From Apostichopus japonicus (Eukaryota > Echinodermata > Holothuroidea > Aspidochirotida > Stichopodidae): 64,000 nt of DNA. The stretch's first letter is position 1; every line of letters begins with the position of its first letter. A program made the position numbers and the translations under genes. Location of the stretch: positions 6,326,001 through 6,390,000 of the forward strand of contig NC_092566.1 in assembly GCF_037975245.1 (NCBI RefSeq), read 5' to 3'. The notes below the pieces were generated by a model. The model did not search any database. It was not told the DNA's origin and saw only the letters and a program-made list of their open reading frames with translations. Positions 1 to 64,000 of this stretch are shown piece by piece.

Positions 1-835
1 GTGTATGTCTTCTTTCATTCAGTTCGTTCGTTGGAATGTTGTTGAGTTTCTTTAATCTGTCTGGCTTCATTTACTTCACTTCCTTTCTTCCGTTCGATGG
101 TTCGTTAATTTGTTCGCCCGACTGGTCGTTTGTATCTCTTCGTTGATTTCCCTTCAGTGTTTTCGTTCGTTACTTTGTGATGTCTGTCCTTCGTTTCCCA
201 CACTCTATTATTATACAATGATATTTTCAAAATTCTTGCCAAAACAATAAATAAATAAATGCATGTTTGTAGATGAAACACCTTGTTTTTTTAAGCTGTC
301 AACAAGTTCGAATTAAGCGCCGCCCACGTGCCAACAAACACAAACGAAACACCTAATCTTGCTTTTAAGTCTTCAATAATATATTGAACTTGAAACACGT
401 AAACATTCTGCAGTTTTCCTGTTTCTTTTTTTTTTAAACTGTAGTAGATCACTTATTTAGTTTCATATATTTCAAGCAAATACATCAACTTCAAAATTCT
501 CCGAGTCAAATCGATTAGAGAATAAGCTTTACAGTACCCTGAGTCACCGATTAGGAACTGTAGCCTCTTCTCATATAAGCACAATTACATTCTGCAATAC
601 AGAAAAAGGGAAAGTGTAAATATTTTGGCAATCCACATTAGAGTAATTCAACTGTTATTGATTGAAAAGAATGATATTTTTTGTGCGTTTACGCGTCAGT
701 AAAAACATTTTAGAGCGCTTAAAAGTCAAATATCAGTAACATGTGAACTTCATGAACTAGGGTTAAAGCGGAGCTGAAAGTGGAACAAACTTCATCTCAT
801 GTAGATGAACATTTAACAAGAAGCGACTGATTATA
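1..835. other. Non-coding, TTCG-rich start
   Basis: No gene is visible. The first 180 bases are a degenerate low-complexity stretch rich in TTCG; the rest is AT-rich sequence without extended open frames or recognisable repeats. Confidence 0.5.
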
Positions 836-868
836 CTATATATTATACTATATATATATATATGTATA

Positions 869-910
<42 letters not shown>

Positions 911-994
911 TGATATACATATATATGCATGATATACATACATATATATATATATATATGTATATCATGCATATATATGTATATATGTATATCA

Positions 995-1053
<59 letters not shown>

Positions 1054-1058
1054 TTATA
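836..1058. repeat. (AT)n microsatellite
   Basis: Long AT dinucleotide tract interrupted by ATATGC and TGATATACAT variants that form imperfect palindromes. Short tyrosine/isoleucine-rich frames across it are artefacts of the repeat. Confidence 0.95.
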
Positions 1059-2583
1059 ACTAAAATATGATGTAAGCAGGGAAATACACCACATGAGCCC
1101 TCTGGTCAATTTTATGCATGAACGGCATCATTCAAGGTCGAATTTACACATCTCTATATGCTCCAAGACGGATGACAGGTTCGCCTGGCTGCAGTATAAA
1201 TAGAAGTCATCTATCCGTGCAAGTAGGGAATGAAGTTGGATTACGGGAATAAATTCCCGTTTGAATCCCGAAAATCCTCGTCGAAGCTCCTTCATGCGCT
1301 CCTTCAAAATATTATAGCGAATAACGGACGCAAGAGATTTTAGATTTGGACATTATTCTTCCTTACGTGACACCATTAATATATATGGCTGCTTGTTGTG
1401 AATGTTTAAATAAAATATTACAAGAGTAAGCAAACTATCAAACTACTAAAAATGGCATTCCATACTACTCCAGATGTACATATAATATATATATAATTAA
1501 ATTTCAAGTTCATACCTACTACATACGAGAAATCTCGCCCACTCAGCTATTTCCTAACGACCAATTTCAAAAATGTATCGTAGGCATATAATGGCAAAAT
1601 ATAATTCGACATTCAATCCCTCTTAAACCTACAAGGACGGGGCACATACTCCAAAACCACTGCAGTTGTAGTCCTGCAGGGTGTGTGGTTTGTTAGTCAT
1701 AAAAAAAAACTCATATCATACCTATACTTAAAAGTAACAGTGACGACAGTAGGCCACCCCCTAATGTGACCATTTAGTGTTATTACATAAGGACGGGGAG
1801 GGGGTCCAATTTTAAAAATTGCTCAATCAAAACCATATTAACAAATCATGTTTCCTTAAAGAAACACATGCCAACACTTACTACAGTTTGGAATGTTCTA
1901 TTAACTAAGAACCAAAATGGCGGCAAGTTCTTTCTCAATGTAACCAATATCTTGAAAATTTTGAGTTTTTCGGATCATGAAAGTACAAACTCCTCTCATA
2001 CCCATTAAACAATTCAAAGAAAACAATTTTTAAAGAGGATATAGAATACTAGTATAGCATTTTAATAATTAAAACGTGGGCGCATGCGTGACTCTGTATA
2101 CAGTACAAGAGCGCTTTAACTTAAGATGTTTTCACTGATAAAAGACTATTAAAAGAGACGTCACCTACCTAAACATTACCGAAATAATTGATAAAATTAC
2201 CGAAATAATTGATTATTATTATTATAAACATATGTCCATTCAAATGGGGGGTGGGGGGGTGTATTGAAAAAGACCCATTGTACATAATAGTTCCCGATGA
2301 CTTATCTATAAAAGTATATGAACAGTTCTTCTAGCCCCCACCCACAAGCTTTTAAAGGGGGATGAAAGTAGGTCACATTTGCATATTTTAATGGAGCGAT
2401 GTTATGTTTTTTCAAAGAACTGCATGATCATTAGAAACAACTCGTAACTCTCTCATACCATAAACAGCCTTCAAGTCCCTGATGAAGTGCATCTCTTACT
2501 TTTATGTGCATGACCTTTTGACCTACTTTACCTGCCTTACATCCCCCTCCACAAACCTTTGAAATCAAGTGCACGCCTCTGGT
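1059..2583. other. Non-coding stretch
   Basis: AT-rich sequence on both strands with no long open frame and no recognisable RNA gene. A short G-run lies near 2245-2260. Confidence 0.5.
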
Positions 2584-2745
2584 ATATAGCCATAGTTATA
2601 ACCATGCATAGCTATAACCATATAACCGTAGTTATAACTATATAACCATAGCTATAACAATATAACCATTATAACCATATAACCATTATAACCATATAAG
2701 CATAGCTATAACCATATAACCATAGTTATAGCTATACAAGCAATT
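2584..2745. repeat. Minisatellite, ATAACCATATAACCATAG-type unit
   Basis: Tandem degenerate units alternating ATAACCATATAACC and ATAGTTATAACC. Related units recur about ten times. Confidence 0.85.
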
Positions 2746-5700
2746 CTTGTAACTCAGTTCTTGCAGCAGCATTTACTTTTTCTAAAAGTATATTGTAATC
2801 TAAATTAAATATAGCTGATGTGTATTTAAAAAACTTCATTATTCTTTCTTTGCCTTTTTTGCAATATAAATGTTACTAGGCAGGCACTGAATAGATCACA
2901 TGTGCCAGGGTAGAATAATATTATTGAAAACATTTTCCTTAGCATTTTGGCTAAGGAAAGACACAACATAAGCCAAACTAGATACTGTATAATTTATTTT
3001 GCTTGATACATGGCAAGGAAACTGTCATCCATGTTATAATCCCAAGTAATCAGTTTTTGAGGTTCTAGCCGTGCACCTCAGATCCTTCAATTATAATACG
3101 TTGCGATTTTGATAGAATGAGACCTTCATGGTTTTGTTTTCAAAACACATTTCCTTTGATTTTTGGGGGGTAAAGCAATAATTAATTGAAGTCACGTGGT
3201 AGAACTATGTCATTTACCATTCTTTATTAATATAGCTTGGAGCTTAAGTACCTGTACTTCTATAAAATACAAATCTAGTACATTTGCAATCGTCTGATCC
3301 AGATGCAAGAATTTTCCTTGGAGGCTGTTAACATTCGCAGCCTGTCCATACGGAAAAGTGAAACTATGTGGTTTTGTTTTTTACCTAATTACCCTCTGCA
3401 TTCCTGCTTTGTTATACCTCTGCATCGTCTTAGAATAGATTCTTCTTTCAATGTATTCATTAACTTTGAATCAATTGAATAGGTTTGCATATACCATGTC
3501 GTATGCTATGTAAAGTCTTCTATACTATAGTGTAGGCTTCGATGCCTTCCGTTTGTTCTGTGTTACCTGAGTGCAATAGTGTACACGACAGTCAGTGCAG
3601 GCAAGAAGAAGAAGAAAAAACCTGAGACATAAGAAGAGTTTTATAGCTCACCCAATTCTTTAATGTCCCAAACGAAAGCATGGCCAGGGGTAGTATAACA
3701 ACATCATGCGGTCTACCGTCACCAACAGTACAAATACACGTCTCAAACACACACCAAAAACAAGTAAAACTACATGAGCTATACAAATATACAGGCAGCT
3801 CGAATCAAACGCCCTCATTCCTCAGGCGCCCTCAGTATTTTATATGACTAAGATCAAGTCTTAGTAAGTTAGTTTGCATAGTATTACTTTAGTGTCATAT
3901 CAACGCAAGTATGAATCAACCAATCAGGTTATTAGATACAACGTTAGAAGGGCAAAAGTAGCTCGACGCGTGCAGACTGTCTATGGGTTAGGTTAGAATT
4001 AAAGTTATTTTAGAATGGTAGCATTTGCCATAAATGTATAATGTGTACCCTCGCAATAGTTGAAATCAACTTATTTCTCACGGTTTGTAGTAGTAAGTTA
4101 TATTGTGCTTCATGATATCTGAGAGATGTCATTTGAAAATACATGCAGCGTAAACCCCGTTTAATTAATTCACGCGCCGAACGTAGTTTGTATTGTGTAT
4201 GTGTATTGTGTATGTATCATGAAACATCAATCATTTCTTAGTGAGTTAAACATAACTTTTGCAGGTTAATATGTTATTTGTGAATGTATATCATCTAAGA
4301 ATTATAAAATTTATAGTAAATAAAGCTTTGCAAATAGTCGAAGTAACCATGTTGATAAAGGTGTTAGTTACGAAGCTACTTTTGTGTTACTACGAACTGT
4401 ACCTTGCTACGTGGCTAGGCTATATAAAAGTACTGGTAGGTAATGTTTTTTATGTTTAAGGGTGTATGGTAATGGAGCGGGTGATGGCGGAGGTCGGGGA
4501 CGGTGACAGCTTCATACAAACATATAATTTAAATATTAGGAAAAATAGTTTTACGTTTATCGATCCTGGATTTCTGTAATATTATTTGTCCTCTACCTTT
4601 GTTTCTATATATTACTTTAACTTGTCATGAGCAGCCAACCAAAGGTGGCGCTCTACTGGTGTTCAGCGAAGTGGCGAGCTTCTGCTCGTTTCGAAATAAA
4701 GTATCCTTAAGGGACCCATAATAACTGCGTCGTTGAATATTATGTTATTATCATGTTATCGCCAATGCTACATAAACCCATACCGGGCCGGAGGATTATA
4801 CAGACGCATATCTTTAAACAGATGAACAAGTCACCCAATAACATAACTTAATGCATAAATTTGATATGTTTATTAGAATAATGATAGATTACCATTTCTG
4901 GTACAACTGTTATTGGATGATACAGACATTTCATCATGTTTATGTTTTCTTAGAGTCGTTCAACTTCCCGAGTAAAGGATTAAGGGAGAACGACCGATTA
5001 CTATTATTATTTTTATTCTTTTGTTTTTCAGCACGAAATCTTTTTATATCAGGATAAGTAGTGGGGGTGTTGCATTGAATATTAATGTTATTGCCTTCTT
5101 TCTAAGATACTCAATTTAGATCCAATTAATCAATTCAGAATTGAGGGGTAACATATTCGTGCGTGACAACAGATCCATTAAAGGAACTAGTCTGTCTGAA
5201 TGTGATCGTGATGTTATCATTCAATCCAAACACAGAGCGTAACATTAGAAAAACACACACAAAAGGAAATTATACTTTGTGCAAAATCAGTAAGAAACGT
5301 TGAATCGTTCCCTTCTTCTCTCAAAAGGAAATCAAGTTTTATCTTCAATTGTAATAATCTATGGTACGAGTACAGGCATAAATGATTGAAATACCAGAAA
5401 TTACATCAAAGAAAATTAGAATTTCATTGTGGATATACAAACCTCGTAACAATGCAACTATGATGGAAGACAAAACCTATCATCTATTCTGGAACTGAAC
5501 AGATCAGCCTCCTGTCATTATTCTTTGTTTTAGTCAATTGTTAATTTGATAAGTCTTAGTTATTTGATACGGAGTATTTTGCACATACTGAAGCAGTTTA
5601 TCAATGAACTATCCAATTGTTTAGTACTTAAAAACAAATTAGTATTCATACATCAGTAAGTTCCTAATTTGATAAACATGGCAAGCCTTCGATGGCCACC

Positions 5701-6105
5701 TTTATGCGTATGTAGAGACCATTTGATGAAAACAGACTACTCGATCGGTACTACCCTGTGGCGTTTCCATAACAACCAAAAATTTGACTTGATAGATGAT
5801 GCATTAGTGCTGGACTGTAACGTTGACCAATCCATTAAACATGTAACACCACTAATAAAAAGAACCTTATTCTTAATCTAAAGGATCTGTATGGTTGCAT
5901 ATCACTTGGCAGCACCTTATTAGCGCGTTGCTGACGGTCTGATGTTATAAAGACAATTGTGTGTTCTGTATACACTTTATTATATACTCTTTCATGTTAC
6001 AGATCTATACAATTTTACGATGCCTAATACCGCGGGTGCAATTTTTGCATTGTCATCCTAAAGTATATAGGGTGACGTTCCATACAGTCACGGTTGTTGC
6101 ATAAT
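2746..6105. other. Non-coding stretch
   Basis: No gene supported. Short open frames of 60-70 codons (for example 5669-5881 plus and 3592-3786 minus) lack splice context, composition bias or recognisable motifs and look random. The part around 4630-4790 ends with an AATAAAG and a GC-rich stretch and could be old retroelement DNA, but no paired terminal repeats are visible. Confidence 0.4.
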
Positions 6106-6112
6106 GTTAGAC

Positions 6113-6134
6113 CAGGGAGTTGTTATGGACCCTG
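6113..6134. mobile_element. Hairpin insert H1 (CAGGG subfamily, 22 bp)
   Basis: Begins CAGGGAG and ends CCCTG, with a GTTGTTATGGA centre shared with H5-H7. The flanking 7-mers GTTAGAC (left) and GTCATAC (right) match at 5 of 7 positions, as expected of an old, mutated target duplication. The AC/GT flanks extend the stem. Membership rests on similarity to the better-preserved copies at 9094, 38172 and 40381. Confidence 0.6.
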
Positions 6135-6141
6135 GTCATAC

Positions 6142-7812
6142 ATACCCAGGGTGTTGGTGATTATTCATTGTCAGGTGTGATGGGGGAGGGCGGAGCCTGA
6201 ACGAGATTAAAACTCCTGTGGGATAAAAAGCATAATAAAAAGTTATGTGATGGAAGGAGGGGTGGGGGGGGGGGCTATAAAAGGTGCAAAGTAGACAACC
6301 AATGATTGATATGGAAACATAGAAAACTACATAAAAACCAGCCAGAGCAAAAGACAAGATGTCTTGACTTGTGGAGCTGCATGCCCTGGAAATAACTAAC
6401 ATTTGTGGTTAGTGGGGCATAGATTCGTTTTATACGGGATTGAGCCAAACTGCCATCTAGATTTGTTTATATTTTACTGTTCATTTCAGTTTTTATCACG
6501 AAACATGTTAGGCATACAACTATGATATTGGTATTTCGTGGGAAGTTCCATCCGTGGAAGGCAGTTCTTTCGGCGGTGAAAAGCGATTTGCGGCCTCAGA
6601 TTGACGCCGATTTTCGCTGATTTTGGAGGGGACAAGAAGTTTGGAGGGCCAGTGGGTGAGCAAGCGGTTTGGCGATGGTGACGTGCATGTTTGTTGCCGT
6701 GTTGGCAGTTTTTGAAGGGCTCTGTTTGAGATCGTATAGTGCCGTTTTGGTCGTTACGTTAACTTTGGTTCCGCTTGGCAGATTAAATAAGATCACACAG
6801 TTCGCACCATAGAATGGCTAGCATTTAAAAAAAACACATAACCCGATTTCTTGAGGAGTGGCTTAGAAGGGTCAATTTTCACTTTCAAGAAATTGGCACT
6901 TATTCCTGAATGACTATTTAAATACTTTCTTAAATGACCATTACATTTGTTGGCGGGAAAGTAGGGAAAAATAGGTTTGAACAAATGGGGTACTCTCACC
7001 ACAGGTACTTACTTAATGGAAACACCATTGCTATGGTGGGCAATCTAAGTCGCTTTAGTGTTCATACATGCATAATTCTCCGTGTGTTTCTATTTCTGCA
7101 GCATGGGTTATTGCTAAAGTGTGGGTGTTGACTCTAGAGGGTGTTATTATGTTTTACTTAACATCATTAAACAGCCAACTGACAGATTTGTTTTCGTCAA
7201 GTTAGAATAAATAATGAAGATCTTATACTCATTTATTTCTCTCTATCTAAATAAGTACATATGTTTTTAAACTATCATTCGATGTGCATGGGCGTAATGC
7301 GTTGTACAGATAGCATAGTTCTATATAACAGCATATAACGCGGTATCTTTTAATTCCTAAACACTGGCAAGAATCACTGAGAATTTTACAAGCCTACACC
7401 AGAGATGTGGATCTATTTACGAATCTCGCTCCAAGATATTAGTTGACAGATTATAAGACCCATGGCATCTTTTCTCGTAGTCTTATCAGTACGACATTAA
7501 GTGAAGCTGGTAACATAAGTTTTATCAATGAGATTTTATAAATTTTTAATTCATGACCAAGTGAGAATGATTTCTTGCCAAGTCACAGCACGTGTTCACA
7601 TATTTGCATTCCCATATAATATTAAATATTTACATCATTCGAATCAGGGATCTGTCACAGAGGTGGCAGTTTCCGACAGCACCCAGGTTGAATGGAGGAC
7701 TCTATTTCTCCCCTATCATATAGAAGTCAATTCAGAACGGCATTATATACACGCCGTGTGGGGTCACACAACTGTTGTGTAGACGTCCCCTCAGACACCT
7801 ACACTAGGTGTA
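6142..7812. other. Non-coding stretch
   Basis: No gene supported. It contains a G-run at 6264-6274 and otherwise unique-looking AT-rich sequence. Open frames near 6596-6796 and 7528-7782 show no domain or splice signals. Confidence 0.4.
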
Positions 7813-7816
7813 TTAA

Positions 7817-8280
7817 GGTGGCATACTCCTATTAGAGTCTATATCCATCCGCTCGATTGTTCTCCTATCTCAGGAATGGTGCCAAAAAAGCAGCAGGACA
7901 ACATCTTTTTTTTGACCTGTTATCAATCATGATCTAGTTTTTTTTGTGGCTTGCTTGTTGAAGAGCATGAATGGAAGTACATGTGGTGAGAAAATTGGGT
8001 GAATTAAGGCAATTTTAGACCCCTTTAGGCCTACCAGGAGCTGCGTAGGAAAATTGTTTACCACTGAGTGAAGAGGTTTGTTTACAAGTGACGAAAACTT
8101 CCGGCTCGGATATTAAAAAACTCTACATGGTCATGATACAAAAAATTGTTGGTGCCATGAAAGGGCAACTTGTCAGCTATCCGGTGATGCGTAGCGTTTA
8201 GATAGTAAAAACTTCTATCTAGACCTAGATACCACATTACTTTTGTGATTTAGTGTGTAAGTCGATGGGCGTGTGCTACC
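7817..8280 (+). mobile_element. Non-autonomous DNA transposon, family A copy 1 (464 bp)
   Basis: The ends are GGTGGCATACTCC and GGCGTGTGCTACC, which are inverted repeats of each other with 10 of 13 matches. The element is bounded by TTAA on both sides (7813-7816 and 8281-8284), a 4-bp target duplication. The whole length is repeated at 56280-56754, in part and inverted at 52664-52852, and again from 63594 to the window edge. No transposase frame is present. A TTAA target suggests a piggyBac- or Kolobok-like source, but copy 2 has TTCA duplicated instead, so the superfamily is uncertain. Confidence 0.8.
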
Positions 8281-8470
8281 TTAAAGCGCAGACGGAAGCA
8301 TATACCTATTACAAGTTCACACTCAACTAATGTACCATATATGCTTGGTAAAGATCATATACTTTTATCATAGATGTGAACGCAGAATATTATGCACCAT
8401 CACGGTAACACAGTTCAGGGAATGTTCTTTGTAAAGGTGCACTTTAAATGTGAGCTCGTTCTCAATAATG

Positions 8471-8917
8471 GTTAGACACTTCCATATAGTACAATCAAAC
8501 ACTCAAAATGTGAAATTGTGCTTAAAAACGGTCAGACACATCCATAGTACAATCAAACACTTTAAACGTGGAATTGTGTTTATTTAAGGTCAGACACATC
8601 CATAGTACATACACACACACACTTTAAATGTTAAATTGTGCTTAGTAAAGTTCAGACACATCCATAGTACAACAACACACTTTAAATGTTAAATTGTGTT
8701 TAGTAAAGGTCAGACACATCCATACTACAATCACACACTTTACATGTGGAACTGTGCTTACTAAAGCTCAGACACATCCATAGTACAATCACACACTTTA
8801 CATGTGGAATTGTGTTTAGTAAAGTTCAGACACATCCATAGTATAATCACACACTTTCAATGTGGAATTGTGCTTAGTGAAGGTCAGACACATCCGCACT
8901 GCAATTGTGCTCACAAG
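8471..8917. repeat. Minisatellite, ~58-62 bp unit, ~7.5 copies
   Basis: Tandem units beginning GTCAGACACATCCATAGTAC and running into a CACACTTTAAATGTGGAATTGTG block. Units differ by small indels and substitutions. The array decays after about 8900. It is an ordinary tandem repeat with no distinct spacers, so not a CRISPR array. Confidence 0.9.
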
Positions 8918-9093
8918 AATCATACTTTGAAAAGTCAGATACCTCTATCTATTGAAGGCCAGACCACTGTTTTACATTAGTGCACTATTTGCTTAGACAA
9001 GACGCGTGCATCTTACAAGTCCACTCATGCAGACTAATACACTAGGATTATTAACGATCAGACGCCTTCAAGGGAACCCATGCGACATAATAC

Positions 9094-9120
9094 CAGGGAG
9101 CTGCTACTCTCAGCTCCCTG
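9094..9120. mobile_element. Hairpin insert H2 (CAGGG subfamily, 27 bp)
   Basis: Perfect 10-bp arms CAGGGAGCTG and CAGCTCCCTG enclose a 7-nt loop. It is flanked by a perfect 7-bp direct repeat ATAATAC at 9087-9093 and 9121-9127, the expected mark of insertion with a 7-bp staggered cut. Arm bases 8-10 differ from H5-H7 (CTG instead of TTG), and the opposite arm has changed to match. Confidence 0.85.
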
Positions 9121-9817
9121 ATAATACACTATATGTTTAAAAAATGTCAGACATTATTCCCTAAGTCTTTTAAACTACTAAACTATACAGCTCAGACCCC
9201 TTTTGCATGAAAACACACATAAAATATTACATTATCATTTTGTAAAGGTAAGACAATTGTATGTGAGATTCTCACTCAATAGTAGATATGCGGTTACGAA
9301 AGTTGGCACTAGTTCATCGGACTAAGATGGCCCGTTTTATTTCGGGGAGGGCTTTGTACCTACCTTATGTCTGTCGCCCTCGAATGACCTCCGTGACTCG
9401 CAACTCAGATATGTTTGATTTTACCACGGCAACTGAGTTGGCCATAATAGGCCCCTATATGATCACCGAACTGAGACCTACTTTTAGCTTACTGGTTATA
9501 AACGAAGCAAACTGAAACTAACCTTTTCCCGATCCCTATCCGTATCAGCCTTAACCTCTTTGTTGCCTTAATTGCAATCTCAATGATTAATGATCTTGCC
9601 ACGTGCTTAGCCTGTATTTAGTAACGTTCGGCTTCCCTTAGCCTGTAAACATGGTGAGAATTGACCGCGGTGGAGGGAATTGTTTCTTTTGTCTATACCT
9701 TTCTCATTATAATGTGAATGGAGTTCATGAAATTGTAGTGTAACCGCCCGCATAGAGTTTGTCAGGGGATACTGGATTGTTATCGTGCTAACTATATATG
9801 AAAGCCTAACATTATAG

Positions 9818-9843
9818 CATGGAGGTAAACACAGACCTCCATG
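9818..9843. mobile_element. Hairpin insert H3 (CATGG subfamily, 26 bp)
   Basis: Arms CATGGAGGT and ACCTCCATG around an AAACACAG loop. It differs by one base from H11 at 51236, so it is a true family member. The flanking 7-mers (ATTATAG and ACGTCAT) do not match, so a target duplication is absent or lost here. Confidence 0.65.
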
Positions 9844-10170
9844 ACGTCATTCTGGCGTGTATTAAGCGAAAATCCATGTATAATTTATCGCTGTCTCTTA
9901 GTTACTCTTTACGTTATGCGCTATATATAGTCCTGTATCAACAAAGCCCACGCCTATACCTAATAGCAAATATGTTAATGTATATTATGTGTAATGTTGT
10001 CTTTGTGACATAAAGAAAAATATTTATGCCAGTTTGCATAAAACCCTCGAAGAGGTAGAACGAACTTCTGCAAATAGAATTCCATATTTTTGTTTTAAGT
10101 TTTATGATATTTTTTTTTGTAACTTATGAAGTAGCTCTGGAATATACAATATTAATATGTAACCTGATAC

Positions 10171-11190
10171 TCGCACTGGCGGATCCAGGGCCTTTGTTTG
10201 GGAGGGGCCAAAGTGGCATTAGAGTGATATGGGGGAGGGGTCTAAGGGGAGGGAGTGCCCCCTCCCCTTTGGAAAATTTTCTATTGCTGAATGCCCCCAG
10301 ATGCAATTTGGTGCGACAAAAGTGTACAATGGTGATGTTAATTTACTTCTAAAAACATGTTTCCCAGGTGTAATTTTCTAAAATATTTATAAAACAAAGT
10401 TGGGATCATCTTTTTCAAGATATTTTATTTCTCATAGGTTATAAATTTCTTACAACCAGCCTGTAACTGCAAAATGGTGTTAAACTGTAAATCCTCATGC
10501 TCATACATTTACATAGCTCCCAACTCTTGAGAAGGCAAATGCTGGTCCATGCCACGAATCGCCGTCCTGGGGGAGGGGTATAAGGGGGAGGGGGTGTCCC
10601 CCTCCCCTTTTGAATTTTTTTGGAATCCTGGTGATGCCTACATGTAAAATGGTGACACTTAGAAAGGCTTTTGTCACCCAAAATTTTCTGAGAAATATGC
10701 ATTTTTTTGTGTGTAACATCAATAAATTGAACAGTAGGTGATAATTCATTCTTTCCCGTGGCATGAAAATGTTCGCTGCTCGCCCCAATGAAAAGAAATA
10801 TAGGCTAATTTGAGGTTCAAATGATGCTGTAAAGGAGGTTTTATACTCTATTATGCTAAATGCTAAAGAAATGATGGTTGCTAAGTCAAAATTTGATGCA
10901 AATTTTTTATGTATACTTGACAATTACAATGCGGTTTTTTCGGACGCTTGTGCGGGTCAGCGGGTTTGGGTGTTAGAATGCGGGTCTAATTCCCGCGAAT
11001 TGCGGGTCAGTTGGGAGCTCTGCATTTAATTTTAAACCAGAAAACGAAAAGGTTTAGACTAGTCTACCACTGCTAATCCTCTCGATTTTTTTAATTTCCA
11101 ATCATATGATTTAGCGGATGTTCGGAAACACTCTTTGGCTCACCTTTGGGGGGCCATGGCCCCCCTTGGCCCCCCTTGGATCCGCCAGTG
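10171..11190. mobile_element. hAT-like non-autonomous element (1.0 kb)
   Basis: Terminal inverted repeats CACTGGCGGATCCA (left end) and TGGATCCGCCAGTG (right end). Flanking 8-mers CCTGATAC (10163-10170) and CCTGATAG (11191-11198) differ at one position, matching an 8-bp hAT target duplication. The interior has a second GGAGGGGG block near 10570-10605, which suggests a composite or nested copy. Open frames inside (for example 10501-10923 minus) are not recognisable as transposase. Confidence 0.75.
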
Positions 11191-11198
11191 CCTGATAG

Positions 11199-14100
11199 TA
11201 AGAGGGATACGAGATAATATCACATGTTTACAATGTGAAGATTTTTCGATTTCATTTCCTATATATTCCCAATATCCGCACTTTTGATATGTAAGTTCAT
11301 ATCTGTTTTTAAGTGTTAACATTTTTGTTGGATGTGGATTTAATACATAGAAATGGTGCTAAATGATACTAAGATAATATAAATGCCTACATAGTCTATA
11401 TTATTGAAAACATACGAAGAAGAAATATTTTGCACATTTTCCGGATTTTCCCCCGTTTGGTTAAAAAGTCATTCTTCCGATCTGTTCGCCTCGTATATGT
11501 TTTGCTCTCGTCGACTCCGTGACAAAAAAGGACCGGTGACCTACTTGATGTTGCCAAATATATGAATAATAAAGTCTTCTTGATACCAACGTTAATTTAT
11601 CAAAATGAGTGAAAGAACCAACGTTTCTGTTACACTTAATCTCCCAGATTTAAATTTCGCTGCTCAGTGGCGATAAATCCTTCGTAAATCCGGTATTCGT
11701 GACAAAGAATGTCGTGAGTTCGTAAGACTGCAGCACAAGTCCGAAATGCAAGGTAGGATGGCATTTGAGATAAATTATTCTGACATTCAAAACTTCGCCT
11801 ATAACATCAAATTCCCTTATAACATATAATACGCACAAACACAAATCATTGAGAAAAGTATTGAATTTACAATCGAATACTACAAGCAACAACGCTTGAA
11901 GTTTGCGGCCATTTATTCTCTGAGTTGCCACATGGAGTTGGATTAAAACTAAATACTTTAAAAATAGTTTGAGGCAATAAAGTAAGATGTAAACGGACTC
12001 AAATAGATTCAGATAAAGTTAACTGGGATTTATTAAAATGTCAATTCTCTTGGCGCAAACTTGAAACGATGCCTTCAAATTGGTTAAGGACGAACTCGCG
12101 TACATCGATTAGCCAATCAAATGGCAAGGACAACGTATCCAAATTTGTTTCATTGAATAGAAAGAATTTGCCTCGGATACAATTGTAAAAAGCTGATGCC
12201 GCGGGAAAAAAATGAAACAAAATTACAAACGCTTGGCCGAGACGTCGATGTTACAGATAAATAACAGACGACAGGGTGTACAGAAAGAGGGAGACTTTCT
12301 TTTATCTGTTTTGACATTAACAGCGGCGGTGGTAAAAAATATCGATTATTTAAACATTTTCATTGAAGAAAACAGTAGATACACAATCGAGAAACGCCGT
12401 GTAATATAGCTGATTCACAAGAAATACAGAAATAGCGTAAAATGGAATATCGCGTGTATATTTAGAAGGAAATCACAATTTTAAGAACTCGACTTTGTCT
12501 TAGCACTCAACACATGACTTTTACTATGAAAAGGCTGATCTTAGGCAAGAAGTTAATCTGAATATAATGCAAGTACTTAAAGTAGCTTATATTAGCGCAG
12601 ATTGCTGTCCAGTACGACATTACACATTTCACTAAGGACAAATCTTGTTGTTGTTCATTACCGTTTTTGGAATCAATACATTAATATATTCATCTATAGT
12701 ATACACATTAACCATCTAAAAAATGCTACAAGTTAAGTCCAAAGACCTCTCCTGTGAATTCACAACCTCAATATATTTAAAGACAATGAGGAGGGGGAAA
12801 TCGACTAGGGAATTTTTCTTGGAGGATAATACTATGTGCGGGTAAGGAGGGGGATGCGCGGCAGTAATGGTTTTCACGTAACACGCTGCAGTGTGTGTTT
12901 CTATACTTCCTGCTCTAGTGTGGTAGTCCTCTTGCATGGTTGCTGGAGGGTTGCCTTAAAGAACACCGTCGCGTTCTCATCGTAGGAAGGTCTTAAAGAC
13001 TCGGAATTCGCGGCTGTAACACGGCATTGGGTGAGATTGTCGAGGTATGGTGATGCCAGAGAAGGGTGAAGGTAAGGTGTGGACCGAACGTTACATGGAT
13101 TCACAAGCTAGCATCTCACTCTGGTGTCTTCGAGAGCTAAGGAAGTTGACAGGAGTAACAGCCAAATCCTATACTGTAGATCGTGTATCACGCAGACCAT
13201 TAAACCTATATATCGGGTGGTATTTCACTGACACCTTTCAGCAATTTGTGGCCGTACGTCTTCATTATTTCACTGCGTAAGTTAATTAGTTCGGAGACTT
13301 TCAAGATACTTGATCAACCTGGTTTTAAGTCACTGACACTTCTGACATCATCTTACCGCTGACAGTTTCAACTCCAGACAAGAGCGATCACGTGACGTAT
13401 TTTTTTGTCGTTGGTCCTTTTTCCTTCTTGAAAGATTAGATTAAAACTCTCGACAATCATTGACATGTATCCTCCTCTTTCCCGTCATTCTTCATTCCTG
13501 TCTCTCTCTCTCTCTTTGACCTTTCTCCTTTCCTTTCCCTTTCTCCCTGAAAATGCCCGGACAGGAGTTGATGATGTCATCGCCACGGTAATACCATTGA
13601 ATTAATTACACACATATATTAAACCGACTTAACAGATGTCTTGGTCTAATTTTATTAACAGCTGTAAGCTTGAGCTAGACAAGTTTACCCCACTGTCGAT
13701 TTTCCTATAAAGATTCAGTCGAATACAAGGGTACGGTGCTATGACGCCCCAATGCTCAATGTGGTTGCAAGAGATCCCTACAGGAATGTGCAATTGTCAG
13801 TTATGAAGTTTGGACAGACCCGGTGGGGAAGGGCGGGGAGGGGCGTTGACACGAGTCAGCAAACGCGTGTACCTTAATTCTGAGTTGGTAGCGACAAACA
13901 GTAGAGGGGAATCCTTGCAGTTAATGTTATAGACAGGCATGACGAGAACGGAGTCAGAGGCTAAAACCCGGATCCCCGCGGGTCAATTAGCTGGTCCGAG
14001 CCAATATGCATTAAGGAGAGAGGAAAACTTCAAAAGAAAGCCTGATTAGATAAATAGTCTATGAGGCCCAACTTCTGACCCTCGACGTGGTTATAGCGCG

Positions 14101-16228
14101 ACAAATTTCAATCCTTGGATTCGGTAGTTCGTATATTCGCCTTTCTCTTTTCGTTTTACTTTTAGAAGCAGTGAAATAAACAAACCCGGACTATACATAT
14201 AAGAGTAGAATGAAACCATAAATCATGGGAATTAAGTCATAACTGTATATAGAGAGAATTCTTCTGGCATATAGTTCTTGCATCCAAGCGTTAGTTTCTG
14301 AAATCCTGGAATGGTGATGAATTGGATGTTTAATCACAACCACATCTCTTGTGACTTGAGGTCTTTCATCCACCATACGTCTCAAGCCAATCATTGCCGG
14401 ATATGGCTTCATGAATTTCATGCTTTGTTCGTTTGTTTGTTTGTTTGTTTTTTTCGTTTGTTTAGTTTAAAGAGAGAGGAATAAACGACTTCCTCAAAGC
14501 AGAGGTTTTGCTGTTGATTGCCAATTTAAAAAAAAAACGATTATTATCATTATTCCAAGTAAGATTCTAATTGATCGAGCGTAGACACTATCATGCATTT
14601 TCACGAAATGAATTAAAAGTCGAAAATTTTCAATATTTTCCAATTTATTATTATTATTTTTTACAAGAAAATGATCAGGATTGCCTGAAAACTTATCAAC
14701 TACTAGCTCTTGATATGTAATAAATTCGATAGTTTTTCTGCGTTTTGTTGAGCTGTTAGTGACTAACTGAACTTAATCAGAAACTTAACGACAAGTGTAT
14801 ATAGATGAACATTTAAGCATGCAATGGTACCGTCAAGTTTCCGTACAACCAGAAACCAGCATAAACAACTAAAATAGTATTATTTACAATTGCGATATCA
14901 GCATATACAGACTCATTTGTCTACTAAATATTCAAATCATTAAAGGTGGAAGGTCGTCATGGCGTGGTAGCATACTCGTGTCTGACTTGCGATGGTTGAT
15001 ATTGTGAGATGTTGCATATAATACGTTAACTGCGCTCTTCATAATATGAGCTTATGACTGTTACGTAACACACGTTAACACTTTCTAACTGAGATCGCAA
15101 ACCAACTCTTTGAATAAGTTATGTACTAAGATAAATGCTTCATGATATTATACAAACATATTTTATTTCACAATAAGTTTACAATAGAATAATAAATAAA
15201 TAAATATAGAAAACACTTGACACAGAACGTGGTACACTGTTAAATAGTTTTAAATACAAATTGAACATATCGTATATTGTTTTACTCTATAAGTTTAATA
15301 AAAATTAAAGAATTTTTAATAAATTAATTTAATTAATTGAATAACATATCCATAATTGAATGGTAAGAAGGTCAATTACCAGAAACGTTCAAAACAGATT
15401 TACATCCCGAGAAAACCGCCAAAATTCGGAAAAAGGAATGAAAACGAAATTTGTAGACAAACTTGAATCAACATTGCACATTCTCTTTGACTTATTTTAA
15501 GATTTTAAATAGATATTAACATGATATTTACATTCAAGGGCACGATTGAAACTTGTATCAGGCATATCGCTTGTGATACGATGTCAAATGATGTGATATC
15601 ACTTTGTGTGACGAACGATGTGCTGCGATGTTTTGAATTATAATGTGATTGAATGAAGTGGGATGTCTTGTGATGAGATGAGTGTAATGCTGTATATATG
15701 GCGAGATGTATAGGATTGTCATGATGGGTTTTTTTTTTGTTTGTTTGCATGCGATAACAGGTTGAAGTGTGATGTTGTGTGATAATGACGAATGTGGTGA
15801 TATGTGGCGAAAAGAATGATGGGATGCAATATGTGGATGTGATAAATGTACTGTAAAGTGATAGGATGAGGTGGGATGTTACCTAATGTGGTGCGATGAA
15901 GTTAAATGGATAAGGTATGGTCTGATTGAATGCCGTAAATAACTGGTATGTTCCCATAAATCACATTGAATTAGTACAACAGATCCACAGCTAAGGTTTG
16001 TTTGTTGTTGCTTATATCCATTGTGTTATACTGCAGTTATATTAAATATAATTTGGTTTATGTCTCTCAGTTTCGTATTAACAAACAATGAATTCAATGC
16101 TGAAATTAGAATACATAATTATTGTCCTCGGTGAGATTCAAATTTCACCTTCTCTTTTCCTTTCTTTCTTTCTCTTTTCTTCATCTTTGAATTTCGGTAT
16201 CATTATATAGCTGCTCAGTCATTATTTT
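11199..16228. other. Gene-free 5-kb stretch with simple repeats
   Basis: No coding exon was found. It holds a (CT)n tract near 13500-13518, a (GTTT)n tract near 14423-14460, AT-rich low-complexity DNA around 15160-15360, and a degenerate GATGTGAT-rich block at 15575-15910. The last 200 bases next to 16229 should include the 3' UTR of the minus-strand metalloproteinase; no clear AATAAA was seen close to its stop codon. Confidence 0.5.
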
Positions 16229-17250
16229 CTAAGAAGTATCTTGTAACATATCACATCCGAACCAGTCTTCTCCAAAGGACCTCGGATAACCGTAGTACAC
16301 ATTGCCTGTAGTACCACTGAGTACGTAGTACTGGTCTCCAGAGACCGCGTAATAGTTACCATCCAACCATCGCATGGCAGCATGAATATCTACGGTAGAT
16401 AACTGGTTCCATTGGGCATCAGTTGATATAAATTTCGGATATCCAGGGAAGATTCGATAACTGCCTTGATATATGCCAAATTTCCTGATGATGTTGTCTG
16501 CAAAGTGAAGTGGGCAAGAAAAATGTTATGTCAATTTTAGTCCAAACGGTTACAAAGTAGTTACAGATAACATATAGGAGTAAATTATCCTAACGAAATT
16601 ATGGGACGGTGAAGGGGCTGGATTGTTAAGCAACCAAAGGCTAAAAATCTTCGTCTTCAGAAATCTTTATCCATAAAAATGTCACTTCGATAATTCTATA
16701 GTTGGGAAGGCGGAATACTTATTCTAATCTCAATGCTAAATAATAGAAACGTGCCTCTCATTATGACGTCATCAAAATGTTCCTTCTAGTTTAGGGTCAG
16801 CAGTTTCAACCTATAAATATGTACAAAAGCCTTACAAAGTGTACGACCTTCCATCTCTAATATGGCTTCTCAGTTGATTTCTAGAATTCTATATTGAACA
16901 TGAATAAGTAAAGTACGCCCTCGTTTTGCTATGCATTTAAAATTCTTACATCTTAACGATGATGGGTGTTTCTCTAACCCTTGAACAAAATTTACCTTTA
17001 ATGAATACGATTGCGTAGTCTTCGACCAGTATTGCCGCACTAAGATCGTTTGGGATACCTATCCAGTTTGCCGTGATGGATCTGGGATAATCTACATCAA
17101 TTGCTTTGGGATATGTGATATCCCCTGCTGTGAAACTATACCGGTAATAATTAGAACCCTGTGGAAGAATGACAAAGGAAACGTAAACTATCAAAAATAT
17201 TTAGGAACAAGAAATAGGATGTTAATTTGTAGCATCAGAGTTGCCATCAT

Positions 17251-17319
<69 letters not shown>

Positions 17320-17351
17320 CATATATATGTATATATATATATATATACATA

Positions 17352-17397
<46 letters not shown>

Positions 17398-20300
17398 TAT
17401 AGTTGAAATTGTAGTGAGTTGGAAAATCCAGAACAGTGAAAAAATACTCTAGGAGGCATGTCATAGTGTGGATGATCACAATCCTATTTTGAATAATACT
17501 CGTTAGGTTTGATAAAAGTGCCGACAGAACTCAAAGAGTTGCTTTAAGGGGTTTTTCAATGTATTTGGTGGTATAAGATGAAGCTTACCGCAAATAGGTA
17601 AAGTTTCGAAAACTTTGTCCAGTACACTGCCGCGTCTATATTAGTTACCGACTCCATGATAGGACCAAACGCTTCTACTAACGTCTTCGGAAACCCTTCG
17701 CTTACACTCCCTGGTCTAGTCAGATGAAAAACTTCTTGACCTGATGAGATAAGAGAGTTTCAAATTTTCAATGAAGAAACGAACCAAAATGTTCATCCAT
17801 GAGACCATGACGTTTTTCAATTTAGTTACATGATAAGAATTAAATTCTCTGACGTTTATATTAACCAATCACAAGTTGCTGAGAAAAACAACGATAGGTT
17901 GCTATGCGGTTTGCATTTGCGTGGGGTTAGGCCACAAACAATATGTTTTGCAGTTTTATTCAACACTTTAATATTATAAATGCGCAAATGTGTAAAGCTT
18001 AATGTTAGTAGCGTAATAGTGTGGCCATTCACAATTCTGTTGCACCGGACAACCCCGTGCCACGCAGAGTCCCGTATGCAGCCGTACAGCCTCGTGCTTT
18101 GAGAACTATATCGTGACTACGATTGACCTAAAGCTAATCATACGAAGATACCAAGTTTCATAGTATGAGCGTTCCATAACCTTGCATATCAGGCGGTCTC
18201 CAATTTTGAAGAAATTCTTGTTTATTACCATATCATTTTGGGAACAGATAATTTAACACCAATCCTCAAGTTGGAGTCGGTGTTGAGTATTGAAATAAAA
18301 ATAAAATAAAAATAATCCTCAACATGTTTACGCTAATATGCACGTGCATTACCTGCAAATGCAAGCACACTTCCGTCGTCCATGGTTGCCATGGCATCAA
18401 ATTCAAGATGACAATTATCGTCCGGCATTGGAGCTTCTGGAGCTGGGATCTCTTCTTCAGTACCGGGAGCATTCGGAACATTAGGACCTGCAACAAATAA
18501 TAAACCAATTTCAAATGTAACTGAAACCATATACAATCGTCTCTCTTTCGAAAGTGTGTTATTTGTGTATAGCGTCACCACTTTGCTGTGTTATACTTTT
18601 TCTTTACAATATCGTACTATCATTGTAAAGCATCACTATTCTATATCATTACTGGCTCATTATGTTACGGTGACAATACTCACAAAGTTTTCTCATACTA
18701 GCCTATACGACCATTAATTATCTTTTTACATCACTTTATCATCAACGGATTCTATGTTTACAACCTTATAAATTTACCATCGCATAGTATCATCATCACT
18801 AACCTTCATACACGTTGTATTCTTTTAACATCACCTATATTATCATTACATCATTTACATCGTTTCTCGGCAATTTAGTAGCAGTGGTCTCGCTACTTGC
18901 CGTAATTCCAAGAACATATTTTACATAATGTGATACATTCCCAACAAGTATCAGAAGGGTCTCCAAGTTCAGCCTTCTCTCTTCAAGTTTGTAAAGTGAA
19001 TCCGACGAAACGACACGTGGGGAAGTAAACACAAGGCCACAGAACGGGGGTCTGTCCAAGAACCAGCATATTTGTTTATTAACTTCTGAGAAAATTTCCT
19101 TTAATTTTTAAGATATATTACTATTTATTACAGATTTGTTAATGTGCTAAACTTCAATAATTAAAAAAAAATTGTCCATTTAAAGGGAGTGAAGACTCGC
19201 GCACAAAGAAACGTCCGATGCCGGTAATGTGACCTAGTTTCGAATGAGGTGTAACAGAAGTGTTAGACACCACCATCGATCCCAGAAAACACACACACAG
19301 CTTGCTACCGTCGGCGGTAATTAGACACTAGTGTACAGTCAATGCATGCAGCTACGGTCAATACCCACAACACAGTGTACATAGCAGCGATGGACATCGC
19401 AGGTCCAAATAAAAGATAACAAGGTATCACGTTTTCATTACTGTCGGCATTTTGTAGCGGCAAGAAAGAAACTTCACTTGCAAGCAACGGAAAGTTAACC
19501 TTTTTAGAGGGCGGCACGCGGTTTGGTGCGAGTCTTCACTGCCTTTAAGTTTTGAATGATTTCTTACCGTAAAGTGCCTGGACACCCATAATATCGTCAT
19601 TCGACAAATGAAAATTGGGATCATATGTGGATCTGTATAATGCATGCATGACAGTGTTTGGGTATGAGTGACCCAGAGAGAGGGTGTGGCCAATTTCATG
19701 CAGAGCAACTTGGTAAAGATTAATACCTGCAGAATAACAAGAAAAAAGGGAACATATATCACATCTTCATAAACTTCACATGTATTATAAAAAATGAATA
19801 TTTTGAATATTAATTGAGCAAGTATATACTTAACGATTCCCATTCGATTTTATCAGCGTTTTTTTTTTGTCTAAGACAAATTCAACATTTTCTAAAATTT
19901 CTTCATGATCTCAATTGAAAAAAAAAACCTTTAGGAGATTTGGTAATTGAGATATATTATTGTTAATATTAATATTTGATTGGTATTAAATAATCATCAA
20001 ACGTCAGGGTAAAAAATCCGTCAGTGTTCATAGTGGAATGGTTCAATATAATATCTGCATAAAACGCAAGTCAGTACAAGACTTATGATACTCGGGGTGG
20101 AGGAACTTGAGGGGGGTTGGGGGGGGGTAAGGGGAGGATAATGTTATTGACAGTCGTACATCACTTTAAGAGGAAGGGATGGGAAGGGGAAAGTAGAGGA
20201 GGAAAGGAAAGTGGGCAAAAGTAAAGGTAAGTGACGAATATTAAATCAATATTTGTCATGTTCATGGTGTCAACAATATGCGTGCAGTGGGAGGGAGGGT

Positions 20301-21845
20301 TTGGTGGGGGGGGGGGGAGACGATATACATCCTCATATTGGCACTGGTAATTATTTGATGTTTTCTGGCTGGAAGGGTTCGGTCACTCATGATTGGTTTC
20401 ATTCTTATCCCAATTAATGTGTTTCTTTACTGCATATACATAAGGATTTACTATGCATTTGTGCTTCTCGTGTCTGCTTCTTACGGGAATCTTGTGTCTT
20501 TTGGAATTGCACCACCCAACACCCCAACCTGTCCCCCCTCCGATCCCTTCCACAGATTACAATTTGCCGTCGGTGAATAAAGACAACCTGCCTCTTCCGT
20601 TCTCCACATCCTTCACCCGTCTCCCTTACATTTCCCTAGCTTAGGTTAAATTATAAAGTCTCTTACCGCCGTTCATAAGGACCCATTGTTCATCCGCGTC
20701 CATGTGAATGTCACCATTGTGCCCTTCGCCGTTATTGTACGGAATAAAAGCGTGGGCCAGAAGACCATTTGGACCATCGAAATTTTGAATATCTCCGTGG
20801 TTACCTCTCACGAACGAGATTTGGATATCTGCGGCTGGATCTGGTACTTGATAAAACGTAAGACCACAAACATTTTGCCAAGACTACGTAGAAATTAAAT
20901 GGGGGGAAAAAGAAAACAGAATATTATAGGCTATTTATGATACCGTGCATTTCATTATAAGAAGAAGGATGATTCAGGTTTTAAGTCTAGTCAAAACAGG
21001 TTCCTTGGTAGTTTGGACCAGTAAAACACTAGATTACCAATGTTACTAACCTCGCATGCACCAAGTCAGTTTTTTAATTGCAACGTACAGCATACAAGGC
21101 TCATTGGCTTTGAGAGTAAAAATCAACTCCATGTGGTTATGGGGTTTCATCTGATACAAGTCGTGATTATGAAATGACATGGTACAAGCTGCTTGACAAG
21201 TATAGACGAGATATATAGTTTTGTGTGTGATACTGTAAGATCTAGGAGTACTGTAACTGGAGAGCTTATCTGTAAATACAGTCTTGTGAAAGTGACTGAG
21301 ATCAGGGACTAACATAATTGGGATAAAACATCCATAAAATATCAGATAGGGTATTAGTCTTTTCCAACACCAATATAATTTTCAATCAATTGTGGATTTC
21401 CTGCAGTTATAGATCCGAAAAGTAAACTCGGGATAATAAATGACTTACATCAAAAGCTCTTCTAAACGTGGCTTCGACGTCACCCATGGATATAGTAGAG
21501 GGCGTATTTACAATATTATATGTGACGATGTTCTTTGTCCACTTCACGTTACGGGCAAGGAGATAACGACGTGTCCTTCTGTCCTCATCGTTGGCGTCTT
21601 CTTCTTTACACGGAGGATTTTCCATCATTTTAAGAGTGTCTTCATCTAAGTCACCTGTACATGGGACAATATGAATATCATAATTGAGCTGTTATTCTTT
21701 AACGAATTTCAGTTTCGTGATTTTTGCACCCGCCCGTGTTGCTCACCAACCTGAGCGGTCCACATTGCAAACCTTGCTGTTTCCGACAGGAACATTCAAC
21801 GCGTCGAAAGTATCCAAAATATTACCAATTCTTAGATTAGCCTTT

Positions 21846-21935
<90 letters not shown>

Positions 21936-24900
21936 AATCGATGGATCAATGGATGAAGGATGGATGGATGTCCTTACCAGTTACGGGGATGTTGTTGTTC
22001 TGTTGGAATTTTTTCAAAGCGACTATGACCTCATCGTTTTGCATCATATCATCTTCAATATATTGATATTTCCTCAAGTATCGCTGGAATTCAAACCAAA
22101 TATAAACATAACAATTTTAATAATGAATGATAGGATGACGGAATCAACAATCCTACCAAACTTTTGTTACCATCGCAAAAACTCATGTCGTTTGATTTGA
22201 AAATTTGACCACCGATCACGAAGTATTATAACTATAAAGTATTAAATGTTTACAGATTACCATGCCAGGAAGTGGTTTCGGAAGCTTGCGGTGACCGCCC
22301 CCCCCCTCTCCCCACCTAGTTTGAAAGGGATTCCCTGAATCTAACAACAAATAATTTTTACGTTAATTGCAACAGGAGCCAACTCTTCCTTTTAGCAATT
22401 TATGGCAATTTATCGAGCGTACACAATAATGTAGTTGTTGTAAATCATAAAGTAAATCCGACAGGCATTTCATAAACCGGTGCGCGTGCGCGCTACAATA
22501 TTGGCAATACTGGCCAAGTGAACGATACCTACATGACTGGACGTTGAAACTTTAGGTTTCATATAGTCTCTGTACATTTGCAGTTACAGAGGCTAGCTGT
22601 GTAGCCAACTTATTTGGAGCCTGTCATGGCGCTCACAAGCGCCCTCACTTTGTAGGTGCCTACATGACTATACTTCCTGGTGTGTTGGCCGCCCCAAAAA
22701 ATAACCCAATGAACAACCGACGAGTTCTTCATAATACTGCAAGCACTCCACGTGCACTACAATACTGCATATTTGCAGACAATTGCAGTCCTAGTTTGGC
22801 ATATAGTTGGCGTTCTTCATGATTCCTTAAATCGGAAGACTACACCCAAAACGAGACGTTAAACCTTGTTGTTCTACAGACAAGTACGTTTTGAAGATGG
22901 GACACATTTATCTGTAATCAGTACGTAATGCACATTAAGAAAAGAAACTTCATTATTAGCTCGTGTGACTTTGATATTATTTTCCTATAACCAGTACATG
23001 AATTATTATTATTTCCTAATATAATATATTATGTTCCTATAACTATTACATTACGAGAATGCATGTAACCAGTATACGTTATACACACGAAACAATTGGA
23101 CGTTATTATTATACAACAAGACATGTTGACTTTACTTGCCTACAACCAGTATACGCCATGTAGACAATGAACTTATATCTACGAATCGCGCATGCGCAGT
23201 TGAGTTCGTGACATTGCTTCATAGTGATAGTTTCTTACTTTTGCACACAAAAAAATTAAATAAACAACATAATAATAAAATAACAACATAACCATTATTT
23301 ACTTTGAAACTAAATATCTTTAAGGGATACAAGCCCGAGACAAAATTCAATACGTCTGGGTTTTTGTTAACCTTATAGGAGGTGACACAGGGCCAATCAT
23401 TCTATCGTATTATCGAATTTTCGGAGTGATTAAGCACAAAACCAACATTATTTTGTCCTTGTTTTTTTCACCCTTGTATGAGTCTTGTATCAATAAATAC
23501 ACCAAAATGAAAAACATTCCGCAGCGGCAACGTGTGTAGCTAAACCATGACTTGTCAACCGGAAAGATCGAACTATATTATTTTATAAATTTGACAAATC
23601 ATCTTAGGTTACTTATATTTCCAGGCAGTGGCTGTGAGCAAGTAATAGATCCATGAAAACCTGTATAACAACAAAAGCCTTTGTCTGGTTGTTTTTCAGG
23701 AAATAGATACCACATTTCTTATGTAAATAATGGTATATGCAGACGATATGATAAAGTTACATACAATTTTAAAGTGTCGAAGATATTCTAAAAATATAAT
23801 CGAGGAGTAGTATAAACGTCTTCTAATTATTTAGAGAAGTATAACCACAATTACCACCCGCATCATTTCCTCCTACGATCGAAAATGTACTTTTGTAAGC
23901 AAAGTCGTCAAAGATAGAGCATGCGCACGAAAACCGAACAACTTGAGTCACTCTCAACCCCAGTCAACCCCAGTCAACCCCAGTCAACCCCAGTCAACAC
24001 CAGTCAACACCAGTCAACCACCGTCAACCCCAGTCAACCCCAGTCAACACCAGTCAACCCCAGTCAACACCAGTCAACACCAGTCAACCACCGTCAACCC
24101 CAGTTAACCCCAGTCAAGCCCAGTCAACACCAGTCAACACCAGTCAACCCCAGTCAAGCCCAGTCAACCCCTGTCAACTCCAGTCAACCCCAGTCAACCC
24201 CAGTCAACCCCAGTCAAGCCCGGTCAACTCCTGTCAACTCCAGTCAACCCCAGTCAGCCCCAGTCAACTCCATCCCCTCCCTTTACAGACATGGAGACCG
24301 TAACTGTATCATAATGATCATGACGATCTTAGCCGTATGACTATCCAGGAACAAAGATGTCTGCAAAATGACATTTGTAAGACCTACATAAAACTGTCTG
24401 CTTTGTTCGTGACCCCGTATATGCAGCAAGATCACTATTTTAATATCCTGTTTGTGGTATACTATGATTTTGCAGATTTCAACGGAACCAATAGTCACAA
24501 TACCAAAATGTACATTTATCAATGTGTGTATGGAATGTTAACTTTTGGGCTATAGTCAGTGGCGGAGCCAGGGGGAAGGGTGACCCCCCCCCCATCAGAA
24601 TGCTTTCCCAGTTGCCTCCCCCTAACCCTACCCCAATCGGCCTCGGTAAAACAAAACTGAAACATTCTCCTATACGTCCAAATTTTCTTTATTTTGGTAA
24701 TATTAGACTAACAAAATTCTAAACCTTCCGGTTGCTTTCCCCAGGAACCCCCCCCCCCGACCCTACGGAAGCTTCGAAATACATTCCCCGGGTGACCCGG
24801 GCTGTGATTTCTTGGCCCCTGTACTCCCACTGAGCGGCCTATAACAGTGTACAGTTGTAATTATAAAAATCAAGTTGCCGCGTTTGTTATTTTTCGACTT

Positions 24901-25660
24901 AATCATTGATCAGCGCGTGTCATTTTAACTCTGTCTCGAAATATATCAACACCTCCCTCTTGTGAATTGTGATTTGTATACAACCCCGGTTATATGATAT
25001 TGAAATTTTAATTTCAAGTAAAATATTCATGAAGTTAAATTAGCCACACCGATGTAGGGTGTGATTGGGGAAAGGGGGGGGGGGTAAAGCGTGTTTCCTC
25101 CCCCTAAATTTGATGCGTTTTTTGCACTTCCAAATTATACCCCCCCCCCCTCCCCTACTAGCCATTTTGTTCCCCCTCACTTTGGTATTGCTGGTTTCGT
25201 CACTGTCTGTTGTGACTTTCATATGATGGATTAACTATTTCACACTCTAAGCCTAGATAACACAAATAACTTATATGACATTCATGTGACTATAGGCTAG
25301 CCCGCCTAACGCTACAATATACTTACATATGCCTTGCGCATTCAATTATTAACGCCTTTTTCATTCTTCCTATTTGGATATTATGTGAAAATATACAATT
25401 ATGGGATAGTATAATGATGTGCAAAATAATTAACTAACGAACTTGAATGTATAATGAATGATACAACAAAGAAGCCATTTTAATTTAATTATAGACAATA
25501 TTGACTACTGAAATATAAGGTTGAAAGAAATAAGGTTGAAAGTATTACTTACAACGGCTGTTGAATAGTTGACGTCGTCGACAGGCACCGATCTCGCTGA
25601 AACAGCCTCTATCGCTCCCAAAAGGGCGAAACACACTTGTACTATACTGACCATATTCAT
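16229..25660 (-). CDS. Secreted matrix metalloproteinase, 504 aa, nine exons
   Basis: Zinc endopeptidase expected to cut extracellular-matrix or cell-surface proteins outside the cell. Exons, in transcript order on the minus strand: 25660-25553, 22083-21978, 21654-21449, 20883-20667, 19726-19568, 18487-18353, 17740-17589, 17158-16996, 16497-16229. All introns are GT-AG and the frame stays open to TAG. Residues 1-22 form a signal peptide. The propeptide carries a switch-like cysteine, C87, in PPCKEED; canonical family members have PRCGxxD, so this switch is degenerate. A furin-like RTRR (98-101) precedes the catalytic domain. Structural metal ligands H169, D171, H184 and H200 are present, then [11 protein letters not shown] (222-232) and the Met-turn VMHALY. 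A proline- and acid-rich hinge follows. The four-blade hemopexin domain is closed by C291 and C497, and the protein ends seven residues later with no membrane anchor. An extra cysteine, C146, sits in the catalytic domain. It is a duplicate of the gene at 54611-61364. Confidence 0.92.
17250..17392. repeat. (AT)n microsatellite in intron 7 of the minus-strand metalloproteinase
   Basis: About 140 bases of AT dinucleotides with ATATACATATATGTAT interruptions, between exons 8 and 7 of the gene. Confidence 0.95.
19184..19544 (+). mobile_element. TTAA MITE, family B copy 1 (361 bp)
   Basis: Terminal inverted repeats AGGGAGTGAAGACTCGC and its near-complement GCGAGTCTTCACTGCCT lie between TTAA at 19180-19183 and 19545-19548. 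This is the structure of a piggyBac-type non-autonomous element. It lies in intron 5 of the metalloproteinase, and its edge is only about 13 bases from the splice donor of exon 5 (19562-19567 on the minus strand). Copies: 32025-32308 (inverted) and 37960-38345. This copy has the empty site (ATCGCAG near 19395-19401) for the hairpin insert carried by the third. Confidence 0.85.
21849..21933. repeat. (AT)n microsatellite in intron 2
   Basis: Uninterrupted AT repeat of about 85 bases, 45 bases from the 3' end of exon 2 of the minus-strand metalloproteinase. Confidence 0.95.
23954..24270. repeat. Minisatellite with exact 10-bp unit CCAGTCAACC
   Basis: About 32 tandem copies with sporadic changes (CACCAGTCAA, CAAGCCCAGT). 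It lies in the long intron 1 of the metalloproteinase. Because 10 is not a multiple of 3, one frame reads through as a 30-bp / 10-residue Ser-Thr-Pro-Val-Asn-Gln repeat (3921-offset frame from 23921 to 24340); that frame is a by-product, not a gene. Confidence 0.95.
24557..24836. mobile_element. hAT-like fragment with CAGTGGCGGAGCC end
   Basis: Starts CAGTGGCGGAGCCAGGGGG and has a C-rich right half ending around CCCACTGAGCG. The 8-mers GGCTATAG (24548-24555) and GCCTATAA (24837-24844) match at 6 of 8, a possible eroded duplication. It belongs to the same end-type as the elements at 10171, 27069 and 45411. Inside intron 1 of the metalloproteinase. Confidence 0.55.
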
Positions 25661-25729
25661 CGTTCTTGGAATATCTCAAAATCGGCGGGGAAAAGTTTCT
25701 TTACGCTTCGTTCAATTTCAATCGAACAA

Positions 25730-25762
25730 TGAAGGATTCAAGTTAAGCCCGCTGGTTTTATA
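25730..25762 (-). promoter_or_regulatory. Core promoter of the minus-strand metalloproteinase
   Basis: On the minus strand a TATAAAA (25762-25756) sits about 100 bases upstream of the ATG at 25660. An initiator-like TTCATT follows at the usual distance of about 30 bases (near 25730). This predicts a 5' UTR of roughly 70 bases. Confidence 0.6.
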
Positions 25763-26017
25763 GCAACAAGCTTGACCGCATTGCTTTGTTTGTGCACAAT
25801 CATATTGCGTGGAAATTGACACTACTAAAAAAATATGTTTTTTTTTTGTTTCTTTTTTGGAGAGATTCGGGAAATTAGAGGGGACTTTAGTGGGAAAGAT
25901 CAGACGGAAATATTATCTACAAATAAGGCTTTGCATTGTTCTGTGATTCATCGCCGGTTAGTTAATAGTTGGTCATATTTCTAGTTAGGAACAATACATC
26001 GATCAAATTCTATTTGT

Positions 26018-26037
26018 GGGGGGGGGGGGGGGGGGGG
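26018..26037. repeat. Poly-G run (20 G)
   Basis: Twenty consecutive G residues, a likely G-quadruplex former and possible assembly trouble spot. Confidence 0.9.
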
Positions 26038-26155
26038 AACAAGGTATCGTTCATTGGTGTTCTACACAAAATTGAATTTCAGGAAGTGAAATGTTGCTCG
26101 CATGCATTGTTATAACTTGTAGACCACACACGGCAGGTTTCCAAGTTAGTACGAC

Positions 26156-26179
26156 CATGGAGCTATAAATAGCTCCATG
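26156..26179. mobile_element. Hairpin insert H4 (CATGG subfamily, 24 bp)
   Basis: Arms CATGGAGCTA and TAGCTCCATG around a short TAAA centre. It is flanked by a perfect 7-bp direct repeat GTACGAC (26149-26155 and 26180-26186). Compared with H3 and H11, arm bases 8-10 read CTA instead of GGT, and the partner arm matches the change. Confidence 0.85.
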
Positions 26180-26340
26180 GTACGACAAATGCTATGTGGT
26201 CAATGATTGAGCAATTCACAGAAAAAGAGTTGTCATAAATAGCACAAGGCCGAAGGAAATTGTTTCAGATATTACGTAATAAATTGAATTCAAATTATTG
26301 GATATGCATGGAAGGGAATGATTATTATTATTTTGGAAAG

Positions 26341-26632
26341 CCTTCCGTCGAAGATTCAAAGGAATGATGTCATTCCTCTTCTCAGTCCCCCGGCACTCCC
26401 GAACCTCCCTCTATCAGGGTCACTACAATTCCAAAACCGTAATCCAAGACAGTAATCTGTAGTTACCTTCTACCCCCTTCACCACCCCACCCCCACCCCC
26501 CTTCCATCGAAGATTCAAATGAATAATGTCATTCCTCTTCCCAGTCCCCCGGCACTCCCGAACCTCCCTCGATTAGGGTCACTCAAATTCAAAAACCGTA
26601 GTCCAAGACAGTAATCTGTAGTTACCTCCTCC
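26341..26632. repeat. Tandem duplication, ~159-bp unit, two copies
   Basis: The block beginning CCTTCCGTCGAAGATTCAAA recurs about 159 bases later with scattered substitutions. Each copy ends in a C-rich tract. Confidence 0.9.
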
Positions 26633-26690
26633 ACCCACCCACCCCCCACCCACCCCACCCCACCCCACCCCACCCCACCCCACCCCAACT
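26633..26690. repeat. (CCCCA)n microsatellite
   Basis: CCCACC-type then exact CCCCA units at the end of the second 159-bp copy. Confidence 0.95.
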
Positions 26691-27068
26691 TAGTACCACG
26701 CCTGTCTCGATCCAATCCCATCCACTCATCTTCCTGTGCGTCTACTCATTTCATTTGCTCCGGATGGTTTCAAACTGATTGCAATATTTCAGTGCCACGC
26801 AGCGAGGCTATAGTCCTATATCCAGATTATTGACTTAACCCATGTATGGGGCAATCGGTTGTGTCACGTTTTAATCGTCATAATTCCGCAAATAACGCCG
26901 TTTTTATTTGATCTTCCTTCTACGAAGTAAGTTTTGTGGTAATTTGTCAGAAGTTGTGTCATAGCACAAAAGCGATAACTTGAATTGTTTATCCAAGTTA
27001 TGTTGACGTACACTATGACCATAATTTTTCTTCTTCTAAGTATACTAAAAAGGCCCTGCTGTCGTTAA

Positions 27069-27950
27069 CAGGCGCGGCGGAACGGGAAAATTATTGGGGG
27101 GGCTAATGTGTGGAGCGCCACCATCGGTTGGCGCGGAGCGTACAAGAAAATTTTGGGTTTTTCAAACCCTTAGATGGCCGGAAACATCACTTTCTGACTG
27201 TTTTATGCTGCGAATACCTAGCCCTAAAATATTGGTCTCAAGCCAGCAATTTCTCAGATTGCACGTAAAAATCTGTAAAAATATTGTAATTTGTATATTC
27301 GATGGTGTTTTAAGAGAGTAGCTATTACTCGTAGTGTACTCGCAAAGACGTTTTTGAGTGTAGTATAAATTACTACTTGCAATTAAATGCAATAATTAAA
27401 TAAATGTCATAAGAAAAAACAGAAAGCATTTCTAAATGTTAACAAATGGGTAATTCCAAAACCATGTGCAGTTGCCAACAAATTTCTATGAACCAAGTTC
27501 TGTCACGAATGCATGTACCCTATACAGTACAGGTGCAATGCTAATATTGTGTTTTTGTTCGTTTAATAATTGATTGCGTTTAAACATAGAGCCATGTTCC
27601 ACGCCTTGCGTGTACTCGTAGTGTAAACGCAAATTTTGATGAGTGTAGCGTTCTCATTACACTCTTATTTAAAACACTAATATTCGACGAGGCATGATAC
27701 AGTCAATCAATGTGGTCTATAGCCAGGGGACGGGCCGAGGGTCCCCCCAGCATTTACTAAAATTATTACACCTATAGTATACGTGTGCATCGGACAGATC
27801 GAAGTATGCATTGAAAAATGGTCAGATGCACGTTTCGGAGCCTTGGTAAACATTGGGGGGGGGGCTTATCATGCATTTGCCCCCTTCAACTTTTTCATTG
27901 GGGGGCTGAGCCCCCCCAAGCCCCCCCCCCCCCCGGTTCCGCCGCCACTG
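27069..27950. mobile_element. hAT-like non-autonomous element with perfect 8-bp target duplication (882 bp)
   Basis: Ends CAGGCGCGGCGGAACGGG and CCGGTTCCGCCGCCACTG are inverted repeats with few mismatches. GTCGTTAA occurs immediately outside both ends (27061-27068 and 27951-27958). CAG...CTG ends plus an 8-bp duplication match the hAT superfamily. The right end is preceded by long C-runs. No transposase frame is visible. Confidence 0.85.
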
Positions 27951-27958
27951 GTCGTTAA

Positions 27959-29719
27959 TGGAGATGGATTGTTGTACCTGGGAAGGAGACTAGTTATATT
28001 AGAACATGGGTAGTCTAGAGGGCCTTTAATCAACATTTTTTGAAGAAAAGATGAGAGTCGAAAAGGCTACAATTTTTACCGAATTTTGAGTCCACTGAAA
28101 TTTTGGGATATAAAAAAAGGCTGGCAATCTTTTTGATCTCGCGACGTTTTCATTAGGTGTCGAAATAATCAGGCAGAGGCCGTTCACGATTCGAGCGAGA
28201 ACCGGGCAAGCGTTCTAATTTTAAATCGAATTTCATTTCTTGTCCCGAGGTTGCCCAACTTTTAAGCCGCTGAAAGCTTTGGAGGGAAGTTCCCCCTGCC
28301 CCTCCTCCACATCCCGCCACCCACCCCCCACCCTTCCTCCACCGCCTCGTTCGCCTATGACTGTGACTGACTCACCTCAAATTAACTTATTCTGGTTGAG
28401 GTATTATAATTCTATAACGATGAATCAATATTAACATTCAGGCCTACACTGAAAAGACTATCTTTTCATAACACAAACGGTAAGTTAAAAAGCCTATTCT
28501 AGTCTTGCTAATGTACACTGTGCGAGATATAAATGATGACCTTAGTAACAATGTTATATGTGTTGATATTTCGTAGACTGTCAAAAACGTATGATATTAC
28601 TTTACATTGTGAATCTTTACCACTTGTAATTTTAGGCAGACTGAAGTTCTACCTTAAAGGTAACTTTCAACCGAACCTAATGATGGTTATTTTAACCACG
28701 CAACTCTGTCAATTTGAAACAGCTCACTTAAAAAGAACAAATAAAAAAATATATGGAAACAAGAGAGAGCATAGACTAATTGAAGTAAGTTTTGCGTCTG
28801 GTCCGCAATGTCACCAATCTACCGAGCATTACTCAAAATAAGATTATAAATGATCGAACTATGATAAGCTCACAAATGTATTCATCAAGTTAGGAGTTAT
28901 GCTGAGAAATTAATTAAACAATTCAAATATTTCATCGCCCAAACATTTTAGCTACAAGTCGATATGATCACACATAAGAGAAATTTAACACGTAAAAGAA
29001 ATCTAAACACGTAAAAGAAAGATAGCAAAGAGAAATTTAACGTTTAATTTTTGGTTACCTTTTGCTCTCATTTTTGAATGCCAATCGACTATAGTCAAGC
29101 TAATAAACTATATTGTTATAAGAATCTAGAATTAAATATCATATAAGGTTTTTTTTTTTTTTAACCTCCCCCACCCCCTCCCCTCTCGCCAATTCAACTT
29201 AATGATGCAGTTTGCGTTTTGTTATAACCTTACGCCATTCTGACCATCATATAGGCCTGACTGAATAAGCCCATCAATCGAAATATTGCAAGAAGCATCC
29301 GTGTTATGCAATCATGCAGGGATCTGAGGTGATATTGTGTGCAAACATCGTCAATTTACTTCAAATAAGAAAGTCGCAAACCTTTCGATTTTATGTTTCT
29401 TTTATCATTCCTGTTTCAGCTTAAGTGGACTTAAGCTTCAGATGATGCTTAACTAAGTATCTTAATTAGTCTAGTGTCCTTCCATGGTCGATTAAGTATC
29501 TTAATTAGTCTATAGTGTCCTGCCATGGTCGATTAAATGCCAAATTGTGACTATCCAACGTAAATTTCTGAGTTAAAGTTAAGTTAACCCAATCTTGCGT
29601 GAAATAGATATATGTTAATTTGGTCAATCGTTCGCGCCAACAACCAGCACTACATATACAAGTGTTATTCTTTCTTCTGACGATAAATTACACAAAATAG
29701 GAAGTTCATTCCATTATCA
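27959..29719. other. Non-coding stretch
   Basis: No gene supported. A 40-bp sequence containing TTAAGTATCTTAATTAGTCT is tandemly duplicated at about 29452-29533. The open frame at 28533-28841 has no recognisable domain. Confidence 0.4.
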
Positions 29720-30018
29720 TGAGTCACATGACACCCAACAGGACTCGGTGTTGGTAATGTTTACCCTGGCTATGTGAATCACTTCTTAACGTGTGATTAC
29801 TGACAGTCAAATTGCACAGATGACATATAACCCATATATAAAAGGATTTTTTTCTTCTTTTTTTTCTTCTTTTTTTGTGGTTTGAAGTATGAGCCATTTG
29901 ACACCAAACAGGACCCAGTGTAAAGGGCAATGTTTACTCTTGGCTATATATGAACCAATTCTTACATGTGATAACTGACAGTCGGAATGAAAAGATGATA
30001 TCCAACCCATATTTAAAC
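29720..30018. repeat. Direct duplication, ~128-bp unit, two copies
   Basis: Copies at about 29720-29846 and 29890-30018 share TGAGYCAYNTGACACC, GGACYC, TGTTTAC, TGACAGTC and AACCCATAT blocks in order. The intervening sequence is T-rich. Confidence 0.75.
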
Positions 30019-31937
30019 AGCTCTTCTTCCTTATCCCCTATTCTCCAAACTTTTTACTTTGGATATTATAATCGTCTCGTTGATTTAACCTTGAAACCTG
30101 ATACATTTGGAAGTTTTGATTAGCGGTCACTTTTATCTTCTGCAATTTCGCAGCCAATCGATGAACTTGATTTTGAACTTGAAGTTGATTTAGTTGGTGT
30201 TACATACCTCACCAAGCATCCCACAGTATGCCACCCTAATAAGTTAAGCCCCCCCCCCCCGCCCCAAAAAACGACAGTATCATAGCCTAGCTAACATATT
30301 GCCGAAGTAAATTGCTAAATTTAATTTACACAGCGTAGTGTCCCTATGCGAAACATGTAATATAATCAAAGCTAGGCACATTTGTGTCACCTTTTTATTT
30401 CTCCTTGACACCAAACATTGACGCTTCAAAATCACTGACACATACGCTCAGTTCGAGCACAACTTCAAAATCACCGTCCACCCCACACCCCAGTTCCTTC
30501 CCTATACAAAAGCAGCACAAACGTGTATACCTGACTGCGCATGCTCCAGTTTTTGTTTACAAGTTAAAACTATAACACTATAATTATGTCAGAACCTTTC
30601 TATACGTGACGTAAACTATATAAACAATCATATGAAGCTCACTGTAATCCAGACTTTTGAACAATACATTATTCGTGGTATTATCAAATATCACCTGTCA
30701 ATCTGAAAAGCAAGCTTAATGAATTTTCAAGAATTCAAATGAGTCATTTAACTGAGGCATTATAGTCCAACAATATTTCTCTCTTCTTCTCTCCGATTTC
30801 CAATAAAAGCTGCGCAAGTCACGGTGGTGTGACGGGTCCCTGGAAAAACCAGCTCTATAATTCCATTCATTCGAAATTCTTACCAGGTTTTCGCAGTGTT
30901 TCTATATATATACGGTTTGTGGGTATACACAATTGTCCCTTTTATTCCCATCCGGTCGTTATTGAATGGTTTCCTTCGCAACTAACTAAAGTTTCTTTCA
31001 TCGGTTGCCAAGCATGTATAGGCTGATAGCCTAGCGTAATATTAACACATAGAGAGCCAAGCTCGCACATAGTACACGTGAACTACACCTCATTATATGA
31101 ACAATACTTGTTTTCAACATAGCAGACCTATTCACAGAAACTTTCCTGTCAATTTAATGGTGTTATACGATACATGCAGAAGAGTCATAAAGAACGGAAA
31201 ACTAAAAAAAAAAATTGAATAGATTATATTCAAACGGTTTATAAAACTTGGAACAATAACTAACTCATACCCGGCATGCAAATAGTCATATAATTTAGCT
31301 CATGATGAAGTCCTTGTGAAAACCCTATGCCTGGGAAGAGTTGGTAGAGGACATGAATAATCATCCGACCATCATTATTTTTGCAGTTCGATTTAGCCTG
31401 ACGAGCCAATCTTTTGTTTGCTATTGTTTATGTTTGTGTCATATAATACCACTATAGCATCTTCGGATTGAGTTTCAATGTTACAGGATATGTATACAAC
31501 TACAAGCAAGTTGGTTTAGAATGAATCATCTCCGAGAAACAATAGTGTTCGTTTATGCTAATTGTACTACATGACTATACACTTATATGTTTATTATGGA
31601 AGGTAATTATCGGTTCTATCAATTAGGCTACATGCCTGACCTGACATGTTGCCTCCGGGAACGAGATGGTCTGTTCTGGGCCAATGTTCAACCAAGATCA
31701 TGACATTATTTTATAGTATCCAGAAATTCAAGATTTGTAACTGAGCCTCACTTTTTGTGCTTTCTGTCTGTTCCTATATTTATAGCCATGCCTGGGACGT
31801 ATACAGTAAATAGTTTGCGTATACCACTCCCCCTCCCCTATCCCCTACCCCCCCCCCCCCCAATGCACTGGTAGTTGGCTATGTTGGTGCGCGTAATTAC
31901 AAAGGAAGGGGATGATACGGCAAAGCAGTTGTAATAA
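30019..31937. other. Non-coding stretch
   Basis: No gene or recognisable repeat was found apart from short C-runs near 30250 and 31850. Confidence 0.4.
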
Positions 31938-31988
31938 TAATAATAATAATAAAAAATAATAATAAAAAAAATAATAATAATGATATTA
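31938..31988. repeat. (TAA)n microsatellite
   Basis: About 50 bases of AATAAT trinucleotide repeat with small A-run interruptions, followed by a short AGC repeat. Confidence 0.9.
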
Positions 31989-32024
31989 ATAATCAGCAGC
32001 AGCAGTTATTTCTACGACGCTTAA

Positions 32025-32308
32025 ATGCATTGAAGAGTCGCCCCAAACCGCGTGCCGCGCTCTGAAAAAGTTAACTTTCCGTTGCTTGCAAGAGATGTCC
32101 ATCGCTGTATCGTTTGTACACTGTGCTGTGGGTATTGACCGCAGCTGTATGTACTGACTGTACATGGTGTCTAATTACCGAAGGTAGCTGGCTGTGTGCG
32201 TATTTTCTGGGATCGATGGTGGTGTCTTACACTTCTGTTACACCTCATTCGAAACTAGGTCAGATTACCGGCATTAGACGTTTCTGTTTGCGCGAGTCTT
32301 CACACCCT
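32025..32308 (-). mobile_element. TTAA MITE, family B copy 2 (284 bp, inverted)
   Basis: Reverse-complement match to the element at 19184-19544, shorter by internal deletion. The outer ends ATGCATTGAAGAGTCGC and GCGAGTCTTCACACCCT are each adjoined by TTAA (32021-32024 and 32309-32312). Confidence 0.8.
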
Positions 32309-32499
32309 TTAAGCGACCACCGTCAAATGTCGGAGAAAACCCGCAAGGGCTTATGGATTACAATTTACATCATGTCGGGTGGCTTCCAATTTAACATTTG
32401 TTTAAACTCAAATTTGGAATCTTTTCAAGTTAGAAAGTCATTGCAGATGGGAAAACCGTAGATTGCTCTTGGATGAAAAAACCCACATTACAATGACCC

Positions 32500-32590
32500 G
32501 GCCGGCTATCGAACCTGGAACCTCCCGATTGCTTAAGCCTCATTACTTCAAATGCCACCGCCATTATCCACTCGGTCACAGCACCGGTAA
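32500..32590 (-). repeat. tRNA-derived SINE head (copy in first duplicate)
   Basis: On the minus strand the segment carries an A-box-like TGACCGAGTGG and a B-box-like GGTTCGATAGCC, spaced as in type-II (Leu/Ser-like) tRNAs with a long variable arm. The acceptor ends do not pair and it continues into non-tRNA sequence, so it is a SINE or tRNA pseudogene rather than a functional tRNA. Confidence 0.65.
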
Positions 32591-33009
32591 GAAGATTGGA
32601 TATACCGTAACGAGAATCGACAGAGTCAAGCTATGCTACCTAGCATGGCGGACAAATTTCTATAGAAACAGCACTCTTGAAATACTCAACAACAAAAACA
32701 AACTTAACAATTTAATGCAGTCATTATTTTCCCGCCACCCTTTGGCACAAAGACACGCGTTGGTGTTATTCTTTTAACACACTTTGCGATTAACAATACT
32801 ATTATACACAATAGCAATATGACTGATACTATAGTCTGACAATGAAGGCATTGTCCATCTGGAAACCAAGTGAATTTGTCATCTTTAAAGGCAGGAAACA
32901 AGTGGCATGAATATGAATCAAAGAGTATCCTTAAATCCTTTAGAAAGTCATTGCAGATGGGAAAACCGTAGATTGCTCTTGGATGAAAAAACCCACATTA
33001 CAATGACCC

Positions 33010-33100
33010 GGCCGGCTATCGAACCTGGAACCTCCCGATTGCTTAAGCCTCATCACTTCAAATGCCACCGCCATTATCTACTCGGTCACAGCACCGGTAA
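33010..33100 (-). repeat. tRNA-derived SINE head (copy in second duplicate)
   Basis: The second copy of the tRNA-like segment at 32500-32590, 510 bases away, with two of the three differences between the duplicates. Confidence 0.65.
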
Positions 33101-33491
33101 GAAGATTGGATATACCGTAACGAGAATCGACAGAGTCAAGCTATGCTACCTAGCATGGCGGACAAATTTCTATAGAAACAGCACTCTTGAAATACTCAAC
33201 AACAAAAACAAACTTAACAATTTAACGCAGTCATTATTTTCCCGCCACCCTTTGGCACAAAGACACGCGTTGGTGTTATTCTTTTAACACACTTTGCGAT
33301 TAACAATACTATTATACACAATAGCAATATGACTGATACTATAGTCTGACAATGAAGGCATTGTCCATCTGGAAACCAAGTGAATTTGTCATCTTTAAAG
33401 GCAGGAAACAAGTGGCATGAATATGAATCAAAGAGTATCCTTAAATGTGTACTTTCTAAATGAAAAGTAATATGTCACTTTAGGTTGAAAG

Positions 33492-33950
33492 GATTGATCG
33501 TTATATAGACCCTACACCTGATCGCTATATAGGCCCAAGTCCCTACACCTAATCGCTATATAGGCACAACACCTGATCGCTATATAGGCCCTACACCTGA
33601 TCACTATATAGGCCCTACACCTGATCGTTATATAGACCCTACACCTGATCGTTATATAGACCCTACACATGATTGTTATGTAGACCCTACACCTGATCGT
33701 TACATAGGCCTTACACCTGATCGCTATATAGGCCCTACACCTAATCGCTTTATAGGCACATCACCTGATCGTTATATAGGCCCTACACCTGATCGCTATA
33801 TAGGCCCTACACCTGATCGCTATATAGGCCCTACACCTGATCGTTACATAGGCCTTACACCTGATCGTTACATAGGCCTTACACCTGATCGCTATATAGG
33901 CCCTCCACCTGATCGCTATATAGGTCCTACACCTGATCGTTATATAGGCC
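33492..33950. repeat. Minisatellite, ~23-24 bp unit, ~20 copies
   Basis: Units of the type CCTACACCTGATCGCTATAT plus AGGC, with CGTTAC/CGCTAT and AGACC/AGGCC variants. Three short deleted units lie near 33525 and 33745. Frames reading YIAIRCRA-like repeats on the minus strand derive from the repeat. Confidence 0.95.
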
Positions 33951-34493
33951 ACTGTTCTTTCGTCCTTTTTTTTTCTCTGGCTGTGAAATGAAGATTGAAG
34001 CACAAAAAACCATTTCTGCATCCAAGTATCATGTGTATTTGACATTTCGTCCCCGTTCTGGGGTAGTGACGAATGTGCAAAAAGTGTGTTTTGAGAAACG
34101 CGGTCAAAAGATTTGCACATTTTGACTTTAGTATATCGTAATTAAAACAAGGATCTTTTTACCGAAAGTTGTCAATATATTAAATATAACAAATAGAACT
34201 TTGAGTTCTCATATTTGTTGCTGATCGAAAAATTTCTTACAAAGTAGTCATTTAAGTGTAAACATATATTCGTCGTTATGTTATGTCATTTTTCAGTTAA
34301 GTTTCGACATTCGTCACACATTCGTCACTATGCTGTAGAACTAAATGTTGAAGTTTCTTCCTGTCATAGACTAGTATTCGTCACTTTTGTGTGTAGTAGC
34401 CATAGGGAACACCGTGAATTTTCACTGTCACACGGGGAAAGGCGGGGGAGGGGGGTAGGTGGAATAACCTTAAGATACACGCAAGTAATCGAA
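33951..34493. other. Non-coding stretch
   Basis: No gene supported; T-rich and unique-looking. Confidence 0.4.
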
Positions 34494-35065
34494 GGGGTGG
34501 TACATTGGTCTTAAAGAACGCCCACGGTTTACTACAATGTATAAAATAGACAAGGAATTTGCATGGGTTATACGCAAGTATCAACATACTTGTTTTAGTA
34601 TGTTTTTTGGGGGTTGCATGGATGGGGTCGGATAGCGTGAGGGAAGGGGGTATAGAGGGCAAGGAGAGCCGGCTGCTGAAAGGGGTGGTATATTGATCTT
34701 ATTAATTTCGCCAAAAAAAACGCCCACGTTTTGTTGCAATGTATAAAATAGACAAGAAATTTGTATGGGTTATCATGCGCGGATATAAGTGTAGTAGTAT
34801 GTTTTTTCTTGGGTGACATGGATGGCGTCGGATAGGGGTATGTTGGGGTAGGGAGGACAAGGAGAGCCGGCTGTTGAAAGAGGTGGTAAATTGGTCTTTT
34901 AAAAAGAACCCCCACGACTTTCTACAATGTATAAAATAGACAAGGGATTTGCCCGATGGGTTATGCACATATATCAACATACGTGTTTTAGAATGTTTTT
35001 CTTGGGTGACATGAAGGGGATGGATAGGGTGAGGGGAGAAAGAGCAAGGAGAGCCGGTTGCTGAT
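34494..35065. repeat. Tandem repeat, ~190-bp unit, three copies
   Basis: Units start near 34494, 34681 and 34879. Each contains GGTGGTA, CTACAATGTATAAAATAGAC, a TATCAACATACNTGTTTTAG block and GGAGAGCCGGCTG. Divergence between copies is 10-20% by eye. Confidence 0.9.
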
Positions 35066-35237
35066 AAGTAAATGAAGCAGTTGCAAAACATAGACTTAAT
35101 TAAGAAATCATGTTGTTCGTGTTAATTTAACGTCGTTGTGAAATTTAGTTGGGTCTACTTATTACAACTACCCCCTAACATTAGTCTATCAAACACATAC
35201 ATGACGTAATTGGAACGCACCATGATTAACATTATAA

Positions 35238-35897
35238 ATGAGCATGGTGAACACAAAGAGATAGATGTAAAGGGATTAGTAGACAAGTGATGGAGAGAAG
35301 AAAGAAACCAACAGGGGAAGAGGAGAGGTAGGAGATAAACAGCGGAGGGACAAAGAGAGGGTTAAGGGAAGGGGTAGGGAATAAACTGGAGAAGGACAAA
35401 GACAGAAAGGTGTGGAGAAAAAAGGGGTAGAAGAGAGCTATGAGAAGAGGAGTGGGGGGAGGGGGGACAAGGGGAGAAGGAGGGGAACTATCTATAGTCT
35501 AAGAACACTAACAGAAATCTGGAAAGTTCTACATGAGTAACTTCCAAGTGTTACGTTGAATAGACTATCATAAATCGTCCTATATACACACATTTCTCAA
35601 AGATTTAACGTTTTTTCCTTTCCAAATAAAACGGAAACTGTTAGCAAACTGTTTATCCACTAGAGAGCCTGTGTAACAGAATATGTACAAGTAAGTGGGC
35701 CTGACGATTCGATCCTAGCAGGATCTTCTCCAGAGGCTGAATGACAAGTAACAGAAAACACAAGGGACAAAATGCAAGCACAGAATACAGATAGGTTAAT
35801 GAGCAGGGTGAACACAAAAGAGATTGATGTAAGAGGATCAGTAGACAAAGGGTGGAGAGAAGAAAGAAACCAATAGGGGGAAGGGGAGAGGTGGGAG
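35238..35897. repeat. Direct repeat pair in purine-rich DNA
   Basis: About 100 bases (GTGAACACAAAGAGATAGAT onward to AGAGGTAGGAG) at 35238-35337 recur at 35799-35897. A long AG-rich strand at 35290-35490 lies between them. Confidence 0.8.
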
Positions 35898-36417
35898 CAC
35901 CGAGGTAATTATTGTAAGAGTTAACTATTGTCTTTGAAGATTATATCTCCAGAGGTTATTACTTGTGTGGGTATTTTGTACATTCTCCAGAAAGAAGCCC
36001 AAGACCCCAGAAAGACGCTTTAAGCCCCTGAATGCCCCCACCCACTCCCCCCCCACCCACCCCGTATGTTGTTGCTAGTTTTGCCCGGCTACGATTGTAA
36101 ATTGAGCGTCGTCTCGAAGACACATGAATTTACACGACTTATTCTAATCTCATCGAACTGGATCAGTTTGCGTCTTTGAAACTATTGCGAAAGTCGATTG
36201 TCGCATTATAGAACAGTATCAGCATTATACCTATTGTTAGTAGCCACTTCAGTGAGACAATACAACCAGAACGTACGAGTGTAGATTTGTGAAAATCATT
36301 CCCATACACGTTTTGAATTCGGAACCAGGAAGTACGGTAAACTGTCCTGTGACGACAGCACTACATCCACATGCAGGTTCTTCAATACCATTGCGTAAAA
36401 TGATATATATATAGTAT

Positions 36418-36832
36418 TACACCTTATAGAATCCCCCGCCTGCACCTTTTAGAATCCCCCTCCTGCACCTTTAAGATTCACCCCCTGCACCTTATAGAAT
36501 CCCCCGCTTGCACCCTTAGAATCACTCTCCTGCACCTTTAGAATCACCCTCCTGCACCTTATAGAATCCCCGCCTGAACCTTTTAGGATCACCCTCCTGC
36601 ACCTTTTAGAATCCCCCTCCTGCACCTTTAAGATTCACCCCCTGCACCTTATAGAATCCCCCGCTTGCACCCTTAGAATCACTCTCCTGCACCTTTAGAA
36701 TCACCCTCCTGCACCTTATAGAATCCCCGCCGGCACCTTTTAGGATCACCCTCCTGCACTTTTAGAATCACCCTCCTGTACCCTATAGAATCCCCTCCTG
36801 CACCTTTTAAAATCACCCTCCTGCACCTTGAA
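36418..36832. repeat. Minisatellite with higher-order structure
   Basis: A ~22-24 bp unit, CACCTTTTAGAATCACCCTC plus CTG, is repeated about 18 times. A block of six variant units is itself duplicated with a period of 157 bases (36441-36575 and 36598-36733), showing that groups of units were copied together. Confidence 0.9.
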
Positions 36833-37017
36833 TCCTGTTTGACTAAAGGTGGTACACGTTAATGTGAATCCACCCGATGTGTATCGGCTTGCGCATCCCA
36901 ACCAGAATATTCATAGAATGTTAATGTTCACATTATTATAACACATCCATACAGTTACAGAGTCTGTGTTGGGTTTAGGCTTTATTCAAGCAGTGTTAGT
37001 GAGAGAACATTTTGAGT

Positions 37018-37076
37018 GTGTGTGGAGGGAGAGGAGGGAGGAGGGAGGAGGGAGAGGAGGGAGAGGAGGGGGGTGA
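37018..37076. repeat. (GGAGGGA)n purine tract
   Basis: G/A-only strand of about 58 bases made of GGAGGGA and GAGGAG units. Confidence 0.85.
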
Positions 37077-37172
37077 AGATACGTCATGCGACATGCATGG
37101 GGACTATCAGATCAGTATACAGCTCTGCGGTATATGTACAAGTTGTGTATATGTACATGTTGTGCACTCTCC

Positions 37173-37277
37173 GATTTTCCGATAGAGGTAAAAACTCCTA
37201 TTTCTTGGCCATGTTCATGTATGTTTGTGTTGTATCACACACACAAAAATCACAGTCTTCCTTCTATTTTCTAAGAA
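37173..37277. repeat. Dispersed repeat, copy 1
   Basis: TTTTCCGATAGAGGTAAAAA followed by CCATGTTCATGTATG and CTTCCTTCTA recurs in order at about 44030-44140 (TTTTCCGATGGGGGTAAAAA...), with indels. Confidence 0.6.
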
Positions 37278-37959
37278 CATCAACTTGCTAAGAATTCTTA
37301 AGTATACAACCCGGAGGGGTGAAAACGAATGAAAGTAGTTTATACATTGTCTCAAAGTGCTAAGTAAAACCTCATTCAAGGTTGAACCGTGGTTGAACCA
37401 AGAGATAAAAAGACAAAAATAAAGTCGACTCAGTAGTACAAATAAAGGGGGTAAACAATACCAGGAAACAATAGCTCCTAGAGAGTTTCCAGGTCAGTAC
37501 AAACAAAGGAGAGGGCCAAGAACGTCACAAAAAGAAGAAAAATCGAGGGCTGTCAAACAAATGCTGACCGTACAAATAACATTTCCTTATAAGAATAAAA
37601 TTCTTTCCATTTGTGAAAACCTAACCTAATGAATGCGTCGAATGAAGAATGTGCAAAACATTCCTGGTCGCATAGAGTTAAAGCCGTCCACTCTGCTTGT
37701 TAGAAATTTAGAAATAAAGAAAATTTGAGAAATTTAAATATCTGAAAGTTGTGACGTAGCGCGTTTAAATGGAAGCAAGAGCTAAAGATACTGTTTCACG
37801 TGAAAAAACTTTTGAAATGGTAATCTTCTAACAAGGTATTGTGACAAAAAGTCACATCTTGATCTATCAGAGTGGTTAAACACCCCCCCCCCCCACTCAC
37901 ACCCTCCTCCAATGCAGGGTCCTATAGTACCCGGCCTAAATTATGCTGTTCGTGGTCTT

Positions 37960-38345
37960 AGAAGACTCGCGCACAAAGAAACGTCTGATGCCGGTAATCT
38001 GACCTAGTTTCGAATGAGGTGTAACAAATGTGTTAGACACCACCATCGATCCCAGAAAATACACACACAGTTTGCTATACCGTCGCTTGTTAGACACTAG
38101 TGTACAGTCAATGCAGCAACATACAGTCAATACCCACAACACATTGTACATAGCAGCGATGGACATCTCAGCAGGGAGTTGTTATAGAACTCCCCTGATC
38201 TCAGGTCCAGATAAAAGATAACAAGGTACCACGTTTCATTACTGTCTGCACTTTGTAGCGACAAGAAGAAAACTTGACTTGCAAGCAACGGAAAGTTACC
38301 TTTTTCAGAAGGCGGCACGCAGTTTTGGACGAGTTTTCAATGCCT
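37960..38345 (+). mobile_element. TTAA MITE, family B copy 3, carrying a hairpin insert
   Basis: Same orientation and sequence as 19184-19544. The right end TGCCT is followed by TTAA (38346-38349). The left end is eroded (CTTAGAAGACTCGC) and lacks TTAA. It carries the extra 33 bases described as H5. Confidence 0.8.
38172..38197. mobile_element. Hairpin insert H5 with empty-site proof (CAGGG subfamily, 26 bp)
   Basis: Arms CAGGGAGTT and AACTCCCCTG around GTTATAG. A perfect 7-bp direct repeat ATCTCAG lies on both sides (38165-38171 and 38198-38204). The sister MITE at 19184-19544 reads GGACATCGCAGGTCC at the same spot, with a single ATCGCAG and no hairpin. Insert (26) plus one duplicated 7-mer equals the 33-base length difference, so this is a filled site next to a preserved empty site. 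Confidence 0.92.
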
Positions 38346-39123
38346 TTAAGAGATAATGTTTAAGAGACTTGTAGTTTTACTACGAAGAACATGAAAAATA
38401 TCCGGTGATACAAAATTTAATTTGGTGGGTTATATAGGGACTGAGGGGATGGGGTGCGGCATGGGGGAATATCATATACGTGTATTCGACTCTGAGGTAC
38501 CGTATACTCTCTTAATTCGCAAGATTGACTTTTCACTCTTAAAGATTGAATTTTAAATCTTTGGCAGATTGATATTAGGGACCAATCGGCTTAGATTGAC
38601 TTTCAATCTGTCTTAAGATTGAAAAAAAATAGTCTTAAAAGATTGAAAGTCAGTGTTTCTTAAGATTAATATATCAATCTAATGGATTGGTTTTCTTAAT
38701 CTAAATTCGATTGACTTTTAAATTTCAATCTAAAACGATTGTAACTATCAGTCAATTAGATTGATAAAAGTCATTCCATACGATTGACTCTTCGATCATA
38801 AAAACTGACTTTCAATCTGTTATAGATTGAAAAGGTAGAAATCTAATAGATTGACTTTAGAATCTAATTTAGAATGACTATTAGTCTAAAAATGTTTTTT
38901 TATTTATATGATTGGGACTGTCAATCAATATGATCATGATTGTCACTCGTTTTGCAGTTTGTCTATGTTTAAGCTTTCAACGTTAATTTTGTAAACATAT
39001 ATTGAAACAATTGGTTTTGTCACCCAATTAAATTATTCTCAAACAGAAGCTATAAACATAAGAGTATGTCCACTTAGTTTCGCTTGAGGAAAACACCATG
39101 AAACACAATGAACAGAAAAGACA

Positions 39124-39400
39124 GAATGTACTTTGTAGACGAATTATATTCATTTACTGATGCAGTGAAGAAAACAAAACATGCAGAACATGGGAAATAC
39201 TGGAGTTCCATAATTTTAAACATTTTCAGGTGCTAAAGATGAAGGCTAAAATAAAACCTAATTAAAACACTGGCATGCATTTACTGATGCAGTGATAAAC
39301 AAAACATGGGAAATACTAGAGTTCCATAAGTTTAGTCATTTTCATGTGCTAAAGATGAAGGCTTAATACTGGTGTTCCATAATTCTAAAGTTAAAGAATG
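39124..39400. repeat. Internal direct duplication in the 5.5-kb element
   Basis: Segments with TTTACTGATGCAGTG, AAAACATG, GGGAAATACT and CAGGTGCTAAAGATGAAGGC-type blocks occur twice about 125 bases apart, partly a third time at 39350-39390. Confidence 0.65.
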
Positions 39401-39605
39401 AAGTTTGCAATAACATACTGAAGATTTTATCAGGTGTAAAAGGAAAATTTGAATAATTAGCCTTTCCTATAGATACAATAGGCAAATAAGAACCTGAATT
39501 GGATTAAAAAACTGAGGCTATGTCCCTTTTGGTTAAAACAAAACAACCTGGTAAGAATACCGAGCTGAACTAAAATTATGCATGCTTGTTTTAAATGCTA
39601 AATCT

Positions 39606-39611
39606 TTTATT
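39606..39611 (-). terminator. Polyadenylation signal AATAAA of the SAMD3-like pseudogene
   Basis: AATAAA on the minus strand, 39 bases beyond the TAA at 39650-39652, suitably placed for the 3' end of the pseudogene. Confidence 0.5.
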
Positions 39612-39649
39612 TATATTTCATCAGTAAACACCATTTTAAGTCAATATCA

Positions 39650-40135
39650 TTACTTGGGTGGTGCTCTTATTGCTGCACCAAGAGCTCGGACCTGTGGTTT
39701 TGCTGTTGCTGGAGGTAGTACTTCATAGTTCATTGCAGCAATAAATTCCCAAATTGTTGCAAACTTGGAGAGTACTCCACATTAAAAACATAATGACACT
39801 TAAACAGTCTGTCTAAAGCATCCACCACATGAAGCCCTCCTGAAATTGCAATGCGGTCCAATATTACAAAGAACTGTTTCGGATCTTTTTCTGCACCAAG
39901 GGATAGCAACAATGGCTGCTTGAAACGATCTTCTTTCAACTTTGTTGCTTCTTCAACATCTGTTCCTTCCTGTGGATAACAAGCAGAAAAGAGTAATAAC
40001 TGTAACACATGGTAATGCTCTCCTTTTATCCATTTTCTGAAATGAGGATGATTTCTGCAGTTGAGCTAAATCTTTAACGCTTAAGCTTGAAAAATATGTT
40101 CAACTGCTTTTAAAGCAGCATTTTGCGTTTGGTCG
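39650..40135 (-). pseudogene. SAMD3-like protein, C-terminal part, frameshifted
   Basis: The minus strand encodes pieces that read in order as one protein: GDQTQNAALKAVEH, then SLSVKDLAQLQK, then HPHFRKWIKGEHYHVLQLLL through PLLLSLGAEKDP and FNVEYSPSLQQF, then MNYEVLPPATAKPQ to a TAA. The pattern HPHxxxWIKGEH followed by PLLLSLG and YVFNVEYSPS matches, from memory, the C-terminal half of the SAMD3-like uncharacterised proteins that are abundant in fish and marine invertebrates. The fragments lie in different frames, with breaks near 40090, 40050 and 39752, each explicable by a one-base gain or loss. An in-frame TAA lies just upstream. The longest intact piece covers 39733-40008. Assignment to the family is moderately sure; function is unknown. 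Confidence 0.65.
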
Positions 40136-40380
40136 CCGTATTATACTTTTTTGACATGTCCATCAAGTTTTTTACATATATCAATCACAAAAGAGCCGAC
40201 TAAGATATTTATAAGATATTTGCAGATAATGAGAAAAGTGTCCACGACAAACTCGATATTTAAAATTAATCGCATACAGTTCCCCCAAACCTACTAGTTT
40301 GAATTCAACCAATCAGAGATATGCAGGTTTAGTGATGAGCCGTTGCTAAAAATAGATTCAAGACTTTGCGTTGGTACAAC

Positions 40381-40405
40381 CAGGGAGTTGTAATGGAACT
40401 CCCTG
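40381..40405. mobile_element. Hairpin insert H6 (CAGGG subfamily, 25 bp)
   Basis: Arms CAGGGAGTT and AACTCCCTG around GTAATGG. A perfect 7-bp direct repeat GTACAAC flanks it (40374-40380 and 40406-40412). It lies inside the 5.5-kb inverted-end element, so it arrived after that element. Confidence 0.88.
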
Positions 40406-41110
40406 GTACAACTGCCATATAGACTGTACACAAATCAAGCATGGTGTTGTATTATGGATTGGTCAATGACGTTCGTAGTGTATATTCATATTATCGGTGA
40501 GGTTTATTGGGATTCCAACGGATAATATCTTGGAGAAAAACACAGTTGAAAGTTGCAAAATTTTCAACTTTTATGCCACCATTTGAAGTAAGATTTAAAT
40601 AGATGGGCTAGTTATGTATGTCGTTATGGCATACTTGTAGTGGAGTCAGTGAGGTTGAGAAAAATCATAGAAAAGCACGCAAATTGTTTTCTTGCACATG
40701 TAATTATGTATGCACAGTTACCGTAGAATGTGTACCGTAACAGTGCAATAAATGTACTAGATAGTCTATACTATCCACACTTTTGCCATCTGTGGGCACT
40801 GTGCTTGATATTATGATATTATGCCGATATGGATTATAATATTGAACTGGCAAGAGAAGTCACAGGCCTTTACCAATTTTAATGAGCAGTAAACTTCTTG
40901 CATATAAGTACAACATGATATGTACAAGCATTAAGCATCACTACACACTTAACCCTACTGTCCAGAGAATACACACTTTTTATATATATACTGCACATAT
41001 ATACAGTTTCAGTCAAAACCACTATGACCAACCCACAGCTGCTGACCTTGTTCTGTGAACTGCTTGTAGTTCAAGGGTCCCATTAACCTTTGAGCAATAA
41101 GGTGTATCCT

Positions 41111-42479
41111 ATGGCACGAGAAAGCGGAATATATTACGTACAAATATATATATGCTGTACTTGCGAAATATATACATGGTTAACTTCAAAAATACATTTT
41201 AGACATATTTGTATATTTGTATATATGTTTATAATAATATATTATCTAACAATAAGTATTCTGTAAATATATAGATACTAAGACAAAAATTATAAGTTTC
41301 TATGCCAAGAATATATTTAATCTCTAAGAGAAAAAAATATATATATTCTCTAAGAGAAAACAATATATATATTATCTAAGAGAAAAAAATATATATTTTC
41401 TAAGAGAAAAAAAAAATATATTCTCTAAGAGAAAAATATATATATTCTCTAAGAGAAAAAAAATATATTCTCTAAGAGAAAAAATAAATATATTCTCTAG
41501 GAGAATAAATATATATATTCTCTAAGAGAAAAATATATATATTCTCTAAAAAAAATATACAATTGAGTGAAATGCGCCCTGCACCACTGACGTAACAGTT
41601 TACCTGCCTTGCAGATTTCAATAGGCACTTGCGGTAGATCGCAGGATATTTGAGCTGTGCAAATGACTTTCACACGTTCGTTTCCTTTGCAAGGTTTGGC
41701 AAACTGCTTACGTAACACACCGGCTAACGTTCCAAACTAATAACCTTGAAATGTGAAGAAGTGAGCAGTTACTGTTAAGCCGGCTAGTTACGTACGGTAC
41801 AGAAGGCTTCGCTGTCGAACGTACCGTAGTACAATCAGGGAGTTGTTATGGAATAATCCCTGGTACTATCATGTGCAATGTGATATCGCAAACCCACTAA
41901 CTATGAACTGCATTAAGATTCTGAGCAAACATGTGCGTTTTATGAATGGCCAGTGTAAAGAACAGGCTGGTCACTGCTGAAGTTACTGAACATCTCAGTC
42001 AGCACTTACAGAGCTCCGTACTTTGTACAGCATATATATTTTTCGCACGGAATATATTTTTCGTACAGAATATATTTTTCGCACAGAATAGATCTTGAAT
42101 ATTAGAGAATATATATATTTTCTTTACACACAATTAAAATATATTTTTGCACAGAATATAATTTCTCCTGTAGAATATATATTTTTTCTGTCTCAGAATT
42201 TATATATTTTGCTAGAGAAAAATATTTTTCTGTCAGAGAATATATGTTTTGGTACTTTGTACAGCATATATATATTTTTCGACCAGAATATATTTTTTTC
42301 GCACAGAATAGAATTTTGTTGTTAGAGAATATATATATTTTCCGTACACACAATAAAAATATATTTTTGCACAGAATATAATTTTTCCTGTAAAATATAT
42401 ATTTTTTCTGTCTCAGAATTTATATATTTTGTTAGAGAAAAATATTTTTTCTGTCAGAGAATATATATGTTTCTTAACA

Positions 42480-42527
<48 letters not shown>

Positions 42528-42718
42528 AAAGAAAATATATATTTTTCTCTTAGAGAATATATATTTATATTATAAATGTTTTTGTGTCAGAGAATATTTT
42601 TTTTTTCAGAATATATATAAATATGTCTAAAATGTATTTTTGAAGTAAACCATGTATATATTTTGCAAGTAAAGCATATATATTGTTGTACACAATATAT
42701 TCCGCTTTCTCGCGCCAT
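41111..42718. mobile_element. Fold-back element with long inverted repeats (1.6 kb)
   Basis: The left arm starts ATGGCACGAGAAAGCGG and the right arm ends as its complement, CCGCTTTCTCGCGCCAT. The arms pair for more than 110 bases before running into oppositely oriented arrays of TTCTCTAAGAGAAAAATATA units (41303-41560 and about 42030-42620). The flanks GTGTATCCT (41102-41110) and ACGTATCCT (42719-42727) match at 7 of 9, a plausible 9-bp duplication. Long inverted repeats with a 9-bp duplication resemble Mutator-like elements. The central 41570-42030 is not AT-rich and encodes nothing recognised. An (AT)n run lies at 42480-42525. Confidence 0.7.
41836..41862. mobile_element. Hairpin insert H7 (CAGGG subfamily, 27 bp)
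   Basis: Starts CAGGGAGTTGTTATGGAA like H5 and H6 and ends CCCTG, but the right arm has ATAAT in place of CT, so the stem is imperfect. Flanks GTACAAT and GTACTAT match at 6 of 7. It sits in the unique centre of the fold-back element, making a three-level nest. Confidence 0.75.
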
Positions 42719-43452
42719 ACGTATCCTCATGAGGGTTTCTCCTAGCTAGTAGTAACTGGAATGTGATTAATGATTTATCATTTGATGACTTTTTCTCCTA
42801 TACAATTCTAGCGTGATATTATACTATTCTAGACTGTCACTGTGTGAAGAATTTTGTACACTCTGCACAAGGGATGTGGTGGGAAGGTATGAAGGAAACA
42901 CAGCACTGTAGTGTTTAACAGTTGATATAGCACTAGCAAGGGCCAAGGCTAGGTCTAACGTTAGGCCTTGCCTGCCATAGGCCTAACAAGTTTCAATGTG
43001 AATATGGCGATGGTCTTTATCTATCATGCTGCTAGATTACACAACCGAAGCTGAATGAATGTTTCAAATGTATCACGATAAAGCCTAGGCCTACTGTAAT
43101 TGAATTAAACCGCATGCACATACGCATGTGATTTTCTCTGCAGTGCGTTAAACCTCATTACGCCAAAAGTCACAATAGACCCTTGCCTAACTTTAAGTCT
43201 AATATAATTAAAGTAGGAAATGCAACAATAAAAGAAAAGGAAAATTGAAGATGGGCAGATACACAAATTAAAGGAGTAAATGAAAGCGTATAAAACGAGC
43301 ATTTTGAAATACAGACGATAAGAAAAGCGTAACGTTAAGCCTAACGTTATCATAGGCTTAGTAGATCAGCAACTAAGAAGACTGAACAGCGAAATGCTAG
43401 GCTACATGATCGACAACTAGCTGAAAGGTGTTAAAAAGTCAAAAATACGAAC

Positions 43453-43522
43453 CTTCTAGAATAGTGATTATCTCCTCCGTGCACTCTTTCTTCGCCAGAA
43501 AATTTCTTACGGTTCCTGCCAT
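43453..43522 (-). pseudogene. Possible first exon of the SAMD3-like gene
   Basis: On the minus strand an ATG at 43522 opens MAGTVRNFLAKKECTEEII and ends at a possible donor GTTCGT (43452-43447). The residues resemble the start of a SAM-domain protein, and the exon is close to the opposite end of the 5.5-kb element, where the promoter of its gene would be expected. The donor is weak, and no middle exons were found between here and 40135, so this is tentative. Confidence 0.3.
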
Positions 43523-44027
43523 CTTTCTTGAAATGAGAAGGCTTCTTCGAAAGGTTTTAAGAAACTGACCTAAAATACACCGCTGTTTTGGCACAATCAG
43601 TCAATCAGTACTGTGTACTATCATATACGTTTCATGCAGTGCGTTGTGCAGAGCAGTATATAGAAGACCGGTATAATGTATTACGCTGTGTGTACGTACG
43701 CGGTGCAGCAGTGGGTATTTGGTTTGCGAAATCTGATTGGACAATAGGCAGCGTTGGTATTTGTTTTGGCGTAATCTGATTGGATAAAAGTCAATCTTTA
43801 CAAGACTGACTTTTATTTGCACCACGTGACTTGATTCTAGCGTTTTCATTGGATATATCTGTAAATCTAAAAAACGATTAAGTCAAGGATAAGACGTATT
43901 CAATCTATTAGCTTAGATTTCAGTTCAGTTTCAATCAAATAGATTGAAAACTGCTGTCAATCTTAGCTACCACTGACTTTGTCAATCTTACGAATTAAGT
44001 GAGTATGGTATGGACTTACAATTTTCC

Positions 44028-44140
44028 GATGGGGGTAAAAACTCTATAATGCATGACCATGTCTGTGTGTATATGTGATTTTTGGGGAATTAACGAGAAA
44101 AACATTCACAAACTCTTCCTTCTAGTTATAAGGCCGAAAC
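44028..44140. repeat. Dispersed repeat, copy 2
   Basis: Counterpart of 37173-37277; begins TTTTCCGATGGGGGTAAAAA and ends near CTCTTCCTTCTAG. It starts 22 bases outside the right end of the 5.5-kb element. Confidence 0.6.
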
Positions 44141-45402
44141 TCTTCAAATATTTTACTATCCCTATGAATGTGACGTCAAAGGATCACAGTCTAATCAGCA
44201 CAGCACAGTGTTGGCCATAAAGCACATGTCAAAATAACCAAAGCGTCAAACCCCAGCATATCAACATATATATTGTTAGAATTTGAATGTCTGTATCATA
44301 TATATGCATGTAAAAAGGTTAAAAGTGTCGCAAATTTGTGCGAAAAAGTGTGTATTGTGAACTCCTCAACCGCATGATTCAATGCCATTGAAACGTGTTC
44401 GGTGCATGAGTGTGTATGTTTGGGAGATGCTGGTTGGGGGGTGTGTGCCTCTTATGACGAATTTGGTTCTATCCTCGCCATTTTGTCGCATGGAAACGCT
44501 TCATAAACTTTTATGACACATATACTAAAGCTAATTTATTGTTTGGGATGATACTTATGATTAATCAAGATAATGATCTATCTTGTTATAGGGTTATTAT
44601 GCAGAACAAAATCGCAACAAAAATCATCAAAGTCAGCCTCAAATGGCTCCAAGGCTCGGTTGAACTTTTGTAAAAAGTTTGGACGTGTAACCTGTGTGTC
44701 CAAATAACAGCAGTGACCTTAAGTTTCACAACACAAACCGACTGTTGTTTCTGTAGTAGGGAAACTGTCAATAGATATACAATACCCATACTGTCAAAAT
44801 ATAGCTAAATATAGACAAAGCTATTCTTTTCATATTACTAATATATATATATATAGATATATAGATTTGTACCGCGACTAGACTTCTGTTTGATTCACAA
44901 CCAGTTGTGAAACGAACAAGCAAGTGACTTAAACCAATATTTACACATACACTTTTTAAACCGCGTTACACAATACATGAAGTAATGAATAATCGACCGC
45001 AAATTGAATTGATAGACTAGTTCGTCTGATACAGGATCTCAATTATTATTTATTTGGAGTCGATTTAACCTGATGGTCTTTCTCTCATTGTCCATTTTAT
45101 GCTCAATTTGACACCGTCCGACAGCGGCTATAATTGTTGTGCAAGTCTGTCAATATTTGCGGCATCTTTTCATTTCTGTGTTTGGTATTTCTATCTATTT
45201 ATACCACTTAACCTGACGAATCGAAAATCAGCATTTTGCTTGGCTCCATGCACAATGCATCCTCCTTCCTGCAACCTCCACCCTCCTCCCACCCTCCTTC
45301 GACCCGTCCTCCGACCCGTCCTCCTTACTCTCTTCTACATTCTCTCCTCCATCCCTGACTCGTGACTCCTCCCCTCCTCCATCTACCCATACACAGCCTA
45401 CA
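44141..45402. other. Non-coding stretch
   Basis: No gene supported. A short (AT)n tract lies near 44840-44862 and a pyrimidine-rich CCTCC block at 45250-45400. Confidence 0.4.
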
Positions 45403-45410
45403 TCTACCTC

Positions 45411-45778
45411 CAGTGGCGTAGGAAGGTACTTTTGAGTGGGGGGGGGGCTGAAGACTGATGGCCGGCCTGGGGGAGGGGTCTCAGGGGAGGGGGTGTCCCC
45501 CTCCCCCTTTGGAATTTTTTTGCATTTCCAGGTGGCCTCAGATGCAATTTGGTGCAATATAGCACACTTCAACTCCCACTCCATTTTGTAAAGAATTTTG
45601 CATTTTCACCTGGCCATGCAATTTGGTGCTCCAAGTGAGATTTTTTTTCTCATTTGGAAATGAAAAATGGGTTTTCTGACTTGCGGAGTGGGGGCGGAAT
45701 GATACTTCCGCCCCCATATTTTTCACTGGGGGCTGGCGCCCCCCCCCAGCCCCCCCCCCCCCGGTTCCTACTCCCTTG
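45411..45778. mobile_element. hAT-like MITE (368 bp)
   Basis: Left end CAGTGGCGTAGGAAGG and right end CCGGTTCCTACTCCCTTG are imperfect inverted repeats. The flanks TCTACCTC (45403-45410) and TCCACCTC (45779-45786) differ at one position. The left half is G-rich and the right half C-rich, as in the other CAGTGGCG-type elements of the window. Confidence 0.7.
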
Positions 45779-45786
45779 TCCACCTC

Positions 45787-47838
45787 CTCCCCCTCCCACT
45801 CCCCCTTCTTACCCATTACCATCAGTGCCGATATTTTGGTTATTGGATTAGGTGTCTCGTTAGCGAATGTGATTTCTCAAATCATATAATTGATTTACAT
45901 GAATAAATTATGTTAATATTTGTCAAATTATGTCATTAAACAACTCACCGGTCTAAATTTCCTAAAAGAGGGAATTAATCTGGCAACAAAAAAGAGGTAC
46001 AGCCTGAACAAGATATTGAAATACGGTCTTCGTTAAACATGGATGTCGGCTATACCCAGTTAAATTATCTGTATATGTCACATGAATTTCCCTAAAAATA
46101 CCCCAAATTATTCATGCACGCACGTCCCCAATCTCAAACCTCTCTATGCTCCTATATACTCATGTTTGCGAGTTGCGAATTTGGAGCACACTGAATTCAC
46201 CCACGTGATAGGCTAAACGGGCATACCTCGCATAATCATATGATACACCAACGATTACAAGTGCGGTACCATGCATTTGAATATCATGGGTAGTATCGAA
46301 CTCGAACTTTAAATCGGGAGCAGTAGGAGGGGGGGGGGGGGGTCTGTTGGACTCGGACTCGGCCGGGTTTAGCTTGGAATTGCCTTAGATTAGTGTAATT
46401 TGACAAACTTGAATCAATACTTGCCTTGGTTCAGTTTTTCTGGTTTTTATTTAAATATCTAGTTAAATACAACTCCGGCTGTAAATAATCTACACTTTTT
46501 TTGCCGGGAAGTGTGAATAACGGTATTCAAAAACAGCTGTAATCTCAGAAATCACCAAAGACGTGTGAGAGACTAAGATACGGCTATATCTGGGCAATAA
46601 GGAAGGCCTATATAAATCGGCAAACTGCGTAGTGTGGCTCCGGCCGAAGGAAGTTTTTAAAAAAAAGGGGGGAGGGGTTAGTATCCATTTTCCAGAGCCG
46701 TTAATTGGACTAGTTATATATACCGCTCTGTCATTTCCCCAAATACTGGCTATCTCACGTGTTGATAGTGTGTCATTAGGGTTTCCTCATTACTTAATGA
46801 TAATGCACTTTAGTAGTTCTTTAAATAATGACTAGACGGGTTTTATGCCGGGATTTCCACCTAAAGTACGAAATGTTTACATCAATACATCAGGAACTAT
46901 GATAGGCTTTTATTTGCAGCTGTATAGTGTGTATATTTAGATCAGGTTTTTGCTTGGTTAGAATGATTCTTTACAACTGTTGAATCGGTGACCCTTTACA
47001 CTACCATCGTCGAGGCGTAGACAGAAGAACAATGACCATTATTTAGTTAGATTACTACGGCTATTTCGGCTATTTCACGTGCATTTGTACACAAACCTTC
47101 CTGGTATACGCTTCCTTATTGGAGTAATCCTGAAAGTCGATAGTTGTCTGTCAGGAACACGGAAGCTAGGCGCAGGCTAGTCTTGTTCGAGACCCTGGCA
47201 TTCGGTTGCTACTTTGCCTGTTACAATTAATATGAGTGCGCCCTCGCATCCTCTCACATCCTCTTTCGAACATCTGTCACAACCTTTCGTTTGAGGTACC
47301 GCACCACACTTAGAGTAGTGTACATCCGCTCGAAAGGTTAACCATTGTCAGAGAAGAGGGGTAAATGTACCTAAGGTAAAGCTTGTTTTAGCATGTTATC
47401 AGTTACTGTCATTGGTCGTTCTGCCTTTATATGAAAGAGCATAATTTAAAGTACAGATGGTGTGAAAATAAGGAAGATCGAAGGTGATATAAACCATTTA
47501 AAAAAAATCTTTGGTTAAATGTTGATATTACTCCGAGCGAGCAGATGGAAGGGTGGGGGTTCGGTTTGCTAAACTTGCTCCTCTTCTAGCTCAAAATCTA
47601 AAGGGTCCTGATATGGAAGTTTGCAAGTGCTATGATAGGCCAAGATCTCAGCTATCTTGTGGTGGGTTTTGGATGTACCAGTTGAAAACTTCTATCTATG
47701 CTTTGGCATGTCTTGAAAGTGACGAGTTTAGTAAGTCAATGAAACAATTAATTGCGGTGTGAGACCTAAAGGCTAGTTCCCCTGACAAGCAACTTTGAGG
47801 AGGGGCGCCCTCAGTTAGTGTTATATTCGGAAGCAGGA
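45787..47838. other. Non-coding stretch
   Basis: No gene supported. A G-run lies at 46330-46342. An open frame at 47553-47762 has a protein-like composition but no recognised motif or splice signals. Confidence 0.4.
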
Positions 47839-48013
47839 CACTTCGCCCAACAACCATTTCGCCCAACTGCCATTTCGCCCAACCTTACCATTTCGCCCAA
47901 CCAGCCTGGTCATTTCGCCCAACCAGCCTGGTCATTTCGCCCAACCAGCCTGGTCATTTCGCCCAACCAGCCTGGTCATTTCGCCCAACCAGTCTGGTCA
48001 TTTCGCCCAACCT
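47839..48013 (+). repeat. 22-bp array TTTCGCCCAACCAGCCTGGTCA, forward
   Basis: About eight units; the unit is TTTCGCCCAACC plus AGCCTGGTCA. The first three units lack the AGCCTGG part. All three frames read through as FRPTSL/HFAQPAW/ISPNQP-like repeats because 22 is not a multiple of 3. Confidence 0.92.
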
Positions 48014-48038
48014 TGATTAAATGTGATACTTCAAAAGG

Positions 48039-48362
48039 AAACGTTCGGGAATTGTTAACGTTACAGGATACGAACCAAATATTAAGGAAACTTGAGGATC
48101 GATCAGTGTGTTAGGGGTTAGGTTTGATAGTAAACGTTCGGGAATTGTTAACGTTACGGGATACGAACCGAGTATTAAGGAAACTTGAAGTCGTGGTTAA
48201 ATTGATTACATATGTGATTACATATGTGGTTACATTGATAAAGTGGTTACATAGTACTTAAATATTACGGACGGGTTTTATATTATTTTTTTTTTTCAAT
48301 TTATTAAGGAAACGTTCGGGAATTGTTAGTCAGTAGGATGGATCAGTGTTTTAGGGGTTAGG
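48039..48362. repeat. Duplicated spacer segments between the inverted arrays
   Basis: A segment with AAACGTTCGGGAATTGTTAA and GATACGAACCRARTATTAAG occurs at 48039-48105 and 48133-48189. Part of it, joined to GATCAGTGTNTTAGGGGTTAG, recurs at 48307-48362. Confidence 0.8.
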
Positions 48363-48605
48363 AGTTTTTATGAAGACCGATTCCCCTGTGTTTGTATAAT
48401 AATATAACTTCCATTGTATGCGTAAACGCCTAAAGTAGTGTAAGACTCCCATTATACCCGAAATAACTGCTCAGACTCCGATCGATATCGAGCGAACTCA
48501 CTTTTTTATTTACCTATTACGAAGTAACCTTACCCAAAATAAATCAAATTGAACTAGTGGAATAGAAAAAGTAATATTATTCTGACTGAATATTAGTAAA
48601 ATTAA

Positions 48606-48731
48606 GGTTGGGCGAAATGACCAACACGGTTGGGCGAAATGACCATGCTGGTTGGGCGAAATGACTATGATGGTTGGGCGAAATGACCATGCTGGTTGGG
48701 CGAAATGACCAGGCTGGTTGGGCGAAGTGAC
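48606..48731 (-). repeat. 22-bp array, inverted copy
   Basis: About six units of the same 22-bp repeat on the opposite strand (GGTTGGGCGAAATGACCATG form), 590 bases from the forward array. Together the arrays make a large inverted repeat. Confidence 0.92.
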
Positions 48732-49385
48732 TAGAAAGCTTATATTCGACGGTATAGAGAACAAACGACTTGACAAAGACTATAGAGCGCGGGGATGAAA
48801 TGGTGACTTTAGACATCCAGGAAGTTTATCATGATGATATGCTATAGACGGTTAAACAAAAACACTGCTTTCATTCCAGGTTGTACATTCCCTAGCGTTT
48901 GAACGTTTGCTCCTTTAAACATTCGAGTATCAAAGTGACTGGAACTACTTTAATAGTTTGAAAACATAAACCTGCATTAGGTCAGTTCCTCAGATGCAAA
49001 CAAAAAAGAGAAAAAGAAGAAGCGAGAAACAATAGACTTTAACGGCCAAAGACTAAGGGTGTTTTGTTGTTCTTATGAAGTACTGTAGTTAAAAGAACAG
49101 GTCTTGGTTGATTTCAATTTATGATACAATGGATTAACATTAACATATAGTTCTAAACTGAGAAACCGATTGATATTTCAAATGTTTCCGGCATTCAATT
49201 TTGGTATGAACTATCGATATACTTGTCATTCTGCAGTGAACGAGTTTGTTATTTTTCCTCTTACACAGAGATGCATGGTCTGTAATTATCTTTGCCATTT
49301 CCAGTGAAGAACGATGAACAGGAAACTCATGAAAATTCATATTTATTATACAAACGTAAATGATGGCGCTATTCACTACCATAAA

Positions 49386-49470
49386 CCAGAGCCTTATCTG
49401 TATATAAGGCTCTGCCATAAACCAGAGCCGTACACAGCTCTGCCATAAAGCAGAGCTATATACGGCTCTC
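49386..49470. mobile_element. Hairpin insert cluster H8 (CAGAGCC subfamily)
   Basis: First hairpin at 49386-49414, arms AGAGCCTTAT and ATAAGGCTCT, with the 7-mer CCATAAA on both sides (49379-49385 and 49415-49421). It is followed directly by 49422-49470, a longer hairpin with AGAGCCGTA pairing TACGGCTCT and AGCTCTGC pairing GCAGAGCT, which contains CCATAAA again in its middle (49443-49449). This is a nested or tandem set of related inserts re-using the same target word. Confidence 0.75.
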
Positions 49471-50707
49471 AGCTGGTTTACTGTAATGGACAGCGCCCTT
49501 TATTCTATTTTTAGTGCTTTATGACCTTGGGTAGACCCCTCCCCCCCCCCCACAAAAACAATACATCGTACATATGTTCAAAATAGCCGACGGAACCTCA
49601 ACACAAAGGTAGATTCTCCTTCTGATCATTTTTTGTGGTATTTGTGGCCTATTCTATTTTGTGCAGGCTATGTATGGGGAAATTGCCGCCATTTTGGCAT
49701 AAATAACATTAATGTGCAACATTGACGCTTGGGAAAAACTGATTTAGGAATATAATACATATTGCTAACAAAATATTATGGGTTTCATGTATACCCCGTG
49801 ACTTTGCAAAGAAAGTTAAGTTTTAGATCACTTTTCCTACTACGGCCCACGGCCTAACATAGACTAACAAATCTATGACTAAAAAAATTGTTTCATACAT
49901 TTTTAATTTATACTGAGCTTGTTGGTGTTTTTTTCAACAATCTGGTTTCAGAAGTAGCCACTATACTTTAACGACTTTCCATTCTTAATTTCTACTTGAA
50001 CGGTAAGAAAAAGCTCGTTACTGCGCATTAATTGATTACAATAAAGGGAAACGAAAGCGTTTGATCCTAATATTATAATCCTATAGAAGCAGTTTGTAGT
50101 CTAAAATCATTGATAGGAATTGGCGAAGTGTTTAATGTTATTCACACATTATATGAGAATGCAAAGCCTCTTGTAAATAAGCATGGTAATGAATTAGATC
50201 ACTTTCAGTGTAATATATAGGAGTTCGGACCATAAAAATGAAATTTAGTCTCAAACATATATTGTTGACTATTTATCGCAATGGCTTTGGATGCTTTATC
50301 AGTTGCCTGTTGAAAGGCCTGCTAGATATGCCAGGTTCAATGAAAAGGTTATTTAGCAATCTTCGAGTACAAGTTATTCTAAAGCTGATTTATATGTTTA
50401 TTATATATTGATGTGACTTTAACGTTTCAGCTTAGAAGGATTGTGCTCTCCAGTGTGTATTAAATGGTATAACGGGGGGGGGGGGGGGGAAACAAATGTT
50501 TAATGTGATATATGGCACATGAAGGTAAATACTAGCATGTTTAAAGATAAAATACAGAATAATTGTATACATTCAGGAACTACTTTCAATTATTGTAATC
50601 AAACGCTATCAACCACTCACAAGTCAATCATGTACAGGAGACGGGGCGCTCTGCAATTTATAACGCACCCTTTAAGCTCATTCTAAGTTCTTCAGCTCCA
50701 ATTTATG

Positions 50708-51125
50708 GATGGTATGATACAGGTGGTTAGTTTCAATGTTACATCATGTATAGCCACACAGAGCATTAATTTATACCCCATCATTTTCTTGTTTTGATGG
50801 AATTGAATGATACAGGTGGTTAGTTTCAATGTTACATCATGTATACCCACACAGAGCATTAATTTATACCCCATCATTTTCTTGTTTTGATGGAATTGAA
50901 TGATACAGGTGGTTAGTTTCAATGTTACATCATGTATACCCACACAGAGCATTTATACCCCAATATTTCTTTGTTCTGACGAGGTTGAATGGTACAGGTG
51001 GTTAGTTTCAAGGTTACATCATGTATACCCACACAGAGCATTTGTTCTGATGAGGTTGAATGATACAGGTGGTTAGTTTCAATGTGACATCATGTATACC
51101 CACACAGAGCATTTATACCTCACCA
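50708..51125. repeat. Tandem repeat, ~65-95 bp unit, ~5 copies
   Basis: Units contain GATACAGGTGGTTAGTTTCA, TTACATCATGTATACCCACA and CAGAGCATT. The first three are about 95 bases with an ATACCCCATCATTTTCTTG spacer; the later ones are shortened. Confidence 0.9.
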
Positions 51126-51235
51126 TTTCTTTACCTATGCAGAGCTTATATATCCCACCAAGCTTTGTCTTATGTGACACTGACACGTTATTCTGACGTC
51201 ATAGAGGAATATTGGTAAGATCGAATAGTACAAAC

Positions 51236-51261
51236 CATGGAGGTAAAAACAGACCTCCATG
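51236..51261. mobile_element. Hairpin insert H11 (CATGG subfamily, 26 bp)
   Basis: Arms CATGGAGGT and ACCTCCATG around AAAAACAG, one base different from H3. A perfect 7-bp direct repeat TACAAAC flanks it (51229-51235 and 51262-51268). Confidence 0.88.
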
Positions 51262-51857
51262 TACAAACCAATCACTTGTTGAATTCTTAGCTAAGGAGCT
51301 CAATTAGTTGCGTCAATGCGTAAATTGTAGCAGGAATCCCACGGTTCATGGAGAAGGCAAAACAAAGATGGAAGAATCAGGAAAGGACAGAGGCTACTTA
51401 TAGAAAGACAAAATAGAAAATTGATAATTGATAATGCCTTTAATTTCAACAAAGTAAAATACAGAAAACTTTACACACTTTTACGAAGACAGTGACAGGG
51501 AAGCAATTTTTTCTGGTAATAATGAAACACGGAAAAGGAACCCCAAAAACCTATTCAGCACATAAAGATGGCGGTTTAGCTTTGGAGGATTACTTGGGTT
51601 TCAAGAAGAACAATTTTTTGTCGTGATATTATAAGGTTGCTTTGTGCATGCTAACGAATCTAGGTCAGTCAAGACTACGATAAGGAAGTTTCAAATGCTT
51701 GACCACACTTGAAATCCGGGTTTGTTGAGCCGAATGTTACTCTTGTGATTATTGAACCGTACTCTGAACGAAGCCATTGAAGTTTGACCTAATAATTGTG
51801 TCTAGTTGATATGATACAGAAGGGACTATACGGTATAAAGAAGGGACTATAAAGAAA

Positions 51858-52075
51858 ATCGCTTCTCGGCCTTTTGGCTAAGATCATGTGTAGTATGTGT
51901 TCCCTTTCGAGGGGAATGGTGATGCACACCCGACGATGATCACACAGTCATAGTCCCGATGCAAGGGGACGGGGGTTGAGAGCGGATCAGTCGTTTGGTA
52001 GTTTAGTTTTCGTGCCCAGGTTCTTTCCTGGGTGAATTTTCTTAAAAAGTTTTAATTGTGTCTTGGAACACAGAA
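51858..52075 (+). ncRNA. U2 snRNA 5'-end chimera (snRNA-headed SINE-like or novel small RNA)
   Basis: Bases 51858-51902 match the first 45 nt of U2 snRNA with two substitutions, including CTTCTCGGCCTTTTGGCT and the branch-point-pairing GTGTAGTA. After TGTTC the sequence leaves U2: there is no stem-loop IIa, Sm site or 3' stems. The next ~170 bases contain their own self-complementary segments (TTCGAGGGGAA, CCCAGG...CCTGGG) and a T/A-rich end. This is not a functional U2 gene. SINEs with snRNA-derived heads have been described, and this has that look. The 3' limit is approximate. Confidence 0.6.
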
Positions 52076-52663
52076 AGCAAATAATGATGTATAAACAACA
52101 TCAGGGCTATAACAATTGTATGGACCTGGTCTAAGGCAATGATGACCAGAGGAGGAAAATGTTAATGCTTCGTTCTGTGATCATGTGATCACAAATTCTG
52201 CATCGTGCCTTCTCACATTTAACAACACCGGTAATAAAATAAAAGAAAGTTGATGGTTTGTGTGTTGAAAGATGGCATTTTCATCGATAGCTGAATAACA
52301 TCGAAAGCTATTTTACTTTCATTTCACTAACATTTATTTATACAGGAGGGCAGCGACTTTCAAAACTTAAACAATGATATCCGGTTATACCACAATCATA
52401 TATGGTTCAGATATAACCTTCCCTGTATAGATTGGTTGAAACTCGGAGATGGTAAATAACGTCAGTGGTAAAATACCTCGTCAATGAAAACAATCAGCGA
52501 ATGGGTTTCGCAGGATCTCACTTCCCTACTCTCTGATACTTCGGGTAAACTTTAGTGTGGATGTGTGCGTCTCTGTATGTGTTTATATATACATTCTCAT
52601 TCTCTTAAGTTTACTAGAAAATACAGAGAACTCAACAGGAATTCCCTATCTCGAAAATCATCT

Positions 52664-52852
52664 CATCAATTTTCCGTATCATGACCATGTAGATTTTTTG
52701 CTATCCTGCAAGCCACACAAAAAAACCTAGATCATGATTAATAACAGGTCAAGAAAAGATGTTCTCCTGCTGCTTTTTGGCACTTTTCCTAAGATAGGAG
52801 AAGAATCGAGCGGATGGGATATAGACTCTAATAAGAGTACCGGTATGCCACC
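52664..52852 (-). mobile_element. Family A copy, inverted and internally deleted
   Basis: Reverse-complement match to 7817-8280: it ends GGTATGCCACC at 52852 and contains GAGCGGATGGGATATAGACT. About half the interior is missing between CTATCC and AGCCACA, and the other terminus is lost. Confidence 0.8.
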
Positions 52853-54519
52853 ATAGACTTTGAGGAAGTTGGTTATCTGTCCTTTACATTGTGTATTTGG
52901 GTTGTTCTTGTTCTTTTACCTGTGTTTGTATATGTGTTGGAAGGTTCTGGCCAAGATAAGGCATATTAAACAAGTTATTCATATTTCATTGTTTTATGTT
53001 ACATTTTTAGCTTGTCTATTTTCTTACAACGTAGGTTTGTCACAAACCTTTGTTTCTATTGGCCATTTCCCCATGAAGGATCCCTTCCTGGGATCGATCA
53101 GGCCGTAAAATTATGTTGTTTTTGTTTCGTTTTCTAGCTTACTAGAAGACATGCATGTTCATGGTCGAATCGATTCACACCTTTTTTTAATGGTCATGCA
53201 CATACAAGGTTAAAACTCTTGATAACCTAAAATATGACATTTTCCAAGCACAGTGCTGACATGATTAATGATTTTCGTTTATTTATGATCATGTTGGCAG
53301 CCTTTAATACAACTTTTAATATAAGATATTTCCCAAGCGGAGCAGGAGTTAACTAATATTGATTCTGTGCGTTTTTAATCAGAAAATTATATCTATCATG
53401 CAGCTGAATAAGATAGTTGAGTTCCTTTGACTTAAATGCGAATAAAGAGGACCACTTGAGTAAATTTATCACCAATATGTGAAAATTGTTTAAATCTTGT
53501 GTTTAGTTTGTATTAAAGTTGTTGTTTGCCCTCCATTTGAGTATAGCTCCATCTATCTATGATAATGAGTTTGCTTTTTATCCGGTTGTCTGTAAAATGT
53601 ACAAGGAGACTACGCACCATCTTTAAAGATAACCTAATTTCATATGAAGTCAAATGGATTAATTAAAAAAAAGGGCAATATTGTAATCCGCAAGTCATAG
53701 TGGTGCATGATACGTCAAAATCAACTTTTCGCTTTTAGCTAGAGACACTCGATTAAATTTCGGGTTCCTGTAGACAGACAGGTATAGGCCGTCTATTCGT
53801 TATTGAACCAATCTGTGAGTGGTTCTGACGTCATATTGCAAACACTGTTAGTACTTCCTTATTGCCCCCTGCCAGCGTTAGTGTGTGCTCTCAATTCAGA
53901 ATACAGGCACTTTGTATTTAAAAAAAAAAAAAAAAATAGGCTTCTTTATTTCCTTTGTAATCCAGAGGAGGACAATAGGAGGAATTTATCTCGAACGCCA
54001 CACTAAGTATTTAGTCTACGGATTACCATGTTTTATACTATAGGCGTTGAAAAACGCTTAAAGTCCATATGTCGTTCGACACACGGTCGACTGCTAAAGT
54101 TAGTCAACGTTGACTAAAGTTTTCCTCATTTTAGAAGCATTTACACCTTATTATCCAACTGGAAGTTCTCGCCGATAACACATCGATAGACATAATATGA
54201 TAAAAATCAAAACACAATATTTTCTTTTTTACTCAGCAACAATAGTTTCTTCCTTGTTGCTCGTCCATGTGTCTCTTTAATTAAAAGGATAATATCGAAT
54301 ACCGCCAAAGTCTTACTCAGTAGTCTCACTTCCTGGTATTCTAACCCCTTGATGACATAACACGCGGAACGAGTATATATGTTAAAGGTAGTTGACGCAG
54401 ACCATATATGGATAAGCAATGTAAAAAAGTTTGGTTGTTTGAAAAAGTAAAGAGCTCGCTGAGCTTGAAAAGATAAGCCGTCGTGGAAGACTACCTACTG
54501 GTTCAAAATAACAGTCGGG
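52853..54519. other. Non-coding stretch upstream of the plus-strand metalloproteinase
   Basis: No gene supported. A poly-A run of 17 lies at 53921-53937. Confidence 0.4.
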
Positions 54520-54555
54520 TAAATAGAGTTGATTACATTAAGATTATTGTCAGTC
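54520..54555 (+). promoter_or_regulatory. Possible core promoter of the plus-strand metalloproteinase
   Basis: A weak TATA-like TAAATAGA (54520-54527) precedes an initiator-like TCAGTC (54550-54555) by the usual 30 bases, about 60 bases before the ATG. Weaker than the promoter of the minus-strand paralogue. Confidence 0.3.
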
Positions 54556-54610
54556 TGATTTTACTCACAGTAAACCTCACCTCGGAGAAGTGACCGAAAC
54601 AAGTTTCAAC

Positions 54611-61364
<6,754 letters not shown>

Positions 61365-61636
61365 TCATTTCAAGCCACATTCATTGTTTTTCTTCGATTC
61401 GAAGATATAGACCTCAATGAATACAACTACTATTTACCCGTCTTACAGTTTAAATATAAAACATCATTTTATCCCAATTAGCATACTGTTTAATAATACC
61501 CCATCTCCCTGCCAATCCCCATTTTCCTCTCCATATACATCCCCAACCCGTCTCTGAGGCAAAATGTCTTCAGCATGAAAAGTGGTACAAGATTCTTAAT
61601 CTTTTGAGCCATTTTAGAAAAATAATAATTATAACA

Positions 61637-61921
61637 TTTGATTTTTATATAGCGCTTTACACCAGCGATAGGTCGCAAAGCGCTTTACAGACGTTATATT
61701 ACTCCTGGTCAATGACAACCTTTCCCAGAGACAATCCCTCCAGTCGGCAGCAGTTACATGACAAGTTACCTCACAGGTACCCATTTAACCCCTGGGTGGA
61801 GAGAGGCAAGTGAGATAAAGCATCTTGCCCAAGGACACAACGTACCGTAGTGAACTAGGCAGGAATCGTACCAGCAATCCTTGGATCACGAGTCCGAAGC
61901 CTAAGCCATATAGCCAACAAA
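61637..61921 (-). mobile_element. tRNA-headed SINE, near full length
   Basis: On the minus strand the element starts with a tRNA-like head: A-box-like TGGCTTAGGC and B-box-like GGTACGATTCC around CTCGTGATCC. The body contains CCACCCAGGGGTTAAATGGG and ends in GCGCTATATAAAAATC. The plus-strand hallmark TATAGCGCTTTACACC is common in marine invertebrate SINEs. It lies 273 bases downstream of the metalloproteinase stop codon. Confidence 0.75.
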
Positions 61922-62933
61922 AGTGAGAAATGCGATCAATTTTGTATCATTTGCAAAAGACAGCTCTGAACGCCGTCAGCTCCCTACATGGATGGCAGTT
62001 TATTTTTAGCGCCAGAAATGGTGTAACAAAATAATGGCATGATAAAGTGAAAGTAGTATAGGCCATCATTTCTTTGTTTTCAAAGGTTATAATTCTGTTT
62101 ACAGTATAAATCAACAGAACTTTTAATAGTGTATATCCACCTACATGTTTTGACGCCAAATGGAACAACGTGCCGTTTGAATGCATGGTCATCGGTTTAA
62201 ATCAAACTTTGTAGATTTGTTTTACTCTTATCTTCGTAAGATATTTACTCTGATATATTTTTTATATAATTATTTATTATTATTTGAGAAAAATTCACGT
62301 AGCACCTCCTGTTCAATGCTTTCGAAAACTTTGATTAAACTTAGGATAAATATCGTGATCAGTTTAGATGAACCTTTAGCAACCGACATCACTGACCTCC
62401 TACTGCCGTATTATACATATCGACGGTGGTGGATATAATTATGAAATGGTTCCCTCTATTATACAAGGGACCTGAGCAACTATACCTATTTATTTACGCG
62501 GTCTTCACAGGTGTCGCACCACAAGTAACTGCACCACTGGCTTACTCACTAAATTGGTCGCTTTCCATTGCCGCTAGAGTATAGATAGAATATTTCAACT
62601 GACATGTCCTACCTTGACCACCATATGATAGCTGATGACTTGGGCTATCACAGCACATTCAACTTTCAAGCTTAGAAGAGCTCAAAGTTTAGCAGAGTGG
62701 TCCCCAGCCCATCTGCCGAATATTCTTGTTTCAGCGAAGAATTTCTAAAATGCCTTAAATCACTTTCAATCCTCCAGATTTGTAGCCCACTAGTTCACTA
62801 GTTTATTTCGTCCTATTCAACATCCAAGCATCAAAAAGAATGATAATGACTCAGAAAATGCCAACAAAATCACTGCAGTAGGTCACATTAGGGATATTTT
62901 CTTTCAGGTGGACGTGCACTACTCTAATTGTGG
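61922..62933. other. Non-coding stretch
   Basis: No gene or recognised repeat; AT-rich sequence with short random frames. Confidence 0.4.
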
Positions 62934-63593
62934 TACGCTACCTACATGGCATCGAGGTAAATGAATCTGGAGGATTCATGTCAATTGGGCGCGCGTGTAC
63001 CATGCATGGAGGGTCATGTCATGTGTTCCAGGGTGGTACCAAACTGATATTTCTCTGTAGCAGTTCGAGAATAGTGCTAGTGACTTCGTGAAATATTTGC
63101 ACCAGGACGGATCGGACATGGGAACTAACGGCGTAAGAAGGTACTGGTACTTCATAGCTAATATGCTAACGTTAGACATGCTGGCACAGAACAAGTACAG
63201 ATACACTGGGCTCGCAGCGGGAAATGTCGATGTCTGAATTGTATTTCAAGAACGATTTTTTTGTCGAAAAGGATTGTTGAACTGGAAAATGTTTAGTTCA
63301 GTGCAACCACGGAATTCTCCATGAAACAGAGCCTAATGCTGCTCGACTGGAATATATCTATCACGTTAGGCTACAGGCACGGTTATTGCTAAGTAACGGG
63401 TGTCGTCTGCTGCTCTAAGCACGTATACACATTTACGTACTAGTTGGGTGAAATCATCATGCGTTATGGGGAGAGTAATATATTAGTACCACCCTGGAAC
63501 ACATCACATGCATGCATGGTACGCGCGTACGCGCGAATTTACTGTGTGATAGTTTCTCCAGATTCATTTACCTCGATGCTACATGGCAGTGTA
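62934..63593. mobile_element. Fold-back (inverted-repeat) element, ~660 bp
   Basis: Left arm 62934-63040 and right arm 63486-63593 are reverse complements over about 105 bases. Shared blocks are CATCGAGGTAAATGAATCTG, CGCGCGTRYRCC-like text, CATGCATG and GTTCCAGGGTGGTAC. They enclose 445 bases with no recognised gene. The right arm abuts a family A element at 63594, and the left arm begins with TACGCTACC, which resembles a family A right end. Confidence 0.75.
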
Positions 63594-64000
63594 GGTGGCA
63601 TACTCCTAGAATCCATATCAATCCGCCCGGATGTTCTCAGGAAAAGTGCCAAAATGCAGTATAGGAAAACATCTTTCTTGATATGTTATCGATCAGGATC
63701 TGATTTGTTTTGGCATGCATAATGAAGTGCATGAATGGAAGTACATGTGGTGCAAAAATCGGTCAATTGAGGCAATTTTAGACCCCTTTACGCCTCCCAA
63801 GAGCAGCGTACGAAAATTATTTACAACTGAGAGAAGCTGTTTGTTTACAAGTGACAAAAACTTCCGGCAAGGATATCGAAAAAAAATCTGCACGATCATG
63901 TTAAGGAAAATTGATGATGCCATGGTAGGCCAACTTGTCAGCTATCCGGTTAAAGGTAGCGTTTAGCTAGTGAGAACTTCTTTCTAGACTTAGAGACCAC
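63594..64000 (+). mobile_element. Family A copy 4, cut by the window edge
   Basis: Starts GGTGGCATACTCCTAGAATC and follows the 7817-8280 consensus (ATGAATGGAAGTACATGTGG, AACTTCCGGCNNGGATA, GTCAGCTATCCGGT) up to the last base of the window. The preceding bases are TGTA. Confidence 0.8.

Follow-up and report, generated by a model that had tools for sequence, protein, structure and literature searches.

MITEs are short, dispersed and non-coding, with inverted ends and target duplications, and they move as units of fixed sequence. In contrast, the hairpins described here for the sea cucumber Apostichopus japonicus would be end products, whose centre varies with the repair junction. Each hairpin is very probably a footprint, left when a P-superfamily DNA transposon that had inserted at the site was later cut out; the hairpins are called scars below. 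For annotation, this means that a target duplication around such a hairpin does not have to mark a MITE, and that the hairpin does not have to be an RNA gene.

The excision junctions of the Drosophila P element recovered in Rad51-deficient flies have the same anatomy, with recurrent joins (PMC2895639, Table 1). In the relevant parts of that paper, the Drosophila melanogaster footprints resemble the scars in consisting of target duplications around at most one cut-length of each inverted end, and in showing recurrent microhomology joins and insertions which its authors call templated (PMC2895639). The P element has an 8-bp duplication and 17-nt tails, whereas the sea cucumber has 7-bp (and 8-bp) families with probable tails of 17–18 nt; the fly data concern new events at one engineered element, whereas the sea cucumber scars are many, natural and fixed in the assembly (PMC2895639). 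Galileo and 1360, which belong to the P superfamily in Drosophila (PMC4168063, PMC3276498), have 7-bp target motifs, GTANTAC (PMC4168063) and GTTNAAC (PMC3276498), respectively, both of which resemble the GT...AC palindrome of the scars; these accounts concern the elements and their target sites rather than scars of excision. Zebrafish Pdre2/THAP9 is, like the sea cucumber elements, a non-insect P-type element with short TIRs that is excised by its own transposase; as described in parts of PMC10983969, its TSD is 8 bp and its excision products in S2 cells carry larger flanking deletions.

Such footprints are already known from fly experiments, usually for one engineered element at a time, and in the open-access literature searched, no report was found of a genome-wide natural archive of them. 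The sea cucumber genome holds a great many fixed footprints, in 7- and 8-bp families, and still has one element of full length belonging to the main type. Because many fixed scars are accompanied by a surviving full-length element, the cut stagger, the target motif and the germline junction spectrum become measurable from sequence alone, and the genome would preserve the traces of numerous earlier excisions like a fossil record. The scars also provide directional markers, of insertion followed by excision, for dating transposon waves.

Hairpins and flanking repeats in the window

The window is the whole stretch of DNA that was analysed, 64,000 nucleotides in length. The preliminary description listed nine loci of one design in it and held that six perfect pairs of flanking 7-mers could not be due to chance. 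All nine hairpin sequences were present at their positions, and the flanking 7-mers agreed at 7/7 for 9094, 26156, 38172, 40381, 51236 and 49386, at 6/7 for 41836, at 5/7 for 6113 and at 2/7 for 9818, where the scores given earlier for the last three (6/7, 5/7 and no match) were reproduced on recount. The common design holds for eight loci, of which five have perfect repeats and one has a 6/7 repeat. The ninth, 49386..49469 (+), was rejected as a member; its ends are not CAKGGAG, it runs into a 28-bp tandem array at 49401–49469, its left 7-mer recurs at 7/7 at an offset of 28, and its apparent direct repeat is due to this array. For the other five perfect pairs the argument against chance stands, the background of 7/7 matches in the window at spacings of 21–29 being 976/575,397 (0.17%), tandem arrays included. 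When the right flank was shifted by 1–3 bases, the match at the window loci fell to 4/7 or less. Hairpins of the form CAKGGAG-N5-16-CTCCMTG numbered five in the window, and none of 100 first-order resampled windows contained any.

All eight scars are read on the plus strand. Four are of the A type. The scar at 6113–6134 (6106..6141 with its flanks) has the diverged 7-mers GTTAGAC and GTCATAC, and its left arm equals the intact element end over 17 nt. The scars at 38172–38197 (38165..38204; perfect ATCTCAG repeats), 40381–40405 (40374..40412; 25-bp class, perfect GTACAAC) and 41836–41862 (41829..41869; GTACAAT/GTACTAT) each lie inside a dispersed repeat (L087 and L093 for the last), and the scar at 40381 is present with point changes in other sampled copies of its host repeat. 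Scars are presumed to be immobile on their own, and some have been multiplied because they lie inside other repeats, as is seen for these three of the eight. The B type is represented at 51236–51261 (51229..51268), with perfect TACAAAC repeats, and at 9818..9843, where the lack of a flank match is presumed to reflect flank deletion or decay. The C-type scar at 26156–26179 (26149..26186) has perfect GTACGAC repeats, and the D-type scar at 9094–9120 (9087..9127) has perfect ATAATAC repeats.

The repeat around the scar at 38172 has another copy at 19191..19549 (+), and comparison of the two nearly identical copies identifies the latter as an empty site, with the single 7-mer ATCGCAG in place of ATCTCAG-scar-ATCTCAG. 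No longer element with a 7/7-flanked end pair was found in the window; the single pair at 6/7, with its ends 14 kb apart, consists of two scars.

The genome-wide family and a full-length element

A genome-wide pattern scan of the kind proposed in the preliminary description gave 3,788 exact matches in the 671.6-Mb assembly, versus 100 for the reversed pattern. Flanks were compared in 55 sampled matches, made up of 49 distinct genome loci (50 places listed of the 3,788 matches, minus one duplicated locus, L014), L026 and the five exact window loci. The flanks agreed at 7/7 in 34, at 6/7 in eight and at 5/7 or less in 13, the scar at 9818 being among the last. The earlier reading had been staked on flank identity being more frequent across the genome than at random positions, and it is not refuted by these counts. 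When 56 rows were clustered by flank, 30 of the 48 clusters had identical 7-mers and eight had 6/7. The target motif, taken over 34 sites, is a GTNNNAC-like palindrome. The exact 25-mer had no match in the IMG/VR viral collection.

The suggestion that longer elements with the same ends might encode a transposase proved decisive. On contig C3, the inverted ends CAGGGAGTTGTTATGGAAT at C3:19626415(+) and C3:19638456(-) bound an element of 12,042 bp, and GTCTGAC adjoins both ends. Its interior contains a 628-aa ORF with PF12017 and PF21787 above the cut-off, and PF21789 in a further frame, and it matches the Drosophila P transposase (PDB 6p5a, E 1.4e-9). The C3 element is classed as a P-superfamily transposon by the P-type transposase (TNP-like, RNase H) that its inverted ends enclose, and a target duplication of 7 or 8 bp with a palindromic GT...AC motif, as belongs to this superfamily, is also found. 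THAP and GTP-binding domains had no match in the three L134 frames scanned, in which the gene is split and unassembled. For the A type, a source element with the same ends and empty sites both exist, as is required of an excision footprint.

A second copy of the transposase region, 98% identical, is on C17; the sequence that the two share starts no nearer to the left end than 694 bp, so that the C3 element could be carrying its transposase as a passenger. A lone 7-mer plus end of this pattern is also seen on each of C8 and C21; one such end alone therefore means little, and it is the pair on C3 that constitutes the evidence. Since this pair came from 100 listed of 203 matches, other convergent pairs may exist.

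Other candidates were tried. Among the 16-mer places (100 listed of 1,977), three convergent neighbours lay less than 40 kb apart (43 bp, 5.5 kb and 21 kb), and the 43-bp and 5.5-kb pairs were rejected as elements, both being made of scars. The PF12017 loci were rejected as a source, because twelve 10-kb stretches contained no pair of CAKGGAG ends whose flanks matched; the C16 cluster of P fragments (L135, L136) showed no such ends over the 5.5 kb and 4 kb that were read, and the 69 places with GGAK continuations gave, by eye, no element-sized convergent pair. The genome searches made turned up no source element for either the CATGGAG (B, C) or the CAGGGAGCT (D) types, and the B, C and D types are assigned to the excision scars by their shared design and flanks.

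It is conceivable, if somewhat doubtful, that P elements of this lineage were lost mainly by heritable excision without replacement, fixed scars far outnumbering surviving elements. If this is true, the scars would document end joining in the germline over deep time, and the length of the cut, the choice of repair and copying from a template could be read from them without experiments.

Arm lengths, junctions and competing origins

In the proposed course of events, insertion at a GTNNNAC-like site duplicated 7 bp, as the empty site in the window and the target motif show. The transposase would then cut one strand at the outer edge of the element and the other about 17–18 nt inside, and after excision each of the two chromosome stumps would keep a 3' tail derived from the end of the element, as judged from the positions at which the arms stop. 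Because the two tails have one and the same sequence but face opposite ways, their joining would give an inverted repeat of roughly 20–35 bp between two copies of the target site. The joining prefers 1–2 nt of microhomology and sometimes seems to copy nearby DNA into the break, a junction pattern that is a signature of alternative end joining, probably of the polymerase-theta type. The preliminary description, in naming a product of repair or integration as one option, was thus essentially right, with the 7-bp duplication arising on insertion and the end joining following excision; the hairpin-end intermediate that it considered is unneeded, because an element 3' tail on each side yields the inverted arms.

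All 61 sampled copies of the A end (first 16 nt) depart from the intact end at nt 16–19, with the stop at nt 16 in seven, 17 in four, 18 in 47 and 19 in three, and none is an intact end; the stops lie near the staggered cut of 17 nt that is established for the Drosophila P element. These copies lie in 60 stretches, from 100 listed of 1,977 genome matches; every one of the 43 places listed on C2 is included, together with 18 of the 57 on C1, where nine stretches were chosen as non-exact hairpins and others as close neighbours. A second end was recognised in 48 of the 61, with flanks at 7/7 in 36 and at 6/7 in six. At least four of the other 13 (L078, L079, L089, L093) appear by eye to be scars in which the second end or a flank has mutated. 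The scar arms point to a long staggered cut inside the element end, and the A-type footprints contain the target duplication and remnants of both ends, with nothing beyond the putative cut.

Junctions were analysed in A units with flanks of at least 6/7 (62 rows, 42 of them independent), using an 18-nt tail, a length chosen on the basis of the data at a stage when the intact end had yet to be identified; the 18th base could derive from the opposite side of the break. Simple joins account for 29 of the 42 flank-independent scars, and 13 are not simple joins. The microhomology at the simple joins is 2 nt in 17, 1 nt in nine and 0 in three; among the 38 possible join products it is 2 nt in two, 1 nt in six and 0 in 30, and 0 of 100,000 uniform draws from these products reached the observed microhomology. 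The two commonest A sequences are exactly the two joins with the most microhomology, one 18-nt tail being kept whole. Two other 2-nt joins predicted by the microhomology rule (26 and 24 bp) were absent among the 49 sampled genome loci. Templated-looking inserts were seen in two units, L082 (flanks 7/7) and L169 (6/7), so that both microhomology and such insertions, as expected of footprints, are present at the junctions.

The A-type units of 28 and 25 bp are identical at 10 and 7 flank-independent sites, respectively, with different target repeats, as a mobile mini-unit would give, and the flank repeats are frequently perfect. These observations would suit the view, also raised in the preliminary description, that the 25–29-bp palindromes are minimal non-autonomous transposons (ultra-short MITEs) moved by P transposase with a 7-bp duplication each. 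This origin is nevertheless improbable. The identical units are the very two joins richest in microhomology; 21 different sequences, some differing by point changes only, occur among the 42 independent A units, which does not fit a unit of fixed internal sequence that moves whole; the arms end near the cut site, the inserts look templated and a full-length element exists. The units are probably also too short to hold the internal sequences needed for transposition. Drosophila P transposase reportedly requires such sequences, going by the title of the 1989 work of Kaufman et al.

Equal anatomy in a second P family, with its own ends and 8-bp repeats, likewise favours excision footprints over minimal transposons. 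Five of the twelve PF12017 stretches are related copies of this transposase-bearing family, three of which allowed its end to be determined, as CACTGATC. The hairpins predicted from its end, CACTGATCTACACTAAC before the cut and TGGATAGG after it, gave 176 matches, versus one for the control. Perfect 8-bp repeats flank 31 of the 41 sampled scars (in 40 stretches, from 50 listed of 176), and a 7-bp repeat flanks none; of 37 distinct flanks, 28 are perfect and four are at 7/8. None of the 37 distinct scars extends past the first T of TGGATAGG.

These arm stops also bear on the possibility that the hairpins are internally deleted elements from interrupted gap repair, in which copying of the sister chromatid halted early and no direct end joining took place. 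Most wild-type repair products of one Drosophila P excision assay do start with such synthesis, according to part of PMC2895639. However, gap repair should leave variable lengths of element past the cut, whereas the 61 A ends stop within four nucleotides and the 37 distinct second-family scars do not pass the first T after the cut, which makes this origin very improbable. Longer deletion derivatives, distinct from the hairpins, may exist too.

An origin without any transposition, whether as chance hairpins, as RNA genes or as recombination sites, is the least credible: no Rfam match was found at the hairpins and an RNA gene was rejected, and although tandem arrays can yield short hairpins with duplicated flanks, the excess over the reversed-pattern control, the flank identity and the empty site refute this for the family, while it is accepted for 49386.

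Short inverted units and their target sites

The preliminary description had claimed a family of nine hairpin loci, most with perfect 7-bp repeats, in the window, which spans C6:6326001-6390000 (64 kb). Eight were retained as short inverted units ending in CAGGGAG or CATGGAG, with perfect flanking 7-mers at five loci and 6/7 identity at one, and 49386 was rejected as part of a tandem array. Five exact pattern matches were observed in the window, against about 0.36 expected from the genome average. A genome-wide scan of the kind it proposed, made with the pattern CAKGGAG-N5-16-CTCCMTG on the 671.6-Mb assembly, yielded 3,788 matches, compared with 100 for the reversed control.

The flanks were examined at all 50 places among the matches listed in the first 8 Mb of contig C1, corresponding to 49 distinct loci, where the 7-mers were identical at 29 and agreed at 6/7 at eight. 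The respective counts were 34 and 8 of 55 when the loci of the window and of the genome stretch L026 were added, and 30 and 8 of 48 after clustering by flank. Full identity occurred in only 1 of 192 comparisons shifted by one or two bases, against 30 of 48 unshifted, which upholds the claim that the flank matches exceed random expectation. The duplicated site has a palindromic motif, GTNNNAC (G 65%, T 82%, with the complements at the opposite end). A second copy of the repeat hosting the unit at 38172, at window 19191-19549, lacks the insert and has a single 7-mer, ATCGCAG, one letter apart from the ATCTCAG at 38172. This empty site, the flank identity and the duplicated-site motif indicate insertion of something with a 7-bp duplication.

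The inserts have four end types, A (CAGGGAGTTGTTATGG), B (CATGGAGGTAAAAACAG), C (CATGGAGCTATA) and D (CAGGGAGCTGCTA), with a variable centre within each. These units are read as scars, the footprints of excised P-superfamily transposons. The 7-bp duplication is like that of Galileo (PMC4168063) and 1360 (PMC3276498). At C1:3254298-3254356 (L041), tandem scars were observed as GTCTAAC-scar-GTCTAAC-scar, with no matching 7-mer to the right of the second.

The A-type element on contig C3

A search pattern excluding the common joins gave 203 matches, and among the 100 listed were convergent A-type ends at C3:19626415 and C3:19638456. The end, when preceded in the pattern by the left 7-mer or by the complement of that 7-mer, matched at four places in the genome (control 0), namely the C3 pair and single places on C8 and C21. 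Because both C3 ends match this pattern, the pair is read as GTCTGAC, 12,042 bp, GTCTGAC. The longer transposase-bearing element with the same ends, for which a search had been suggested, was found here, as the interior holds an open frame of 628 aa in which HTH and RNase H domains of P type were identified, together with a match to the solved Drosophila P transposase structure. In the stretch read, a C17 copy of the transposase region has nothing in common with the outermost 694 bp on the left of the C3 element, so it is from its enclosure between the C3 ends that we infer that the transposase belongs with them. The N-terminal part of the P-type ORF (L134:1376-3259) gave a weak match, 18.3 bits and below the cut-off, to the RAG1 importin-binding family. 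Among the same 100 matches, two mirror-image sets of A-type ends that converge over about 4.5 kb were seen at C2:29714454-29719013 and C12:11435185-11439664. Both sets include one more copy of the end, 225 bp further in, and they may be shorter elements. No source element for types B, C and D was found in the genome searches made.

The intact left end of the C3 element is CAGGGAGTTGTTATGGAATGGAGTTC. All 61 sampled copies of its first 16 nt (from 100 listed of 1,977) match it no further than nt 16-19, 47 of them to nt 18, and none is an intact end in this sample, which is tilted towards places other than exact hairpins. Judged from sequence, the cut would lie 17 or 18 nt inside the A-type end, both values being given because the opposite side of the join could supply the 18th base. 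For P transposase, the cut lies 17 nt within the element end (PMC7776569). In Table 1 of PMC2895639, the products of P excision repair in Rad51-deficient Drosophila have, between two target repeats, at most 17 nt from each of the two ends, with one identical join recovered up to 14 times.

Scars predicted from a second P family

P transposase sequences were found in the genome at 12 places for PF12017 and 45 for PF21787, and five of the PF12017 loci are related copies. The left end of this second family, read in L028 and L031, is CACTGATCTACACTAAC|TGGATAGG, and in L032 the right end differs at one of those 17 nt. On the reading that P elements leave scars, some scars are predicted to carry this end. 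The pattern CACTGATCT-N2-22-AGATCAGTG gave 176 genome matches against 1 for the control. Among 41 sampled scars (from 50 listed of 176), the 8-bp flank repeats are perfect in 31 and agree at 7/8 in 5, and a 7-bp repeat occurs in none; the target motif is a GT...AC palindrome, as with the CAKGGAG hairpins. The arms end after AAC, extending beyond the first T of TGGATAGG in 0 of 37 distinct scars, and in a variant with two extra bases the stop is shifted two bases later. At L032:2500-2545 (C16), the element left end and its 8-bp target repeat, which at the right reads CAATGAGG, appear inverted in place. The break lies close to the cut site, and an aborted one-ended excision is a possible origin. 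A palindrome of the CATGGAG or CATAGAG type lies upstream, at roughly 2-2.6 kb from the transposase match, in each of the five related copies (L028:2311, L029:7401, L030:7220, L031:2273 and L032:2890).

Junctions, scar number and host sequences

With one 18-nt tail kept whole, just two products with 2-nt microhomology are possible, of 28 and 25 bp. Of 42 independent A scars, 10 and 7 respectively are of these two kinds, more than of any other, and the 1-nt microhomology products that come next, at 29 and 26 bp, account for 4 each. Simple joins account for 29 of the 42; the other 13 have insertions or changes, some being point changes alone. In the CACTGATC variant, whose tail contains GTAC, the best predicted join, of 22 bp with 6-nt microhomology, is also the one that recurs most, in 7 of 41 rows with 4 distinct flanks. 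However, the 26- and 24-bp joins, also with 2-nt microhomology, are absent from the 49 sampled loci (matches listed, first 8 Mb of C1), which counts against the microhomology rule. The inserts of L082 (re-copied target repeat and end, flanks 7/7) and L169 (several short copies in a row, flanks 6/7) resemble polymerase-theta repair products. To judge from the junctions, the breaks would have been joined by an enzyme of the polymerase-theta type.

The scars at 38172, 40381 and 41836 lie inside dispersed repeats, further copies of which bear the same scars, so the host repeats multiplied them. Excisions are therefore fewer than the 3,788 matches. Most scars are probably separate excision events because distinct flanks number 48 among the 56 rows of one sample and 42 among the 62 of the other.

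The window also contains matrix metalloproteinase exons (Pfam M10 and hemopexin domains) at 16232-21691 (−) and 57663-61361 (+), apparently two genes. They most resemble sea cucumber proteins, and the best match to a hand-joined query was an Apostichopus japonicus protein, with 80% identity over 57% of the query. A U2 snRNA-like 77-nt sequence at 51858-51934 (Rfam RF00004, 47.7 bits), in which the 5' part matches well and the body is largely lacking, is possibly the head of an snRNA-derived repeat.
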